Positions 1-64,000 of a stretch of DNA of 64,000 bases are shown here, piece by piece; within the stretch, counting starts at the first letter, position 1, and every line of letters begins with the position of its first letter. Source of the stretch: Nonlabens spongiae (GTDB lineage: Bacteria > Bacteroidota > Bacteroidia > Flavobacteriales > Flavobacteriaceae); contig NZ_CP019344.1 of NCBI RefSeq assembly GCF_002117125.1, forward strand, positions 1,178,001 through 1,242,000, given 5' to 3'. The notes under the pieces were generated by a model. The model saw nothing but the letters and a program-made list of their open reading frames with translations, was not told the origin of the DNA and made no database searches. A program made the position numbers and the translations under genes.

Positions 1-1986
1 CATATTTTTGAAAACTCACTCAATGAGATTGAGAGCGTTAATGCAGAGATTGAAGGTGGCGAGTTTGACAAACAGACCAGTAAGCGTAAAAAGGATGGTG
101 TATTCTACACGCCTAAATATGTTACCAAATACATAGTAGAAAATACCATAGGTAAGCTATGTGATGAGAAGAAACGAGAATTGAGTTTTGACGAAGAACA
201 ATACTTTAAAGGGCGTAAAAACCGTAATAAAACAACCATTGAAAAATTGGTTAGTATTCTCGATACCTATCGTGAGTGGTTGCTGCAAATTACAATTTGT
301 GATCCTGCCTGTGGTTCTGGGGCATTCTTAAACCAGGCACTTGATTTTCTTATAAAAGAACACACATATATAGACGAGCTTAAAGTGCGTGTATTGGGTG
401 GTGGTTTGCAATTTCCTGATATTGAAAACACCATTCTGGAAAACAACATCTACGGTGTGGATCTTAATGAAGAAAGTGTGGAAATAGCAAAGCTATCCTT
501 ATGGTTACGTACCGCACAGCCACGACGTAAGCTTAATGATTTGAGTAGCAATATAAAATGCGGTAATAGCTTGATTGATAGTAAAAGTGTTGCTGGAGAT
601 AAAGCTTTTAAATGGGAAACCGCTTTCGCGAAAGTGTTTGAAAATGGTGGTTTTGATGTGATTATTGGTAATCCGCCTTACGTGGTTTATATAAAATCTA
701 TTTTCGGGCAGCCTACATTAGATTATATAAACAAGCATTATAAATATGCGGAATATAACCCAAACACATATGCCCTATTTACTGATTTAGCTTTAAGTAC
801 TCTTTTAAAAACTGATGGTTATTTAGGGTTTATTATTCCTAATAGTTGGATGGACGGTCAATATTTTTCCAAAATGCGGAAAGATGTTTATAACACATTA
901 ATTCAAGAAATAGTTTACTTAAAAAATACTGCTTTCGATGAAGTTGTTGAAACAGTGGTAATTCACATAAGAAATAGTGACACTATTCCAAGTACAATAA
1001 AACTTACAACTGATATTAAAGAGAATGTTTACGGTTCTGCAGTTTTCGAAAAAGATCGTTTTACCAATGGCTATAATCCATTTATATACTCTTCAAATCC
1101 TCTATTAGAAAAATTGGATAATGATTTTGAAAAATTAAAAGATCACGCGATTGTCTATCGTGGTTTAGAAACACGAAATAATAAATTATGGTTATCAGAA
1201 GACAAAAAAGATGAAAATCATTTACCAATACTTTTGGGTAGGGATGTTAGTAGGTATGACATAGAATATACAGGCACGTACGTAAACTTCATACAAAGTG
1301 AAATGAAAAGTAATGCTAATCTTGATATGTATTTACAACCAAAGATACTTATGCGTCGTACAGGCTCGTCAATTATTGCTACCAAGGACGAAGATAATAT
1401 GATGGTATTGAAAAACTCTTATTTAATAATTCCTGACGATATAAATAAATTAGATCAGTTACTGGCACAACTTAATTCATCTTTATTTGGATTTTATCAC
1501 AAATCAATGACAAGTGCTGAAAACAAAGCATTTGCCCAATTTAAAGGGACATATATATTAGATTTTCCAATAAAATTTGATAAGTCGATAGATTTCTCAA
1601 AACTGGTTAATGATACAATCAAGTATAATGCAATCCTGACAAAACTAAAATCATATTTCAAATCATATTTCTCTGGTCAATATAGCCTTTTAAAGGTCAC
1701 AAGAACTCTTGAGTATTGGTATGAGCTTGATTTCACTAAATTTATAAAGGAACTCAACAAGGCTATAAAAGCCACCAACAAATTAAGAGCAAAAGAAAAC
1801 CTTGATCCTATCACTACTCTTACCAAAAAAGATGAATTTGAATGGATGGAACTTTTTGAAGATAACAAGAAAAAGGCTGTTGCGCTTCAAAACCAAATAG
1901 CGGCCACCGAAAAGGAAATCGACCAAAAAGTGTACGAGTTATACGATCTCACAGAAGATGAAATTGCAATTGTTGAAAATAGTTAA
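1..1986 (+). CDS. Eco57I/TaqI-like DNA adenine methyltransferase, 5'-truncated by window edge
   Basis: Reading frame 1 is open from the first base, so the gene starts outside the window; 661 residues are visible. An FYTP motif lies near visible residue 35, SAM-binding motif I (DPACGSGAF) near 101 and catalytic motif IV (NPPY) near 224. This order fits N6-adenine methyltransferases of the Eco57I/type IIG class. The part after NPPY resembles a TaqI-like target-recognition region and the C-terminus is Lys/Glu-rich and probably helical. It would methylate adenine in a specific site; whether a nuclease domain precedes it cannot be seen. The next gene follows after two bases, suggesting one operon. 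A nearly complete copy of the dispersed palindrome lies in frame at 621-634. A BREX PglX enzyme is an alternative. Confidence 0.85.
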   Translation, partial: HIFENSLNEIESVNAEIEGGEFDKQTSKRKKDGVFYTPKYVTKYIVENTIGKLCDEKKRELSFDEEQYFKGRKNRNKTTIEKLVSILDTYREWLLQITICDPACGSGAFLNQALDFLIKEHTYIDELKVRVLGGGLQFPDIENTILENNIYGVDLNEESVEIAKLSLWLRTAQPRRKLNDLSSNIKCGNSLIDSKSVAGDKAFKWETAFAKVFENGGFDVIIGNPPYVVYIKSIFGQPTLDYINKHYKYAEYNPNTYALFTDLALSTLLKTDGYLGFIIPNSWMDGQYFSKMRKDVYNTLIQEIVYLKNTAFDEVVETVVIHIRNSDTIPSTIKLTTDIKENVYGSAVFEKDRFTNGYNPFIYSSNPLLEKLDNDFEKLKDHAIVYRGLETRNNKLWLSEDKKDENHLPILLGRDVSRYDIEYTGTYVNFIQSEMKSNANLDMYLQPKILMRRTGSSIIATKDEDNMMVLKNSYLIIPDDINKLDQLLAQLNSSLFGFYHKSMTSAENKAFAQFKGTYILDFPIKFDKSIDFSKLVNDTIKYNAILTKLKSYFKSYFSGQYSLLKVTRTLEYWYELDFTKFIKELNKAIKATNKLRAKENLDPITTLTKKDEFEWMELFEDNKKKAVALQNQIAATEKEIDQKVYELYDLTEDEIAIVENS

Positions 1987-1988
1987 GG

Positions 1989-3125
1989 ATGGAAGAAAAA
2001 GTATATATCTACGGCGACGAATTCGGTACGAGTTCTATGAACTTACAGGCACGGAACGAAGTTTCACATTTTGTGTATTCTGCAATTGTAGTTTCAGAGA
2101 GTAATCTCAATAAAGCGTATGAAGTAAGAGATTATATTTCCAAGAATTTCTTTCAAGGCCAAAAAATAAGATCTAAATCAAGAGCGGTAAAAAAAATTGA
2201 TAAACGCCTTAAAGCACTTCAATATTTAAGCAATAATCTCGACTTTAAGATATATACTGTTGTCGTAGATAAATCCAAAATTGACAGTGCGGGTTTACAA
2301 ATAAAGGAAGTTTTCTATAAGTACTTTCAAAAGATATTTGCTTCTAACATCATTTCAGATTATCAGAATTTTGAGATCTACGTTGACGAACTCATTTCTG
2401 AAGAGTACAAGCAAGAAATGTATTCATATTTGAATAAAAATTTAAGTATCCAATCATTGTTCAGCAACTACAAAATGGTTGATGATAAAAATGAAGTATT
2501 GGTTCAGTTAGCCGATTTAGTGGCTGGTTCTTTGGGAAGAGTATTTGCACATTCACATTACGTTAAAGAAGCGTCGGATATTGTTGATGTTCTAATAAGT
2601 AAAATGACGCCACCAGAATATTTCCCATATCGTTACCAACTACCAACTACAAGTAAGTCCACTAACAGTTCCTCTATATTGGTTACACGGTTTGTAATTA
2701 ATGATGTAATACTATATATCAATCAAAATTCTAAATTAGACCCTAAAGTTGATTTATTGAAGTTTCTGTATTTCTGTTTCAGAATTAACCCCAATCAATT
2801 AGTCGATGTACACTCAATTCAAGGTAGTTTATCAAGGCTTCATAAAAACATTACTGTTGAACAAATAAGAACTTTGATAAGAGATTTGCGATACGATGGC
2901 ATTTTAGTAGTAACAGCAGCCGGGCGTAGTGGCTACAAGTTGGCAAAAGACGAAAATGATATAAGTGCATATTTTAATCACTATTTAAATTACGTAAAAC
3001 CGATGCTTCGCAAAATGGAAGTGGCAAGTAATAAGTTAAAGAAACTTGATGTAGATAATCATTTAATGGATAGTCAAGAGTTCCTTCTACTTAAACAGCT
3101 AATAAACGTGAATGAAAAATTCTAA
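1989..3125 (+). CDS. DUF3800 protein with C-terminal winged-helix-like region
   Basis: 378 aa. The N-terminal part has the DUF3800 pattern: YGDEFG near residue 8, a second acidic site (YVDE) near 128 and QLADLVAGS near 174. DUF3800 is predicted to have an RNase H-like fold with an acidic active site and is common in defence loci. Residues of about 240-335 look like a winged-helix or Rep-like DNA-binding region with two helical segments and a basic turn (AAGRSGYKL). The gene starts 2 nt after the methyltransferase stop and ends 2 nt before a second DUF3800 gene, so the three are probably co-transcribed. Substrate unknown. Confidence 0.75.
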   Translation: MEEKVYIYGDEFGTSSMNLQARNEVSHFVYSAIVVSESNLNKAYEVRDYISKNFFQGQKIRSKSRAVKKIDKRLKALQYLSNNLDFKIYTVVVDKSKIDSAGLQIKEVFYKYFQKIFASNIISDYQNFEIYVDELISEEYKQEMYSYLNKNLSIQSLFSNYKMVDDKNEVLVQLADLVAGSLGRVFAHSHYVKEASDIVDVLISKMTPPEYFPYRYQLPTTSKSTNSSSILVTRFVINDVILYINQNSKLDPKVDLLKFLYFCFRINPNQLVDVHSIQGSLSRLHKNITVEQIRTLIRDLRYDGILVVTAAGRSGYKLAKDENDISAYFNHYLNYVKPMLRKMEVASNKLKKLDVDNHLMDSQEFLLLKQLINVNEKF

Positions 3126-3127
3126 AT

Positions 3128-4195
3128 ATGAATAAGATTTACTTTGATGAAGCAGGTAATACGGGGCAGGATATGTTAAATAAAGATCAGAAAGTTTTTG
3201 TTTTAGCTTCTGTCAATTATAATGCAACTGCACAAAATGAAATAAAATCGATTTTCAATATAGATGGCGAAATCCATTTTAAACAATTAAAAAATAGTGG
3301 TAATGGTAGAAGAAAGATTTTAAATTTTTTAAACAGCCCTTGGATCAAAGAAGATCATATAATCTTATACTATGCAAACAAGGAGTTTGCTACTTGTGGC
3401 CAAATTGTTAATCTACTTATTGAAACCGTATTTCATCATAATGGATATGACTTATACCTTCACGGTCGCCATTTAGCTTATACAAATTGGATATTCTACT
3501 TTGGTAATTTCTATTGGAATAAACATTTATTCAACATATTTCTCGAAGCATTTGTTGCGATGATTAGAAATAAGGACACTTTATCAATCAATAATTTTTA
3601 CACTATAACTAAAGAATTGTATAATCAAATTGATGAAAAGGAAATTCTTGAACCTGTTTTAAAAAGTAAAAATCATATTGATGAAGTATTGAGTACAGTT
3701 GATCAATTCTCTATAGATGTTACGTTTTCAACTTTTTTGGTACTCTGTGATAAATGGGCGAAGCAAATCGGTAATACAATTGACGTAAGGTTTGATCAGT
3801 CAAAGCAGATTGAACATTACAATAGATACATAGAAAAAACGCTTGAATTAATCCCCAAGATTGAAAAGACTATTGAAATAGGTTACGATAATCGTACTAT
3901 GAGTTTTCCTCATCAAATTTCTTCTGTAGAGTTAGTGAACTCTCAAGATGAGATGGGTGTACAATGTGCTGATTTAATAGCCAGTTCCCTGGCATTCGCT
4001 TATAATAATGAAGAAGGTAAAATGGAAAAGTTTTCAAAACAAATCAAAGAAAGTAAATTGTTCCAATTATTAAATGCACAAAGTCTTTGGCCCACAGATG
4101 ATGTTTCGCCTGAAGCGTTAGGGATGGAGAAAGGGGAAGGTGTTAATCCTCTTGATTTTTTAGTTCGAAATTTTCCACAAGCTTTTGAAGATTAG
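3128..4195 (+). CDS. Second DUF3800 protein
   Basis: 355 aa. It opens with IYFDEAGNTG, the first acidic motif of DUF3800, and carries GVQCADLIASSLA near residue 280, matching the C-terminal family motif. It is clearly divergent from its upstream neighbour and lacks the winged-helix tail. Two tandem DUF3800 paralogues could act as a heteromer, which is inference. It starts 2 nt after the preceding stop and is followed by a GIY-YIG gene after 8 nt. No signal peptide or membrane segment is seen, so it is probably cytoplasmic. Confidence 0.72.
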   Translation: MNKIYFDEAGNTGQDMLNKDQKVFVLASVNYNATAQNEIKSIFNIDGEIHFKQLKNSGNGRRKILNFLNSPWIKEDHIILYYANKEFATCGQIVNLLIETVFHHNGYDLYLHGRHLAYTNWIFYFGNFYWNKHLFNIFLEAFVAMIRNKDTLSINNFYTITKELYNQIDEKEILEPVLKSKNHIDEVLSTVDQFSIDVTFSTFLVLCDKWAKQIGNTIDVRFDQSKQIEHYNRYIEKTLELIPKIEKTIEIGYDNRTMSFPHQISSVELVNSQDEMGVQCADLIASSLAFAYNNEEGKMEKFSKQIKESKLFQLLNAQSLWPTDDVSPEALGMEKGEGVNPLDFLVRNFPQAFED

Positions 4196-4203
4196 CATTC
4201 GCA

Positions 4204-4791
4204 ATGTCAAAAATAAACCCAACGATAAAGCTCAAAAAGCACTGGCCATCAAATTTCTTACCTGATGAAACTCGGGAATTTAAGGAAATAACGGAAAACT
4301 TTCCTGCAATGCTCGCCACGCTCACAGATAAGTCAAGAGTGATAAGCATATATGAGAACTTTGGTAAAGCTGGCGTTGGAAAAGTAACCTCTCGCAATTC
4401 CTTAAAATCCTTAATTCCTCAATTAGAGCAAGACGAAGATTTCAAAGGTATTTATCTATTCTGGTTAGACGATGAACCTTTCTATACAGGGATTTCTCGT
4501 GGTGTAATTAAACGTATTCATCAACACACGAAAGGATCAAACCATTTCTCATCTTCATTGAGTTACACAATGGGAAAAGAGTTTCATAATGAAATAGAAG
4601 GTATTGAGCATACTGGCACAAGAAAGGAATTAGATTTTGATAGATTTTCGGGTCCATTTAAAAAGATTTTGAGAGAAGAATGTCAAGTCTCAATGCTTCC
4701 CATAAAAGGTTCAACAGAATTGTATCTATTTGAAGTATATGTTGCGGTTCAACTAAAGCTATCTTACTACAATAGATTTAAAACTCATTAA
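4204..4791 (+). CDS. GIY-YIG domain protein
   Basis: 195 aa. Residues of about 80-110 contain GIYLFW followed by FYTG and a conserved arginine context (SRGVIKRIHQH), the core of a GIY-YIG nuclease fold. A possible catalytic glutamate lies further on (ELYLFEVYVA near 175). The N-terminal 75 residues are not recognised. It sits between DUF3800 and HEPN-like genes with gaps of 8-9 nt on the same strand, so a nucleic-acid-cleaving role in a defence operon is inferred. Confidence 0.65.
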   Translation: MSKINPTIKLKKHWPSNFLPDETREFKEITENFPAMLATLTDKSRVISIYENFGKAGVGKVTSRNSLKSLIPQLEQDEDFKGIYLFWLDDEPFYTGISRGVIKRIHQHTKGSNHFSSSLSYTMGKEFHNEIEGIEHTGTRKELDFDRFSGPFKKILREECQVSMLPIKGSTELYLFEVYVAVQLKLSYYNRFKTH

Positions 4792-4800
4792 TGCTCTAAT

Positions 4801-5520
4801 ATGTCAAGATCAAGAAGATTAAATGACCTAATGAATTATTTCCTACCGCAATGGGTAGGTTTTGAAATGATGCAAATTGACGACTATATAGATGAACAAG
4901 AACGTCAATTTGAGCTACAAGGCAAGTCGCTTAAAGATAAATTTCATCAATTGCAAAAGGATATAGAAGCAGGTCAAATTGATGCCCCACCAGAATATCA
5001 CGAGCACTTAACATCAAGTTTAATAGACGATATGTGGCAGATTGACAACCACTTCAAGCAATTTTTTAGGCAATCTATTGTTATTCAACTTTACTCATTC
5101 CTTGAATATAAATTGAAATATGGATGTGATAACTATGCTCGTCAAAAAAACACGGCCTACAAAATGAGTGATCTTAAAGGTAGTAGTGATATGGATAAAG
5201 CAAAATTATTTATGTCACGCTCAATGGGTATAGCTGTTAGAGATTTAGATCCAGAATGGAGCTATGTTCAACGCTTGCGTAAAACTCGAAATATATTAGT
5301 TCATCACAATGGAGAACTAATGAGTACACATAGGGATTTTAAGGAAATCAAGGCATTTGAGCAAAAAGGGTTTGAACTTGACCATAAAACCAATGCAAAG
5401 ACAGATTTGAGTAAACCCCAACGTTTTGTTTTGAAGTTTACAGACAAAGCTTTTCTACAAAGCCTATCAAAAAATATTGCATCGCTATTATACAAAATTG
5501 GTAAACATCCTGTTGAGTGA
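4801..5520 (+). CDS. HEPN-like hypothetical protein
   Basis: 239 aa, mostly alpha-helical by composition. Residues of about 158-170 (RKTRNILVHHNG) contain an R-x4-H signature typical of HEPN-fold RNases, preceded by long amphipathic helices. HEPN proteins often act as RNA-cleaving effectors in defence and toxin systems; family membership here rests on this motif and the helical character. The stop codon overlaps the GTG start of the next gene (GTGA), which suggests translational coupling. Confidence 0.5.
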   Translation: MSRSRRLNDLMNYFLPQWVGFEMMQIDDYIDEQERQFELQGKSLKDKFHQLQKDIEAGQIDAPPEYHEHLTSSLIDDMWQIDNHFKQFFRQSIVIQLYSFLEYKLKYGCDNYARQKNTAYKMSDLKGSSDMDKAKLFMSRSMGIAVRDLDPEWSYVQRLRKTRNILVHHNGELMSTHRDFKEIKAFEQKGFELDHKTNAKTDLSKPQRFVLKFTDKAFLQSLSKNIASLLYKIGKHPVE

Positions 5521-6227
5521 AGAAGTATGGCAATTGTAAGTTGTGCGGTAAGTATGGCAAATTAACCTTTGAGCATATACCACCAGAAGGTGCATTTAAC
5601 TCATCACCAGTTTATTTTCAGGATAGTGAAAATCTTTTGGACAAGTCAAGCTATCGTTACGGTGGTCGTAAGCGAAGTAATAAAGGTGCTGGCGGTTATC
5701 ATTTATGCAAGTCCTGTAATAACAACACTGGCAGTTGGTACGCAAATGATTATATAGAATTTGTAAAACAAGGTGCTTACGTATTAACACATCGAGTATA
5801 TGCAAACAACTTCATTTGCGCTGAATATGAAATTAGACCTTTAAATGTTCTTAAACAGGTACTCACAATGTTTATAGCTCTTGAGAACAGCGGATACTTA
5901 ATAAAAATACCAGGATTAAGAGAGTTTATTTTAGACAAAGAAAGTAATCAGTTACCCTTAAATATCCGAGTATTGATGTATATGACGAGTACAATTAAAT
6001 TGAGAAACTCACTTTCGTGGTCTAATATGGAAGGCTATGCGAGAACGTTTGGCGAAATTAGTTACACCCCATTTGGGTTTCACATCAGTATTGATACACC
6101 CACAATTAATCGACCATTTTGCGATATTACACATTTCACATCTCTTGATTTTAATGAAGATGCATTGGTAAAATTACCTTTGAGACATTTAATTCCAAGC
6201 AGTATGTTTCCAGGTATGTATGTATAA
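5517..6227 (+). CDS. HNH-like zinc-ribbon endonuclease-type protein
   Basis: 236 aa beginning with GTG, which overlaps the upstream stop by 4 nt. A CxxC pair near residue 8 (CKLCGK) is followed by FEHIPPEGAFN, and a second CxxC (CKSCNNNTGS) near residue 63. This arrangement fits an HNH-type or treble-clef nuclease in which His and Asn take part in metal binding and catalysis. The C-terminal 150 residues are unassigned. It is the last gene of the tightly spaced run that begins with the methyltransferase; about 190 nt of AT-rich DNA follow. Confidence 0.55.
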   Translation: MKKYGNCKLCGKYGKLTFEHIPPEGAFNSSPVYFQDSENLLDKSSYRYGGRKRSNKGAGGYHLCKSCNNNTGSWYANDYIEFVKQGAYVLTHRVYANNFICAEYEIRPLNVLKQVLTMFIALENSGYLIKIPGLREFILDKESNQLPLNIRVLMYMTSTIKLRNSLSWSNMEGYARTFGEISYTPFGFHISIDTPTINRPFCDITHFTSLDFNEDALVKLPLRHLIPSSMFPGMYV

Positions 6228-6380
6228 ACTCACAACCTTTATTGTTCAATTCTAATCTAAACAGTAGAGAATCAAAATATATTGTAATCTAAACTTATAC
6301 AAAGTCAATCGCTAATTCATTTAAAAACTTATCTCGTGCAGTTTTCCACATTTTTATCAACAGTATATAATAATAAACGG

Positions 6381-6403
6381 TATATTTGCGTTTAAGACGC
6401 AAA
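6381..6403 (+). promoter_or_regulatory. Candidate promoter with overlapping inverted repeat upstream of the AbiL/RloAB pair
   Basis: TATATTTG at 6381-6388 fits the Bacteroidota -7 element TAnnTTTG. A perfect 7-bp inverted repeat with a 5-nt loop (TTTGCGT at 6385-6391, ACGCAAA at 6397-6403) overlaps it and ends 13 nt before the start codon. It could be an operator or a 5' leader hairpin. Position and symmetry are seen; function is inferred. Confidence 0.45.
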
Positions 6404-6416
6404 TAACACCCTTATT

Positions 6417-7733
6417 ATGCTTATTCAGTTTTCTGTAACAAACTATAAGTCGTTCAGAGATAAGGCAACCTTATCTTTAGTAGCCTCTAACTATGACAAA
6501 AAAGTAAGAGAAGTCGATAACGTCGCGGCGTTTGAAGATTTTTCTTTCCGTTTACTTAAAAGTGCGGTTATGTATGGTCCGAACGCAAGCGGAAAGAGTA
6601 AATTCTTTGAAGCTTTTAATTTTGTACGCCACTATGTTAGGGATTCTGCCACTGATTTTACAGCTGGCGATAAAATTCCTGTAGAACCGTTTCTACTTGA
6701 TGAAACTTCAAATAATGAACCAAGCGAATTTGAAGTAATTTTTTTACATAATGGTTTGAGATATAGATATGGTTTTGAATTGACAGAAGAAAAAGTGCTT
6801 TCAGAATGGCTATATGAAAAAGCTACAAAAGAAATTGAATTGTTTTATCGTGACGAACAATCCATTACTACGCATCCTAAAAAGTTTAAAAAAGGTGGAG
6901 TAATTGCCAAACAAGGTTTTGTAAGAGATAATCAACTTTTTCTTTCTCGCGCGGTGCAATTCAATGATGAGATTTCTGAATATTTATATAGCAGTTTGAG
7001 CAAACTACGTACACTTTCTGGTCTTGATGAAAAAGGCTTTCAAGGCTACACGATGTCTCTTTTGGATAAAGCAGATTACAAGCAAAAGATTTTAAAATTA
7101 TTAGAAGCTGCTGATCTCGATATTGAAGATATTGAAGTCGAAAAATTGGATACAAATAATTTACCTACAGACCTACCTAAATCTTTAAAAGAGTTTATCA
7201 AAAAAGAATCTTTGGATAATGAAAAAGTATTCGTTTCAGATGTTTTGACTAAAAGATGGAAGTATAATAATAAGGAAGAAAAAGTAGGCCACACTCATTT
7301 TTCTATGGATGATATGGAATCGTCAGGAACAAAGAAGTTTTTTGCTTTGACGGGACCTATTATTGACACTTTAGAAAACGGTAATACTTTGTTTGTTGAT
7401 GAATTAGACTCTAAATTACATCCAAATCTTGTAGAAAAGATTGTGTCACTTTTTAATTCAAAATCTTTAAATCCACATAATGCTCAATTAATTTTCAATA
7501 CCCATAATACAAATTTATTAGATAGCGGTTTGTTACGTCGTGATCAAATTTGGTTTGTAGAAAAAGATAGTTGTGGTAGTTCAGAACTTCATTCATTGTC
7601 TGATTTTAAAAAAATTAGAAAAAATGAAGCTTTAGAATCAAATTATTTGCGCGGTAAGTACGGGGCAATTCCTTATTTAGAGTTTTTTAATTCATTCACT
7701 TCAAAATTTCTGGAATATGAAAATGAAGGATAA
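6417..7733 (+). CDS. AAA ATPase of the RloA/AbiLi type
   Basis: 438 aa. Walker A GPNASGKS is at residues 54-61, a Walker B-like LFVDELD near 325 and an H-loop region (FNTHNTN) near 360, the layout of SMC/ABC-like AAA ATPases (AAA_15/AAA_21). The N-terminus (SVTNYKSFRDK) is typical of this class. The 3' end overlaps the RloB gene by 17 nt. ATPase plus RloB pairs form the AbiL/RloAB abortive-infection modules, in which the ATPase is thought to sense phage and control the nuclease-like partner. It has its own candidate promoter and need not belong to the upstream operon. Confidence 0.8.
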   Translation: MLIQFSVTNYKSFRDKATLSLVASNYDKKVREVDNVAAFEDFSFRLLKSAVMYGPNASGKSKFFEAFNFVRHYVRDSATDFTAGDKIPVEPFLLDETSNNEPSEFEVIFLHNGLRYRYGFELTEEKVLSEWLYEKATKEIELFYRDEQSITTHPKKFKKGGVIAKQGFVRDNQLFLSRAVQFNDEISEYLYSSLSKLRTLSGLDEKGFQGYTMSLLDKADYKQKILKLLEAADLDIEDIEVEKLDTNNLPTDLPKSLKEFIKKESLDNEKVFVSDVLTKRWKYNNKEEKVGHTHFSMDDMESSGTKKFFALTGPIIDTLENGNTLFVDELDSKLHPNLVEKIVSLFNSKSLNPHNAQLIFNTHNTNLLDSGLLRRDQIWFVEKDSCGSSELHSLSDFKKIRKNEALESNYLRGKYGAIPYLEFFNSFTSKFLEYENEG

Positions 7734-8490
7734 AAGAGCTGAACAAAGAGAGAAAAGAAAAGAACATCTTGAACGTTTAAAAGCATCCAAAAAAGATAAT
7801 AGAAGAAAAGAGCCATCACTAAATCGTAAGAGAGCAACATTAATACCTCGAAAAGTAATTCTTATTGCTTGCGAAGGCAAAAACACAGAACCGTCTTACT
7901 TCCGCCAATTCAAAGTTAAATCTGTAGATATAGAGCCTATTGGCGATGGTTATAGCCACTTATCCCTTGTGGATTGGGCAACCAAGAAAGCATCACACAA
8001 AAAATATGATGAGATATGGGTTGTGTTTGACGCTGATCCTAAACCAGATGATGTTACTTGGAAACAAAACTTCAACAATGCTGTATGGAAAGCTCAAGGA
8101 TTAAATTACAAAGTTGGGTATTCTCACCAGGCTTTTGAATATTGGTTGCTTCTACATTTTGAAGCTCATCAAGGTGGTAGTATGCCTCGCACAGATTATG
8201 ATGCAAAAATAAACGGCTATATTAATCCTTTAGGTGCTACCTATGATGGTAAAGGAGATAAAAAAGTGACTAAAGATTTTTTTGACCTGTTGATGGGTAT
8301 TGAACCAGATACAGGTAAAAGAAGAGTAGAGATTGCAATGTGTAGAGCAAAAACAATCTTTGACCGATTACCACACACTAATTTTGCTGATGAAGAAAGT
8401 TCAACGTCAGTATTTCTTTTAGTGAAAGAATTATTGGATATGGATATTGCAAAGAGTAAGCGGGTAGCTTTAGAAGATATTTGCAATTAA
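7717..8490 (+). CDS. rloB: RloB-like TOPRIM protein (AbiLii type)
   Basis: 257 aa. After a very basic N-terminus of about 45 residues come ACEGKNTEPSYF (near 51-62), an acidic DADP (near 105) and AFEYWLLLHFE (near 138-149), the three conserved stretches of RloB, a TOPRIM-like nuclease family. It overlaps the ATPase gene by 17 nt, indicating coupling. In related systems the ATPase holds the TOPRIM partner inactive until infection. The gene is intact, with about 630 nt of gene-free DNA downstream. Confidence 0.82.
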   Translation: MKMKDKRAEQREKRKEHLERLKASKKDNRRKEPSLNRKRATLIPRKVILIACEGKNTEPSYFRQFKVKSVDIEPIGDGYSHLSLVDWATKKASHKKYDEIWVVFDADPKPDDVTWKQNFNNAVWKAQGLNYKVGYSHQAFEYWLLLHFEAHQGGSMPRTDYDAKINGYINPLGATYDGKGDKKVTKDFFDLLMGIEPDTGKRRVEIAMCRAKTIFDRLPHTNFADEESSTSVFLLVKELLDMDIAKSKRVALEDICN

Positions 8491-9117
8491 TTCCCCACCT
8501 TCGGCACTTACGCTTTCAATCCATTCCGCAAGCTACACTACTTTCAATCGCAAGAGCCTACGGTTCCGCGCAGTACAGGCAATAGTTTCAAGAAACCTTC
8601 TAAAGTATTTAATAAGTAATCTGGTAAAACTATCGCCAGTACTCTTTGCCTTTGCGCTTAAATCCAAATCATATTTCAGTCTTCAAAATGAACTGTAGTG
8701 ATGACATTAACATTGGGGAAGGCAGGTAATAAGGAGTGCGCCAGTTGTTTCATTTAGTTTCATAAAGCATCCCCACAAGGGTATATAAACAGCATTATCA
8801 TATAGTTAGAGCAATAAACATAGGTAAGCTGCCCTTGTGGGGACCGCCACCACATCCCACGTGCGCCATCCAAGAGTGGCGGCTTGCTTTATTTCACACA
8901 TTACACGCCTTTTGCACCCATAGCTACTCTTACACCCACACCCCTTTTAGGTCACGCTATCGCGTGGCTTTTTTAGTGGGTGTAACCGCTATTTCTTGTT
9001 TTGCGAGCCTGCGTGTCGCTTCGGGCTAATCAGGGTGTCACAGTTTTTGATAGCACCCAAGTCACAATATGCAATCACCGCTACTACTCAAATTAATTTA
9101 GTAACATTTGAATATAT
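8491..9117. other. Gene-free stretch with two hairpins
   Basis: No convincing coding region is seen. It holds a perfect 11-bp inverted repeat, CCCCACAAGGG at 8771-8781 and its complement at 8832-8842, with a 50-nt spacer. It also holds a terminator-like hairpin (CACGC, loop, GCGTG at 8953-8966, then GCTTTTTT). The short open frame at 8835-9029 has protein-unlike composition and crosses these structures. Confidence 0.5.
8953..8974 (+). terminator. Possible intrinsic terminator
   Basis: A 5-bp stem (CACGC / GCGTG) with a 4-nt loop is followed by GCTTTTTT. It is far from the rloB stop, so its target transcript is unclear. Confidence 0.35.
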
Positions 9118-9125
9118 TATTTACA

Positions 9126-10142
9126 ACCCGTTGTGCTAGTTAAAATTAAAAAACAGATTAAAAAAAGACCGTGCATTTTGTTGATATTCAGTATATTAAT
9201 GGTTCCTAATCTGTAATTCTGATACCATGCACGATCTACCTGCAATGTACAAAAAACACCTTTCCTACCTCATTGATCTCTACCAAACCGTCACGGTGGA
9301 CGGAAACTTCATCAAGCGACCGGTCAACACGAAAATGAATGACCTGGAGGTCATGGCACTCGCCATTACCGGAGAGGCGGCCTCGATCCCCAGCGAGAAC
9401 CTATTGTTTGCCGAGATAAAGAAGCACTTTCGCGAGGACTTTCCCATGCTGGTCGACCGCACCAGGTTCAACCGGCGCAGGCGCTCGCTCGAGCCACGCT
9501 TCAAGGAGTCCGCGGGACTCTTGGGCGACCGTATGGATGATGGCAGATCTGCCCTTCTGGTGGACTCGATGCCCTGTCCCATCGTGCACAACGCCAGGGA
9601 GCACCGCATGAAGATCTGTATGGAAGATCTGGGCACGGCTCCGAGAAAGGGCTACTCGGCGGTTGACCGCCGCTACTACATTGGATACAAGCTCCACCTG
9701 CTCATGAGTACGCAGGGCATCTTCCATGACATGGCAGTGACCCCAGCAAACGTACACGACATAAAGTTCCTGAAGGAAAGGCAGTACGACGGTAGCGAGG
9801 AGAGGCAGATCATCGGCGATCGAGGCTATATATCCAGGGAGCTCCAGGCAGATCTGTTCACAAGCTACGGTATAGAACTTCTCACCCCACCCAGGAAAAA
9901 CCAGCTGGTCAAAAGCGCATTCTCGCCCGAGAGGAGAAAGAACCGTAAGTTTATAGAGACAAGGTTTTCACAGTTATGCTCCCAGTTCTCCATCAAGATC
10001 AACCTGGCAAAGAGCTTCAAGGGCTTCCTGACAAGGGTCTCAAGCAAACTGGCCGCAGTTGCCATGCTGCAGATGTTCAATAGGGAAAACAACAGACCAA
10101 TAAATAGGATCAGGCATGCATGGAACTACTAGCACAACGGGT
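9126..10142 (+). mobile_element. IS982-family insertion sequence, apparently intact
   Basis: Perfect 15-bp terminal inverted repeats (ACCCGTTGTGCTAGT at 9126-9140, complement at 10128-10142) enclose one transposase gene. The element is flanked by an 8-bp direct repeat TATTTACA at 9118-9125 and 10143-10150, the expected target duplication. Size (1017 bp), ACCC ends and transposase all match IS982. It looks richer in GC than the surrounding DNA, which fits recent arrival. Confidence 0.88.
9227..10132 (+). CDS. IS982-family transposase
   Basis: 301 aa. The DDE catalytic residues are visible in LLVDSMP (near 112), IIGDRGY (near 197) and FIETRF (near 242), with the basic MKICMEDLG/KGYSAVDRRYY region between the first two, as in IS982 transposases. 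The start lies 86 nt inside the left end and the stop 10 nt before the right end. Length is normal for the family and no frameshift is seen, so the element is probably active. Confidence 0.9.
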   Translation: MHDLPAMYKKHLSYLIDLYQTVTVDGNFIKRPVNTKMNDLEVMALAITGEAASIPSENLLFAEIKKHFREDFPMLVDRTRFNRRRRSLEPRFKESAGLLGDRMDDGRSALLVDSMPCPIVHNAREHRMKICMEDLGTAPRKGYSAVDRRYYIGYKLHLLMSTQGIFHDMAVTPANVHDIKFLKERQYDGSEERQIIGDRGYISRELQADLFTSYGIELLTPPRKNQLVKSAFSPERRKNRKFIETRFSQLCSQFSIKINLAKSFKGFLTRVSSKLAAVAMLQMFNRENNRPINRIRHAWNY

Positions 10143-10150
10143 TATTTACA

Positions 10151-10598
10151 GTATAAAATACCCTTAAACCTGAACAGCGGATGATCCCATATTGCAACCG
10201 CTCACAAGAGCTACTCATTCCGTCAGCAATGTAAGCCAACACACAGCGGAAGATTTCACATCTCATTATCTAATCAATTAGAATTCTCAATTTCCTTAAA
10301 ATCCTTATATCTCTCAAACCTTGTCAAGAGATGAAAATCTACCGCCATCCTCAATACATTGCTTCCTGCATTCCCAGCACTTGCCTTTCCAGCCGCATCA
10401 AAAAACAGCGCCACCCTTGTGTTTGCAACATAGCCGTGAGAGCCTTTCGCTCGAATTTTGAATAACATTCATACATAGAATATTTGATTAAACCTATTTC
10501 TGAACACTCGCTACAGGCTATCACTCACAGCACCCTTGCTCATCTCGCAGGCGGCTCGCGCCTTTTGGATTACCTGCTCAAAACAATATCAGACTAAA
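10151..10598. other. Gene-free stretch right of IS982
   Basis: Nothing convincing is seen. The minus-strand open frame at 10274-10468 has no recognisable domain and no ribosome-binding context. The left part continues the sequence interrupted by the insertion sequence. Confidence 0.4.
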
Positions 10599-10626
10599 CA
10601 AAAAAACCTTCCAATAAAAAAAGGTT
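10599..10626 (-). terminator. Intrinsic terminator of the YegP-like gene
   Basis: On the minus strand AACCTT, a 10-nt loop and AAGGTT are followed by a run of T. It lies about 25 nt after the stop of the DUF1508 gene. Confidence 0.6.
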
Positions 10627-10650
10627 CACCTTGAAGTCAACAACTGAAAT

Positions 10651-10977
10651 TTATACTTCTTCTACTGGTGCTTTAGGCGCATTAGTTTTAACGGACTCAA
10701 TACCATTTTCCATACCTGCCGCACTTTCGTACATTTCACTTGTTCCAATTACTTGACCATTTGTAGCTTTCAAATTAAAATAATGTTTGTTATTAGACGA
10801 TTTCTTTCTTTCAAATCTACTGTCGTCTTGAGAATTTTTCCTTACCGATTCAATTCCATTTTCACATCCTGCTTTAGCCGAATAGCCCTCACTGGCTAAT
10901 ATTTTTTGACCATTACTTGCTTTTAATCTAAATCGATATTCTTTTTTTGAATCTTGGTACATTTCGAATTTTGCCAT
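10651..10977 (-). CDS. YegP-like DUF1508 protein, two repeats
   Basis: 108 aa made of two related DUF1508 units: residues of about 4-50 (YRFRLKASNGQKILASEGYSAKAGCENGIESV) and 55-100 (YFNLKATNGQVIGTSEMYESAAGMENGIESV). The family is small, soluble, common in Bacteroidota and of unknown biochemical role. Monocistronic, with a terminator downstream. Identification is firm, function unknown. Confidence 0.85.
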   Translation of the reverse strand: MAKFEMYQDSKKEYRFRLKASNGQKILASEGYSAKAGCENGIESVRKNSQDDSRFERKKSSNNKHYFNLKATNGQVIGTSEMYESAAGMENGIESVKTNAPKAPVEEV

Positions 10978-11102
10978 AATAAATTGTTTTTGAATTAGCT
11001 ATAAAGATAGTGAAAGAAAAAAAAGGTCGGAAAGATACGTGGCTACCGAAGGCCAACGCTAAAATCCAGTAAAGCTCAAGCCACAAGGGTTTTGAAAAAA
11101 AT

Positions 11103-11132
11103 AGTACGCTGAAAAATGGCGTACTTTTTTTT
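11103..11132 (+). terminator. Strong hairpin with T-run
   Basis: A 7-bp perfect stem (AGTACGC at 11103-11109, GCGTACT at 11119-11125) with a 9-nt loop is followed by seven further T. No + strand gene ends just upstream; the neighbouring gene is on the minus strand and starts here, so it may insulate that promoter from upstream transcription. Confidence 0.5.
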
Positions 11133-11400
11133 AAACCCTATCCAAGCGCACGATTTTTTCCAAAAAGCTTGACAGGATTGCCACGCCACAAAACGATTGC
11201 CTTTCTTTTTTCTCTTTTTCTTTTAAAAAAATGTATCCATTTCTTTGTTGTAGGGCAAAACAGCGCAGCCGAAAGCAAAGACTACTACTAAAACCTATTT
11301 GCACGAAACTTGCCATACTTTACGCAGGAAGGGTATTGCTTCAGGCCAAAGCCGTACCAAATCCGAACAATAATTATTAACCCCAAAATCTATAAACAAA

Positions 11401-12042
11401 ATGGGAAAGATTGCACAAGGAATTTTAGGTGGGCTTTCAGGTAAGGTTGGAAACGTTATCGGTGGAAGCTGGAAAGGAATTGACTATTTACGCATTAAAC
11501 CTGCGAGCGTAGCCAATCCGAGAACTGCGGGACAAGTAAACCAAAGAAATAAGTTTACTATCACGCTTGAATTTTTACAGGCTGTGAAGCCATTTATTAA
11601 GCAAGGTTACAAAAAGCTTGCGGTAAAGCGAACAGAGTTTAATGCAGCGATGTCTTACATCCTGAACAATGCTATTTCAGGTGTTGAGCCAAACTTTGAA
11701 GTGTTTTATCCTGATGCGCTTGTAAGCCGTGGCGGATTAGCGGCACCAATTAACGGTGCGGTTGATTTAACTACACCTGGCGAAGTATCATTCACTTGGG
11801 ATGATAACTCTACAGGTGGAAACGCCTACGGAACAGATAAAGCGATGCTTTTAGTGTACAATCCAGCAAAGAAGGAAGCAGTTTCTATTCTTGACGGAGC
11901 TACGAGAGCAACAGGATCTGATATTGTTGCATTACCGAGCGTTTATGCGGGAGATAATGTAGAGCTATTTATGGCATTTATTACTGCTGATGGTAGCCAA
12001 GTATCAAACAGTGTTTATTTGGGTTCTGGTACAGCCCAATAG
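11401..12042 (+). CDS. DUF6266 family protein
   Basis: 213 aa. It begins MGKIAQGILGGLSGKVGNVIG and continues with NPRTAGQVNQRNKF, the hallmark of DUF6266, a Bacteroidota family of unknown function. The second half (about 115-213) is beta-rich, with alternating hydrophobic strands and no cysteines. No signal peptide is evident. A terminator follows the stop by 22 nt. Codon use looks normal for the window. Confidence 0.82.
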   Translation: MGKIAQGILGGLSGKVGNVIGGSWKGIDYLRIKPASVANPRTAGQVNQRNKFTITLEFLQAVKPFIKQGYKKLAVKRTEFNAAMSYILNNAISGVEPNFEVFYPDALVSRGGLAAPINGAVDLTTPGEVSFTWDDNSTGGNAYGTDKAMLLVYNPAKKEAVSILDGATRATGSDIVALPSVYAGDNVELFMAFITADGSQVSNSVYLGSGTAQ

Positions 12043-12064
12043 TGCTTGTATATTGTGTTGAAAG

Positions 12065-12095
12065 AGACTGCTCTCACGAGCGGTCTTTTTTTTTT
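12065..12095 (+). terminator. Intrinsic terminator after the DUF6266 gene
   Basis: A 9-bp stem with one G-T pair (12065-12073 with 12078-12086, loop TCAC) is followed by nine T. Confidence 0.85.
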
Positions 12096-12431
12096 GCACC
12101 TCTTGAAATATGTTATCTTTGATACAAATAAGGCAACAAATATTTTCCCTTGATTGTTGTGATACTGCCGATTATATGGCTATTCTGTAGCCTATTTGTT
12201 GCCTAATCTCTCACAACCCCTTTAAAATATAGGTTAGAAAGATATTGTATTGGGAAGTAAAAATTTGACTTAGCTCAATGACCAAGGAGTCGATGATTCA
12301 TCCTGTGACTGAATTTAAACTGCGTGAAATGCTTATCCCAGTAAATGCGGCGCGTATTGTATCTAATCAAGATAAATCTCAATAAATCGTGTGTATTTTA
12401 ACGAATGCTTTGAACCAGTCACTTCCATTTA
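12096..12431. other. Intergenic stretch with a long inverted repeat and a possible micro-ORF
   Basis: A perfect 15-bp inverted repeat (TAAGGCAACAAATA... at 12129-12143, complement at 12193-12207) encloses about 50 nt and may form a structured RNA. A 35-codon open frame at 12278-12385 (starts MTKESMIHPVTEF) has plausible composition but no other support. Confidence 0.3.
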
Positions 12432-13898
12432 TTATAAAATAACCTTCCTCAACGCCTTCTCCTGAATCTTCCAGATGAAGTTAAAAATGGACCTTCTACG
12501 ATCGCGCGGCATGGTCGCATCTTTGTTGATTGATTTATCGTTGCTATTTTTCTTTGCTATCAGATTTGCCGCACCAGATAGCAACCATTTGCTGTCGCCA
12601 TCTTCAGAAAGGAAATCAATTTTAAGATCAGAGTAGTTGATTTGAGTATTGACTATTCCATTATCCTTGCGCGCATCGATAGTGAAAAAATAATCTTCAA
12701 CTTTACCATGCAACTCGATATTCAATACAGGATTGAGAAATGAGTTCATGCTGCTCAAACTGAAATTGTGCAGATCTGTTTTGATTAAATGAGTGTCTAC
12801 AGGGTCATACACATTCATGGTCCAGTCTACGTTTACCGTACTTTCCTTCATAAAACGCGACGACATATCGATCTTGATGGGTTGTTGTTCTTGGAAATTA
12901 GTGAAGCTATTGATGCTCCCGTTGATTTGATCAAAAGTAATGCTACCTCGGCGGTCGAGCTCAGCGTGTGGCTCGCTGTAATCTACGGTTCCGTTATTGA
13001 TTTGCAGCTTACGGATGTCTAATTTCAATTTCATATCGCGTAGCAGCTGGTGGTAGGTTGCGGCCGGCTCGCCTTTCTCAAGATTTGCATTGGACCAGCT
13101 GGTTAAAACTGGTTGGTTAAGTATTATGCGGTCAGCTGTAAATTTTGAGGGACTCATCAATCCTAAAGTATAATTTGAAACCGTCAACTCAGGCACCTGT
13201 AAGTCCAAAATATCATAATTGATCCTCCCGGCGCGCACAAGCTTCTGTACACTGTCATTAGTAACAAACTGTAAATTCCTTACCGCGACAGAATCTTGAT
13301 ATAGATTCAGCCTTGAGGCGTGCAAGTTCTCGCGCTTGTTCAGTTTTAGGAATAAGGAATCTACAGTGATCTGATCCACTTGATATTCCAGGCCTTCCAA
13401 AATATTCTCTAGTGGTATATTAACTTTCTTTATACTCGTTTTGGAAAATTTGAAAAAGGCTGTCTCCCGAGCTCCAGAAGTGTTGGAAATTTCTCCTTTG
13501 TCCAAAGCAATCTCGTTGATCACGATTACTTTTTGTGAAGACTTAGATTGCTGTTTTGAACTGTCTTTCCCTAAATTCAAAGCGTACCCCTCTGCTTCAA
13601 ATTTGTCCACCTGTATCGTGTCCGTAGTGAGCAGCTTAAAATAATCCAGTCCTGAAATAGCGGCTTTATCTATGTTAAAATACAGCGCTTCTGCGATAGA
13701 GTCTGCGGTTCTAATTCTGGTCGCGGAAGCGTCACCCGTCCACAGGTTAAGGTTTAAATCCTCCACTGCTACCTGACCCGTAAGCAAATCGTTCTCAATA
13801 GTGGAATGGAGTCTGTTTTTTACATAAAAATGACCTGCTACAAATACCGCGGCGATAACAACCGAAATAATGATGAATACTTTAAGGAATTTTCGCAT
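12432..13898 (-). CDS. AsmA-like membrane-anchored protein
   Basis: About 488 aa from the ATG at 13898; a GTG 24 nt further upstream would add eight residues but is less likely. Residues of about 5-24 form an N-terminal membrane anchor (KVFIIISVVIAAVFVAGHFYV), followed by a long beta-rich region repeating 'LDLQVPELTVSNYTLGL'-like strands and 'GTVDYSEP', as in AsmA/DUF748 proteins that bridge the envelope and are linked to lipid transport. The C-terminus ends in a basic helix (WKIQEKALRKVIL). Monocistronic; function inferred from fold class only. Confidence 0.6.
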   Translation of the reverse strand: MRKFLKVFIIISVVIAAVFVAGHFYVKNRLHSTIENDLLTGQVAVEDLNLNLWTGDASATRIRTADSIAEALYFNIDKAAISGLDYFKLLTTDTIQVDKFEAEGYALNLGKDSSKQQSKSSQKVIVINEIALDKGEISNTSGARETAFFKFSKTSIKKVNIPLENILEGLEYQVDQITVDSLFLKLNKRENLHASRLNLYQDSVAVRNLQFVTNDSVQKLVRAGRINYDILDLQVPELTVSNYTLGLMSPSKFTADRIILNQPVLTSWSNANLEKGEPAATYHQLLRDMKLKLDIRKLQINNGTVDYSEPHAELDRRGSITFDQINGSINSFTNFQEQQPIKIDMSSRFMKESTVNVDWTMNVYDPVDTHLIKTDLHNFSLSSMNSFLNPVLNIELHGKVEDYFFTIDARKDNGIVNTQINYSDLKIDFLSEDGDSKWLLSGAANLIAKKNSNDKSINKDATMPRDRRRSIFNFIWKIQEKALRKVIL

Positions 13899-13954
13899 GA
13901 GTTGAAAATACTCACACGTCACTTTTTAAGATAACAAATTGATCTTAAATTAAT

Positions 13955-14344
13955 TCAATCCAAGAGCTCCACAATCAAAAATTCAGCAGTCAGGTCACCT
14001 ACATTTTGCACTTCATGGACTGAAATGGAATCCTTGTAAAAACCATAACCTGCTGGCACATCTACCGTGCGTGTACCCGTATCATCAGTGATTTTGAACC
14101 TGCCACCTTTGAGCGTATAACCATAATGTCTCACATGAAAGTGCTTTTCATGTCCCACGCCGGGTGGAAATGTACATTTTAAGGTGCGCACATGTTCATT
14201 TTCCTCAAGAACTTCACAAACCGGCTCACCCTTCCAGCCAGCCTCCAGCGGATCAGGAAGCTCTGGCGTCTGTTTTTCACATGAAGTGAGGCTTATGAAT
14301 AGTATAACGGAGAAGAAAGAACGCACAGATTTAAGTTTTGGCAA
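13955..14344 (-). CDS. Cupin-domain lipoprotein
   Basis: 129 aa. An N-terminal signal sequence ends in a lipobox (FISLTSC, Cys near residue 22), so it is probably anchored in the outer or inner membrane. Residues of about 60-125 form a single cupin barrel: GHEKHFHVRHYGYTLKGG supplies His ligands, and VDVPAGYGFYKDS and HEVQNVG form the second motif. The metal-binding histidines look intact; substrate unknown. It is divergent from arsR across about 110 nt. Confidence 0.7.
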   Translation of the reverse strand: MPKLKSVRSFFSVILFISLTSCEKQTPELPDPLEAGWKGEPVCEVLEENEHVRTLKCTFPPGVGHEKHFHVRHYGYTLKGGRFKITDDTGTRTVDVPAGYGFYKDSISVHEVQNVGDLTAEFLIVELLD

Positions 14345-14416
14345 AGATGGCTATCGATACGATGTCCGACAAATTTCTTAGAAAATCAATTCTATAAATT
14401 TTCTCTGCATACTCAT

Positions 14417-14436
14417 TTATCGTAATATTGCAATAA
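14417..14436 (+). promoter_or_regulatory. Candidate ArsR operator O1
   Basis: A 20-bp imperfect palindrome (TTATCGTAAT / ATTGCAATAA, 8 of 10 positions symmetrical) lies 17 nt upstream of the arsR start. It shares ATCGTAATAT with a second palindrome downstream of arsR, consistent with ArsR autoregulation. Confidence 0.5.
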
Positions 14437-14453
14437 ACAAATCAACGTTAGTT

Positions 14454-14786
14454 TTGGGACTCTCAAAATCTGAAATATTTACGGAACGCTTGAATAAGAT
14501 TTCCGCTTTCGCGAAAGCGTTATCTCATCCAGCTCGGCTCGCCATATTAGAACACTTGTTCAAACAAGACACTTGCGTTTGCGGTGACCTCGTGGAAGAA
14601 ATAGGACTGGCGCAGCCCACAATTTCCCAGCACTTGAAAGAGCTCAAAAACTTGGGATTGATCAAAGGAACCATACAAGGAACTCGAGTGTGCTACTGTC
14701 TAGACACACAAAAATGGGAATCCCTAGGTCTGGAGCTGGACCAATTTCTCAAACAAAATGTAATTGACAAACAAGATTGCTGCTAA
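14454..14786 (+). CDS. arsR: ArsR-family metalloregulator
   Basis: 110 aa from a TTG start; no in-frame ATG exists early in the gene. Residues of about 20-95 are a winged helix of the ArsR/SmtB type (LSHPARLAILEHL, then PTISQHLKELKNLGLIKG). CVCGDL near residue 38 supplies the vicinal cysteines that bind As(III) in the alpha-3 helix, and the C-terminus ends in CC. It should repress the downstream ars genes until arsenite binds. A full copy of the dispersed palindrome (14504-14519) is in frame and encodes part of SAFAKALSH. Confidence 0.85.
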   Translation: MGLSKSEIFTERLNKISAFAKALSHPARLAILEHLFKQDTCVCGDLVEEIGLAQPTISQHLKELKNLGLIKGTIQGTRVCYCLDTQKWESLGLELDQFLKQNVIDKQDCC

Positions 14787-14803
14787 AAAATTTAAACACA
14801 TTC

Positions 14804-14819
14804 ATCGTAATATCACGAT
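14804..14819 (+). promoter_or_regulatory. Candidate ArsR operator O2
   Basis: ATCGTAATATCACGAT is a near-perfect palindrome 95 nt before the DUF6428 gene and shares a 10-bp half with the site upstream of arsR. Confidence 0.45.
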
Positions 14820-14913
14820 CATTCACAAGTCTGGCTCACTTGAGGCGGCGTGTTGAGCTTGCCGAAATAGAGCTGTCCGCAGGACTGAGGGTGTTCGCCT
14901 AAAATAAATTTAT

Positions 14914-15381
14914 ATGAAACTATTTGAAATTAAAAAACACTTGAACCATCTTGATAAAATCGCCTTCAAATTACCTGACGGGACACTGGTTCCCGAGCAT
15001 TTTCATGTTACTGAGGTAGGACAGATCACTAAAAACTTTATAGACTGCGGCGGGACGGTACGTAAAGAAGAGGTGGTGAATTTTCAACTTTGGAATGCAG
15101 ATGATTACAATCATAGACTACATCCTGAGAAACTGTCATCAATTATAGAGCTCGCTGAGCGCGTCCTTAACATCGGTAATCATGAGATTGAGGTGGAATA
15201 TCAGGCAGAAACGATCGGGAAATTTGGTCTGGATTTCGATGGACAGTCTTTCATCCTGACTTCAAAACAAACGGACTGTCTTGCCAAAGATCAATGTGGC
15301 ATACCCGATAAAAAACCTAGAGTAAAGCTCTCTGAACTTCAAAGCGCAACGACTTGTGCTCCTGGAAGTGGGTGTTGTTGA
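14914..15381 (+). CDS. DUF6428 protein, arsenic-operon associated
   Basis: 155 aa. PEHFHVTEVG near residue 28, FIDCGGTVRKEEVVNFQLW near 43 and the C-terminal tail with spaced cysteines ending CAPGSGCC are typical of DUF6428, a family found in Bacteroidota ars operons. The cysteines suggest arsenic or metal binding, but its role is unknown. It lies between arsR and the reductase gene on the same strand. Confidence 0.8.
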   Translation: MKLFEIKKHLNHLDKIAFKLPDGTLVPEHFHVTEVGQITKNFIDCGGTVRKEEVVNFQLWNADDYNHRLHPEKLSSIIELAERVLNIGNHEIEVEYQAETIGKFGLDFDGQSFILTSKQTDCLAKDQCGIPDKKPRVKLSELQSATTCAPGSGCC

Positions 15382-15479
15382 TACCCGTTTCCAGTTGATA
15401 CTTGACAGTTGCAATGAAGCGCACCTGTCTTTGAGATTGAGAGTTTGTGAGTCCTTGAGTTGTGAGTCCTTGAATCGTT

Positions 15480-15503
15480 AGCGGCGGATCGCATCCGCCT
15501 GAT
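15480..15503. repeat. Palindromic repeat GGCGGATcgcATCCGCC, copy 1
   Basis: A GC-rich 7-bp-arm palindrome preceded by AGC, in a gap of about 170 nt that also has 'gagt' microsatellite-like DNA. Two more copies lie between the next two genes. Confidence 0.6.
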
Positions 15504-15551
15504 AAAAGTAAGTAGTCAGATTAAATATCATTAAATCATATCTATAAATCC

Positions 15552-16163
15552 ATGTTTCAAAAAATTGAAGATTTTCTATCAAATCTAGATACTGCATCGA
15601 TCTCTGAAGGTCGAAAAGCAAAATTGCAGGCGCTTGTGGATTTTATTCAAGAGAAGAGCGATAAACAAGTACCAGTAAGGCTCAATTTTATTTGCACACA
15701 CAACTCGAGACGCAGTCATCTATCTCAGGTTTGGGCGCAGACTGCAGCCACATTTCTAGAAGTTCCAAACGTGACCACTTACAGTGCCGGGACTGAAGCT
15801 ACTGCCCTATTTGCTAAGATCAGTCAGACCTTGGAACAAACAGGCTTTGAAATCATCAAGTTATCTGATGAAACAAATCCAGTGTATGCCATCAAAGCTG
15901 GAGAGAATGCTTTACCTATCGTAGGATTTTCTAAAACTATGGACCATGCTTTCAATCCACAGTCTGGTTTTGCAGCAATTATGACTTGTGACTCGGCAAA
16001 CGAGACCTGTCCATTTATTGCCGGAGCTGAAAAACGAATTCCCATCACCTATGAAGATCCCAAGGTTTCTGACGGTACAACAAAACAGGACGCAGTCTAC
16101 GCTGAGCGCAGCACCCAAATTGCAACAGAGATGAAGTGGGTTTTTGAGCAGGTGAGATTGTGA
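15552..16163 (+). CDS. Arsenate reductase-like low-molecular-weight phosphatase family protein
   Basis: 203 aa. Residues of about 46-60 contain CTHNSRRSH, the CX5R phosphate-binding loop of the LMW tyrosine phosphatase/arsenate reductase fold. An N-terminal helical extension of about 40 residues and cysteines in MTCDSANETCPF (near 142-152) suit a thiol-based arsenate reductase. It probably reduces As(V) to As(III) for export by the next gene. Intact; long repeat-rich gaps on both sides. Confidence 0.78.
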   Translation: MFQKIEDFLSNLDTASISEGRKAKLQALVDFIQEKSDKQVPVRLNFICTHNSRRSHLSQVWAQTAATFLEVPNVTTYSAGTEATALFAKISQTLEQTGFEIIKLSDETNPVYAIKAGENALPIVGFSKTMDHAFNPQSGFAAIMTCDSANETCPFIAGAEKRIPITYEDPKVSDGTTKQDAVYAERSTQIATEMKWVFEQVRL

Positions 16164-16195
16164 GATGGTGAGTTGGTGAGTTGTGAGTTATGAGT

Positions 16196-16411
16196 AGCGG
16201 CGGATCGCATCCACTAGTGAGTATGTGAGTGTGTGAGTGTGTGAGTAGCGGCGGATCGCATCCGCCAGTGAGTATGTGAGTTTGTGAGTATGGGAGTATG
16301 GGAGAATGTGAGCAGGAAGGTTTAAAAATCCATCTTGAACCCTACCGATATTACAAAGTATAGCCCACAGCCTAATGCTTAGCGCCTAAAACCTAAAGCC
16401 TAAAGCCTAAA
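16196..16411. repeat. Palindrome copies 2-3 and short tandem repeats between arsC-like gene and acr3
   Basis: Contains two more copies of the GGCGGATCGCATCC palindrome (near 16200 and 16250; the first has a degenerate right arm), runs of 'gtgagtgt' units and, at about 16370-16411, tandem copies of a 'GCCTAAA' heptamer. No gene is seen here. Confidence 0.6.
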
Positions 16412-16417
16412 TAAATA

Positions 16418-17458
16418 ATGAAGAAACTAAATTTCCTCGACCGCAACCTGACTTTGTGGATTTTCATTGCTATGGCTTTGGGAGTTTCAATAGGCTACTT
16501 TGCGCCCGATTTCCCAGAAATGGTCAATTCCATGAGTAGTGGGACGACTAATATTCCCATCGCGGTAGGATTGATTCTGATGATGTATCCACCGCTGGCC
16601 AAAGTCAACTATGCACTACTGCATAAGGTCTTTAGGAATGTGAAAATCTTATCGATTTCTCTGATCTTGAATTGGATTATAGGTCCAGTCTTAATGTTTC
16701 TGCTGGCGCTGCTCTTTTTGCAAGATTATCCAGAGTACATGGTCGGTTTGATCTTGATAGGTCTGGCGCGCTGTATCGCAATGGTGCTTGTCTGGAACGA
16801 TCTGGCTGAAGGCAGCAGCGAGTATGGTGCCGGTCTGGTGGCACTCAACAGTATTTTTCAGGTATTTGCTTATAGTTTCTACGCTTGGTTGTTTATCACG
16901 ATACTTCCACCCTATTTTGGTTTTGAGGGTGCGATCGTTGATATCTCGATCGCAACCATTGCAGAGAGTGTGGCGATTTATCTGGGTTTGCCATTTTTAC
17001 TGGGAATTCTGAGCAGAGTCATTTTAGTTAAGCTCAAGGGCGAGGACTGGTACACGCAAAAGTTCATTCCCACGATCTCGCCGCTGACTCTCATTGCGCT
17101 ACTTTTCACCATTGTGGTGATGTTTTCGCTTAAAGGCGAGCTTATCGTTGAGATCCCCATGGATGTGGTGATCATAGCCATCCCGCTTTTGATCTACTTT
17201 ACACTCATGTTTATCATAGGTTTCTTTTTTACCAAAGCCACGGGAGCCGAGTATGATAAAACCACCTCTGTAGCATTTACTGCTGCGGGAAATAATTTTG
17301 AACTGGCGATTGCGGTAGCGATTGCAGTTTTTGGGCTGGATTCTGGGCAGGCGTTTGCTGGAGTGATCGGTCCGCTGGTGGAGGTTCCGGCGCTTATTTT
17401 ACTGGTAAGGGTTTCGTTTTGGCTGAGAAAGAAGTATTTTCCAGCTATTAAAAACTAA
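16418..17458 (+). CDS. acr3: ACR3-family arsenite efflux permease
   Basis: 346 aa with ten hydrophobic segments. [18 protein letters not shown] (near 112-129) carries the conserved cysteine essential in ACR3 transporters, and the C-terminal half has [19 protein letters not shown], another family signature. It exports As(III) across the inner membrane, completing the arsR-DUF6428-reductase-acr3 set. Length is normal. Confidence 0.92.
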
Positions 17459-17468
17459 TACGAGTATA

Positions 17469-18068
17469 TTGAGACTTATTACATTCTGCATTCTGATCAT
17501 CGTGCTGTCAAGTTGCAAAAACACTACTTGACCTAGCTTTTCTGAATTTGACGATCCTAGGGTTCTGAAGCAAAATGTGACGGATTCACTTGATCAATAG
17601 CTTGCTCTGCTCTCTACGACCTCAGAAATGCAAGTATATCTAGAAGAAATATACGCTCAAGATCAGCGAGTGCGAATTGAAAAAAGTAAAGCGGAATTAA
17701 ATGAAAAATCTGATCCGATGTCTTTTCAAAAAGCACAACAAAATATCTATCATATAGACGCGATCGATAGGTACAAAATCAGAGACTATTTTGAGAAATA
17801 GGATTATCCGAACCCTGAAGATTTTAGTGAAAAAGCAGTCAGTACGCCTTGGTTAGTGATACAGCATGCCGGATTAAGTTATAGAGAACAATTCTATCCA
17901 GAAATGCAGTCAGCTTATGATCAAGGTTTCATAAACGTAGATAGATTTTCCTTTTATCTGGGACGTACTTATGAAATGAAATATGGTGAAAGATTCAAAA
18001 TGCCCAGTCCGTTCCTCCCTGAAGAAGAAATCGATTCCCTGATCCAGCTATTGGGTTACAGCAATTGA
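17469..18068 (+). pseudogene. Decayed DUF6624-like lipoprotein gene with three in-frame stops
   Basis: One frame gives a lipoprotein signal (FCILIIVLSSC) then a continuous protein-like sequence to 18068, interrupted by TGA at 17529, TAG at 17598 and TAG at 17799. The last part (WLVIQHAGLS..., YLGRTYEMKYGE...) resembles DUF6624, whose members carry a conserved 'WLVIQHA' segment. Because the frame never shifts and both flanks read well, loss is by point mutation. An intact open frame from 17856 is only the tail. The start was possibly the TTG at 17469. Confidence 0.7.
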
Positions 18069-18183
18069 TTGATGTATTACAGTTCTATAGCTAAAGATTA
18101 TAAGCTTCAAATCAAATATATTGGGTGATTACAGCCGTTTTGGTGGATAAAGAAGTATTTTTAATTTTATGAAGGAGATTGCT

Positions 18184-18696
18184 ATGAGAAGATTTTTATT
18201 GCTTGTGATGGGCCTCGCGATTATAGGTTGTTTTGAGGAAGAAACGGCCAAATATCCCAGTAAACAACCCGATTGGGCTACTAGAGTGAGTACGGTTGAT
18301 GATTTTTCCGCTTTCGCGAAAGCGAAATCCTATCTACCTATCTACTCCCATATATACCACGTGCACGACGAGCGCACCTTTGATCTCACTGCCACGGCAA
18401 GCATAAGAAATATCTCGCCCAGCGATACGCTTTATATAATCAGTGCTGACTACTACGATACCAGCGGCAAAATGTTAAGGGAATATGTTCAAGATCCTAT
18501 CTACGTGAAACCTATGGAAACCCTGGAGATCATCATCGAGGAAAAGGATTATGACGGCGGGTCTGGAGCAAATTTTTTGTTTGAGTATGCACAAAAAGAT
18601 GGGAGCAGCGCCCCTCTTTTTGAAGCAGTGATGATATCCACCCAAGGCCAGCAAGGCCTATCCTTCACCACTAGAGGTGTACCTGTAAATGACTGA
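18184..18696 (+). CDS. DUF3124 lipoprotein
   Basis: 170 aa from the ATG at 18184, chosen because AAGGAG sits 7 nt before it; an ATG 15 nt upstream lacks such a site. The signal ends in a lipobox (LAIIGC, Cys near residue 16). SYLPIYSHIYHVHDERTFDLTATASIRNIS and DYYDTSGKMLREYV are typical of DUF3124, a periplasmic or surface family of unknown role. A palindrome copy (18309-18324) is in frame (SAFAKAK). It overlaps the marC-like gene by 8 nt. Confidence 0.8.
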   Translation: MRRFLLLVMGLAIIGCFEEETAKYPSKQPDWATRVSTVDDFSAFAKAKSYLPIYSHIYHVHDERTFDLTATASIRNISPSDTLYIISADYYDTSGKMLREYVQDPIYVKPMETLEIIIEEKDYDGGSGANFLFEYAQKDGSSAPLFEAVMISTQGQQGLSFTTRGVPVND

Positions 18697-19303
18697 AATA
18701 CTTACCACCATATTATTTTTGATCGCCGTGATAGATCCCATAGGATCGGTGCCCGTTTACCTGGAGGCGACTAAAAAGTTTGACGCGAGACACAAGCGTA
18801 AAATAGCCATCAGAGCATCGCTCATCGCTTTTTGTATTCTATTGTTTTTTATAGTCGTGGGTCAGTTGATCCTTGAAGGGATGGAAGTTTCATTAAACGC
18901 CTTCCAGATCTCGGGCGGTGTGATTCTATTCTTATTTGCGCTCACGATGATCTTTGGCGAGGGAAAACCAGAAGATGAAAAGAGTCATATAACCGATTAC
19001 AAACACGTGTCCATTTTCCCGATTGCCATACCCTCCATAGCCTCACCGGGAGCGATCATGGCCGTGGTATTGATGACTAACAACCATTTATACACAATCC
19101 AGCAACAAGCGGTAACCACTGCACTTGTTTTTACCGTCATCGTGCTGACTAGCTTGTTGTTACTTGCTGCAAGTGCAGTCCAGAAGGGAATAGGATCTTA
19201 CGGAATCACCGTGATCAGTAAAATAATGGGGCTCATTCTCGCATCTTACGCGGTACAGAGCATCTTGAGTGGTTTGAAAGACTTTTTTACGGTTTTGCAT
19301 TAA
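18689..19303 (+). CDS. MarC family integral membrane protein
   Basis: 204 aa with six hydrophobic segments. FLIAVIDPIGSVPVYL near residue 10 and PIAIPSIASPGAIMAVVLM near 110 are the two repeated signatures of MarC/UPF0056. Function in the family is unclear despite the historical link to multiple antibiotic resistance. The start overlaps the DUF3124 stop, so the two are coupled. The dispersed palindrome follows the stop at 19311-19328. Confidence 0.88.
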   Translation: MTEILTTILFLIAVIDPIGSVPVYLEATKKFDARHKRKIAIRASLIAFCILLFFIVVGQLILEGMEVSLNAFQISGGVILFLFALTMIFGEGKPEDEKSHITDYKHVSIFPIAIPSIASPGAIMAVVLMTNNHLYTIQQQAVTTALVFTVIVLTSLLLLAASAVQKGIGSYGITVISKIMGLILASYAVQSILSGLKDFFTVLH

Positions 19304-19401
19304 AAGAATCCCGCTTTCGCGAAAGCGGAAAAATTTATCTCTTTCCAATTTTTCTGATCTCAAAATTACTTCAAAAATGATTTAACACAACATTAAATTC
19401 G

Positions 19402-19437
19402 ATTGGTTCGGAAACAACCGAACTAATCATATTTTTG
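19402..19437 (+). promoter_or_regulatory. Candidate operator and promoter of the RND efflux operon
   Basis: A 10-bp inverted repeat with one mismatch (ATTGGTTCGG at 19402-19411, CCGAACTAAT at 19418-19427) is followed directly by TATTTTTG at 19430-19437, a TAnnTTTG -7 element. A repressor bound here would cover the promoter; the GbsR/MarR-like product of the next gene is the obvious candidate. Confidence 0.55.
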
Positions 19438-19455
19438 TCAATAAATTATCTTCTT

Positions 19456-19941
19456 ATGAAGAATCTTCAACAGAAAAAATTAGCGCTGGTAGAAAAGCTA
19501 GGTGTTTTTTTTGAGAAAAAAAAGGACATGGCTCCTGTTGCTAGTAGAATTTTTGCTTTCATAATTCTCACTGGCAAACAAGGGACCACTTTTGACGATT
19601 TAGTTACAAAATTATGTGCCAGTAAAAGTACTATCTCCACTCACCTAAACCACTTACAAGATCTCAAGAAGATAAGTTACTTTACAAAAACTGGAGATAG
19701 AAAAAAGTATTTTATCCATAACAAAGAAACTATGGTTCAAGATTTAGGAAATATTGTTCTAGAATGGAAAAATGAAAAGCACTTGCATATAGAAATCATG
19801 GACTATAAGAAGGAACTGAACCTATCTTCAAACGACGATATAAAATTTGAATTGAGACTTCATGAAAACTTTATTGAATTTCTAGATGGTGCAATTTCTT
19901 CAGTGACAAAACTTAAAAATACCATTTCAGAACGATTCTAA
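19456..19941 (+). CDS. GbsR/MarR-like transcriptional regulator
   Basis: 161 aa from the ATG at 19456; a TTG 21 nt upstream is less likely. Residues of about 30-90 form a winged helix (APVASRIFAFIILTG, TFDDLVTKLCASKSTISTHLNHLQDL, ISYFTKTGDRKKYF), and the C-terminal 70 residues are helical and suited to dimerisation. It precedes the efflux genes by 9 nt, with a palindromic operator upstream, so autoregulated control of the pump is inferred. Confidence 0.75.
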   Translation: MKNLQQKKLALVEKLGVFFEKKKDMAPVASRIFAFIILTGKQGTTFDDLVTKLCASKSTISTHLNHLQDLKKISYFTKTGDRKKYFIHNKETMVQDLGNIVLEWKNEKHLHIEIMDYKKELNLSSNDDIKFELRLHENFIEFLDGAISSVTKLKNTISERF

Positions 19942-19950
19942 GTAAAACAA

Positions 19951-21036
19951 ATGAAAATCACTTCTTTATCAAATTCAATAATCTTCGGTTTAACATTCCT
20001 ATTCCTGGCAAGCTGCGGGAATAAAGAAGAATCCCAGAGCAGCAACGCGACTCAACCTCCCATGTTTCCGGTAACGACAGTAGAAACGAAAACTATCACG
20101 GGTTATAATGAATACCCAGTCAATATAGAAGGAATTGTAAATAGCAATGTTCAGGCTAAGACATCTGGATATATTCAAAAAGTACTCGTAGATGAAGGGT
20201 CTAGGGTAAGTAAGGGCCAGGCACTTTTCAGGCTGGAAACTCAATCGCTCAATCAAGATGCTGAAGCCGCAAAGGCAAGGATTAATGTAGCACAGGTCGA
20301 GGTAGATAAATTAAAACCGCTCGTAGAAAAAAATATAATAAGCTCCGTGCAATTAGAAACAGCCAAAGCTAATCTGGCTCAAGCTAAAGCAAATTATAGC
20401 AGTATTGCAGCAAACATAGGTTATGCTACGGTTAAAAGCCCTGTGGATGGTTACGTAGGTGCTATAAATTTAAGAGAGGGTGCACTAGTTAGCGCGACAG
20501 ATACTACCCCTTTAACTACCGTTAGTGATATAAGTAGTGTATATGCATTTTTCACACTTAATGAAGCTCAATACATTAATTATTTACAGCGAGCTGAAGG
20601 TAAAACTAAAGAAGAACGTATAAAGAATTCTCCTGATGTGAGTCTGGTTTTAGCAAATGGGGAAATCTATTCAGAGAAAGGTAGGATTCAAACGAGCACC
20701 GGTCAAATAAGTGATGCAACTGGGACTATTAAGGTAAGGGCGTCCTTCAACAATCCTAACGAACTTCTGACTAATGGTAATAGTGGTAAGATAAGAATCC
20801 CAACCACCTATGAAGATGCAATAGTTGTACCACAGTCTGCCACCTATGAACTTCAGGACAAGGTTTTCATATATACGCTAGGCGACAATGATACAGTAAG
20901 CGGCAAAACTATTGAGATTGAAGCGAGGGTAGATAACCTCTATGTCGTAAGGTCTGGTATAACTGCGGGTGATCGTATAGTGCCATCAGGTGTTTCTAAG
21001 TTAAGGGATGGAATGAAAATAACCCCCAAGAGCTAA
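19951..21036 (+). CDS. RND efflux membrane fusion protein (AcrA-type)
   Basis: 361 aa lipoprotein: signal with lipobox LFLASC near residue 23. A biotinyl-lipoyl-like domain (VQAKTSGYIQKVLVDEGSRVSKGQALFRL near 60-90), a coiled-coil hairpin (about 95-140) and beta-barrel and membrane-proximal domains follow in the usual order. It links the inner-membrane pump to the outer-membrane channel. Intact, second gene of a regulator-MFP-RND-OMF-TetR cluster. Confidence 0.9.
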   Translation: MKITSLSNSIIFGLTFLFLASCGNKEESQSSNATQPPMFPVTTVETKTITGYNEYPVNIEGIVNSNVQAKTSGYIQKVLVDEGSRVSKGQALFRLETQSLNQDAEAAKARINVAQVEVDKLKPLVEKNIISSVQLETAKANLAQAKANYSSIAANIGYATVKSPVDGYVGAINLREGALVSATDTTPLTTVSDISSVYAFFTLNEAQYINYLQRAEGKTKEERIKNSPDVSLVLANGEIYSEKGRIQTSTGQISDATGTIKVRASFNNPNELLTNGNSGKIRIPTTYEDAIVVPQSATYELQDKVFIYTLGDNDTVSGKTIEIEARVDNLYVVRSGITAGDRIVPSGVSKLRDGMKITPKS

Positions 21037-21109
21037 CCTACGACAAAGCTATTCAACCTGTGACAACCCTATTTAAGAACTGAATAGTAACTAACTCTAA
21101 TTCCTAATC

Positions 21110-24100
21110 ATGTTAAAAACATTTATTGAAAGACCAGTTCTTTCAACAGTGATCTCTATTATCATAGTAGTACTGGGGGTCATAAGTATAACCTCCTTGC
21201 CTATAGAGGAATATCCCGATATTGCCCCTCCTACAATTAAAGTCACCGCAAACTATACAGGTGCTAATGCTGAGACAGTACTTGAGAGTGTGATCATCCC
21301 TATAGAAGAGCAAATAAATGGTGTGGAAGGGATGACGTATATCACCTCGACTGCTTCAAACAATGGGTCAGCTGAGATTACCGTTTATTTTGATCAAACT
21401 ATGGATGCTGATATTGCTGCCGTAAACGTTCAAAATCGTGTGGCTCGAGCAAATCCGTTATTACCAGCAGAAGTCATTCAAACTGGTATCGTAACACAAA
21501 AACAGGAAACCAGTGCATTAATGTTTTTATCCATGTATTCAGACAGTGACGAATACGATGCGACATTCATTCAAAACTATTTAAAAATCAATGTCATACC
21601 TGCCATGCAGCGAGTCAATGGTGTAGGTGATGTTTCTGTATTCTCACAACAGGATTATGCAATGCGTATCTGGTTAAAACCAGAAAAGCTGGCTGCTTAT
21701 AACTTAATACCTTCTGATATAGCAGCTGCCATCAACGAGCAGAACCTAGAAGCTGCTGCTGGAGCTCTTGGAGAAAATAATGGCGAGTCTTTTTCCTACA
21801 TTCTGAAATATAGTGGACGCTTTAAAGAAGAAAAACAATACGCTAATATCATAGTAAAAGCTCTGGGCAATGGAGAATACCTAAGACTGAAAGATGTCGC
21901 AGTTATAGAATTAGATGCGCAATCATATTCTTCTAATGCCTCAACTAAAGGGAAGCCCTCTGTATTCATGGGTGTTTTTCAAACCAAAGGCTCTAATGCA
22001 GCAGAAATTATAGAAAATATTAAAGTAACGATTGACGAAGTAGAAGAGGATCTGCCAGATGGTTTGCACATATTCGTCCCATACGATACGAGTCTATTTC
22101 TAAATGCTTCCATTGATAAAGTTATAAGCACTTTAGTAGAGGCCTTTGTTTTAGTATTTCTTGTTGTATTCCTCTTTCTACAGGATTTGCGATCTACGCT
22201 AATTCCTGCCATTGCTGTCCCTGTATCAATTATAGGTACATTTTTCTTCCTTAATGTCTTTGGCTATTCCATTAATCTCCTTACACTATTTGCACTAGTG
22301 CTTGCCATAGGAATTGTAGTGGATGATGCGATAGTTGTAGTAGAAGCAGTACATGCAAAAATGGAAGATGGTGAAGAGCCTCGCAGCGCAACACTATCAG
22401 CCATGAGTGAGATATCTGGTGCCATTATATCTATAACCTTAGTCATGGCTGCGGTATTTATTCCAGTAACTTTTGTAACGGGACCCACAGGAGTGTTTTA
22501 CGAGCAGTTTGGTATGACATTAATTATAGCTATTCTAATATCTGCGGTCAATGCCTTAACACTAAGTCCAGCGCTATGCGCGCTATTGCTCAAACCTCAC
22601 AAAAATGATGAATCATTAAAGAATAAGAATGTTCTCCAGCGATTCTATATTTTATTCAATCGTGGATTTGATGCTACTATTAGTAAATATGGAACTTCCT
22701 TGCAGTTTTTATATAGAAATAAAATCGTCACAGTATTATTGCTTCTTATCGCTGGGGTGGGCATCTACTGGGCGGCAAATACTACACCTACTGGATTTGT
22801 CCCCAATGAGGATCGTGGAATCGTATTTGTAAATATAGAATTACCAGCGGGCGCTTCCCTTGATAGAACTGACGAGGTAAGTCGAAATCTTTATGACAAA
22901 ATCATTGATATAGAAGGTATTGAGGCTGTAAGCTTCATTAAGGGAAGAAGTTTGATAAGTGGTGCGGGAAGCAACTACGGAATTGGATTTGTTAAGTTAG
23001 AGCATTGGTCAGAACGAGAAGATGCATCCTTATCAGCTGAAGCTATTACTGGTAAATTATTTGGTGCGGCGGCTGCAATTTCAGAAGCTAAAATCATCTT
23101 TTTCTCTCCTCCTAGCATACGCGGTTTTGGTAATTCTGCTGGATTTGAAGTAAATCTTTTAGACAAGTTTGGTGGAGAGTTCAAAAGCCTCGATCAAGTC
23201 AATCAGGAATTTGCAGCTGCTCTGTCGAGCCATCCAGAAATTCAGTATGCTCAATCTGCTTTTAATACTAACTACCCTCAATATGAAATGGAGGTTAATG
23301 TCCCGCTAGCAAAAGAAAAGGGAGTAAATGTAAGTAGTATTTTTAGTACGCTACAGGGTTATATAGGTGGTATTTATGCATCAGATTTCAGTAGATTTGG
23401 TAAGCAATACCGAGTCTATATACAGTCTCTACCAGAAGATCGAGCCGAAGCAAATGACCTGAATGGCATGTATATTAGGACAGGTTCAGGAGAGATGGCT
23501 CCTATTACACAATTTGTAACGTTAAAAAGGGTTTACGGACCACAATCAGTAACGAGGTTTAATTTATTTAATTCTACTTCAATCACGGGAGCTACAAACC
23601 CGGGATACAGTACTGGTGATGCCATAAAAGTCATAGAAGAAGAGGTAGCAAACCTACCGAGTAACTACTCTGTCGCATACTCTGGTCTAACAAGAGAAGA
23701 AGTGAATGCCGGGAACCAGACTACCTTCATTTTCATATTAAGTATATTATTTGTTTACTTTCTCTTGAGTGCTCAATATGAGAGCTATATTCTACCCTTC
23801 TCTGTGTTGTTATCTCTACCCTTTGGAGTATTCGGAGCATACCTAAGTACCAAAATATTAGGCTTACAAAACAACATTTATTTTCAAATTGCACTGATCA
23901 TGCTCATAGGCTTGTTAGCAAAAAACGCAATATTAATTGTAGAATTTGCGGTTCAAAGAAGGAAAATGGGTGAGAGTATCCTAAATGCTGCCATCGATGG
24001 AGCAAAGTCAAGACTAAGACCTATTCTTATGACTTCTTTTGCTTTTATTCTAGGATTATTGCCACTAGTTCTAGCACAAGGTGTAGGTGCCGAAGGAAAT

Positions 24101-24244
24101 AAATCTATAGGAACTGGTGCTGCTGGTGGTATGCTCATAGGAACTTTACTGGGATTATTTGTCATTCCCATCCTATTTATTTTCTTCCAGTGGATACATG
24201 AAAAAGTGTCGGGCAAACAAAATGTTCAATCAATTGAAAGTTAA
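21110..24244 (+). CDS. RND multidrug efflux pump (AcrB/HAE1-type)
   Basis: 1044 aa, normal for HAE1 pumps. N-terminal FIERPVLSTVISIIIVVLG, EEYPDIAPPTIKV and the TM4 motif VVDDAIVVVEAV (near 400-410, proton-relay aspartates) are present, as is the C-terminal GLLAKNAILIVEFA. Twelve TM segments with two large periplasmic loops are expected. It is a proton-driven exporter of hydrophobic compounds working with the adjacent MFP and OMF. Intact. Confidence 0.95.
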   Translation: MLKTFIERPVLSTVISIIIVVLGVISITSLPIEEYPDIAPPTIKVTANYTGANAETVLESVIIPIEEQINGVEGMTYITSTASNNGSAEITVYFDQTMDADIAAVNVQNRVARANPLLPAEVIQTGIVTQKQETSALMFLSMYSDSDEYDATFIQNYLKINVIPAMQRVNGVGDVSVFSQQDYAMRIWLKPEKLAAYNLIPSDIAAAINEQNLEAAAGALGENNGESFSYILKYSGRFKEEKQYANIIVKALGNGEYLRLKDVAVIELDAQSYSSNASTKGKPSVFMGVFQTKGSNAAEIIENIKVTIDEVEEDLPDGLHIFVPYDTSLFLNASIDKVISTLVEAFVLVFLVVFLFLQDLRSTLIPAIAVPVSIIGTFFFLNVFGYSINLLTLFALVLAIGIVVDDAIVVVEAVHAKMEDGEEPRSATLSAMSEISGAIISITLVMAAVFIPVTFVTGPTGVFYEQFGMTLIIAILISAVNALTLSPALCALLLKPHKNDESLKNKNVLQRFYILFNRGFDATISKYGTSLQFLYRNKIVTVLLLLIAGVGIYWAANTTPTGFVPNEDRGIVFVNIELPAGASLDRTDEVSRNLYDKIIDIEGIEAVSFIKGRSLISGAGSNYGIGFVKLEHWSEREDASLSAEAITGKLFGAAAAISEAKIIFFSPPSIRGFGNSAGFEVNLLDKFGGEFKSLDQVNQEFAAALSSHPEIQYAQSAFNTNYPQYEMEVNVPLAKEKGVNVSSIFSTLQGYIGGIYASDFSRFGKQYRVYIQSLPEDRAEANDLNGMYIRTGSGEMAPITQFVTLKRVYGPQSVTRFNLFNSTSITGATNPGYSTGDAIKVIEEEVANLPSNYSVAYSGLTREEVNAGNQTTFIFILSILFVYFLLSAQYESYILPFSVLLSLPFGVFGAYLSTKILGLQNNIYFQIALIMLIGLLAKNAILIVEFAVQRRKMGESILNAAIDGAKSRLRPILMTSFAFILGLLPLVLAQGVGAEGNKSIGTGAAGGMLIGTLLGLFVIPILFIFFQWIHEKVSGKQNVQSIES

Positions 24245-24248
24245 GCTA

Positions 24249-25658
24249 ATGAACGCAATTCAAACTATATATCGAGCAAAATACCTCACCTTAATTGCTA
24301 TAGCACTCACTTTACAAAGTTGTTTTGTCGCTAAGGATTATGTTCAGCCTGAAATGGAGGAGACTGAAAACTTATATCGTACTGATAACCTACCACAAGA
24401 TAGCCTATCGATGGCAGCGGTTTCATGGAAAGAGATGTTTCTCGACTCCTATCTGTCTAGCTACATAGAAGAAGGTCTACAAAACAATTTAGACATACGA
24501 GTAGCCATTCAGCAAATCGTTGCCGCTGAAGCGTACATGAAGCAGGGTAAGGCTGGCTATTTACCTACACTCTCCACCACCGCACAGGCTACGCACCAGG
24601 AACTTTCTAAGAATAGTCAATTTGGTGGTTTCTTTTCTTCAATCGATCAGTATGAACTTTCAGGTAGTTTGTCTTGGGAAGCTGATATATGGGGAAAAAT
24701 TAGAAGTAACAAACGAGCTGGAGAAGCGAGTTTTCTACAAACTGTTGCCGCTCACAAAGCTGTAAAGACAGAACTCATTGCGGCCATTGCGTCTAATTAC
24801 TTTAAACTTCTAGCTCTTGATGAGCAACTACGCATTACTAAATCGACCATAAGAACTAGAGATAGTAGTGTTATTACAATAAAAGCGCTTAAAGAAGCAG
24901 GTGACGTTACTCAGGTCGCAGTAGATCAATATATCGCTCAGTACAACAATGCAAAAGCTCTGCAATTAGATATAGAATATGAAATTTTCAGGACAGAAAA
25001 CAGCCTTAATCTCCTATTGGGAAGGCCAGGAAGACTTGTTGAACGTAGTGAACTTACACAGCAAGAAATTAACGCTGATATATCAATAGGAGTTCCTACT
25101 GCTCTCTTAAGAAATAGGCCTGATGTTATAGCTTCTGAATATGGCTTGATCAATGCGTTTGAACTTACAAACGTGGCACGGAGCAATTTCTACCCATCCC
25201 TAACAATAACGGGATCTGGAGGTTTTCAAAGTCTAGATATTGAGAAAATTCTAAACGCTAATTCCCTATTTGCAACAGTAGTAGGAGGTCTAACCCAACC
25301 CATATTTAACCAGCGTAGTATAAGAACGCAACATGAGGTTGCAAAAGCACAGCAGGAACAAGCATTTATAGAATTTAGAAAAACCCTGCTCACAGCAGGT
25401 AATGAAGTGTCAAACGCTTTGTACGCCTATAAAACCGAATCTGAAAAATTCAAATTTCGTAAAAAGGAAGTAGAATCACTAAGACAGGCTGAATCTGATT
25501 CTGAAGTCTTGCTGAAAAATGGATATGCAAACTACCTGGATTTACTTACTGCAAGAGAAAGCGCACTAAACGCTGAATTAAATGTCATTGATAATAAATT
25601 GCAACAATTGTTAACGATCGTTGATTTATATGAAGCACTAGGTGGAGGCTGGAGATAA
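24249..25658 (+). CDS. TolC-like outer membrane efflux lipoprotein (NodT family)
   Basis: 469 aa from the ATG at 24249, 4 nt after the pump stop; an overlapping upstream start is possible but would put extra residues before the signal. Lipobox LTLQSC near residue 22 then VAKDYVQPEM, the usual OMF N-terminus. Two repeats of the TolC fold follow, with AIASNYFKLLALDEQL and IPTALLRNRPDV-like segments (here VPTALLRNRPDVIASEY). Completes the tripartite pump. Confidence 0.9.
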   Translation: MNAIQTIYRAKYLTLIAIALTLQSCFVAKDYVQPEMEETENLYRTDNLPQDSLSMAAVSWKEMFLDSYLSSYIEEGLQNNLDIRVAIQQIVAAEAYMKQGKAGYLPTLSTTAQATHQELSKNSQFGGFFSSIDQYELSGSLSWEADIWGKIRSNKRAGEASFLQTVAAHKAVKTELIAAIASNYFKLLALDEQLRITKSTIRTRDSSVITIKALKEAGDVTQVAVDQYIAQYNNAKALQLDIEYEIFRTENSLNLLLGRPGRLVERSELTQQEINADISIGVPTALLRNRPDVIASEYGLINAFELTNVARSNFYPSLTITGSGGFQSLDIEKILNANSLFATVVGGLTQPIFNQRSIRTQHEVAKAQQEQAFIEFRKTLLTAGNEVSNALYAYKTESEKFKFRKKEVESLRQAESDSEVLLKNGYANYLDLLTARESALNAELNVIDNKLQQLLTIVDLYEALGGGWR

Positions 25659-25709
25659 CAGATACTCTCAAGGATTTTAAAAACAAGTAGTTGTTTAATT
25701 TTGGCCATA

Positions 25710-26324
25710 ATGTTGACCCTTATGATAAGCAAGTTAGAGTTATTGCAAGCCTCAGTTAAAAATTTCACTCGTTACGGCAGCAAGCGTGTTACGATGGATG
25801 AACTTTCTAAAACCTTGGGAATATCAAAAAAAACAATATACCATCATTTTCAAAGTAAAGAGGAGTTAATCAATGCTAGTATTAATCATCTTATAATCCA
25901 CTATAAGAAAAATATTGACCAAGTCCTTTCTAAGAATCAGGATCCCATTATCAGTATCATATTACTTTACAAAAAAGGTTTTGAAGAACTACGTTCATTA
26001 ACACCGTCCTTTCTTTATGGATTAGGGAAGTATTATCCAGAAGCTAAGAAGATTTTTGATGACTTCCGTAGATTCTTTGTTGATCATCTTATCCACGGAC
26101 TCCTAGAAGATGCTAAATCCCGTAATCTAATCCATAAAAGCGTCAATATCAACCTGTTTTGTGACTTGTATTTTAGAAGAATCGAAGACTTATCTCATAC
26201 AAATGATTCCTTACTGCTCGACTACTCAAACGATGAACTTTTAAAACACATGATCATTTTTAATATGAAAGGAATTTTAACTGAAACGCATTTGAATTCC
26301 TTTAACCTTAGTATTGATCTATAA
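25710..26324 (+). CDS. TetR-family regulator
   Basis: 204 aa. Residues of about 10-55 are a TetR-type helix-turn-helix (RYGSKRVTMDELSKTLGISKKTIYHHFQSKEELI); the remainder is a helical ligand-binding domain with no recognised specificity. It lies 51 nt after the OMF gene on the same strand and may modulate the efflux operon in addition to the upstream regulator. Confidence 0.85.
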   Translation: MLTLMISKLELLQASVKNFTRYGSKRVTMDELSKTLGISKKTIYHHFQSKEELINASINHLIIHYKKNIDQVLSKNQDPIISIILLYKKGFEELRSLTPSFLYGLGKYYPEAKKIFDDFRRFFVDHLIHGLLEDAKSRNLIHKSVNINLFCDLYFRRIEDLSHTNDSLLLDYSNDELLKHMIIFNMKGILTETHLNSFNLSIDL

Positions 26325-26376
26325 ATAACAAGCCATTGTACAACAATCAGTTCAAGCCACTGAAATCAAATTGATC

Positions 26377-26394
26377 CCGCTTTCGCGAAAGCGG
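26377..26394. repeat. Dispersed palindrome CCGCTTTCGCGAAAGCGG
   Basis: Perfect 18-bp palindrome between convergent genes. Other copies in the window: 621-634 (partial), 14504-14519, 18309-18324, 19311-19328, 29769-29784, 50990-51005, 56008-56023, 58361-58375, 62422-62437. Here it could act as a bidirectional hairpin. Confidence 0.9.
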
Positions 26395-26410
26395 AAACCT
26401 CAAAACCACA

Positions 26411-27313
26411 TTATTCCCCAGTCCTACCTCCCAGCCTATCGAGAACCTCTTTTGAAACGTCCAATGTCCTAATGGGGAAAGGAATATTGATATTGTTCTC
26501 TGCAAAGACATCATTGATCAGTAAAATGGCTTTGTGCTGGGCATCATACATCTGGCTTTTCTTGACAAACTCAGTCCAGAACCGCACCATAAAATTAATG
26601 GAAGAGTCGCCAAATTCAGTAAAATAAAACTCGATGCGCTCTCCTACTTTTTGCTCAAATTCAGATGCGATCGCGTCTTTTACCAGCTGCTCCACTTGTC
26701 GCAGGTTTGAGCCGTAAGCCACACCGCAGGTTACGGCAATTCTGGAGCGATTTGCTAGCGAAAAATTCACAAAAGGCTCCTCGATAAACTTAGAGTTAGG
26801 CATAATGACATACTGGTTATCAGGTCGTCTCAGGACCAGGTTGCGCAAGCTTATTTCATGAACAAAACCGCTGTGCTCACTGGTCTCGATGTAGTCTCCT
26901 ATTTTGATTTTAGGTAAAAAGGACAGCATGATCCCTGAAAAGGTGTTGCTCAAAGTGCCTTGAAGGGCAAGTCCTATCGCCAGCGCTACCACTCCGGCAC
27001 CAGCCAGCAAACTGGTTAATGCCTTATCCAGATCCATGACTCCCAGAGCGATAAAAAATCCTATAACGAGAGTGATCGCATAGATGATCTTTACGATAAT
27101 GCGGCGTATCGATTGGTTCTTGAGGTACTTTCTAAAAATTTTTCTAAGTACGGCTGAGAGCCCTTTGGCGATGAAGAAAAACACAACCATGACCACGATG
27201 GCCAGAGCGAGATTAGGCAGTCGCAAAATTATGGCATCCCACCAGCCATAAAGCTTGTCAGACAGCTTGGACCACATGCCCTGCTCTTGTATCAATCCTA
27301 TATAATTTTTCAT
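26411..27313 (-). CDS. Small-conductance mechanosensitive channel (MscS family)
   Basis: 300 aa. Three hydrophobic segments in the first 130 residues, the third being the Gly/Ala-rich pore helix (LLAGAGVVALAIGLALQGTLSN near 95-116), followed by the beta domain (IKIGDYIETSEHSGFVHEISLR) and a C-terminal alpha/beta part. Releases solutes on hypo-osmotic shock. It is 10 nt downstream of the permease gene and probably co-transcribed. Confidence 0.92.
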   Translation of the reverse strand: MKNYIGLIQEQGMWSKLSDKLYGWWDAIILRLPNLALAIVVMVVFFFIAKGLSAVLRKIFRKYLKNQSIRRIIVKIIYAITLVIGFFIALGVMDLDKALTSLLAGAGVVALAIGLALQGTLSNTFSGIMLSFLPKIKIGDYIETSEHSGFVHEISLRNLVLRRPDNQYVIMPNSKFIEEPFVNFSLANRSRIAVTCGVAYGSNLRQVEQLVKDAIASEFEQKVGERIEFYFTEFGDSSINFMVRFWTEFVKKSQMYDAQHKAILLINDVFAENNINIPFPIRTLDVSKEVLDRLGGRTGE

Positions 27314-27323
27314 AATCTATGAT

Positions 27324-29141
27324 TTAGAGTAAAGTGGAAAGCAACAAAGTGGCGGTTATCGCCAGCATAATGCTCAGAATACCTCCCACAAATAAAAAAT
27401 GCCTGAATTTGTAAACACCTGTACCATAAATAAGCGCATTAGTCTGGTAGCCTACCGGCGTGAAGAAACTAAAGTTTGCCGCAAACATGACCGCGAGAAT
27501 AAAGGGTTTTAAAGGCGCATCAAAACCGGTAGCAAGGCTTATTGCGATAGGTGTCATGATGATTGCTGTAGCGTTGTTTGATATTGTTCCACTCAGTAGC
27601 ATGGTAAAAATAAAAATGAGCCCCAAAACCATCATGGATGACTGGCCGCTCAAGAGTTTCATGAGCTGCTCCGTGATCCAGGCATCAGTCCCGGTGTTGC
27701 TCATGGCGATTCCCAGTGGTATCATACCGGCGAGCAAAAATACGATCTGCCAGTTCACTTTATGGTAGATCTGCTCCAGTGAGATGTTGTTTGTCAACAG
27801 CAGGAGTCCCACCCCTGTGAGCGAGCTTGCCAGAATACTGAGTACGCCACTACTCGCCAGCCCTATTACCGCCAGCAATATCATGAGCGTAGAAAGCTTC
27901 CTGAACCTAGGGATGGAATCTTCTATCTCGTGCTCGTTTAAAACAGCTACGTTTTCGATTCTTTCCAGATCCCTAAATGATTCACCCTGCATCTCAACCA
28001 GTAGCCGGTCTCCAGGTTTGATACGTATATCGTTGATATCCTTGCGTATCAAGCGTGCCTTTGTGTTGCGTATGTTTTTACGTTTTTGCAGTGCCAGCGG
28101 GAACGCGTTATAGATTCTAGATTTGCGCACCTTGCGCAAGGTTTTGCCTATGAGGTTAGAACCTGGCAAAATGAGCAGTTCCACATATTTCAATATGGGA
28201 GCTTGTTTGACCTTCTCTTTTTTGGTTTGTTCCTCTACTCCATCAAGTGGTTTTCGTTCTTTATGGAGTATGAGATCGTCTTCATGAATGAATTTGGCAA
28301 GATCTTCCACTTGTCCCATGAGTACCAGCTCATCCCCCTCTTTAAGACTTATGTATTTACCGGGAGCATTGATCACATTCATATCACGGATCAATTTAAT
28401 GATACTGATCTCGGGATTGTCATTTAACAGTGTGTCTGAGAGCTTTTTACCTATGAGATCGCTTTTCTCTGTAAGCGTTACCGTGAAGAGGTATTCTTGA
28501 ATCCCAAACGTATCTGCCGGGTCCAGTTGCACATCTTTGGGAAGCCAGCGCGAGGCTATAGTCATGAATACCACTCCTATCGCAAGAAAGATGAGGCCGT
28601 AAACGGTAAACTCAAAAAATCCCAAACGCTCTGCACCCAGATTTTGTGCCACAGAGTTGACGATGAGGTTTGTAGAAGTTCCCATGAGCGTGCAGCTCCC
28701 TCCCAAAATTCCAGCAAAAGAGATGGGCATCAAAAGTTTAGAAGCCGAGAAACCGTATTTGCTCGCCAGTTGCGAGACGATACGTATAAAGATGATCACC
28801 ACCGCAGTAGTGCTTATAAATGCAGAGATACTCGCACTGATCAGCATAAAGACTGGTGTGATTAAAATAAGCGGTAAAATGCTCACTCTTTTAATCGCCT
28901 GGGTCAACCAGTCTATAACACCATTATCTTCCAGACCTATTGCAATGATCATGAGGCACAGTACAGTCACAGTTGCTGGATCAGCAAAACCACTTATGGC
29001 ATCTTCTGGTTCTACCAGCCCCAGAATGATCAAGCTCACGATAATTAAAAAAGCAATCTTGTCTATGGGGAACCACTCTGTGAGGAATAACAAGATCGTC
29101 ACCGCCAGCACGGCAAACACCAGTATAATTTCTAAATCCAT
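27324..29141 (-). CDS. SLC13-type anion permease with two TrkA-C domains
   Basis: 605 aa. An N-terminal set of TM segments with SFAGILGGSCTLMGTSTNLIVN (near 140-160), two cytosolic TrkA-C/RCK-C domains (about 215-285 and 300-395) and a C-terminal TM set with SNNATAIIMTPIAI and FFTPVGYQTNALIYG. This matches the DASS/SLC13 family; sulfate, phosphate or dicarboxylate are possible substrates, not decidable here. Same operon as the MscS gene. Confidence 0.88.
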   Translation of the reverse strand: MDLEIILVFAVLAVTILLFLTEWFPIDKIAFLIIVSLIILGLVEPEDAISGFADPATVTVLCLMIIAIGLEDNGVIDWLTQAIKRVSILPLILITPVFMLISASISAFISTTAVVIIFIRIVSQLASKYGFSASKLLMPISFAGILGGSCTLMGTSTNLIVNSVAQNLGAERLGFFEFTVYGLIFLAIGVVFMTIASRWLPKDVQLDPADTFGIQEYLFTVTLTEKSDLIGKKLSDTLLNDNPEISIIKLIRDMNVINAPGKYISLKEGDELVLMGQVEDLAKFIHEDDLILHKERKPLDGVEEQTKKEKVKQAPILKYVELLILPGSNLIGKTLRKVRKSRIYNAFPLALQKRKNIRNTKARLIRKDINDIRIKPGDRLLVEMQGESFRDLERIENVAVLNEHEIEDSIPRFRKLSTLMILLAVIGLASSGVLSILASSLTGVGLLLLTNNISLEQIYHKVNWQIVFLLAGMIPLGIAMSNTGTDAWITEQLMKLLSGQSSMMVLGLIFIFTMLLSGTISNNATAIIMTPIAISLATGFDAPLKPFILAVMFAANFSFFTPVGYQTNALIYGTGVYKFRHFLFVGGILSIMLAITATLLLSTLL

Positions 29142-29251
29142 AAGTAAGTAAAGACTGACTAAATGTATCTCTTATGCGAGCTACACCAGTACTAAATAAT
29201 TATTAAACTTCATGAAGCTGTAAAATGAATTTGTAGGTTTAGGATGAGTTA

Positions 29252-29710
29252 ATGTTCCTGTTTTCAATGAAAAAACGCCGCAAGTTACACCTCAGTTGGC
29301 TCTATGCTTTGATGACCAGCCTGCTTATCGTGGTGCTGTCCATAGTCCTGTTTAACATAGGTTTCAAGCAAGAGAGTTACATAAAGGTGCTGTATATTCC
29401 AGTATTGGCTTTCAGCATCTTATTGTATACACGCAATATTGCGGCACATGCCAAACATATTTTCTCCTTTAAAAAATTGTTTTTCTATGCCATGCGCACC
29501 AGCGTGTTTACGTGCGTTTTTCTTTATCCACTCATCATGCTGTATCTCATTTACTTTTACTCAGACGGTGGCATTATCAAGATGAGGGAAAGCGTGATAG
29601 GTGACGCAGGCGATCTACGGGTATTATTTACCCTCGAGCTGGAGATCATGATTGTACTGACCCTGGCCTCACTTGCTGCCAGCGCTATTTATTCCTCAAA
29701 AAAAAGCTAG
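29252..29710 (+). CDS. Four-TM hypothetical membrane protein
   Basis: 152 aa with hydrophobic stretches near residues 18-38, 45-60, 80-108 and 128-148 and a basic N-terminus (MKKRRKL; an ATG at 29267 is an alternative start). No family recognised with confidence. Monocistronic and divergent from the permease gene; it is the last core gene before the cassette array. Confidence 0.6.
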   Translation: MFLFSMKKRRKLHLSWLYALMTSLLIVVLSIVLFNIGFKQESYIKVLYIPVLAFSILLYTRNIAAHAKHIFSFKKLFFYAMRTSVFTCVFLYPLIMLYLIYFYSDGGIIKMRESVIGDAGDLRVLFTLELEIMIVLTLASLAASAIYSSKKS

Positions 29711-29768
29711 CCTGCCCAGTTGAAGGTATGCACGTTCTTTATGTCGTAGCGGTGCTAGTGGGTGATTA

Positions 29769-29784
29769 CGCTTTCGCGAAAGCG
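29769..29784. repeat. Dispersed palindrome CGCTTTCGCGAAAGCG
   Basis: Last copy before the cassette array; the next is at 50990, beyond the array. Confidence 0.9.
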
Positions 29785-29837
29785 GAAAAACAAATGTACC
29801 GGTGCTCCCAAAAATTTAAGAAACTATCCTAAACTAA

Positions 29838-30665
29838 CTAGGAAACCAGCCCCACGAGATTAGGCAGCTTAACCAGCTGATTTGTGGTGATGTGGGTGTA
29901 GATGAGTGTAGTCTTGATATCATTATGACCCAGCAGCTGTTGAATCGTCTTTATATTAACCCCTTCATCTAACAAATGAGTGGCATGAGAATGGCGCAGG
30001 GAGTGTAGTGTCACGTTTTTATAAATACCGGCCCGCTGCGTCGCCTTCTTAAAGACAGCTCGCAGGCTGGAGGCTGAGTATTGTTCTTGCTGGGCGTTCT
30101 CAATGAGATACGTCTTAGGCAGAAACTTCTTGTAATAAGTCCTTAAAAAGATCTTGAGATCATGGGGCAGCGGCAGTATGCGGTCCTTTTTACCTTTTGA
30201 GCAAAGGATCTTTACCTGATCGCGCTTGCCATCTATATGTTCTATTTTAAGGTTAAGCAACTCACCAGATCGCAGTCCCAGTGCATATATAGTGAGTATC
30301 GCGGTGCGGTGCTTCTCATTTGTGATGGCGGCGAGTATATCTTTAACCTCTTCAATACTGAGTATGTCTGGCAACACCTTTTGAGGCCTGCGTGGCGCGA
30401 CTGTGGTGAGGTCCAGCTCACGATTATGGACTAGAGACAGGTAAAGTCTTAGAGCGCTTGCGAGCTGCTTCTGGGTGGTATAGGCGAGATTTTGTGATAG
30501 GTTTTTCTCAACAAATTTTTTACGCAAGAAACTGGATTCTGCCTGATGGATGGGAATGAGATCTCCTATAAAATTTTGGAAAGCGATCAGTAAACCCGTA
30601 TAGGTTTTTATCGTGTTAGGACTATATCTTTTGATTTTGAGCAGGGTGGTAAAATCGTCAAACAT
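29838..30665 (-). CDS. Tyrosine recombinase, candidate cassette integrase
   Basis: 275 aa from the ATG at 30665; an upstream TTG would add eight residues. An N-terminal SAM-like core-binding domain (about 1-90) precedes the catalytic domain. The catalytic set is complete: R132 (GLRSGELL), K157 (CSKGKKDR), H221 and R224 (HSLRH), H247 (LLGHND) and Y256 (LIYTH). The stretch between KKDRILPL and HSLRH is short, with no room for the extra segment that defines IntI integrases. It therefore looks XerC/D-like, yet sits divergently at the head of an attC-like array as intI does. A host-derived or phage-type recombinase that is unrelated to the array is the alternative. Confidence 0.85.
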   Translation of the reverse strand: MFDDFTTLLKIKRYSPNTIKTYTGLLIAFQNFIGDLIPIHQAESSFLRKKFVEKNLSQNLAYTTQKQLASALRLYLSLVHNRELDLTTVAPRRPQKVLPDILSIEEVKDILAAITNEKHRTAILTIYALGLRSGELLNLKIEHIDGKRDQVKILCSKGKKDRILPLPHDLKIFLRTYYKKFLPKTYLIENAQQEQYSASSLRAVFKKATQRAGIYKNVTLHSLRHSHATHLLDEGVNIKTIQQLLGHNDIKTTLIYTHITTNQLVKLPNLVGLVS

Positions 30666-30785
30666 GCTTATATACCATTTATACCGCAATATAGATATTT
30701 GCTTAAAAACTTGCGGATATACCGCTAGAATGAGGTGTATATATGGTAGTTTTTGATATATTGCGGATATACACTAGTTGTCGGT
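30666..30785. promoter_or_regulatory. attI-like segment between recombinase and first cassette
   Basis: Two direct repeats, TTGCGGATATACcgCTAG starting at 30711 and TTGCGGATATACaCTAG at 30761, lie 50 bp apart, and an inverted partner ATTGCGGTATA occupies 30680-30690. The second repeat runs directly into the first cassette core (CTAG/TTGTCGG, G at 30777). Such repeats next to the crossover resemble integrase-binding sites of attI. Binding is inferred. Confidence 0.6.
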
Positions 30786-31153
30786 GATTGCCCAAGGGAC
30801 ATGTTGCTCCGCCATGAAATCATCCATCCGAGACAAAGGTCCCCACAATCCAACGAGCGGTGGCACAACCAATAACCAGATGTGCATCAACCAATTTCAA
30901 GGCTCCCACAACATTCAATCACCGACAACGCCCACCGCGTGAAAATGCCCAATAAACAAACCAGCCACCTGGGGAAAACCATACCGGTGAGCGCACCACC
31001 GACAACAGGGCATAAAGCGAATGTGGCATTTTCAAAAGCTCTCTGTGTGGCGGCCAGAATCCAAAACTATTGCCTACTTTTAGAGGCAACAAACCAATAC
31101 CACCGATAACGCGAACCAGCCGAAAACGCCACACTCGCTTTATGCGGTGGGCG
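30778..31153 (+). repeat. Gene-less cassette, copy 1 (variant A)
   Basis: 376 bp. It starts TTGTCGGTGATTG, whose complement CAATCACCGACAAC recurs at 30916-30929; CACCGACAAC appears again at 30997-31006. An outer arm CAACGCCCACCGC (30926-30938) pairs perfectly with 31144-31156, and an inner arm at 31010-31033 pairs with 31122-31145 (22 of 24). Open frames on either strand run through these arms and show no domain. GC content is visibly higher than in the protein cassettes. Looks identical to copy 4 by eye. Confidence 0.85.
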
Positions 31154-31156
31154 TTG
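31003..31156. other. attC-like site of gene-less cassette copy 1
   Basis: Core CAAC at 31003-31006, 24-nt arms GCATAAAGCGA.../...TCGCTTTATGC, core GTTG at 31153-31156; 154 bp. The same site recurs at 34280-34433, 37700-37853 and 42550-42703 in the other copies. Confidence 0.7.
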
Positions 31157-31194
31157 TGTGTCATATTGAAAAAAAACGAAAATCGAATTTAACA

Positions 31195-32391
31195 ATGTTT
31201 AATTGGTTCAAAAAGAAAGAAAAAATAGAAAATCCGATTGAAATTTCAGTTAGCGGAATTAATCCTCAAACCGATAATGAATTTCTATTTTACAACTTTG
31301 TGCAATTGACTTTTGCACCTCATTTGCAAAAATGGTATGAGAAAGCAAAGGAAAACGGACTTCAATTTAAACCGCAATACGAACAAGCAATAAAACAAAA
31401 AGTAAGTACAGGTAAATTTGAGAATCCACACAAATTTCCTTCATATTTTACAAATGGATTCGATTTTATTGGAATACAGTTTTTAAGTGGAACAGATGAT
31501 ATTTTAAGTGCATTTGAATTAGGCACTCACTTCATAATCGATGAAAAAATAGCATACAAAGAAAAATTTCTTTTTCGTCCACCTAATCAAATTTTAAAAC
31601 AAAAAGAATTTAAAGAAACTCTCGAAATGTTTGATATAGACGAAGAATTTGTAAAAGATTTTTCATTTGAGGATGTTTGGGACACGTTAGATTTAAAGTT
31701 AAGTTTCAATCATAGTTTAGTTGTCTGTTGGAACAAAGAGATTGAAATTCTTGAAGAAATATTAAAAGCCTATAGAATAAAAGATTACAACATAAATTAT
31801 ATACAAATAAGAGAAATAGCTAAAGACAATAATCTTCCAGATTTATTTGATAATCTTTTAAAGCATTTCAATTCTGACCTGAATATTGAAAATGATTTAT
31901 CTCTTATAGCACCAACTCTTGCGTTGGAATTTGAAGATATGGGAATCAATCTAAATAACTACAGAAAAAACCTAAATCCAAAATCTAGCGAAAATTTCAA
32001 CGAATTAAATCCTAAACCTTTAAAAAAGCATAAAACAAAGCCAACTACTTTAGACATTCAAAACGAAAACCTATCTCACATTCGTAATTACTCTATTGAC
32101 CCGAAAGAGATTAGTAAAATTGATATTAAAAACAAAGGATTTATTTTTACTGGAGAAATAACTACAGACAGAGATACAGCAAAAGAATTCATAGAACAAA
32201 ATGGTGGAATAATAAAATCTGGAATTACAAGCAAAGTCGATTATGTTATTATCGGAGCTGACTTTGGTTGGTCGAAAATCCAAAAAATACACGAACTGAA
32301 CGAAAATAAAAATTGTAACATAAAAATATTAACCAATTCGGATTTTGAAAATCTGAAAAAAAATACGCCACACAACAATGGCTATAAGTAA
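31195..32391 (+). CDS. BRCT-domain cassette protein
   Basis: 398 aa from the ATG at 31195; an upstream GTG lies inside the recombination site and is rejected. Residues of about 320-395 form a BRCT domain (KGFIFTGEI, AKEFIEQNGGIIKSGITSKVDYVIIGADFGWSKI), close to the DNA-ligase/RFC type that binds DNA ends or nicks. The N-terminal 300 residues, rich in Lys, Asn and aromatic residues, are not recognised. Sole gene of cassette 2; a DNA-related role is inferred from BRCT only. Confidence 0.75.
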   Translation: MFNWFKKKEKIENPIEISVSGINPQTDNEFLFYNFVQLTFAPHLQKWYEKAKENGLQFKPQYEQAIKQKVSTGKFENPHKFPSYFTNGFDFIGIQFLSGTDDILSAFELGTHFIIDEKIAYKEKFLFRPPNQILKQKEFKETLEMFDIDEEFVKDFSFEDVWDTLDLKLSFNHSLVVCWNKEIEILEEILKAYRIKDYNINYIQIREIAKDNNLPDLFDNLLKHFNSDLNIENDLSLIAPTLALEFEDMGINLNNYRKNLNPKSSENFNELNPKPLKKHKTKPTTLDIQNENLSHIRNYSIDPKEISKIDIKNKGFIFTGEITTDRDTAKEFIEQNGGIIKSGITSKVDYVIIGADFGWSKIQKIHELNENKNCNIKILTNSDFENLKKNTPHNNGYK

Positions 32392-32497
32392 TTGCTTGTT
32401 CTCGCCTACTTCTGAAAATCCTCGCGGATTTTCAGTTTGGTGTGTACTTGCAAAGTTAACCGCAAAACCACGCAACTACTCATAGCCGAGACCGTTG
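32373..32497. other. attC-like site, cassette 2 (family beta)
   Basis: 125 bp: CAAC, arm GGCTATAAGTAATTGC, central region, arm GCAACTACTCATAGCC, GTTG. The cassette's start GTTGTGTG pairs with CACACAAC here. Confidence 0.75.
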
Positions 32498-32530
32498 TGG
32501 TGCATTTAAAAAAAAATCGAATAAGATAAA

Positions 32531-32632
32531 ATGGCTTTTTTAGGATTTATATTTGTTTTATTGCCAATTTCAATAATCTTATTTCTATTATGGGTTTTCA
32601 CTAAGAAAAAATATTCGGAATTGGACTTTTAA
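32531..32632 (+). CDS. Small single-TM peptide
   Basis: 33 aa starting MAFLGFIFVLLPISIILFLLW, one membrane segment followed by a basic tail (KKKYSELDF). It stops 2 nt before the next ATG, which suggests a two-gene transcript or a split protein. No family recognised. Confidence 0.4.
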   Translation: MAFLGFIFVLLPISIILFLLWVFTKKKYSELDF

Positions 32633-32634
32633 TA

Positions 32635-33054
32635 ATGTGGGGCGGATTAATATCGCTTTTACTTTTATCATTTATCCTGAGACCACTTTGGGAAAAAAAG
32701 ATTTTAGAGAAATCTGATTTTTATGGAGAATATATAATTGACAGAAATTATTTTTCGGGAAAACAAGCGGATTGGCAATACAATCATTTTCGATTTGAAA
32801 TTAAAGAAAATGATTCAATATATTTTTACGTAACTGATGGAGAAATAATAAACAAAACTTATAAAGGAAAAATATCAACTCTTACACCATACAAATCAGC
32901 AAGACTTGTAATTGAAATGGAAAAACCTACTCATCACATATTTACAACTAATCCAACTATTTATCGTGAAGTTTGGGACTTTTTTATGGTGTTTAATTCA
33001 CCAAGATTTCATAATATGTATTTCCGAAAAGGAGAATGGAAAAAAATTGAATAG
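32635..33054 (+). CDS. Cassette membrane protein, hypothetical
   Basis: 139 aa. One N-terminal TM segment (GGLISLLLLSFILRPLW), then a soluble beta-rich domain with EYIIDRNYFSGKQADWQYNHFRFEIKE near 30-58. Possibly a periplasmic or cytosolic lipocalin-like strand set, but no family is recognised. Second gene of cassette 3. Confidence 0.55.
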   Translation: MWGGLISLLLLSFILRPLWEKKILEKSDFYGEYIIDRNYFSGKQADWQYNHFRFEIKENDSIYFYVTDGEIINKTYKGKISTLTPYKSARLVIEMEKPTHHIFTTNPTIYREVWDFFMVFNSPRFHNMYFRKGEWKKIE

Positions 33055-33085
33055 AAGAATAAAACGAAAATAAAAAACGACACCA

Positions 33086-33210
33086 CAACAATGGCTATAA
33101 GTAATTGCTTGTTCTCGCCTACTTCTGAAAATCCTCGCGGATTTTCAGTTTGGTGTGTACTTGCAAAATTAAGTGCTAAACCACGCAACTACTCATAGCC
33201 AAGGCCGTTG
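33086..33210. other. attC-like site, cassette 3 (family beta)
   Basis: 125 bp, nearly identical to the cassette 2 site. CACCACAAC at 33081-33089 is complementary to the cassette start GTTGTGGTG at 32494-32502. Confidence 0.75.
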
Positions 33211-33225
33211 TACAACATACCCGAA

Positions 33226-33684
33226 ATGAACAAACTGCTGACAATTTCACTACTGATTTTCTTATTTCTGTCCTGTAAAAACGACAAGAAATCTGAATTG
33301 GAATTTTATGCAGAAAATCAAACTTCATTTTTCGATTTGAGAAATGGAGACTGGACAAAAAACTCGTGGATTAGAAAACCTGAAAATCTAAAAATGGTTC
33401 ACGAATCGTTTAAAAATTTTGGGTATGGAAAACTTGAGAATCTGATTTCAAAAAGCAAAAGTCATTTCCTAATCGAAGGAATTTATATAAAACGGAATTT
33501 CGAGAATTTAATAGACAGTTTGGAATTGACCTATAACAAACCTGAAATACAAACAAAATATTACGCTGAATTTTGGAATCGCAGAAAAGCGGAGAAAAAT
33601 GATTCAATAATTTATGAAATCATTCGAGAATTCAACTCAATGAAAATGAACAAAAACAACAGAATAATGAAAACCAATTTGTAA
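33226..33684 (+). CDS. Cassette lipoprotein, probably frameshifted
   Basis: 152 aa from the ATG at 33226. Signal peptide with lipobox LFLSC (Cys near residue 17), then a Lys/Glu-rich soluble region. The last 15 residues look out of frame: one missing base in AATG near 33639 would continue the protein into the adjacent frame ending at 33920. No family recognised. Confidence 0.55.
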   Translation: MNKLLTISLLIFLFLSCKNDKKSELEFYAENQTSFFDLRNGDWTKNSWIRKPENLKMVHESFKNFGYGKLENLISKSKSHFLIEGIYIKRNFENLIDSLELTYNKPEIQTKYYAEFWNRRKAEKNDSIIYEIIREFNSMKMNKNNRIMKTNL

Positions 33685-33920
33685 ATGACACATTATTTGA
33701 CCTTTTAAAAATTGAGTTTGATATCGACAATTTGAATTCTGAAAAAGCAAAATCAAACTTTTATAAATTAAAAAAATACGGACTTCATCAATCTGCTCAC
33801 AACTTGCTTTATGAACGAGCAGAATATTCCCAATTGGATCTAAACCGAAAAAAATTAAACCAAGAATTAACAGAAACAACGGAATTTGAACAACCCTGGC
33901 TTATTGATAATGAAAAATAA
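33618..33920 (+). pseudogene. Downstream frame of the cassette 4 lipoprotein
   Basis: Frame 0 is open from 33618 and gives a hydrophilic linker (NENEQKQQNNENQF), then DTLFDLLKIEFDIDNLNSEKAKSNF-type sequence to the stop at 33920. It lacks a sensible start and continues the preceding frame after a -1 shift. The full product would be about 230 aa. Confidence 0.55.
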
Positions 33921-33931
33921 AGTACGTTGTA

Positions 33932-34057
33932 CAACACCGTATAACAACAATTGCGGCTTTGTGTCCTGCGGACACAACCGCGCAGGCATAAAAGTCGGGA
34001 ATTTTAGCTATCTTAGTTCTCAAACAATCCGCAACTGATTGTTATACAAGACCGTTG
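33932..34057. other. attC-like site, cassette 4 (family alpha)
   Basis: 126 bp: CAAC, arm TATAACAACAATTGCGG, arm CCGCAACTGATTGTTATA, GTTG. Cassette start GTTGTAC pairs with GTACAAC at 33929-33935. Confidence 0.75.
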
Positions 34058-34430
34058 TCGGTGATTGCCCAAGGGACATGTTGCTCCGCCATGAAATCAT
34101 CCATCCGAGACAAAAGTCCCCACAATCCACCGAGCGGTGGCACAACCAAGAACCAGATGACCATCAACCAATTTCAAGGCTCCCACAACATTCAATCACC
34201 GACAACGCCCACCGCGTGAAAATGCCCAATAAACAAACCAGCCACCTGGGGAAAACCATACCGGTGAGCGCACCACCGACAACAAGGCATAAAGCGAATG
34301 TGGCATTTTCAAAAGCTCTCTGTGTGGCGGCCAGAATCCAAAACTATTGCCTACTTTTAGAGGCAACAAACCGATTCCACCGATAACGCGAACCAGCCGA
34401 AAACGCCACACTCGCTTTATGCGGTGGGCG
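34055..34430 (+). repeat. Gene-less cassette, copy 2 (variant B)
   Basis: 376 bp, same architecture as copy 1 but with shared substitutions that match copy 3 (e.g. CCACCGAGCGGTGG hairpin, AACAAGGCATAAAG). Confidence 0.85.
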
Positions 34431-34462
34431 TTGTAAACAAGCGCTAACCAAATCCATCTAAA

Positions 34463-36385
34463 ATGAAATTGAATAAAGTAAAACTCAAAAACTTTAGAGG
34501 TTATTCAAAAGAAACGGAAATTCTGATTGAAGATTTAAACGTTCTAATTGGTCGAAATGACGTAGGAAAATCTTCAATTCTAGAGGCCTTAGATATATTC
34601 TTTAATGGTAAACCAGATAAAAATGATTTATCAATTGATCACGATAATTCCCAAGTTGAGATTACTTGTATTTTTAATGATATTCCAGAATCACTAATTT
34701 TAGATGACACCGTAAAGACTTCCCTAAAGGATGAGTTCCTCCTAAACAAAGAAGGAAATCTTGAAATTAAAAAGAAATTTCCCATATCTCGAACAGGAAG
34801 TGTGTCAGAAGAAAGTGTCATTATCTGTGAACATCCAGATAATCCAAAACTTGAAGATTTACTTTCGAAAAAAAGAACAACTTTAAAGTTATTTTTTGAA
34901 GAACTAAAAATTGATGATAAAGGTGTCAATCGAACGAAAAGTAAGGAAATTAGGAAAGCAATAAGACAACATTTTTATGAAGATGAAATTCAAACTGAGA
35001 CCAAGGAAATAAAAATTGACGGAAAACTGGATAACGAAGATAACAAAAAGAAAATATGGACTAACTTAAAAAAATACCTACCATTATTCTCGTTGTTCTT
35101 CGTTGATAAACCTCTAAATGATCAGGATTCTGACATACAAGATCCAATGAAAGAAATTATAAAAGAGGTTTTAAAACGTGACGAAATTCAACCTCTATTG
35201 GATACATTAAAAAATGCTGTTCAGGATGCTTCTACAGCAATGGCAGATGAAACAATTGAAAAATTAAACGAATTAGATTCCGAATTAGCTGAGACTTTAA
35301 AGTCTAACTTTCCAAAAGAACCTACCTGGAACTCAATATTTAAATTAACATTAGAAGATAATCGCGGCGTCCCCCTAAATAAAAGAGGAAGCGGGATGAG
35401 AAGACTAGTCTTATTAAGTTTTTTTAGAGCACAGATTGAGAAAAGAAGAACAGCTAATGCTCCAAATATAATCTATGCTCTAGAGGAACCCGAAACATCT
35501 CAACATCCAGATTTTCAAATTATGATAGTTAATGCATTGAAGGAATTATCAGAAACCGAAAATGCTCAAGTACTTTTCACTACTCATAATTCAAATCTTG
35601 CTAAGGAAATTTCAAAATCATCATTACGATATATTTATAAAGACGAGCAAGGTGAAAATCAGGTTGAAAATGGTACAAATGATGATGGAACTGATAATGA
35701 AAATATAATTGATAGAATTATAGAAACACTTGGAGCACTACCAGACCCAAAAAATAAAGTCCAGTGTTTAATTTTCGTAGAAGGTGAAAATGATATTAAT
35801 GGTTTAATAAATTATAGTAAACTACTTAACGCTCACGATAGTGAAATTCTAAATTTAGAAAACAATGAAAAAATAGCATTTATTCCTACTGGAGGTTCAC
35901 AATTGAAATACTACATTGAAAAAAAGTATCTAGATGGTTTAATTCAAGCTCAAGTTCATATTTACGATTCGGATGTTGCGTATTATATTCAAAGTATAAA
36001 AGACTTAAATGCAGAAGGAAATCCTAATAAAGTCGGATATAACACAAGTAAATTGGAATTAGAAAATTTTCTACATCCAGATGCGATTAATGAATGCTAC
36101 AAAGAATTAAATATTCCAATAGAAATAACGGAAGTATTAGATAGAGAAGATGTTCCGAAAAAAGTTGCAAAGGCTGTACACAATACAAATGGTGATACTG
36201 AATGGGAGAAAATGCATCCTGACAAAGCAAAATTAGCTGAAAAGCAAAAGAAAAAATTATCTAAAGCCAAACGCCAGCTTAATAATTTAGCAATAGAAAA
36301 AATGACAATTGAAAGATTAAAAGAAAGAGACGGTTTCGACGAAATAAAAGATTGGCTAAATAAAATCAAAACATTTTTAAATTAA
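34463..36385 (+). CDS. OLD-family ATP-dependent nuclease (AAA + TOPRIM)
   Basis: 640 aa. N-terminal ATPase with Walker A IGRNDVGKSS at 29-38, a late Walker B (YALEEPETSQHP near 340) and an H-loop (FTTHNSN near 372). A C-terminal TOPRIM domain follows, with LIFVEGENDI near 434-444 and HIYDSDVAYY near 498. This order defines class 1 OLD nucleases, which cut DNA and act in anti-phage defence. The last 60 residues are a basic coiled region. Only gene of cassette 6, starting 32 nt after the core. Confidence 0.85.
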   Translation: MKLNKVKLKNFRGYSKETEILIEDLNVLIGRNDVGKSSILEALDIFFNGKPDKNDLSIDHDNSQVEITCIFNDIPESLILDDTVKTSLKDEFLLNKEGNLEIKKKFPISRTGSVSEESVIICEHPDNPKLEDLLSKKRTTLKLFFEELKIDDKGVNRTKSKEIRKAIRQHFYEDEIQTETKEIKIDGKLDNEDNKKKIWTNLKKYLPLFSLFFVDKPLNDQDSDIQDPMKEIIKEVLKRDEIQPLLDTLKNAVQDASTAMADETIEKLNELDSELAETLKSNFPKEPTWNSIFKLTLEDNRGVPLNKRGSGMRRLVLLSFFRAQIEKRRTANAPNIIYALEEPETSQHPDFQIMIVNALKELSETENAQVLFTTHNSNLAKEISKSSLRYIYKDEQGENQVENGTNDDGTDNENIIDRIIETLGALPDPKNKVQCLIFVEGENDINGLINYSKLLNAHDSEILNLENNEKIAFIPTGGSQLKYYIEKKYLDGLIQAQVHIYDSDVAYYIQSIKDLNAEGNPNKVGYNTSKLELENFLHPDAINECYKELNIPIEITEVLDREDVPKKVAKAVHNTNGDTEWEKMHPDKAKLAEKQKKKLSKAKRQLNNLAIEKMTIERLKERDGFDEIKDWLNKIKTFLN

Positions 36386-36405
36386 ATTCAATAAACGCCA
36401 GTTTA

Positions 36406-36531
36406 CAACACCGTATAACAACAATTGCGGCTTTGTGTTCTACGGACACAACCGCACAAGCATAAAAGTCGGTAATTTTAGCTATCTTAGTTTTTAAACA
36501 ATCCGCAACTGATTGTTATACAAGACCGTTG
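36406..36531. other. attC-like site, cassette 6 (family alpha)
   Basis: 126 bp, near-identical to the cassette 4 site. GTTTACAAC at 36401-36409 pairs with the cassette start GTTGTAAAC at 34430-34438. Confidence 0.75.
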
Positions 36532-36554
36532 TAAAACATTTAAAACCAAATAAA

Positions 36555-36743
36555 ATGCAAAAAGTAATCACAGTAACGACACATACAAATATCATCGATA
36601 AAGATGATAAATTCACCGAAAAAGAATATACTAAACTAAATGAATATTTAGAAGACGGATATGAGGTTAAGCAAGTAGTACCTGTAGTCACTAATTCAGA
36701 TTCAAGTTATATGTATTCAATTACATTCGTATTAGAAAAGTAA
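36555..36743 (+). CDS. Small DUF4177-like cassette protein
   Basis: 62 aa from the ATG at 36555; a longer frame would begin inside the recombination site. The pattern VITVTTHTN...KLNEYLEDGYEVKQVVPVV...YSITFVLEK, a strand-helix-strand unit around 'L..GYEV', resembles DUF4177, of unknown role. First gene of cassette 7, 10 nt before a membrane-protein gene. Confidence 0.5.
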   Translation: MQKVITVTTHTNIIDKDDKFTEKEYTKLNEYLEDGYEVKQVVPVVTNSDSSYMYSITFVLEK

Positions 36744-36753
36744 AATTGGAATA

Positions 36754-37341
36754 ATGGAAGTAGTAAATATAATTCTGACAGTTATTTTAGTCGTAGTAAC
36801 TTCGATATACACCTTCATTACATATAAAACTCTTCTTTCTTATAAGAATCCAATTTTGTTCCTACGAACTTCATTGATAGATACTAAACACGAATGGGAT
36901 AAATATTTAATGAGAGATTTAGACCCAGTACAGGAGCAAATTCGTGGACTTTCCAAAATTACAATTGACAAAAAAATTAAATTTAAACTTGTAAATAACG
37001 GAACAAGTCCAGCATATGATATAGTGATGAAATATGAAATTCAGACTTTTAAAAATGATATAACTTTCGGAATTGACGAAGCCGACGTGAAAGACTACAA
37101 AGCTGTTCAATATAAGAAATCAATAAGAGAGGTAAATTTCAACTATTTAGCACCTAAAGAAGAAATTGATATAGATATTGTTTTTACATCTAACTTTCCT
37201 AAAATCGAAATAATTGTAACCGAGTTAAAATCTAAAGAAGTTTCAAGTATAAAAAAACCGACAACAATTTTTGTGTATAACAATAATGAACATTGTGAAA
37301 TTGGAGATTCAATTGACTACAGAAATATGGTTGGAGTATAA
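36754..37341 (+). CDS. Cassette protein with N-terminal TM anchor
   Basis: 195 aa. One TM segment (IILTVILVVVTSIYTFIT near 5-22), then a soluble beta-rich domain containing IKFKLVNNGTSPAYDIVMKYEI, which looks like an immunoglobulin-like or CARDB-type fold ('NNGTSPAYD'). No named family assigned. It ends 5 nt before the end complement of the cassette. Confidence 0.5.
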   Translation: MEVVNIILTVILVVVTSIYTFITYKTLLSYKNPILFLRTSLIDTKHEWDKYLMRDLDPVQEQIRGLSKITIDKKIKFKLVNNGTSPAYDIVMKYEIQTFKNDITFGIDEADVKDYKAVQYKKSIREVNFNYLAPKEEIDIDIVFTSNFPKIEIIVTELKSKEVSSIKKPTTIFVYNNNEHCEIGDSIDYRNMVGV

Positions 37342-37351
37342 AAACGTTTTA

Positions 37352-37477
37352 CAACAATATATAACAACAATTGCGGCTTTTTGTCCTGCGGACACAACCG
37401 CGCAATCATTAAAGTCGGGAATTTTAGCTATTTTATTTTCTAAATAACTCGCAACTGATTGTTATACAAGACCGTTG
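37352..37477. other. attC-like site, cassette 7 (family alpha)
   Basis: 126 bp. GTTTTACAAC at 37346-37355 is the complement of the cassette start GTTGTAAAAC at 36528-36537 (10 of 10). Confidence 0.75.
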
Positions 37478-37850
37478 TCGGTGATTGCCCAAGGGACATG
37501 TTGCTCCGCCATGAAATCATCCATCCGAGACAAAAGTCCCCACAATCCACCGAGCGGTGGCACAACCAAGAACCAGATGACCATCAACCAATTTCAAGGC
37601 TCCCACAACATTCAATCACCGACAACGCCCACCGCGTGAAAATGCCCAATAAACAAACCAGCCACCTGGGGAAAACCATACCGGTGAGCGCACCACCGAC
37701 AACAAGGCATAAAGCGAATGTGGCATTTTCAAAAGCTCTCTGTGTGGCGGCCAGAATCCAAAACTATTGCCTACTTTTAGAGGCAACAAACCGATTCCAC
37801 CGATAACGCGAACCAGCCGAAAACGCCACACTCGCTTTATGCGGTGGGCG
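37475..37850 (+). repeat. Gene-less cassette, copy 3 (variant B)
   Basis: 376 bp and, by eye, the same as copy 2 throughout. Confidence 0.85.
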
Positions 37851-38053
37851 TTGTACACAAGCTGAATCCAGCCGCACAGTCAAGCACATTTCATTTTTTT
37901 CGTGCCTCAAAAAATAAAAAGAGCTTGCCTTTTCCCAACGCTGATAATAAGTTTTATGAAGATGATTTTTATATGTCAAAAAAATTGTTTATAGACGTAG
38001 AAATATATAACTTTGCCAAAATTGGGTAAAACAATAAAAAGTATAATAAACTA

Positions 38054-38377
38054 ATGGCAAGTTTCGGAAACTACATAAAAACTCACCGAGAAGAAAAAGG
38101 CTGGAGTCAGACTGAATTCGGAGCGAAAGTCAAAATTAATACACCTGCTGTTAGTAAAATTGAGAATGACCATAAAAAATTTCCAGTTGGCAAATTAAAA
38201 TTACTCGCCCAATTATTTGAACTAGATTACAACCAAGTTAAAGACTTGTATTTTGCAGACAAATTTGCAAAAGAAGCTTTTGAATATAAATGTTCTGATA
38301 AAATTTTTAAAGTTGCAGAAGACCAATCAACTTATATCAAAGCAATAAACGCAAAACAAGGAAAATTAAAATTCTAA
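38054..38377 (+). CDS. XRE-family regulator of the restriction-modification cassette
   Basis: 107 aa. Residues of about 5-62 are a Cro/CI helix-turn-helix (IKTHREEKGWSQTEFGAKVKINTPAVSKIEND). It is followed after 5 nt by the restriction-modification frames, so it is probably a controller (C-protein-like) of that system. Confidence 0.78.
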   Translation: MASFGNYIKTHREEKGWSQTEFGAKVKINTPAVSKIENDHKKFPVGKLKLLAQLFELDYNQVKDLYFADKFAKEAFEYKCSDKIFKVAEDQSTYIKAINAKQGKLKF

Positions 38378-38382
38378 TCGAG

Positions 38383-38731
38383 ATGGATACAAAAAAACTC
38401 ATACAAGTATTAGGATTTATACCTAAAGAAAATACTTCTGGAATTTTTCATAAAAACTATAACGGATATTCTATTGAAATTGATTTTGAAAAACAACAAT
38501 TTGATTTCGGAAGTAAAATAATTGGAGGAAGAACAACAACTCAAAATTTTTCACAAACTGAAAATTGGGTTGTTTTAGAATGTATAGACAGATTACTAGA
38601 AAAAGGTTATAAACCAGAAAATATAATCTTAGAAAAAAATACACAGTCGGACACGGAGCAAGCGGTGGTTGGCTAGATATTCTTGTTACTCGTAAAGATG
38701 GCTCTGCCTATTTAATGATAGAATGTAAGAC
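38383..38731 (+). pseudogene. N-terminal nuclease part of the fused R-M protein, frameshifted
   Basis: The frame starting at 38383 (MDTKKLIQVLGF) stops at 38676. Restoring one A in the A7 run at 38633-38639 moves it to a frame reading VGHGASGGWLDILVTRKDGS and LMIECKTWGK, a PD-(D/E)XK nuclease motif (D...ECK). A second missing base in the G4 run at 38733-38736 then joins this to the methyltransferase frame. With both repaired, one protein of about 1,237 aa would run 38383-42094. Both lesions are in homopolymers, so sequencing error and true decay are both possible. Confidence 0.7.
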
Positions 38732-41700
38732 TTGGGGAAAGAATTTGAAAAAGAGTTTAAAAAAACCGAAACAAATGGCGGTCAGTTAATGACCTATTTT
38801 CAACAAGACAAGTCTGCTGATATTTTGATGCTATATGCTTCTAAACTGGACAAAAATAAAATTCAATTTAAAAATGAAATCATAAAAATTGAGGAACATT
38901 ACAGACAAGCTGGAAATGTAGAAGATGTTTATGATAGATGGAATAAAGTAACGAATACTAACGGAATATTTGACGATTGGGTAAAACCTTATTTGTTTGA
39001 AAGTAAGAAACTAACCAAAAAGGATTTAAAACCGTTAAACGAAGAAGATAGCAAAAAAATATTTCACGAATTTTTATCTATTCTTAGAAAACATTCTGTT
39101 TCAGACAAACCAAACGCATTTAATAAGATTTTTAATCTTTTTCTCGCTAAAATATTTGATGAAAAAAAGAGGGATGACAAGGAACTTGATTTTCAATGGA
39201 AAGAACATAAAGACAATGCAGTTGATTTTCAAATCAGACTTATAAACCTATACAAATCTGGGATGTATGACTTTTTGAAAAAAGAAGTTAGAGGAATTTC
39301 GGATGATATGTTTAGTTATAAAACTCAAAAAGAATTAGAAGAAAAAAAGAAACATATTTTACTATTCAATAAGGTTTACGACATAAAAGATGTTTTTGAT
39401 GAAGAAACTTTTGAGGATAATCAAAAAGTATTAAAAGAAGTAGTTCAATTACTTCAAAAGTTTCAAATTCGTTATCCTAGAAAACAACAACATTTAAGTG
39501 ATTTCTTTGAACGTCTTTTAACAACTGGTTTAAAACAAGAAGCTGGTCAGTTTTTTACGCCACCACCAATTACACGTTTCATAGTTCGCTCATTACCTAT
39601 TTCTCAATACATAAAGAAACAGTTAAACCAATCAATTCCGGAACTTCCTGCTGTAATTGATTATAGTGTTGGTAGTGGTCACTTCTTAACCGAAGTAATG
39701 GAAGAATACCAACGTGTTATTGAAAATGACATTGATACCTCAAAGTTAGAAACTGATGATGCCGAAACAAACGTAAATGCTTGGAGAATTAACAAATACG
39801 ACTGGGCAAGTAAATATGTGTATGGTATAGAAAAAGATTATCGTTTAGTAAAAGTTGCAAAAGTTGGTTGTTATTTTTACGGAGATGGTTTAGCACAAGT
39901 TATTCACGGAGATGGTTTGGATAGTTTTAAACATTCCAAAAGTTACAGAGGACTTTTAAAGAAAAATGCAGAAAAACCTCAATTTTCGTTTATTGTTTCT
40001 AATCCGCCATATTCTGTAAGTTCTTTTAAAGGTGATTTGAAAAACGCTTCTGCTAATCAGGATTTTAAATTGTTTGACAGCCTAAGCGATAGAAGTTCTG
40101 AAATAGAATGTTTGTTTATTGAACGAACTAAACAATTACTAAAAACAGACGGAATTGCAGCCATAATATTACCAAGTTCTATTTTAAGTAATTCGGGTTT
40201 GTATTCACAAGCAAGAGAGATTATTTTAAAAGCTTTTGATATTATAGCCATTACAGAACTAGGCTCTGGTACTTTTATGGCAACTGGCACAAATACGGTT
40301 ACTTTATTTTTAAAACGTAGAGAAGATACAATTGCTGAACAAGTAGAAAAATCTTTAGCTACATTCTTTACTAATCTTAAAGACATTACCATAAACGGTA
40401 TTGAAAAACCAATAGAGAAATATGTATCTCACGTTTGGGAAAACATTTCTTTTCAAGACTATAAAACTTTATTGAACAAAAAACCGAATGAAGCTATAAA
40501 GCAACACGAAATATTTAATGAGTACAACAAAAAGATAAAAGCCAAGAGCGAAGAAGGTAGATGGAGTAAAATACTAGAAATAGAAAAAGACAAATTACTT
40601 TATTTTATTCTAACATATAATCAAAAAGTTGTTTTAGTTAAAACAGGACAAAAAGCAAAAGAAAAACAGTTTCTAGGTTATGATTTTAGTAATCGCAGAG
40701 GAAATGAAGGTATGCACCCAATAAAGCGTAGCAAAACCATTGATGAATGCACACGGCTTTATGATATGAAAAGTTTCACTAACGAAAATAAAGCTAGCAC
40801 CTATATTTATAGAGCATTTACAGAAAGTAAGTTCGATTTAGAAATTCCCGAAACGCTTCAAAAAAATGTAAGCTATCAAAACTTAATTGATATGCTAACA
40901 TTTGACCGAGCAGATTTTGAACAAAATATTTCGCTTTCGGTTAAAAAAAAAGTAAAAATTCAGACTAAGTGGAATGTGTTCCCACTCAAAGAATTTGTTA
41001 ATCTTCAAAATGGTTTTGCTTTCAAAAGTGCTGATTATGTTGAAAGTTCAACCGTTTTGAATTTTAGACAAGCAAATATTAGACTAAAAGGAGTATTAGA
41101 TTTAGATTATAAAAAAACTTTTTTACCTGATAACTTTTCAGAAAAGTACAAAGATTTCATTTTAAAAGACGGAGATATTGTTATTGCAATGACTGATATG
41201 AATAGTGATTTAAATCTACTTGCAATTCCCACTATTTTTAAAAACACAAGCAAAACTACTTTTCTTTTGAACCAAAGGGTTGGTAAGTTTATTAATTTCA
41301 AACTTGATAAAATTATCCCTAGCTATCTAAATAGTATTTTAAAATCTGAAATTAGCAGAACTCAACTTAGAAACTTAGGTTTTGGAAGTGTTCAATTTAA
41401 TTTATCTAAAACAGATTTACTTAATTTTAAAATACCACTTCCACCGTTAAATATTCAACAAAAAATAGTTGATGAAATTGAGGTTTTAGAAAAGCAAGAG
41501 CAAGATTTGCAAAATAAAATACTAAGGCATAAAGAACACATTAATACTTCTTTAGAAACTTTGTTTAATAAATCGACTAAATCTGTACGATTAAGCGACA
41601 CAGATATTTTTGAAACTAAAATTGGAAAAAGAGTTTTAAAAAGTGAAATAAGTAATCAAGGTAAATATCCAGTTTATAGTGCTAATGTTTTTCAACCTTT

Positions 41701-42094
41701 TGGATTTATAGATAAAGAATTTTTAACCGATTTTTCAACTTCTTCGGTAGTTTGGGGAATAGATGGTGATTGGATGGTAAATGTAATTCCTGCGAATAAA
41801 CCATTTTACCCAACCGACCATTGTGGTTATTTAAGAATTAATCAACCAATAGCAAAAGCTAGATATATTGCATATTGTTTAGACAAAGAAGGACAGCAAA
41901 TTGGATTTTCGAGAACAAAAAGAGCTTCAATAGATAGAATCGAAGGAATTAAAATTCCACTTCCTACAATGGCAGAACAGGAAAAAGTTGATATTGAAAT
42001 TGAAAAGTTAGAGAAAGAAATTACGGAATTTGAAAAACAAATAGCTGAAATTCCAAAACAGAAAGAAACGATATTGAAAAAGTATTTGGAATAA
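38732..42094 (+). CDS. Fused restriction-modification protein, methyltransferase and specificity parts
   Basis: 1120 aa in the open part. AGQFFTPPPITRFIVR (near 271), motif I-like VIDYSVGSGHF (near 308) and NPPY (near 424) show a HsdM-type N6-adenine methyltransferase. After about residue 745 come two type I HsdS-like target-recognition domains (ending near PLPPLNIQQKIVDEI and PLPTMAEQEKVDIEIEKLEKEI) with coiled-coil spacers. With the displaced N-terminal nuclease the layout is nuclease-methyltransferase-two TRDs, i.e. a type IIG / single-chain RMS enzyme. The TTG at 38732 is only where this frame opens. It fills cassette 9, the largest of the array at 4.5 kb. Confidence 0.82.
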   Translation: MGKEFEKEFKKTETNGGQLMTYFQQDKSADILMLYASKLDKNKIQFKNEIIKIEEHYRQAGNVEDVYDRWNKVTNTNGIFDDWVKPYLFESKKLTKKDLKPLNEEDSKKIFHEFLSILRKHSVSDKPNAFNKIFNLFLAKIFDEKKRDDKELDFQWKEHKDNAVDFQIRLINLYKSGMYDFLKKEVRGISDDMFSYKTQKELEEKKKHILLFNKVYDIKDVFDEETFEDNQKVLKEVVQLLQKFQIRYPRKQQHLSDFFERLLTTGLKQEAGQFFTPPPITRFIVRSLPISQYIKKQLNQSIPELPAVIDYSVGSGHFLTEVMEEYQRVIENDIDTSKLETDDAETNVNAWRINKYDWASKYVYGIEKDYRLVKVAKVGCYFYGDGLAQVIHGDGLDSFKHSKSYRGLLKKNAEKPQFSFIVSNPPYSVSSFKGDLKNASANQDFKLFDSLSDRSSEIECLFIERTKQLLKTDGIAAIILPSSILSNSGLYSQAREIILKAFDIIAITELGSGTFMATGTNTVTLFLKRREDTIAEQVEKSLATFFTNLKDITINGIEKPIEKYVSHVWENISFQDYKTLLNKKPNEAIKQHEIFNEYNKKIKAKSEEGRWSKILEIEKDKLLYFILTYNQKVVLVKTGQKAKEKQFLGYDFSNRRGNEGMHPIKRSKTIDECTRLYDMKSFTNENKASTYIYRAFTESKFDLEIPETLQKNVSYQNLIDMLTFDRADFEQNISLSVKKKVKIQTKWNVFPLKEFVNLQNGFAFKSADYVESSTVLNFRQANIRLKGVLDLDYKKTFLPDNFSEKYKDFILKDGDIVIAMTDMNSDLNLLAIPTIFKNTSKTTFLLNQRVGKFINFKLDKIIPSYLNSILKSEISRTQLRNLGFGSVQFNLSKTDLLNFKIPLPPLNIQQKIVDEIEVLEKQEQDLQNKILRHKEHINTSLETLFNKSTKSVRLSDTDIFETKIGKRVLKSEISNQGKYPVYSANVFQPFGFIDKEFLTDFSTSSVVWGIDGDWMVNVIPANKPFYPTDHCGYLRINQPIAKARYIAYCLDKEGQQIGFSRTKRASIDRIEGIKIPLPTMAEQEKVDIEIEKLEKEITEFEKQIAEIPKQKETILKKYLE

Positions 42095-42201
42095 AGCCAA
42101 CGCAAGTTCAAGCACATTTAAAGTTTGCTCGTGCCTCACAAATTTAAAAGAGCTTTCACGCCAACGCTGATTGACAAACTTAATGGAAAAAAGCCAGTGT
42201 A

Positions 42202-42327
42202 CAACAATGTATAAAAATAATAGCGGTTTAATCGCTAAAACGAAAGTAAGTAAATATAAAAAAGGTCAGTGTTTAATCGAAAAGTTAGTGCGTGAAAATC
42301 CGCTACTATTCTTATACTAGACCGTTG
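42202..42327. other. attC-like site, cassette 9 (family gamma)
   Basis: 126 bp: CAAC, arm GTATAAAAATAATAGCGG, arm CCGCTACTATTCTTATAC, GTTG. TGTACAAC at 42198-42205 is the complement of the cassette start GTTGTACA at 37850-37857. Confidence 0.75.
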
Positions 42328-42700
42328 TCGGTGATTGCCCAAGGGACATGTTGCTCCGCCATGAAATCATCCATCCGAGACAAAGGTCCCCACAATCCAA
42401 CGAGCGGTGGCACAACCAATAACCAGATGTGCATCAACCAATTTCAAGGCTCCCACAACATTCAATCACCGACAACGCCCACCGCGTGAAAATGCCCAAT
42501 AAACAAACCAGCCACCTGGGGAAAACCATACCGGTGAGCGCACCACCGACAACAGGGCATAAAGCGAATGTGGCATTTTCAAAAGCTCTCTGTGTGGCGG
42601 CCAGAATCCAAAACTATTGCCTACTTTTAGAGGCAACAAACCAATACCACCGATAACGCGAACCAGCCGAAAACGCCACACTCGCTTTATGCGGTGGGCG
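42325..42700 (+). repeat. Gene-less cassette, copy 4 (variant A)
   Basis: 376 bp; matches copy 1 rather than copies 2 and 3 at every variant position checked. Confidence 0.85.
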
Positions 42701-42749
42701 TTGTGCTTAATGCTGAAAAAAGAACTTTAAGGAACAATTTTGGAAAAAA

Positions 42750-43028
42750 ATGAAAAAATGGATTTTTAAAATATTAGGTTTAGTAATCGGAATTGTTTTG
42801 CTTTTAGGATTCTACAGCAATTCTTCGTCTTTTATTGAAAAACAAGACTGGAAATATGCTGAAGGAACTAATATTGGAGATTGGTTATCAAAAAACTCTT
42901 TTAAAATCAAGGACGGAATAATTGAGACAAGTCAAGGAAAAGCGAAAATTGTCTTCTGCTATGGACAAGAATTGATTATAGAGAATTTAAAAACTAAAGA
43001 AAGAGGATTTTATATAAACAAAAGCTGA
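42750..43028 (+). CDS. Cassette membrane-anchored small protein
   Basis: 92 aa. N-terminal TM segment (IFKILGLVIGIVLLLGFY), then a soluble domain with WKYAEGTNIGDWLSKNSFKIKDG. No family recognised. First gene of cassette 11; the next starts 5 nt after its stop. Confidence 0.55.
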   Translation: MKKWIFKILGLVIGIVLLLGFYSNSSSFIEKQDWKYAEGTNIGDWLSKNSFKIKDGIIETSQGKAKIVFCYGQELIIENLKTKERGFYINKS

Positions 43029-43033
43029 ATTAA

Positions 43034-43330
43034 ATGATTTTACTTTTTATTCTCGGAATTTCTTTAATTCAATTTGGATTGTATTACTTGAATACAAAAT
43101 ACAAAACCAAACTACCGAATTTAATAATTCTATTGACTTTGCTAATCTGCTATTTTTTTGTTTTTCCTAAATTCTTTTACCCAGAACCAAGAACAGACGG
43201 AATTAACTGCGGAATGCCAATTCTCGGAATAACACTCGGATTTTGGATTTTTGGAACAATAGCTGGAATTGCGACACATATAATTTGGACAATAAAAAAT
43301 AAAAAAGCACATAAGCACAACAATGTATAA
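43034..43330 (+). CDS. Cassette three-TM membrane protein
   Basis: 98 aa with hydrophobic segments near 2-20, 28-48 and 66-90; ends in a basic tail (KNKKAHKHNNV) that reads into the recombination site, so the last residues are set by the site itself. Function unknown. Confidence 0.55.
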   Translation: MILLFILGISLIQFGLYYLNTKYKTKLPNLIILLTLLICYFFVFPKFFYPEPRTDGINCGMPILGITLGFWIFGTIAGIATHIIWTIKNKKAHKHNNV

Positions 43331-43444
43331 CCGCAATTACGGCGGATTCGACTACGTCCGAATCCACTCGGAATTGCTAACGCCAGTTCTTAACCGAAAA
43401 TTATTAACTTTAAAACCGTAACTGACGGTTATACGAGACCGTTG
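43318..43444. other. attC-like site, cassette 11 (family delta)
   Basis: 127 bp: arms GTATAACCGCAATTACGG and CCGTAACTGACGGTTATAC between CAAC and GTTG. TAAGCACAAC at 43312-43321 complements the cassette start GTTGTGCTTA at 42700-42709 (10 of 10). Confidence 0.75.
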
Positions 43445-43487
43445 GCAGTAATGTGGAAAAACGAGATAAATTGAAAAAAGTATAAAT

Positions 43488-44213
43488 ATGGACAGAAAAG
43501 AATTTTTAAGAAACACGGCAATTTTAGGTGGAGCGACAATCCTACCAATGAACAACGTTTTTTCACAAAATGTAACGGAAAACGGAATTGACAGATTAGT
43601 GGACAGTAATGGAAATTTCATTCAAAAATCACTTCCATACAATAAAACTTTTTTGGAGCCACATATGGATGAAGAAACCTTACATCTGCACTTTGAATTT
43701 CATCACGGTGGAGCAGTAAAAGGGGCAAACACAGATTTGATTAAAATTAAGGAACATCTAAAATCGGGCGATTTAGACCAAGTGGATTTGTGGACCCGAA
43801 AGTTAGCTTACCACTTTTCAAGCCACGTGCTTCATTCCATCTTTTGGACGAACTTAACGAATAAAAAAACTGAACCCAAAACTGAACTCTTAAAACAGAT
43901 AGAAAAGGATTTCGGTTCATTTGACAAACTGAAAAGCTATATCGGGAAAATATCAAAAACTGTAGAAGGAAGCGGTTGGGGTATTTTGGGTTACCAACCT
44001 TATTCGGATAGCTTGACATTGTTACAATGCGAAAATCATCAAAAATTAACACAATGGGGAGTTGTTCCGATTTTGGTGATTGATGTTTGGGAACACGCCT
44101 ATTATTTGAAATACAAAAATAAAAGAGCCGATTTTGTTGATACAGTTCTTGAAATTATCAATTGGGACAATGTAGCTGACCGATTTATGACAGCAAAACG
44201 ACTGACAAAATAA
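43488..44213 (+). CDS. Fe/Mn superoxide dismutase with export signal
   Basis: 241 aa. The N-terminus (DRKEFLRNTAILGGATILP) looks like a Tat-like or Sec signal, so the enzyme may be periplasmic. The four metal ligands are present: His in LHLHFEFHH (near 64), His in SSHVLHSIFW (near 110), and Asp and His in DVWEHAYY (near 202-206). It converts superoxide to oxygen and peroxide. Only gene of cassette 12. Length is normal for a signal-bearing SOD. Confidence 0.88.
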   Translation: MDRKEFLRNTAILGGATILPMNNVFSQNVTENGIDRLVDSNGNFIQKSLPYNKTFLEPHMDEETLHLHFEFHHGGAVKGANTDLIKIKEHLKSGDLDQVDLWTRKLAYHFSSHVLHSIFWTNLTNKKTEPKTELLKQIEKDFGSFDKLKSYIGKISKTVEGSGWGILGYQPYSDSLTLLQCENHQKLTQWGVVPILVIDVWEHAYYLKYKNKRADFVDTVLEIINWDNVADRFMTAKRLTK

Positions 44214-44223
44214 ACACTACTGC

Positions 44224-44348
44224 CAACAATGGCTATAAGTAATTGCTTGTTCTCGCCTACTTCTGAAAATCCTCACGGATTTTCAGTTTGGTGTGTACTT
44301 GCAAAGTTAAGTGCTAAACCACGCAACTACTCATAGCCGAAACAGTTA
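44224..44348. other. attC-like site, cassette 12 (family beta)
   Basis: 125 bp. TACTGCCAAC at 44218-44227 complements the cassette start GTTGGCAGTA at 43441-43450 (10 of 10). 3' core switches to GTTA. Confidence 0.75.
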
Positions 44349-44388
44349 GCTGCAAGCTGAATAAAAAATAACTCAAAACTTAAACAAA

Positions 44389-44955
44389 ATGGAAAACGAA
44401 CATAACAGTAAAAAGAAATACGGGAAATTTTTTGCAATGATTGCGACTTCAATGATTGCAATGTTTTTTTTAATGTACACTCATTCTTATCAAATAATCG
44501 ACCACTTTTGGTTTAGTGAAACTCGATTATTTATGACCATTATTATGGGTGGCTCAATGATAATCATTATGCTTCTCTATATGCTTAATATGTATAAGAG
44601 TAAAAAAGCTAACACTGCAATATTTGGATTGGGAGCTTTGATGATAATTGGAGCAATTTGGTTGGTAAGGAGTCAGGTAACTGTAACTGATACCGATTAT
44701 ATGGAAGGAATGATTCCACATCATTCAATTGCGATATTGACGAGCGAAAGAGCAAAAATAAAAGACGTTAGAGTTCGAAAACTTGCAGACGACATTATTA
44801 AAGCTCAACGCAAAGAAATTATGGAAATGGAATGGTTGATTAAAGACATTAAAGAGAACGGAATTGTCGAAACTGAGTTAGAGAAAGAAGAGAGACCAGT
44901 TCCAAATTTTAAAGGAAAGTTAGACCAAGAAACAAAAGATATTGAAATTGAATAA
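44389..44955 (+). CDS. DUF305 membrane protein
   Basis: 188 aa. Three TM segments (about 14-32, 44-66 and 76-94), then a DUF305 domain: DYMEGMIPHHSIAILTSERAKIKDVRVRKLADDIIKAQRKEI, a ferritin-like helical family with conserved HH that often accompanies copper or mercury resistance genes. Sole gene of cassette 13. A role in metal handling is inferred from family context. Confidence 0.8.
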   Translation: MENEHNSKKKYGKFFAMIATSMIAMFFLMYTHSYQIIDHFWFSETRLFMTIIMGGSMIIIMLLYMLNMYKSKKANTAIFGLGALMIIGAIWLVRSQVTVTDTDYMEGMIPHHSIAILTSERAKIKDVRVRKLADDIIKAQRKEIMEMEWLIKDIKENGIVETELEKEERPVPNFKGKLDQETKDIEIE

Positions 44956-44968
44956 AAAAGCCAGCAGC

Positions 44969-45093
44969 TAACAATGTATATAAAAAATAGGCGAGATAGT
45001 AATAAACTCAAGGGCTTTGGCTCGTATCAAAGTTTGTGCGTAACTGAAAGGTTGGAGCTTCAAAAACGCCTACTTTTCATATACTAACCGTTA
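44969..45093. other. attC-like site, cassette 13 (family gamma-like)
   Basis: 125 bp: arms GTATATAAAAAATAGGCG and CGCCTACTTTTCATATAC between TAAC and GTTA. GCAGCTAAC at 44964-44972 complements the cassette start GTTAGCTGC at 44345-44353. Confidence 0.75.
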
Positions 45094-45118
45094 GGCACAA
45101 GCTGAACAAAAATCACGA

Positions 45119-46564
45119 ATGAACCAAGAAATTAGAAAATACCTAATAGACCAATGTGTTTTAGGACAACCAATCTACTATGAAGACGTAGCCAAAAAAC
45201 TGAATTTGAATTTAGCACTTGACAAGGACAGAAGTGTTCTCAGCAAAACATTGGGCGAAATTTCAGCTTACGAATACGAAAATGGAAGACCTCTAATTAG
45301 TTCGATAGCGATTTACAAAACTGCAAATGACCACGGCAACGGCTTTTACAATTTGTGTGAAGAACTTGGAATAGGAAAAGCAACCAAATTAAAGAGAGAC
45401 TATTTTGGTTTTACCGCTCTTGAAAACTCAAAAAAGTTTTGGAATAATGAGTTTAACTACCAGCAATTTTATGACTTAAAAACACCAGTTTATAACTCAC
45501 AAGACAACCCTTTTATCAATATTGACGAAATAGAATTTTTCAGAAAATGGGTCAATAAAGTTTATGATAAATCCAACAATGACCATTATTTTGCAAAAGA
45601 ATATCTTTTAGAAACTGTTTGGTCTAAAACCAAATTTTGGTCTGAAGAGATAATTAAAAGACTTGATAATTACGAGACTTCAAATAAAAGAATGTGGAGT
45701 AAACGTGATTGGGAAGATGGAAAAAGAGTTTCAACGTTCAAGCCATACACTTGGGCAAGAATTTTCAAAAAAGGACATAAATCAAAGGACATTTTTTTTA
45801 CTGTTGGTATTGACCCATTGCAACACGCTTTAGTTTATAAATTAGATTATTATCACGAAGGAGATTCAAAATTATCAGTAGAACAAAAAGAATTATGCAA
45901 AAAATACATTCCTGAAAGTTTAAAATGGAACGAGATAAACGAAACGGAACTTAACGAGTGGAATTGGGAAACTCTTATTAAAGAAATGGTAGAATTTATT
46001 TCTTCCAATTCTCACCACTATGACCAAGTCGTTAAAATGGTTTGGGGTAGTGAAGATTTAAACTCTGTTTTTACCAACAACTTGACCTTACGCGATTTTC
46101 CCAATGGCGGATTTTCAGAACTACCAAAATTAAATCCTTCTTTCAAAGGAGCAGATATTGACTTCGATAAAAAAAGGAAAGATGATAAAGAGCTTGGAGA
46201 TTTTGGCGAAGAATTGGTTTTAGATTATGAAAAAAACAAACTCAAAGAAAAAGGACTAAATGACTTCATTGACAAAGTGAAAATCGCTAAAGATGGAGAA
46301 GGATATGATATTCTCTCATTTGATGAAAACGGTAACGAGATTTGCATTGAAGTAAAAACAACAAAAGGTAATGAGAAAACACCGTTTTATTTAAGCCAAA
46401 ATGAAAAGTTATTCTTCGAAAAAAACTTTAATAAGTATATGATATATCGACTATACAATTATGATTTGGATAATAATTATGCGGACTTTTTCATAATCAA
46501 GGATTTCGATAAAGAACTTCTTTTTCAACCAACTGAATTTAAGGTTTACTTGAAAAAACAATAA
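45119..46564 (+). CDS. DUF3883-type nuclease-like cassette protein
   Basis: 481 aa. An N-terminal winged-helix-like part (about 1-60: VLGQPIYYEDVAKKLNLNL...SVLSKTLGEI) and a long unassigned middle precede a C-terminal DUF3883 domain (about 370-480). There GEGYDILSFDENGNEICIEVKTTKG provides a PD-(D/E)XK-like D...E-x-K triad. DUF3883 is common in restriction and defence proteins. Sole gene of cassette 14; probably a DNA-cleaving defence factor. Confidence 0.75.
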   Translation: MNQEIRKYLIDQCVLGQPIYYEDVAKKLNLNLALDKDRSVLSKTLGEISAYEYENGRPLISSIAIYKTANDHGNGFYNLCEELGIGKATKLKRDYFGFTALENSKKFWNNEFNYQQFYDLKTPVYNSQDNPFINIDEIEFFRKWVNKVYDKSNNDHYFAKEYLLETVWSKTKFWSEEIIKRLDNYETSNKRMWSKRDWEDGKRVSTFKPYTWARIFKKGHKSKDIFFTVGIDPLQHALVYKLDYYHEGDSKLSVEQKELCKKYIPESLKWNEINETELNEWNWETLIKEMVEFISSNSHHYDQVVKMVWGSEDLNSVFTNNLTLRDFPNGGFSELPKLNPSFKGADIDFDKKRKDDKELGDFGEELVLDYEKNKLKEKGLNDFIDKVKIAKDGEGYDILSFDENGNEICIEVKTTKGNEKTPFYLSQNEKLFFEKNFNKYMIYRLYNYDLDNNYADFFIIKDFDKELLFQPTEFKVYLKKQ

Positions 46565-46574
46565 AGCCAGTGCC

Positions 46575-46701
46575 TAACATTGTATAAAAATAATAGCGGT
46601 TTAATCGCTTAAACGAAAATGAAATATATAAATCAAGCGACAGTAACAAACCGAAAAGTAAGTGCATAAAAAACCGCTACTATTCTTATACGTTACCGTT
46701 A
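46575..46701. other. attC-like site, cassette 14 (family gamma)
   Basis: 127 bp with the same arms as the cassette 9 site. GTGCCTAAC at 46570-46578 complements the cassette start GTTAGGCAC at 45090-45098; GTTAGGC is the textbook integron core. Confidence 0.8.
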
Positions 46702-46823
46702 CCCACAAGCTGAAAACCAACCGCATATTTTAGCACTTTCGGTTTTTTCCGACACACAAATCCAACGCTTAAAACCAAAAGAGCTAAAATTTTCCCAACG
46801 CCTGAAAATTATGTATTTTAGTA

Positions 46824-46854
46824 TTTGCTTAAATAAGAAATAACCGTAACTTTG
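46824..46854 (+). promoter_or_regulatory. Promoter of the mercury cassette
   Basis: TTTG at 46824-46827, 19 nt, then TAACTTTG at 46847-46854 fits the Bacteroidota promoter and lies just before the regulator start. This cassette thus carries its own promoter. Confidence 0.6.
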
Positions 46855-46858
46855 TTTT

Positions 46859-47233
46859 ATGGAAAATAATTCTTGCATAAGACAACAAGCCGATATTGAA
46901 CAAATAAATCGTTGCAAAGACACAGTTTCGGAATTAATCGAATCGTTCGACTATTTGGCGAACGGACTTTCATTAGTCGGAAATAACGTTCGACTGAAAA
47001 TACTTTACCTACTCTTTCAGGAAAAAAGACTTTGTGTTTGTGATTTAAGCGACATTCTCGGAATGAACATTTCTGCTATTTCTCAACATTTGAGAAAAAT
47101 GAAAGACCGAAACCTATTACAAACAGAAAGAGATGCTCAAACGATTTTTTATTCACTTACGGCTGAATACGAAAAAATGCTAAACCCATTTTTTGAGATA
47201 CTTGATAAAAACAAAATTTTAGAAACGATATGA
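46859..47233 (+). CDS. ArsR-family metal-sensing regulator of mercury genes
   Basis: 124 aa. ArsR/SmtB winged helix at about 35-105 (NNVRLKILYLLFQEKRLCVCDLSDIL, ISAISQHLRKMKDRNLL). CVC near residue 59 and C6 may bind Hg(II) or As(III). It overlaps the MerT-like gene by 4 nt. In Bacteroidota such ArsR proteins replace MerR in mercury operons; this role is inferred from the neighbours. Confidence 0.82.
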   Translation: MENNSCIRQQADIEQINRCKDTVSELIESFDYLANGLSLVGNNVRLKILYLLFQEKRLCVCDLSDILGMNISAISQHLRKMKDRNLLQTERDAQTIFYSLTAEYEKMLNPFFEILDKNKILETI

Positions 47234-47829
47234 AAAGTGAAAACAAATTAATCGGTGCAGGTTTGTTAATGGCAATTACAGCTTCTTTATGTTGTATTAC
47301 ACCAGTTTTGGCTCTTATCGCAGGAACAAGTGGAATTGTTTCAACATTTTCTTGGATAGAACCTTTTAGACCATATTTAATTGGACTGACAATTTTAGTT
47401 CTTGGCTTTGCTTGGTATCAAAAACTTAAACCTCAAAAAGAAATAGACTGTGATTGTGAGACGGACGAAAAACCAAAATTTATTCAATCAAAAAAGTTTT
47501 TAGGTATTGTAACAGTATTTGCAATTGTAATGTTGGCTTTCCCATATTATTCTGGAATTTTTTACCCAAACACAGAAAAACAAATAATTGTAGTTGACAA
47601 ATCGGACATTAAAACAACGGAATTTAAAATCAGCGGAATGACTTGTGCCAGTTGCGAAGAACACGTCAATCACGAAGTAAACAAACTCAACGGAATTGTA
47701 AACTCAAAAGCGTCTTATGAAAATGGAAATGCAATCGTTGAATTTGACAAAACCAAAACCAATGAAACGGAAATTGAGAAAGCAATTAACTCAACAGGTT
47801 ATAAAGTAACCGACAAAAAAGAAAATTAA
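47230..47829 (+). CDS. MerTP mercury transporter with HMA domain
   Basis: 199 aa. A MerT-like N-terminal part with vicinal cysteines in the first TM (ASLCCITPVLALIAG near 18-32) and three TM segments is fused to a heavy-metal-associated domain (GMTCASCEEHVNHEVNKL near 136-153). It takes Hg(II) across the inner membrane. ATGA overlap with the regulator. No mercuric reductase is present in this cassette, so detoxification would need a gene elsewhere. Confidence 0.88.
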   Translation: MKSENKLIGAGLLMAITASLCCITPVLALIAGTSGIVSTFSWIEPFRPYLIGLTILVLGFAWYQKLKPQKEIDCDCETDEKPKFIQSKKFLGIVTVFAIVMLAFPYYSGIFYPNTEKQIIVVDKSDIKTTEFKISGMTCASCEEHVNHEVNKLNGIVNSKASYENGNAIVEFDKTKTNETEIEKAINSTGYKVTDKKEN

Positions 47830-48035
47830 TGGAAACTATATTAAAATCTGAAATAACTTGTCCAAACTGCGGACATAAAAAAGTGGAAGATATGCCAACA
47901 AACGCTTGTCAATTTTTCTACGAATGCGAAAATTGTAAAAAGGTTTTAAAACCAAAAGAGGGAGATTGTTGTGTTTATTGTTCTTATGGAACAGTAGCTT
48001 GTCCACCAATTCAAGAAAATAAAAGTTGTTGTTAA
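47829..48035 (+). CDS. GDCCVxC-domain small cysteine-rich protein
   Basis: 68 aa with CPNCGH, CENCKK, GDCCVYCSYGTVACPPIQ and a terminal CC. The GDCCVxC family accompanies MerTP in Bacteroidota mercury operons and probably binds Hg. It overlaps the MerTP stop by 1 nt. Confidence 0.85.
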   Translation: METILKSEITCPNCGHKKVEDMPTNACQFFYECENCKKVLKPKEGDCCVYCSYGTVACPPIQENKSCC

Positions 48036-48159
48036 AAAGCCAACGCTAAAAGCCATACACATTTGCAATTCGCTTCAGCCGAAACACAAGCCAAAAATTG
48101 CAAAAGAGTATGTCTTTGCCAACGCTGAAAACCAAGCTGAACGGAATAAAGCCAGTGGG

Positions 48160-48284
48160 TAACAACGTATATAAAAAATAGCGGTTTAGGTGCTAAATCG
48201 AAATGAATTTTATAAATTTAAGGTCTGTGTTTAACCGAAAAGTTCGTGCAAAAAATCCGCTACTTTTCATATACAAACCCGTTA
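48160..48284. other. attC-like site, cassette 15 (family gamma)
   Basis: 125 bp: arms GTATATAAAAAATAGCGG and CCGCTACTTTTCATATAC between TAAC and GTTA. GTGGGTAAC at 48155-48163 complements the cassette start GTTACCCAC at 46698-46706. Confidence 0.75.
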
Positions 48285-48305
48285 TGTGCAAGCAAGAAAC
48301 CAACT

Positions 48306-48430
48306 ATGTCAAGAACGAGAAGAAACGAATTTAGAGGAAGCAAATATTGGGTTCTAGCGAATTCGAGAATTATGTATGACTTTAAATTTGACCCAATTAA
48401 AGCATACTTGGAAAGCACCCAAGGAATGAT
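48306..48430 (+). pseudogene. Probable N-terminal part of the cassette 16 protein, out of frame
   Basis: The ATG at 48306 opens MSRTRRNEFRGSKYWV, but the frame turns unlike protein after about 48430. Adding one A in GGAATG near 48427 would lead into DFQQEKELNEKYHAWNKE, which continues in frame with the gene at 48500-49009. The first 40 residues are less certain. Confidence 0.4.
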
Positions 48431-48499
48431 TTTCAACAAGAAAAGGAACTTAACGAAAAATATCACGCTTGGAATAAAGAACACTCGAATAATCCTGAA

Positions 48500-49009
48500 A
48501 TGCCAGACGCATTTGATATTTACGAAATGGAAATTATGAATAGTTCGGAATTTCCGAACATTCTTAACCAATCAATTTATCTGACAATTTACTCAACCTT
48601 TGAAAATGAATTTTTTAAACTTTGTGAATGGTGCCAAAAAGCGGAAAGTTTAAAAATTGGACCTAAAGATATTAATGGACAAGGTTATATTGGTCAATGC
48701 AGAAAATATATAACAAATGTTTTGGACGTGAGCCTAGACAGTTTAAATGACGAATGGACTGAAATTAAAAAATATCAATTGATTAGAAATTCCATAGCGC
48801 ATAACAACGGAATAATAAAATCACCAAAAAATGATATACTTAAATTTATTGAAAGTTCGAACGGGATATCATTTGATACAGAAAAATCACAGGTAAAAAT
48901 GGAATCAATTGACTTTTTAAAAACTTTGATAGACAAACTAACTAATTTTCTATCTGAAACAGCTGAAAGAATAATAGAAGAAAAAATGCCAGCACATAAC
49001 AATGTATAA
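48500..49009 (+). CDS. HEPN-like cassette protein (main part)
   Basis: 169 aa from the first ATG, but this frame is open and protein-like back to about 48390, so the true product is longer. IRNSIAHNNGII near residue 97 gives the R-x4-H motif of HEPN RNases, embedded in helices. The C-terminus (MPAHNNV) is encoded by the recombination site. Probable RNA-cleaving defence or toxin protein. Confidence 0.55.
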   Translation: MPDAFDIYEMEIMNSSEFPNILNQSIYLTIYSTFENEFFKLCEWCQKAESLKIGPKDINGQGYIGQCRKYITNVLDVSLDSLNDEWTEIKKYQLIRNSIAHNNGIIKSPKNDILKFIESSNGISFDTEKSQVKMESIDFLKTLIDKLTNFLSETAERIIEEKMPAHNNV

Positions 49010-49122
49010 CAACAATTACGGCTTTGTGTCCTGCGGACACAACCGCGCAAGCATAAAAGTCGGTAATTTTAGCTATCTTAGTTTTTAATTAATCCGTAAC
49101 TGATTGTTATACAAGACCGTTA
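48997..49122. other. attC-like site, cassette 16 (family alpha)
   Basis: 126 bp: arms GTATAACAACAATTACGG and CCGTAACTGATTGTTATAC between TAAC and GTTA. GCACATAAC at 48992-49000 complements the cassette start GTTATGTGC at 48281-48289. Confidence 0.75.
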
Positions 49123-49516
49123 GCTAAAATACGAAACAAAATCAGAGAGTTTAATTGCAAATTCTGTTTTTGCTCGAGTTTTATTTCAAATCTGAAACTA
49201 AACGTTTAATGGAAAACTCACTCAATTCGCAAAGCAGAAACGGATTAAATTGACTAAAAATCTTTGCGCGGAGAAATTAAAAATTAAAGAAAAAAATTAG
49301 AACTCGATGGACTTAAACTTACTCGGTTCGATAAATTGGAATGGATAAATCTTTGCGGATAAAATTTTCTTAGCACTACTCTATTTTTAAAATCTTTGCG
49401 GAGAAAAAGTAAAATTAAAATTCGTTTTCAAAAAAATATTAAAGTTCGGCTGATTAAAACGCTCAGAAACGATAAAGTGGAATCGACAATCCTTACGCAA
49501 AAGTACTTTAGCTAAC
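49120..49516 (+). other. Orphan last cassette without gene or hairpin
   Basis: Starts with GTTAGCTAAA (G at 49119) and ends with the exact complement TTTAGCTAAC at 49507-49516, but no arms follow. It holds three imperfect direct repeats of AATCTTTGCGGAGAAA (near 49257, 49347 and 49388) and no coding frame. The site was probably lost, and this marks the array end. Confidence 0.6.
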
Positions 49517-49554
49517 AAAGAACTGAGGTAAAAACAACTCTTTTTAGCACTTTT

Positions 49555-49760
49555 TTATTTGATCACACTACAATGATTCGGGTCATAAGGCAATCCTGAT
49601 TTGACTATTGAAAAAGCCTGTTTCAGCAGCTTGTTGCATACGGCGATCAACGCCAGTTTCTTGCTAGTTGTCTTCCTCTCGCTTTGCTCGTCGGAGACAG
49701 AGGTCCACCAAACGTTCATACAAAGCCCTGCAGGCAGTATTGAACCTACATGACCCGCTA
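49555..49760 (-). pseudogene. IS110-family transposase C-terminal remnant
   Basis: On the minus strand the last part reads SKKLALIAVCNKLLKQAFSIVKSGLPYDP, the typical C-terminus of Bacteroidota IS110 transposases, ending at TAA 49557-49555. Just upstream FNTACRALYERLVD continues the homology in another frame, so the fragment is frameshifted and truncated. Confidence 0.7.
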
Positions 49761-49774
49761 TGAAGTATTCAAAC

Positions 49775-50791
49775 TCACCCCACCCTAGTCCCCAAAACCA
49801 AATTCAGGACTGGCGTTTTCTCGATTACAATCCGGTCGCCAGATTTGACCTCATCGTAAGCTGATTTATCAATGGAAAAAGCGCCTGCTTGGGTACTGAC
49901 CAAGTAAGAAGTTGCCGTTCTATTGCCTGAAGTCGTTGTTTTATCGGTTACGGTGGTGGTGATTTCTTCCTTAACGTGATCTCTTTTGATACTTTGGTAT
50001 TTGAGATACCATCGCAACAACGAGATCGCATTCCAAACTATGATAATAGGCACGGGAAAAAACAACAGCAACAATCCCCACCAGCCTTGAACGATAAATG
50101 AAAACGCTATTAGCAGTGGCACGGCAATAAATAAAAGTTTGGTACGTAGCTTTTTCAACCAAATCTTCCTTAGCACCTCCTCGTCTTGAGGCGTCAGGTT
50201 TGTTTTGATGACCTTATCAGGAATCGAAGATCTCAAAGAATCAACATCCACATCAGGTTGTGCTTCAGTAGCTTTTTGCACCGTCTGTAAATTGAGAATA
50301 AGCTTACTTTTAGGTGCAATTTCTAACTTTACGAGATCGCCAGTAGCTACTTGCGCATATTTTGAGTGACTCACTGCGAACTCCTTTCCAGCTATCTTGA
50401 GGTAGTAAGTAATCGTGGCTTTAGTTCTCGTGCCTCCACCAGATCTTCTTCCTGCACCTCCACTTGACGTGGTGGTTTTTTGTATGTCTTTACGCTTATC
50501 TTCTAGAATCCCTTCATAGACATGCTTCACACCGGTGCGCAAATCGGCGGCTTTTCTGATCAGGAGGTACGTACACACACTTATGATCAACCCCATAAAG
50601 AAGAGGATCATGTAATCAAACATCTCCCACTCGCCGGTAAGCACCGTCCTGCCTACCACCCAGCTAAAAATAAAATAGATAAATATCCCAAACATAACGG
50701 GCACAGCCACAATCCCTATCATGCCCCTGGTAATCTTCTTGCGATCATCAGCGCTTATGGTGATCTCACTATAAATCGGTTCTGTTTTCAT
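49775..50791 (-). CDS. Four-TM hypothetical membrane protein
   Basis: 338 aa: two TM segments near 23-45 and 60-82, a soluble loop with a Gly/Arg-rich stretch (SSGGAGRRSGGGTRTK near 108-123), two TM segments near 218-255, and a C-terminal soluble domain. The two soluble parts look related: both have TTTSG followed by a Tyr/Ser beta strand and 'SGDRIVIE' or 'TGDLVKLE'. It may therefore be an internal duplication. No family assigned. Confidence 0.65.
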   Translation of the reverse strand: MKTEPIYSEITISADDRKKITRGMIGIVAVPVMFGIFIYFIFSWVVGRTVLTGEWEMFDYMILFFMGLIISVCTYLLIRKAADLRTGVKHVYEGILEDKRKDIQKTTTSSGGAGRRSGGGTRTKATITYYLKIAGKEFAVSHSKYAQVATGDLVKLEIAPKSKLILNLQTVQKATEAQPDVDVDSLRSSIPDKVIKTNLTPQDEEVLRKIWLKKLRTKLLFIAVPLLIAFSFIVQGWWGLLLLFFPVPIIIVWNAISLLRWYLKYQSIKRDHVKEEITTTVTDKTTTSGNRTATSYLVSTQAGAFSIDKSAYDEVKSGDRIVIEKTPVLNLVLGTRVG

Positions 50792-50903
50792 GGTATAAAA
50801 TTCGATAAAAGCAGGGCAATCTGAAATGGGGCAAATGGCTTATTTTAGGCTGTAGGCGGTAGGCAAGTTATTCAATTTACAATGGCTGTATCTTGTAACT
50901 TAG

Positions 50904-50982
50904 GTTTTGATTTTGGCTTTGGTTTTGGTTTTGATTTTGATTTTGATTTCGGTTTTGATTTTAATTTTGATTTTGATTTTAA
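50904..50982. repeat. Hexanucleotide microsatellite (TTTTGA)n
   Basis: About 13 imperfect tandem units of TTTTGA/TTTTGG lie upstream of udk, ending just before a palindrome copy at 50990-51005. One frame reads as Phe/Asp/Gly repeats but is not a credible gene. Confidence 0.85.
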
Positions 50983-51031
50983 ACCATCTCGCTTTCGCGA
51001 AAGCGTAACAAAAAAAAGCTGCTATCTAGGC

Positions 51032-51063
51032 TTTGAACCTCTTTTAAAATCCTGCTACCTTTG
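51032..51063 (+). promoter_or_regulatory. Promoter of the udk operon
   Basis: TTTG at 51032-51035, 20 nt, then TACCTTTG at 51056-51063, a good TAnnTTTG match 14 nt before the start codon. Confidence 0.6.
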
Positions 51064-51077
51064 CCAAAAATCTAGAC

Positions 51078-51686
51078 ATGCTCATCATAGGAATCGCTGG
51101 AGGAACGGGAAGTGGTAAAACTACAGTGGTAGATCAAGTGGCTCACGAGTTTCCAGATCACGAGGTAACCGTTATTTCACAAGATTCTTACTACAAGGAT
51201 ACCAGTGAACTCACTTATGAGGAACGTGTAAAAATCAACTTTGATCATCCAGAATCCATAGATTTTGACTTGCTCGAGCAGCATCTACTAGACCTTAAAA
51301 ATGGTAAAAGCATCGATCAACCGGTCTATTCTTTTGTGGAGCACAACCGTACTGGGGAAACCATAAAAACGGCTCCGAGTAAAGTGATTATCGTGGAGGG
51401 AATTTTGATCCTGACCATGCCTCGCATCAGGAGATTATTTGATATTAAGGTTTATATAGATTGTGACAGCGATGAGCGCCTCATCAGGAGGCTCAAAAGA
51501 GACATCGCAGACCGTGGGCGAGACCTTGATGAAGTTCTAGATCGCTACCAGACTACCTTAAAACCTATGCACCAGCAATTTATAGAGCCCACTAAAGCTT
51601 ATGCCGATGTCATAATACCTACCAATAGATTCAATACGGTGGGTGTTAAAATCTTGCGCTCCATCATCGATCAGAAGCTAGCTTAA
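51078..51686 (+). CDS. udk: Uridine kinase
   Basis: 202 aa. P-loop GGTGSGKTT at 8-16, QDSYYKD near 35 and the region FDHPESIDFDLL follow the uridine kinase pattern; VIIVEGILIL and IRRLKRDIADRGRDLDEVLDRY complete the NMP-kinase-like fold. It phosphorylates uridine and cytidine in pyrimidine salvage. Length is normal. Followed after 19 nt by a FtsB-like gene. Confidence 0.95.
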   Translation: MLIIGIAGGTGSGKTTVVDQVAHEFPDHEVTVISQDSYYKDTSELTYEERVKINFDHPESIDFDLLEQHLLDLKNGKSIDQPVYSFVEHNRTGETIKTAPSKVIIVEGILILTMPRIRRLFDIKVYIDCDSDERLIRRLKRDIADRGRDLDEVLDRYQTTLKPMHQQFIEPTKAYADVIIPTNRFNTVGVKILRSIIDQKLA

Positions 51687-51705
51687 ATCCGTATTTTTAG
51701 GGATC

Positions 51706-52041
51706 ATGAAATGGTCAGAACTTAAAAGGAAAAAGGGATTTAGAATACTGACTAACAAGTATCTAGTTATTCTTGTAGTTTTTGCTATATGGATATTTTT
51801 CCTGGACGGCAGTGCCTGGCTTACCTCCCATCGAGAGATTGATAAACAAATCGCTGAACAAGAGGAAGCCATACGCTATTATCGTGAAGGGATCGCCAGA
51901 GACAGTGCAAAACTCAAACAACTGCGCAGCGCAGAGGGACTGGAGACTTTTGCCCGTGAGCGTTACTTTATGAAACGTACAGAAGAAGAGGTCTTCATCA
52001 TAGAATTTGAAGACAGCCTAAAACAAAAAGAGAATGAGTAA
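51706..52041 (+). CDS. FtsB/DivIC-like septum formation protein
   Basis: 111 aa: cytoplasmic basic start, one TM segment (YLVILVVFAIWIFFLDGSAW near 19-38), a coiled coil (about 44-75) and a C-terminal ERYFMKRTEEEVFIIEF typical of FtsB/DivIC. It would belong to the divisome. It overlaps mutA by 8 nt. Confidence 0.85.
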   Translation: MKWSELKRKKGFRILTNKYLVILVVFAIWIFFLDGSAWLTSHREIDKQIAEQEEAIRYYREGIARDSAKLKQLRSAEGLETFARERYFMKRTEEEVFIIEFEDSLKQKENE

Positions 52042-53461
52042 GAGATTATTTGAAGATTTTGAAGGAGTCAGTGAGGCGCAATGGAAACAAAAAATCCAGT
52101 ACGACCTCAAAGGCGCCGACTATAACGACACCCTCATCTCCACCACGCCAGACGGCATCCACATCAAGCCGTTCTATCACAGTGAGTCGTCAGAGGCGCA
52201 CGAGATTCCTTTCACTGCTACTCAAACTGGCGACTGGTACGTATCTCAAAAAATCTACGCCTACAGTGCAGAAACCGCTAATCTCAAAGCTAAAAATGCC
52301 CTTAAAAGAGGTGCTGAAGGTGTTGTACTGGTTATCCCAAACCCTGAAATTGACGCCGAAGTTTTACTTAAGAGTTTGCCAGAAGTTGGCATTCAGATTC
52401 ATCTGGAATTTTTTGATCTGGAGTACATCGAGAACCTGAACAAGCTCGCTCTCAAAGCATACATTCACATAGATCCCATTCATCGGCTGGCGAGCACGGG
52501 AAATTGGTTTGCTTCAAGAGAAAAAGATCTCAAATCACTTATTGACTACCTAAAAATCTCTGACGGATATTTTTCAAACATTACCGTGAATACCAATGTG
52601 TATCAGCAAGCTGGTGCCACGACCGTTCAGGAACTTGGATATTTTCTTGCGCATCTCAACGAGTATTTAAATGTACTGGAGCAGGCTGAAGAAATTACAG
52701 ATTTCACTACCACTCGCTTCGACTTCGCTCAGCGACCGAATCACAGCGACCACGGGAAAGCAAAAAGAATCAATCTAGACACAACGACTGGCAGCGATTA
52801 CTTTATGGAAATCGCAAAATACCGCGCCTACCGCGTGCTTACCAAATCACTGGGTAATGAATACGGCATTGAAAATCTCGAGTGCTACATATCCGCCAGT
52901 CCTAGCATGAGAAATAAAACCCTTCTTGATTATAATGTCAATATGTTGCGCACTACTACGGAATGTATGAGTGCAGTTTTGGGAGGCGCAGACACCGTTT
53001 ACAACTTACCGTATGATGCCTTTTTCAATAAGCCTAATGAATTTGGGGAGCGTATTTCCAGAAATCAATTGCTGGTTTTAAAGGAAGAAGCCTATTTCAA
53101 TAATGTAGGAAACGCAGCAGAAGGATCTTATTACATCGAGACCCTCACGCAGCAACTGGTAGAAAAGGCACTGGAACTCTTTAAACAATTAGAGTCAGCC
53201 GGTGGATTGATTTCCTCTTTACATGAAGGCAGCATACAGCGCAAGATCAAAGAAAGCGCAGATCGTGAGCAGCAAGCTTTGAAGCACGGCGATAAAGTGC
53301 TCGTGGGAGCCACAAAATATCCCAATGCTGATCAGCCGCTACTAAAAGAGTATGAAATATTGCCTTTCGTAAAGATTGAGCCTAGAAAGACCTTAATCGA
53401 ACCTATTGTACAGAAAAGGTTGATGGAGGAAAAGGAGAAGGAAGAAATGAGAAAATTATAG
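52034..53461 (+). CDS. mutA: Methylmalonyl-CoA mutase small (beta) subunit
   Basis: 475 aa. FEDFEGVSEAQWKQKIQYDLKG at the N-terminus and the TIM-barrel segment YRVLTKSLGNEYGIENLECYISASPSMRNKTLLDYNVNMLRTTTECMSAVLGGAD place it in the MCM small subunit family. It lacks a C-terminal cobalamin domain, as expected for a shortened non-catalytic subunit in Bacteroidota. It pairs with mutB, from which it is separated by a repeat-framed GIY-YIG gene. Confidence 0.9.
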   Translation: MSKRLFEDFEGVSEAQWKQKIQYDLKGADYNDTLISTTPDGIHIKPFYHSESSEAHEIPFTATQTGDWYVSQKIYAYSAETANLKAKNALKRGAEGVVLVIPNPEIDAEVLLKSLPEVGIQIHLEFFDLEYIENLNKLALKAYIHIDPIHRLASTGNWFASREKDLKSLIDYLKISDGYFSNITVNTNVYQQAGATTVQELGYFLAHLNEYLNVLEQAEEITDFTTTRFDFAQRPNHSDHGKAKRINLDTTTGSDYFMEIAKYRAYRVLTKSLGNEYGIENLECYISASPSMRNKTLLDYNVNMLRTTTECMSAVLGGADTVYNLPYDAFFNKPNEFGERISRNQLLVLKEEAYFNNVGNAAEGSYYIETLTQQLVEKALELFKQLESAGGLISSLHEGSIQRKIKESADREQQALKHGDKVLVGATKYPNADQPLLKEYEILPFVKIEPRKTLIEPIVQKRLMEEKEKEEMRKL

Positions 53462-53694
53462 CACGCCCTTCGAGTGCCTCAGGGCTCGAATCTGAAATGT
53501 AACCGAGGGCTGAGGTCCTCGAAGCCCGATCTAGAGAACTGAAATCACGCCCTTCGAGTGCCTCAGGGCTCGAGTCAGAAACGCAACTGAGGGCTGAGGT
53601 ACTCGAAGCCCGATGTAATATACTAGAATCATGCCCTTCGAGTGCCTCAGGGCTCGTAATGAAAAAACAATGAGAGTCTGGCTTACATGAAGCC
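53461..53694. repeat. REP-like palindromes, left block (three units)
   Basis: Units combine CCCTTCGAGTGCCTCAGGG with a partly complementary arm (GAGGGCTGAGG..CTCGAAGCC), each able to form a long hairpin of about 60 nt. Units start near 53465, 53549 and 53632; the third has a degenerate right arm that holds the start of the GIY-YIG gene. Confidence 0.85.
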
Positions 53695-54007
53695 TAAGAG
53701 TAAAATTAAATTGCAAATGCCGATAGGCTATATGTACATACTAGAGTGCGGAAATGGCACCTACTACACCGGTAGCACTATTGATTTGGAAAAAAGAATA
53801 GAAGAGCATAAAATTGGTCAAGGAGCGAATCATACTAAAAAACATGGAGTTGATAAATTGGTTTACTATGAAGAGTATCCTAGAATAGATCTTGCATTCA
53901 ACCGAGAAAAGCAAGTTCAAAAATGGCGCAGAGAAAAGAAGGAAGCCTTAATTTTGGGCAAGCATCAAAATTTGCCTGAACTGGCGAAGGCTTATAGAGA
54001 CTTGTAA
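53687..54007 (+). CDS. GIY-YIG nuclease-like protein framed by REP-like repeats
   Basis: 106 aa from 53687; an ATG at 53717 (MPIGYMYILECG) is an equally good start. MYILECGNGTYYTGSTIDLEKRIEEHKIGQGANHTKKH is the single-domain GIY-YIG (UPF0213/YhbQ) fold with Tyr, Arg and His in place. The small size, insertion between mutA and mutB and three palindromic units on each side suggest a domesticated or mobile unit that may act on the repeats, as RAYT proteins do for REPs. That link is inferred. Confidence 0.8.
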   Translation: MKPKSKIKLQMPIGYMYILECGNGTYYTGSTIDLEKRIEEHKIGQGANHTKKHGVDKLVYYEEYPRIDLAFNREKQVQKWRREKKEALILGKHQNLPELAKAYRDL

Positions 54008-54290
54008 ATCGCCCTTCGAGTGCCTCAGGGCTCGAATCGGAAATGTAACCGAGGGCTGAGGCTCTCGAAGCCTGGCGTAGAGTGCTGAAATTACGCCCTT
54101 CGAGTGCCTCAGGGCTCGGGTCAGAAACGCAACCGAGGGCTGAGGCTCCCGAAGCCCTGCGTAGAGTGCTGAAATCACACCCTTCGAGTACATCAGGGCT
54201 CGAGTCAGGAACGCAACTGAGGGCTGAGGGCGCAGCGGCTCGAAGCCTGACTTTGAAAACTGAGGGCTTGGGTGAATCTTGAGCAATATT
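54008..54290. repeat. REP-like palindromes, right block (three units)
   Basis: Three more units start near 54011, 54093 and 54179, with the same left arm and GAGGGCTGAGG right arm. Together with the left block they bracket the GIY-YIG gene. Confidence 0.85.
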
Positions 54291-54328
54291 AAAAGCTCAA
54301 GAAGCCTGACATTAAAATTGAGTATTGA

Positions 54329-56455
54329 ATGAAAAGAAAAAATATATCCAACATAAAAGCTGATTACGCATTCTCAAAACAAGAGGTCAAGTCAAGTAAG
54401 TTTGAGACTTCAGAGGGAATTCATATCAAGAAGAAGTACACTCAAGAAGATGTACAAGATTTGGAACACCTTGATTTTGCAGCAGGAATAGCACCTAATT
54501 TGCGTGGCCCTTATTCGACCATGTATGTTCGTCGCCCTTGGACGGTACGTCAATACGCTGGTTTTTCAAGTGCAACGGAATCCAATGCATTTTATAAACG
54601 TAATCTAGCGGCAGGTCAAAAAGGCCTTTCGGTTGCATTTGATTTAGCCACACACAGAGGTTATGACAGTGATCACGAGCGCGTAGTGGGTGATGTAGGT
54701 AAAGCTGGTGTGGCAATAGACAGTGTGGAGGACATGAAGATTTTATTTGACTCCATCCCGCTGGATAAGATGTCGGTTTCCATGACCATGAATGGGGCGG
54801 TTTTACCAATTATGGCTTTTTACATCGTCGCGGCACAAGAGCAAGGAGTGGATACTCAGGCGTTAAGCGGTACCATTCAAAATGACATCCTCAAGGAATT
54901 TATGGTGCGCAATACGTATATCTATCCGCCGCAGCCTAGCATGAGGATCATCTCTGATATTTTTGAATACACGAGCAAGAATATGCCGCGATTCAACTCC
55001 ATCTCCATATCGGGTTACCACATGTATGAAGCTGGTGCTACCAGTGATATCGAGCTCGCCTACACGCTTGCAGACGGTCTGGAGTATGTACGAAAAGGGC
55101 TCGCAGCAGGCATGGATATCGATACCTTTGCTCCTCGCCTCTCCTTTTTCTGGGCGATCGGTATGAACCATTTTATGGAGATTGCTAAGATGCGTGCAGC
55201 GCGCATGCTTTGGGCAAAAATGATCAAACAGTTTAATCCAAAAAATCCAAAATCACTCGCTCTAAGAACTCATTGTCAGACTTCTGGATGGTCACTAACC
55301 GAGCAAGACCCGTTCAATAATGTGGCCCGCACGGCAATTGAGGCATCGGCGGCGGCGTTTGGTGGGACGCAAAGTCTGCACACAAATGCCTTGGATGAAG
55401 CCATCGCGTTGCCGACTGACTTTTCGGCGCGTATTGCGAGAAACACACAATTGTTTCTGCAAGAAGAAACGGGCATTACAAAAACTGTTGATCCCTGGGC
55501 TGGAAGTTATTACGTCGAGAGTCTGACCGATCAAATCGCTTACAAAGCATGGGGATTAATTGAAGAGGTAGAAGAACTCGGCGGTATGACCAAAGCCATT
55601 GAAGCAGGAATTCCTAAAATGCGTATTGAGGAGGCCGCTGCCAAAAAGCAGGCCCGCATCGATTCTGGCGTGGACACGATTATAGGCGTGAATAAATACC
55701 CGAGTCCCGATGAGGATCTGATCGATACTCTAGAAGTTGACAACGCTGCGGTGCGTGAAGAACAGATTCAGCGTCTTAAGGAAATCAAGAATACCCGAGA
55801 TAATGATAAGGTGAAAACCGCTTTAGAAAATCTCACCCGAGCTGCTCAAAATAAAGATCAAAATTTGCTTGAGCTAGCCGTGATTGCTGCTAAAGAACGT
55901 GCTACATTAGGCGAGATTTCAGATGCGTTGGAAAAAGAATTCGGGCGTTATCGAGCCGAGATCAAGAGCGTTCAAGGCGTTTATAAAAAGGAGATTATGG
56001 ATGATTCCGCTTTCGCGAAAGCGCAACAACTAGCCGACAATTTTGCTAAAGGAGAAGGCCGCAGACCACGCATCATGATCGCAAAAATGGGTCAGGACGG
56101 GCATGACCGAGGCGCCAAAGTCGTCGCCACAGGCTATGCCGATGTGGGATTTGATGTAGACATAGGCCCTTTATTCCAGACGCCGAAAGAAGCCGCAAAA
56201 CAAGCCGTGGAAAATGACGTGCACGTGCTGGGAATATCCTCACTGGCGGCGGGACACAAGACGCTGGTGCCACAAGTAATGGCAGAATTGAAAAATTACG
56301 GTCGCGAGGACATAATGATCATCGTAGGCGGTGTCATACCTAGAAAAGACTATGAATTCTTGTTCAACGAGGGCGTTGCTGCCGTTTTTGGACCTGGTAC
56401 GAAGATCAGTGAGGCTGCGATTGATATTTTGACTTTATTGGGTGCTGAGAATTAA
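54329..56455 (+). CDS. mutB: Methylmalonyl-CoA mutase large (alpha) subunit
   Basis: 708 aa. N-terminal TIM barrel with [21 protein letters not shown] and a CoA-binding region ([14 protein letters not shown]); the C-terminal cobalamin domain has [26 protein letters not shown], with the DxHxxG cobalt-ligating histidine near residue 594. It interconverts methylmalonyl-CoA and succinyl-CoA. A full palindrome copy (56008-56023) is in frame in the inter-domain linker ([10 protein letters not shown]). Confidence 0.95.
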
Positions 56456-56595
56456 TTTGTTTTAAAAAAGTGGTTTAGATTAATTTTTTGTCATGATGCT
56501 ACCATGCCTTGTCGTGGGCAAGTCTAGTCAATTTCGTCGGAATGTTCTCAAAAGCTGCAAAGCGGCCGTTGGAAAGCGAGAACAGTACACTCTTT

Positions 56596-57780
56596 TTAAA
56601 ACGCCTCTGCGATACTCAAATAAAGGTTATTAGTACCCTGACCGAATCCCCAGTCCAACCTTAAGTTTAGGTTTTCTGACTTATCGAGCATCCATCTCAG
56701 TCCCACGCCGTAGTTAGGCTTGATGGTTTCAAATTGCGCCTGGTCAATATTGCGATACACGTCACCAGCTCCAAGAAAAGCCACGGCGCCCCAGCGACTG
56801 TCACCAAAACGTTTTCTGTATTCAACCTGAGCGGCAAGAAGGTCTCTGTCTATGAATCGCCCCTCTTGATAACCCCTCATGATCTCACTACTTCCGAAAA
56901 AGGAGTATTCAGAAAGCGGCTGGTCACCTCTCACTGCGCGACCTACAAATTGAAAAGCAAGAACATCATGATTTCTGGGTGATAGATCTAGATAGTGGCG
57001 CAGATCTACACGGGTTAGATTGAATTTATTTGTTCCTCCCAAAGCTTCAAAATACTCTCCATGGGTAAATTCAAGATACCAACCCTCAGATGCGTTTAGA
57101 ATGATATCGCGACTATCATAAAGTGCAGCAACCTCTGCTCCTGCTGATGTCGAACCGTCAAAACCATCTACAGCGTCAGTTTCTACCGCGCCTCCCTCTA
57201 CTGTATCGACACCATAAATAGTATTATATCGCACACCAGCCCCTATAAAGAGGTAGCGGGTGAACATTTGTTTCAAGAAGATGGGTTCAAATAAAAATTG
57301 GGTGTAATCGTATCGCTCTTCACGACTATCAGGTGTATTGTTCCCTATCCCATAATATTTTAAAGGATAATTCTGAAACAGGATGTTCCCTTCAATAACC
57401 CATTTCTCTTGATTAGTAAAAATCTCAAATCCAGAATAGAGAAAAAACTGACTGTTAAGTGTATATTGAGCGGTAATGGGCATGTTTGAGACACGAGTCT
57501 CTTCACCGCTACCATTAAATTTAAATAGGTATTTTGCTCCTACTCCTAGACCAAAATTAGTTTCAGGTGAATAGCTCACAACGGGCGCGGCAATGAATTT
57601 TTGTAAATAGATGGTAGAGTCGCGTTCTGCCGCTTTTAGGTTGGGGTAAAAAGTAAAAAACTCTTTGAGGTCTTTTATGAATTTACTGTCCTCTTCCTGC
57701 TCCTGAGCTTGCCCATTAAAAGGCAAAACTATAAATATTATTAAGACGAGCAGACGAAGTGAAATGGTTTGATTTCTCAA
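56596..57780 (-). CDS. BamA/TamA-type outer membrane beta-barrel protein
   Basis: 394 aa with a Sec signal ending near NGQA. The body is built of alternating-hydrophobicity strands, and MRGYQEGRFIDRDLLAAQVEYR (near 300) matches the VRGY/RGRF-like loop of bacterial surface antigen (Omp85) barrels. POTRA domains are missing, so it is a barrel-only member and its substrate is unknown. The C-terminus ends in Phe, as needed for outer membrane insertion. Confidence 0.75.
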   Translation of the reverse strand: MRNQTISLRLLVLIIFIVLPFNGQAQEQEEDSKFIKDLKEFFTFYPNLKAAERDSTIYLQKFIAAPVVSYSPETNFGLGVGAKYLFKFNGSGEETRVSNMPITAQYTLNSQFFLYSGFEIFTNQEKWVIEGNILFQNYPLKYYGIGNNTPDSREERYDYTQFLFEPIFLKQMFTRYLFIGAGVRYNTIYGVDTVEGGAVETDAVDGFDGSTSAGAEVAALYDSRDIILNASEGWYLEFTHGEYFEALGGTNKFNLTRVDLRHYLDLSPRNHDVLAFQFVGRAVRGDQPLSEYSFFGSSEIMRGYQEGRFIDRDLLAAQVEYRKRFGDSRWGAVAFLGAGDVYRNIDQAQFETIKPNYGVGLRWMLDKSENLNLRLDWGFGQGTNNLYLSIAEAF

Positions 57781-57986
57781 TCTTGAATATTTTGGTGCAA
57801 AATAGTTTAAGCCCTACAAGCTCAATGGTACTTTATGAAACTTTTTAAAAAGTCTTGATAGAAATTAGAGCCTATTAGCACCAAGCAATCTAAAAACACA
57901 GCAATTTCTTAAAAAAATCTAAACAGCCAGAACTTATGGATTTAGTGAAGTATTATTGAAAATTAGGCAGTAATTCAATCGCTGGT

Positions 57987-58976
57987 TTGCTTATGAAAAA
58001 ATACTTTTTACTCTTTCTCGTCATTGCGTTATGCAGTCACGATATGTTCTTAAAATTTGACGACTATTTTCTAAATGCTGATTCTCAAGCCACGCTACAG
58101 CTTTTTAATGGAACCTTTGATAAAAGTGATAACGTCATAGATCGTGACCGTATGCTGGACGCATCTATGGTTGCTCACGGTCGAAGAATAGTAATTGATT
58201 CCAGTCAATGGTACGATAAGGAGACCACAACCTTTCTTGATTTCAAAACTGGCGATCCAGGAACCTATGTTTTAGGCGTAAGTACCGCACCGCGCAACAT
58301 TGAAATGACAGCTGATAAATTCAATGATTATCTAGAACACGATGGAGTTGTGGATATGTTGCTTTCGCGAAAGCGTAACAATCAACTGGATCAAGATGTT
58401 AATGAGAAGTATTCCAAACATGTAAAAACTATTTTTCAGGTAGGCGATCAACTTACCAACGATTGGAAAACGGAACTGGGTTATCCCATAGAATTTGTAC
58501 CTCTTGAAAATCCTTATGATCTGCATGCGGGACATGAGATGCGTGTAAAACTGCTACTTAGCGGTGAGCCACTGGCAAATCAGTTGGTTCTAATCGGTCA
58601 TGAGGTAATGGATAAAACCCATACACACGACGGTTCCACACACTCGCATGAAGATGCAGAACAAGGGCATACTCATGAGGGCCAGCTCGAGTTGCGCACA
58701 GATTCTAACGGTATACTGAACTTTGACATTACAGAATCTGGGGTATGGCACTTGAGAACCATTCACATGACTGAAGTAGAAGATGTGGAACTTACACACG
58801 AGTCCAACTGGGCTACACTAACCTTCCAGATAGGTGATGGTCATGAGCATGATGACGACTCGCACTCTCATGATGATGCTCACTCTCATGAACCTGAGTT
58901 TCCTACCACGCTTTTTTTAATTATCAGTCTGCTGGTTGTTTTAGGACTATTCCTGTTTTTCAAGTTCAAAAAGTAA
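57987..58976 (+). CDS. DUF4198 metal-associated protein with His-rich tail
   Basis: 329 aa (327 if the second ATG is used). A signal peptide is followed by SHDMFLKFDDYFL, the DUF4198 start. Two histidine-rich clusters (THTHDGSTHSHEDAEQGHTH near 211-230 and GHEHDDDSHSHDDAHSHE near 286-303) precede a C-terminal TM anchor (LFLIISLLVVLGLFLFF). It probably binds Ni, Co or Cu in the periplasm. It pairs with a HupE gene 1 nt downstream. A palindrome copy at 58361-58375 is read as LLSRKRN. Confidence 0.82.
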   Translation: MLMKKYFLLFLVIALCSHDMFLKFDDYFLNADSQATLQLFNGTFDKSDNVIDRDRMLDASMVAHGRRIVIDSSQWYDKETTTFLDFKTGDPGTYVLGVSTAPRNIEMTADKFNDYLEHDGVVDMLLSRKRNNQLDQDVNEKYSKHVKTIFQVGDQLTNDWKTELGYPIEFVPLENPYDLHAGHEMRVKLLLSGEPLANQLVLIGHEVMDKTHTHDGSTHSHEDAEQGHTHEGQLELRTDSNGILNFDITESGVWHLRTIHMTEVEDVELTHESNWATLTFQIGDGHEHDDDSHSHDDAHSHEPEFPTTLFLIISLLVVLGLFLFFKFKK

Positions 58977-58977
58977 G

Positions 58978-59655
58978 ATGAGACCAGTTCCAAGAATTTT
59001 TTTTATTCTAATCATATTGATATTACCATCACTTTCATGGGCGCATGATGTGACCAGTGCAGATCAGGAAATCCTGAATAATGGAGATTTATGGGCTTAC
59101 ATCTATGTAGGTGCGACACACATGCTCACAGGTTATGATCATTTATTGTTTCTGGCAGGTGTTATTTTCTTCTTGAAAGATTTCTGGGACATTCTGAAAT
59201 TCATTACAGCATTTACTCTGGGACACTGCATTACCCTGATCGCGGCAACATATTTAGGCTTTTCGGTAAATGAGTATTTTATTGATGCCTTCATCGCACT
59301 GAGCGTTTTTTATAAAGGATTTGAAAATCTCAAAGGTTTTAAACGCATTTTCAAATCAAAAGCTCCCAATTTGTTATTTATGGTTTTCGGTTTTGGATTG
59401 ATTCATGGTTTGGGGCTCTCGGCACGATTACAGTCCTTTGAGATGGGGCAGGATCAATTTCTACTGAAGATTTTGAGTTTCAACCTGGGAGTAGAATTAG
59501 GTCAGGTACTTGCCTTGATCCCGATCATCTTCTTGATACGTTTCTGGCAGAAGTTTAATTCTTACAAAGCGTTTTATAAAGCCGCTAATGTTTATTTAAT
59601 GCTCGCTGGAGTGGCGCTATTTATATGGCAGGTTTACTTGGCTATTAGCTCCTAA
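58978..59655 (+). CDS. HupE/UreJ-family membrane protein
   Basis: 225 aa: signal-like first segment ending WAHD, then about six TM segments. HMLTGYDHLLFLAGVIFF (near 47-64), FTLGHCITL and GFGLIHGLGLSARL are family signatures with histidines in the membrane. HupE/UreJ proteins are proposed metal (Ni/Co) permeases. It follows the DUF4198 gene by 1 nt, as commonly seen, and the two should act together. Confidence 0.88.
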   Translation: MRPVPRIFFILIILILPSLSWAHDVTSADQEILNNGDLWAYIYVGATHMLTGYDHLLFLAGVIFFLKDFWDILKFITAFTLGHCITLIAATYLGFSVNEYFIDAFIALSVFYKGFENLKGFKRIFKSKAPNLLFMVFGFGLIHGLGLSARLQSFEMGQDQFLLKILSFNLGVELGQVLALIPIIFLIRFWQKFNSYKAFYKAANVYLMLAGVALFIWQVYLAISS

Positions 59656-59659
59656 ATTT

Positions 59660-59770
59660 TGGTTCTTGATTCTTGGTTGGATCTTGGCTCTTGATTCTTG
59701 GTTCTTAATTCATGGTTCTTGGATCTTGAATCTTGGATCTTGAATCTTGAATCTTGGATCTTGAATTAGA
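59660..59770. repeat. Imperfect tandem repeat of TCTTGAT / TCTTGGA heptamers
   Basis: About 15 units of a TCTTGRT-like heptamer follow the HupE stop. Non-coding. Confidence 0.8.
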
Positions 59771-59826
59771 AACTTTTGATGTTACCGACTCAAAATGCAT
59801 CTGTTTTTAGTTAAAATCGGAAGATC

Positions 59827-60093
59827 CTAGAACTTTTTTGACAGGATGTCTTTTAGCATCTTGTTATCTAAACTCACATCAGCGTACATCTGTTTGAGTT
59901 TTTTGTTTTCTTCTGCAAACTCTTTAAGACGTTTTAGCTCTTGACGATCCATTCCACCGTACTTCTTTAGCCAGTAGTAAAATGTACTCTTGTCAATACC
60001 TAGTTCTCTGGACAGATCACCTACCGATCTACCTTGTACATTTTCTTTGAACACCTTGATGATCTGGCTCTTCGTAAACTTGCTTTTCTTCAC
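59827..60093 (-). CDS. IS3-family OrfA, remnant
   Basis: 88 aa from GTG. KFTKSQIIKVFKENVQGRSVGDLSRELGIDKSTFYYWLKKYGG is the IS3 OrfA helix-turn-helix, followed by a leucine-zipper-like helix ending NKMLKDILSKKF. No OrfB is found downstream, where repeats and hupE occur instead, so the element is truncated. A perfect 18-bp palindrome (60113-60130) lies upstream. Confidence 0.78.
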   Translation of the reverse strand: MKKSKFTKSQIIKVFKENVQGRSVGDLSRELGIDKSTFYYWLKKYGGMDRQELKRLKEFAEENKKLKQMYADVSLDNKMLKDILSKKF

Positions 60094-60150
60094 AATGACA
60101 GTTGTTGTTTAAAATTAGAATATTCTAATTATCTACTGCCCTATTTTTAG

Positions 60151-60570
60151 GAAGCCAACGTTTTTGAGGAAGGCTATAAATTAGTTTACACAAACCATGG
60201 CCATAATTATGATATCGGTTCAGGCGGTGGGAATAGGTTTCAAATCCAGAAATTAGAGCTTTCTCTGTTAGTTGATATCAAGGGGCCTATCAGACTGCTA
60301 GTAGGCCTGTCCATTCAGTATGACGTTAATACCAATTTTGATATTGATTTTTTTGAAGAAGCAAAAGTTGACGGATTCGGCACCAATGGACGGGTGGGTC
60401 TAGGCGTTAAACTGAAAATGAACGGTGTAGATATGAGATATGAATTTAGTTTATCAAATTCAAACGTCGCTTATAAAACTCGGGTTATTGGCGATATGAT
60501 TAATAGAATAGACTTTGATCTAACACCTAGTCAGTTAATTCTTTCAGTTGCGTATAGGTTTGAAATTTGA
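60151..60570 (+). pseudogene. C-terminal fragment of an outer membrane beta-barrel protein
   Basis: 139 codons are open to TGA at 60570 without a start; TAG stands at 60148. The sequence alternates hydrophobic residues (LELSLLVDIKGPIRLLVGLSIQYD, GRVGLGVKLKMNGVDMRYEF) and ends ILSVAYRFEI, the final barrel strand. The IS3 remnant lies immediately to its left, so its 5' part was probably lost in that insertion or a later deletion. Confidence 0.65.
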
Positions 60571-60586
60571 TGATAGATTGCAAATA

Positions 60587-60838
60587 CTACTCCCCTATCC
60601 CATGTTGTTTTAAAAACTCGTTCAATTCTTTGAAATTGGGATTTTTTAGGAATTGTTCTCCATACTTAACCGTTGGAAATTTGAGCTTACCATCATAAAG
60701 CGCGCGCACGCGATCAGCTGCGGCTTCATCTTTTTCCACATTAAAATCTTTAAAAATGATCCATTTGGACTGCATATAATTGCGCAGGGCAGATGATTTT
60801 GTGCACCAGTCCGTACCGTAAAGTTCAAGTTGTGGCAT
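60587..60838 (-). CDS. Glutaredoxin-like protein, monothiol type
   Basis: 83 aa from the ATG at 60838, which overlaps the end of the antiporter gene by 14 nt. YGTDWCTKSSALRNYM near residues 6-21 is the Grx active site in C-x-x-S form, and LKFPTVKYG supplies the cis-proline. It probably reduces or transfers thiol groups. Last gene of a three-gene operon. Confidence 0.78.
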   Translation of the reverse strand: MPQLELYGTDWCTKSSALRNYMQSKWIIFKDFNVEKDEAAADRVRALYDGKLKFPTVKYGEQFLKNPNFKELNEFLKQHGIGE

Positions 60839-62018
60839 CGCTGTTTTTGTATAGGAATTTGACGAGAGCGGGCTGGATTTTTTCTGCATTGCTTACGATA
60901 AATGGAGTGAGCGACATTAAGATGATCGATACTGCAAGAAATATCTGGTAGTTCTCCTGGCTGATCAGGTCGTACTGCAGTCCACTTTGAGCGAGCACAA
61001 AGCTAAATTCACCGATTTGAGCGATGGAAAAACCAACTGCAATTGCCGTTTTCCATGAAAGTTTCATAAACCGCACTGCGATGAGTCCTGCCGCTGCTTT
61101 CACCACAAAAGTGAAGATGGCCCAGAACAAAATATACCCGAAATCTGTCAAGAAGATACGGAAGTCCAGCAGCATGCCCATCGAGATAAAAAAGAAACTC
61201 ATAAAAACATACCGGAACGGCAAAAAGCACGAAATCGCCATGTGGCTGTAACTCGTTTCAGAAATAATCAGTCCAGCAATAAATGCACCGAGTGCTAGTG
61301 ACAATCCTAGTTGCTCTGTCAAGAGCGCTATTCCCGTCACGATAAAAACCGTGGCAATAAGAAACACTTCCTGACTCTGGATCTTCATCACGGTCTTTAA
61401 GAAAAATGGGATCACATAGCGCGCCAAAACGTAGGCAATACCTCCCATCAAAACCAATTTCCCCAGCAGCAAGCCTAGCGCAATTAGTGGATCATCACCA
61501 GCACCCGCAAGAATGGGTGTGAACAGCATAAACGGTACGATCATAATATCCTGAAACAATAACACGGCGAGGATGAACTTGCCGTGCGCCGTAGCGATCT
61601 TGTTGCGGTCCTGGAGCACCTTGATGACTATGGCCGTGCTACTCAGGGCATACAAAAATCCCCAGAAAACGCTTTCTTCCACCGTGGGACGCATAAGCAC
61701 AAAAATGAGGAGGGCAGTCAGAATGATCGTGATAAAGACCTGCGCGCTACCACCACCCAAAACATATTTTTTTATCTTTTTAAGGTTTTCAAAACTGAAT
61801 TCTAGTCCTACCGTAAACAATAGGAGGATAATTCCTATCTCTGCGTAGACATCCACCTCACTCATGTCGGCAAAATAGTCGCTGGTATTGGGACTCAACA
61901 AGATTCCCGTAATCAGGTAGCCTATCACGTATTGGATCCTAAGCAGCTTACAAATGATAATCACCGCAGTCGCGACACCAAATATTGCGCAGATATTAAT
62001 AAGAATATGATGCTGCAT
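60825..62018 (-). CDS. CPA2-family cation:proton antiporter (KefB-like membrane part)
   Basis: 397 aa with about 12 hydrophobic segments. GIILLLFTVGLEFSFENLKK, LSSTAIVIKVLQD, LLFQDIMIVPF and LGAFIAGLIISET are CPA2 signatures. It lacks the C-terminal TrkA-N domain of KefB/C, so it is a membrane-only member exchanging K+ or Na+ for H+. It starts 3 nt after the GNAT gene ends and overlaps the glutaredoxin gene; redox control through glutaredoxin is possible. Confidence 0.88.
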   Translation of the reverse strand: MQHHILINICAIFGVATAVIIICKLLRIQYVIGYLITGILLSPNTSDYFADMSEVDVYAEIGIILLLFTVGLEFSFENLKKIKKYVLGGGSAQVFITIILTALLIFVLMRPTVEESVFWGFLYALSSTAIVIKVLQDRNKIATAHGKFILAVLLFQDIMIVPFMLFTPILAGAGDDPLIALGLLLGKLVLMGGIAYVLARYVIPFFLKTVMKIQSQEVFLIATVFIVTGIALLTEQLGLSLALGAFIAGLIISETSYSHMAISCFLPFRYVFMSFFFISMGMLLDFRIFLTDFGYILFWAIFTFVVKAAAGLIAVRFMKLSWKTAIAVGFSIAQIGEFSFVLAQSGLQYDLISQENYQIFLAVSIILMSLTPFIVSNAEKIQPALVKFLYKNSDATT

Positions 62019-62021
62019 ATT

Positions 62022-62315
62022 TTAGGTTTTGGGAGTTTGCAGCACATCGTGCCATTCGGTTTTACGTTGCATAAGGGCTCGTGCAAAAGGGCATTGCGGA
62101 ATTATCTTTACCTCGTTGCGTCTTGCGAGATCCACGATCAGTTCCAGCAGGCGCAGTCCCAGCATGGGATTAGTATTGTTATCGGCAATGATCGTATGTT
62201 CAATCACGATATTTTCCCTCTCGTCGAGCACGTAGGTCATCGTACCCATGCGCTCTCGAGATTCCTTGGCCAGTGCGTACCCCTTTTTTTCCTGTTCCCG
62301 CAGTAAAATTTGCAT
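62022..62315 (-). CDS. Small GNAT-like acetyltransferase (YjdJ/Acetyltransf_CG type)
   Basis: 97 aa. MTYVLDERENIVIEHTII, MLGLRLLELIVDLARRNEVKIIPQCPFARALM is the compact GNAT variant with a modified acetyl-CoA loop. First gene of the GNAT-antiporter-glutaredoxin operon. Substrate unknown. Confidence 0.8.
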   Translation of the reverse strand: MQILLREQEKKGYALAKESRERMGTMTYVLDERENIVIEHTIIADNNTNPMLGLRLLELIVDLARRNEVKIIPQCPFARALMQRKTEWHDVLQTPKT

Positions 62316-62359
62316 AAAGAAGGTTTCGGTGGGGTAAATCTAGTAAAAACAGCATCTAT

Positions 62360-62566
62360 GTGCCTAGAATTGATTGGACAAGTTCAGAGCAGGTTCTTAG
62401 GAGAATTGCTCATAGAGTTTACGCTTTCGCGAAAGCGGAATACCAAAACATATCTTATAAAGGAAAAAACCTAGACTACATATATCTATACCTTGATCAC
62501 ATATCAATGAACCTCAACGAACAACTGAAATTTTGCAGCAATTTAAAACTGGAACTACGACTTTGA
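62360..62566 (+). CDS. Short hypothetical protein carrying the palindrome
   Basis: 68 aa from GTG. The palindrome at 62422-62437 is read as YAFAKAEY. Composition is protein-like (NLDYIYLYLDHISMNLNEQL), but no family or good ribosome-binding site is seen. It may be a gene fragment. Confidence 0.3.
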   Translation: MPRIDWTSSEQVLRRIAHRVYAFAKAEYQNISYKGKNLDYIYLYLDHISMNLNEQLKFCSNLKLELRL

Positions 62567-63380
62567 AGAGGACTTGTTTACTCTTTAACTAATGCCTAAT
62601 TAGAGTTTGAAAACAGCTTTCCCCATTTCCAACAGGATGTGAATGCCGGCGCCGGGAAACGCGATAGAGAATTAATGAGCGAGCGCATGAAGAAAGGCAG
62701 TGACACCTCAGTCCCCACTTGGCGTATCTTATAAAACGTCGTGATCGTGATCTTTGCGGCGGTGTGAATAGGTGGCAGACTTGTTAAACATGCAAAAGAG
62801 GAAAAAAGGCAAGAAGAGCAGATGGAATATATCAATAAGATAATCCGCCAACAAACGGCAGAATCAAAAACAAGAGCGAAAGAAATGAATAGTCTTTCCA
62901 AAAACGAGATCAGGAGTTTAGGGGGTCAACATCCAGATTTCTTTAAAATTTTATTTCTGATTAAGCGTCTATTGAAATCACTGTTGGTTTATACAGCTTT
63001 CCCTCATTTCAGATTGAAGAATCTGCTCCTGGTTGCCTAAGCCAACAATTTTTAAGTGACTTCTGAGAAATATGAAACTCAATCGGCAGTAAACCCTGCG
63101 CAGAGCTGGCAAAGCCGTCAATATGGCTCACATAGTAACTTCCCGTTATTGCCTTTTTCAGGAGCTAGAATTTTGAACCTTGATGACCAGAGTAATGATG
63201 GAAACAAGAGTTTTAATTTCACCTATCCGTTCATGTCCTTCCAGCGTCATCGTCATACAGAAGTTATTAAGAGCGGTGATTATACCTACTTTGTAACCAT
63301 CAGCGCCAGACGGGACGATTACAGGAAACTGGAAAAGTATTTAAATTACTATTTGAAGAAAAGGGAGTGAAGGCACCGGA
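62567..63380 (+). other. Stretch of degraded coding fragments
   Basis: Several + strand pieces in different frames look coding but have no full gene: about 62600-62730 (FENSFPHFQQDVNAGAGKRD), about 62770-63040 (Lys/Glu-rich helix EEKRQEEQMEYINKIIRQQ) and 63056-63370 (YPFMSFQRHRHTEV, ending KKRE). They may be remnants of one or more genes broken by frameshifts. Confidence 0.35.
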
Positions 63381-63442
63381 CATAAATTCTAAAAACCTCA
63401 AGATTTATGACAGCTTGAGGTTTCTAGTTTGTTTTGAGAATT

Positions 63443-64000
63443 TTACTTTCCAACAATGTGCAACTCATTGAAGTTTTTATCTACATACATGGTTTGTGAA
63501 GCAATGTCATAACGCAATTCATCCAGATCCATCTTCACGTTATCAACCTCGACAAAATCAATTTCAAAAGGCAAGCCGATGAAATTAAATCGTACTGTTT
63601 CATACTCGGTAATGAACTTACCATCTTTGAATTGAGAGATTACGATCTCTTTCTCTTTACCTTTAAAAGAGAGGTTGCGTAAACTGTACCTACCTTTTTT
63701 ATAATCGTAACCATCGTTTGCATCTTCATAGATGATGCTTTTTTCTGATCCAAGCTTGAAATAGGTGTCCAGCGTCAAAAACTCGATGTTTTTCTCTCCT
63801 ACATACTGCTGCACAGGGTATCGAGGAATAATGGAACCGGATTTCACAAACAGTGGAATCTCATCGATATCAGCATCTACCCATTCCTCTCGACCGCCGT
63901 TTACAATTTTACGTGTCCAGTAGTTATACCACTCCCCTCTCGGGATGTACATCCTACGACCTTTGGCATTAGGTTCTTGAACTGGACAGACAAGGATCTT
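63443..64000 (-). CDS. Glycoside hydrolase family 31 protein, C-terminal part
   Basis: The frame is open through the right edge (it reads ILVCPVQEPNAKGRRMYIPRGEWYNYW), so the gene starts outside; 185 residues are visible. RRMYIPRGEWYNYWT, IPLFVKSGSIIPRY and IYEDANDGYDYKKG are the distal beta-sandwich signatures of GH31 alpha-glucosidases/xylosidases. The catalytic barrel is outside the window. Confidence 0.88.
   Translation of the reverse strand, partial: KILVCPVQEPNAKGRRMYIPRGEWYNYWTRKIVNGGREEWVDADIDEIPLFVKSGSIIPRYPVQQYVGEKNIEFLTLDTYFKLGSEKSIIYEDANDGYDYKKGRYSLRNLSFKGKEKEIVISQFKDGKFITEYETVRFNFIGLPFEIDFVEVDNVKMDLDELRYDIASQTMYVDKNFNELHIVGK

What the first reader, a model, noticed from the sequence alone, without database searches (positions are those of the whole stretch)
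29838..49516. Integron-like cassette array headed by a short, non-IntI tyrosine recombinase
Seen: a complete tyrosine recombinase divergent from 17 head-to-tail units, all genes on one strand, each unit ending in a palindromic site with YAAC and GTTR cores. Known: this is the organisation of integrons, whose IntI integrase carries an extra segment between the two halves of the catalytic domain, used to bind folded attC. Here the stretch between KKDRILPL and HSLRH is only about 55 residues, shorter than in XerC/D, so IntI is not present. Inference: a Bacteroidota cassette-capture system built on a different recombinase.
Basis: partly seen in the sequence, partly recalled or inferred. Interest (0 to 1): 0.95.

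Follow-up and report, generated by a model that had tools for sequence, protein, structure and literature searches.

The report
Gene-cassette arrays with a non-IntI recombinase
A bacterium of the Bacteroidota carries a chain of swappable gene cassettes that is built like an integron but is headed by a different, shorter recombinase, and the same pairing of recombinase and cassette sites recurs across that phylum, so gene capture by cassettes may not need the classical integron integrase.

Summary
A tyrosine recombinase (29838-30665, -) diverges from 17 head-to-tail cassettes. In 14 distinct cassettes the two ends are complementary at 83 of 84 tested positions (permutation mean 33; 0 of 100,000 as high). 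Twelve sites share a bottom-strand hairpin with strong covariation; four use a longer hairpin; the last is cut by an IS110-type remnant. The recombinase lacks IntI's extra segment (58-59 residues against 100). No IntI passes the curated cut-off in this genome or in 149 genomes of its family. Of 56 homologous loci, 47 have the same sites: 255 of 255 (E<=1e-4) lie on one side and point away from the recombinase. None match at 20 IntI loci. Mobility shows in silico: the assembly's second contig carries one extra cassette, identical to c5/c8, exactly at the attI boundary; cassette c12 is identical over 902 of 904 nt in another genus amid different neighbours. Best reading: a phylum-wide integron-like system on a separate recombinase clade. 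Catalysis by this enzyme on folded single strands is inferred, not shown. Whether this clade is sister to IntI is unresolved. Ten full-text searches (open-licence papers) found no prior description.

The parts
29838..30665 (-). Tyrosine recombinase heading the array (275 aa from ATG; a TTG start at 30689 gives 283 aa)
   Evidence: NCBIfam best NF040815 XerA-type 183.6 bits (cut-off 220), TIGR02249 integron integrase 153.4 bits in two stretches (cut-off 265); Pfam PF00589
30711..30779 (+). attI candidate: two direct repeats TTGCGGATATAC (30711-30722, 30761-30772), then ACTA|GTT; crossover G|TT at 30777
   Evidence: similar TATA..ACTA|GTT next to homologues; extra cassette inserted exactly here on contig C2
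30778..31153 (+). c1, ORF-less cassette (376 nt, identical to c10) with long hairpin 30927-31155
31154..32494 (+). c2: BRCT-domain protein; site 32373-32497
32495..33207 (+). c3: small unknown protein; site 33086-33210
33208..34054 (+). c4: small unknown protein; site 33932-34057
34055..34430 (+). c5, ORF-less cassette (identical to c8, to the extra copy on C2 and to a copy in array 3); long hairpin 34204-34432
34431..36528 (+). c6: AriA/OLD/GajA-like AAA ATPase; site 36406-36531
36529..37474 (+). c7: two small ORFs; site 37352-37477
37475..37850 (+). c8, ORF-less cassette identical to c5; long hairpin 37624-37852
37851..42324 (+). c9: HTH protein and type IIG-like restriction-modification protein (the profile's first part is matched by a short upstream ORF in another frame); site 42202-42327
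42325..42700 (+). c10, ORF-less cassette identical to c1; long hairpin 42474-42702
42701..43441 (+). c11: two small ORFs of unknown function; site 43318-43444
43442..44345 (+). c12: Fe/Mn superoxide dismutase; site 44224-44348; 902 of 904 nt identical in Winogradskyella ursingii and in genome G122
44346..45090 (+). c13: DUF305 protein; site 44969-45093
45091..46698 (+). c14: NOV_C protein (PADLOC PDC-S36, PD-T4-1 matches to its C-terminal part); site 46575-46701
46699..48281 (+). c15: ArsR regulator, MerT/HMA protein, small Cys-rich protein; site 48160-48284
48282..49119 (+). c16: small protein of unknown function; site 48997-49122
49120..49516 (+). c17: last unit; 3' end TTTAGCTAAC complementary to its own 5' end; site lost to the IS remnant
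49517..49747 (-). Remnant of an IS110-type element inserted right after the R'' AAC of the last site (end approximate)
   Evidence: intact relative L271 12813-13784 matches PF02371/PF01548

Best explanation
A functional integron-like gene-capture platform. The recombinase excises cassettes as circles and inserts them at the adjacent attI, breaking and joining at G|TT. Its substrate at the cassette end is an attC-like hairpin formed by the bottom strand: a short R stem (AAC/GTT), an asymmetric loop, then a ~10-bp plus ~8-bp stem. Shown in silico: anatomy, hairpin conservation, linkage of this recombinase clade with these sites, presence/absence of one cassette exactly at attI within one assembly, and recent sharing of single cassettes with breaks at the predicted ends. 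Inferred: that this enzyme does the cutting, that the folded bottom strand is the substrate, that cassettes pass through circles, and that array genes are read from a promoter near attI.
For: Own-end complementarity 83/84, 0/100,000. Covariation 13/23 pairs in 12 window sites and 16/23 pairs in 147 distinct sites at homologue loci (that alignment was fitted to the model). Bottom strand scores 99.6-123.3 bits over the 12 window sites, which built the model; top-strand matches of 10 of those 12 are listed at 22.7-34.2 bits. Two near-invariant pairs are G-T on the bottom strand: 144 and 146 of 147. Linkage: 47/56 loci, 255/255 sites at E<=1e-4 on one side and pointing away; of the 9 site-less loci 8 have a contig end within 0.9 kb on one side and one is a 7-kb contig. 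R1 sites: no match at E<=0.1 in 320,858 bases at 20 IntI loci. In a phylum sample of 247 R1 sites go with this recombinase (36 of 59 genomes with it alone) and not with IntI (6 of 50 with IntI alone; neither, 24 of 117). Contig C2: extra cassette with 0/376 differences to c5/c8 and 8/376 to its neighbour c1, at attI. c12: 902 of 904 nt at 100% in G122 (another genus) and W. ursingii with different neighbours on both sides. c15 body: 99.7-99.8% over 1466-1476 nt in two other genera.
Against: No biochemistry. 35 of 149 family genomes have sites but no recombinase at E<=1e-60 (threshold, broken assemblies or orphan arrays), and two of the window genome's three arrays have no local recombinase, so action in trans or another enzyme is possible. 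32 of 80 sampled phylum genomes with the recombinase gave no R1 site (strict filters, or other site types). One weaker site match (L053 6325-6454, 33.2 bits, E 1.8e-4) lies on the wrong side of its recombinase. C2 is one contig; an assembly artefact is not excluded without reads. IntI's extra domain is described as necessary for integron-mediated recombination (PMC9668308, passages read), so an enzyme without it would have to hold folded sites in some other way. c4 copies at other loci (L112, L304, L305) carry other hairpins than the window's, which simple body-plus-site movement does not explain.
Confidence: 0.88

Rival explanations
1. The same recombinase acts, but on double-stranded sites; the hairpins serve another purpose (for example transcription ends) and folding is not needed.
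For: The recombinase has no IntI-type insert, and its best NCBIfam model is XerA, recalled as acting on double-stranded sites. attI looks like an ordinary double-stranded site.
Against: The bases next to GTT differ from cassette to cassette yet pair with the cassette's own other end (83/84). The stem covaries and carries near-invariant G-T pairs that only the bottom strand can form. The bottom strand folded better than the top in 3 of 3 sites tested.
Confidence: 0.12
2. Host XerC/XerD or another recombinase moves the cassettes; the local recombinase is a passenger.
For: The genome has a XerD over its curated cut-off and a second, lower match that is probably XerC, and arrays without a local recombinase. 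35 of 149 family genomes have sites without this recombinase.
Against: 255 of 255 sites at 56 recombinase loci lie on one side of it and point away. In the phylum sample the sites follow this recombinase (odds ratio 6.9, p 7e-11) and not IntI. Candidate attI sites abut the gene.
Confidence: 0.05
3. A decayed classical integron (CALIN) whose IntI was lost, with an unrelated recombinase nearby.
For: IntI occurs elsewhere in the phylum (70 of 247 genomes over the cut-off).
Against: 0 of 149 family genomes have IntI. The site model has no match at E<=0.1 near 20 IntI genes. Recent identical cassettes and the C2 variant speak against decay.
Confidence: 0.03
4. Arrays change only by homologous recombination between repeats or by IS110-type elements.
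For: The ORF-less cassette is repeated and could recombine with itself; IS110-type elements sit in the sites.
Against: Unequal crossing-over between c1 and c5 would move c2-c4 as well; C2 gained only one cassette of the c5/c8 type next to c1. The 60-nt flanks of c12 are 32/60 and 29/60 identical in W. ursingii, and 19/60 and 26/60 in G122. A simple IS insertion does not carry a whole cassette with complementary ends.
Confidence: 0.03

Closest known systems
Integrons with IntI (mobile and chromosomal)
   Same: Recombinase beside attI; tandem cassettes in one orientation; cassettes end in hairpin sites with AAC/GTT cores; own ends complementary; crossover at G|TT; accessory and defence-like cargo; arrays without a local recombinase; IS110-type elements in the sites.
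   Different: Recombinase from a separate clade without the IntI segment (58-59 against 100 residues) and below TIGR02249's cut-off (153.4 against 265 bits). Sites have their own consensus (no match at 20 IntI loci). A second architecture has the recombinase co-directional with the array (33 of 47 loci with sites).
XerA / XerC / XerD chromosome-dimer recombinases
   Same: Size, two-domain fold and overall profile; best NCBIfam model is the archaeal XerA one.
   Different: Below the curated cut-offs of the XerA, XerC and XerD models; apart from the XerC/D plus XerA rows in the trees (in one search the split from them is weakly supported); the genome has a separate XerD and a probable XerC; located at cassette arrays.
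CALIN (attC clusters lacking an integrase)
   Same: The genome's two other arrays look like this.
   Different: The window array has its own recombinase and attI candidate.
IS1111-attC group of insertion sequences (Post and Hall 2009; Tetu and Holmes 2008, both seen only as citations in PMC11187229)
   Same: A DEDD (IS110/IS1111-type) element inserted at one fixed point in a cassette site.
   Different: Found here in Bacteroidota arrays with non-IntI sites; insertion point AAC|AAAGAACTGAG.

Membership tests
Integron (IntI type) | Integrase with the IntI-specific additional domain near patch III | tested here: not met
   Spacing 58-59 in 31 of 31 array recombinases against 100 in 9 of 10 IntI (1 had no motif match). 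TIGR02249 and PDB IntI4 align in two pieces.
Integron (IntI type) | Integrase passes the curated integron-integrase model | tested here: not met
   153.4 bits against a cut-off of 265; 0 of 149 family genomes over the cut-off.
Integron (IntI type) | Integrase falls in the IntI clade | tested here: not met
   IntI is one group at 100/100; the array heads are inside a separate 99/99 group. A joint clade of both is neither supported nor rejected (p-AU 0.186).
Integron (IntI type) | attI next to the integrase | tested here: met
   Sequence level only: the extra cassette on C2 sits there. The motif caller reports a site at 34 of 48 recombinase genes, one of them (L118) visibly wrong.
Integron (IntI type) | Tandem cassettes, one orientation, each ending in an attC-like hairpin with R and L boxes, bottom strand favoured | tested here: met
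   Exception: four ORF-less units have a longer hairpin, and c17's site is interrupted.
Integron (IntI type) | Cassettes gained or lost singly at the predicted crossover | tested here: met
   C2 variant; c12 and c5 shared with breaks at or within 2 nt of the predicted ends. In silico only.
Integron (IntI type) | Promoter (Pc) reading the array | tested here: inconclusive
   Strict Bacteroidota-type TAnnTTTG (motif recalled) upstream of 7 of 34 called attI; shuffles 3.3%; the window's own attI lacks a strict match.
Integron (IntI type) | Recombination of folded single-stranded sites by the integrase | not testable with these tools
   Needs an assay.
XerC / XerD | Passes the curated XerC or XerD model | tested here: not met
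   153.2 against 335.15 and 162.9 against 329.6 bits; separate XerD in the genome.
XerA (archaeal) | Passes the curated NF040815 model | tested here: not met
   183.6 against 220 bits.
CALIN | attC cluster without integrase | tested here: not met
   Recombinase and attI candidate present; it would fit only the genome's other two arrays.

The most novel reading that the evidence does not exclude
Bacteroidota carry a second lineage of integrons. A tyrosine-recombinase clade that never had, or has lost, the IntI domain recombines folded single-stranded attC-like sites, with strand choice held by conserved G-T pairs and an asymmetric loop, and runs a phylum-wide cassette pool that exists side by side with IntI in some genomes (21 of 247 sampled have both genes). 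Either cassette capture arose twice, or IntI is a derived relative of a domain-less ancestor still alive here.
Probability: 0.65. Interest if true: 0.95.

Novelty: new variant of a known kind. Interest (0 to 1): 0.9.

Why it matters
Surveys with IntegronFinder require the IntI-specific domain for an integrase (method as described in PMC9668308, passages) and report few integrons in Bacteroidetes (PMC9024848, passages). If these arrays are active, a large cassette pool has been missed: 128 of 149 sampled genomes of this one family, nearly one per genus, carry the sites, and the window's array holds defence-like cargo. It makes a long-standing question testable: whether recombination of folded attC sites needs the IntI domain, and how integron integrases arose from Xer-type recombinases. 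The site model and the recombinase alignment made here can be used directly for surveys.

Tried and rejected
A conserved 'array terminator' (AACAAAGAACTGAG) shared by array ends was considered and rejected: neighbouring intact copies encode an IS110-type transposase, so it marks an insertion, not an end element.

Hairpin exchange between cassette bodies as a second activity: c4 copies carry different hairpins at other loci, but several apparent cases are IS insertions or a contig end (c4 in L272, c6 in L295, c15 in L277), so I do not claim it.

A home-made palindrome finder was too insensitive for counts; it served to see that IntI loci do hold palindromic sites (24, against 1 in shuffles) although R1 finds none there.

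Non-Bacteroidota relatives in the 99/99 group (Sphingobium, Mesorhizobium, Oceanirhabdus and others) gave no R1 sites at E<=0.01; the 14 of 80 loci that did are all from records named as Bacteroidota groups. Arrays of another site type there were not excluded.

Of the 116 of 397 family genomes that share array DNA at E<=1e-60, many rows are ordinary homologues of the c15 metal genes whose match does not reach the cassette ends; I count as transfer evidence only matches with breaks at the predicted ends.

Count mended: one search gave 256 sites, but one of them (L053 15838-16027) has E 0.0018 and should not have been in a list cut at 1e-4; the count is 255. In one search one relative outside the array heads (L255) shows 101 residues because the pattern caught an earlier motif; from its true motif it is 59.
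Full report
WHAT IS THERE. The window is bases 1178001-1242000 of contig C1 of a 3.39-Mb, two-contig genome, a Flavobacteriaceae bacterium by inference, probably Nonlabens: several homologues named are Nonlabens, but the genome itself is unnamed. At 29838-30665 (-) lies a tyrosine recombinase. To its right, on the other strand, lie 17 units, each running from TT to G at a G|TT boundary. Cargo includes a BRCT protein, an AriA/OLD/GajA-like ATPase, a type IIG-like restriction-modification protein, superoxide dismutase, a DUF305 protein, a NOV_C protein and ArsR/MerT metal genes. Four units (c1, c5, c8, c10) are one ORF-less 376-nt cassette in two variants: c1 = c10 and c5 = c8, with 8 differences between them.

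IS IT MORE THAN CHANCE. The first bases of each cassette after GTT are complementary to its own last bases before AAC. Counting each distinct cassette once (14 of 17; duplicates c5, c8, c10 dropped) 83 of 84 positions match, against a mean of 32.9 and a maximum of 67 in 100,000 re-pairings. A site paired with its next neighbour, as it stands in the array, matches for only 0-5 bases beyond AAC/GTT. This is expected if cassettes exist as circles whose site must fold.

THE SITE. Twelve sites align (A3, bottom strand). The RNAalifold consensus is a 5-bp R stem, an asymmetric loop (5 against 2 nt), then 10 and 8 bp with a one-base bulge in some sites. 98.2% of cells pair and 13 of 23 pairs show changes on both sides; shuffles and slid partners fall far below. 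On 147 distinct sites from the family loci (the best 150 of 172 matches) 94.5% pair, with 16 of 23 pairs compensated (the alignment is fitted to the model). Two pairs are almost always G-T on the bottom strand (144 and 146 of 147); on the top strand they would be C-A mismatches. Bottom strands folded better than top strands in 3 of 3 sites tested. The covariance model R1 scores the window's bottom-strand sites at 99.6-123.3 bits (these sites built it) and 10 of the same 12 sites on the top strand at 22.7-34.2; the other two are not listed at E<=0.1. The ORF-less cassette has a different, longer hairpin (c5: z -5.7).

NO INTI. TIGR02249 has no match over its cut-off in the genome and none at E<=1e-50 in 149 family genomes; the tool warns that nothing rang in that call, but the same query passes the cut-off in 70 of 247 phylum genomes.

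LINKAGE. I took 56 loci with a homologous recombinase: all 16 other genus genomes with a match of the 22 searched (5 of the 16 are only 35-38% identical) and 40 of the 98 family genomes with a match, taken in order of score and skipping most matches near the start of a contig. R1 sites lie at 47 (13 of 16 and 34 of 40). At E<=1e-4, best strand per place, there are 255 sites; 255 of 255 are on one side of the gene and point away. One weaker match (L053 6325-6454, 33.2 bits, E 1.8e-4) lies on the other side. In 14 loci the recombinase is divergent from the array, as here; in 33 it is co-directional with the array downstream. Of the nine loci without sites, eight have a contig end within 0.9 kb on one side (for six that is the side where their layout would put the array; for L088 and L090 the layout is unknown) and one is a 7-kb contig. 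R1 finds nothing at E<=0.1 in 320,858 bases around 20 IntI genes. In the family sample recombinase and sites co-occur (both 93, recombinase only 5, sites only 35, neither 16; one-sided Fisher p 3e-5, relatedness not corrected); one of the five 'recombinase only' genomes, G148, does have sites in the finer search. In a phylum sample of 247 the sites follow this recombinase (48 of 80 with it, 30 of 167 without; p 7e-11) and not IntI (18 of 71 with, 60 of 176 without); 21 genomes have both genes. The recombinase occurs in 93 of 296 phylum genomes and 63 of 140 genera; sites in 78 of 247 genomes. Among 80 contigs fetched by recombinase similarity 14 have R1 sites at E<=0.01, all from records named as Bacteroidota groups, among them Winogradskyella ursingii, Algibacter onchidii, Seonamhaeicola aphaedonensis, Flavobacterium aciduliphilum and Algoriphagus ornithinivorans.

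ATTI. Between gene and first cassette the window has two copies of TTGCGGATATAC, the second followed by ACTA|GTT. A crude motif caller reports similar TATA...A|GTT sites at 34 of 48 recombinase genes (10 of 15 divergent including the window, 24 of 33 co-directional; one call, L118, is visibly wrong). A strict Bacteroidota -7 motif (recalled) precedes 7 of 34, shuffles 3.3%; the window's own attI lacks it, so a promoter there is open.

SIGNS OF MOVEMENT. (1) The second contig of the same assembly (C2, 13,959 bp, 99.85-99.89% identical to the chromosome over its two long stretches) repeats the chromosome from window 23922 through attI, then carries one extra ORF-less cassette before c1. It differs at 0 of 376 positions from c5/c8 and 8 of 376 from c1; the 1000 nt before it and 560 nt after it are identical to the window. 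This is what insertion of one cassette at attI, or its excision, would leave in a mixed population; an assembly artefact cannot be excluded without reads. (2) c12 is identical over 902 of its 904 nt in W. ursingii and in genome G122 (another genus by its code), with different neighbours at both ends in each. (3) c5 is identical (376/376) in the genome's third array. (4) The c15 body is 99.7-99.8% identical over 1466-1476 nt in two other genera, starting within 3 nt of the G|TT and ending within 7 nt of the R''; the site itself is not part of these matches, and in L277 the copy runs to near a contig end.

IS ELEMENTS. The 14-mer AACAAAGAACTGAG, the start of an IS110-type element joined to an R'' AAC, occurs at 17 distinct places in the fetched loci, 10 of them in this genome; left aside are the window place seen again in L055 and L276 and two one-mismatch hits elsewhere. 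I read on at 11 of the places. Two intact transposase genes lie beside it in L271; one was tested and matches PF02371 and PF01548. IS1111 elements that target attC sites of integrons are known (PMC11187229, passages). c17 ends in such a remnant.

MECHANISM. Shown: anatomy, hairpin conservation, linkage, precise presence/absence and sharing of single cassettes. Inferred: this recombinase cuts at G|TT, acts on the folded bottom strand, and works through circles. How an enzyme without the IntI helix would hold a folded site is unknown; the G-T pairs and the asymmetric loop are candidates for strand choice.

LITERATURE. Ten full-text searches of an open-licence library listed no paper that, by title or abstract start, describes a domain-less integron-like system in Bacteroidota; preprints and most subscription papers are not in it. 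I read passages of PMC9024848, PMC9668308, PMC8618304, PMC8138268 and PMC11187229; the rest as search listings only. NCBI's name 'site-specific tyrosine recombinase/integron integrase' is also given to archaeal XerA-type proteins and says nothing about cassettes.

Noticed in passing
G000:C1:1067060-1088824 and C1:269240-301822 (L271-L275): Two further arrays of the same sites in this genome, cassettes on the - strand, without an adjacent PF00589 recombinase; they contain intact IS110-type elements and relatives of the ORF-less cassette, c4 and c15.
   Followed up: partly
L271 (three places), L272, L273, L274, L040, L082, L094, L110, L117, L295: IS110-type element ends joined right after the R'' AAC of cassette sites, a parallel to the IS1111 elements that target attC; the transposase was tested in L271 only.
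   Followed up: partly
window 30778-31153, 34055-34430, 37475-37850, 42325-42700: One ORF-less 376-nt cassette in four copies (plus one on contig C2 and more in array 3), with a ~229-nt hairpin; function unknown (no Rfam match).
   Followed up: partly
c4 (33208-34054) against L112, L304, L305: The same cassette body is followed by different hairpins in other genomes, as if sites can be exchanged at R''.
   Followed up: partly
33 of 47 recombinase loci with sites, e.g. L091, L102, L103, L114: Second architecture: recombinase co-directional with the array and attI candidate shortly behind its gene.
   Followed up: yes
L053 6325-6454: A weak site match (33.2 bits, E 1.8e-4) on the far side of the recombinase, the only one of its kind in the 56 loci near the threshold; may be chance or a stray site.
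   Followed up: no
L226: A Bacteroidetes MAG with R1 sites whose recombinase match spans 642 residues of one open frame; possible fusion or extended protein.
   Followed up: no
window 50893-50980: Low-complexity TTTTGATTTTGG repeats to the right of the array, found in the repeat search.
   Followed up: no
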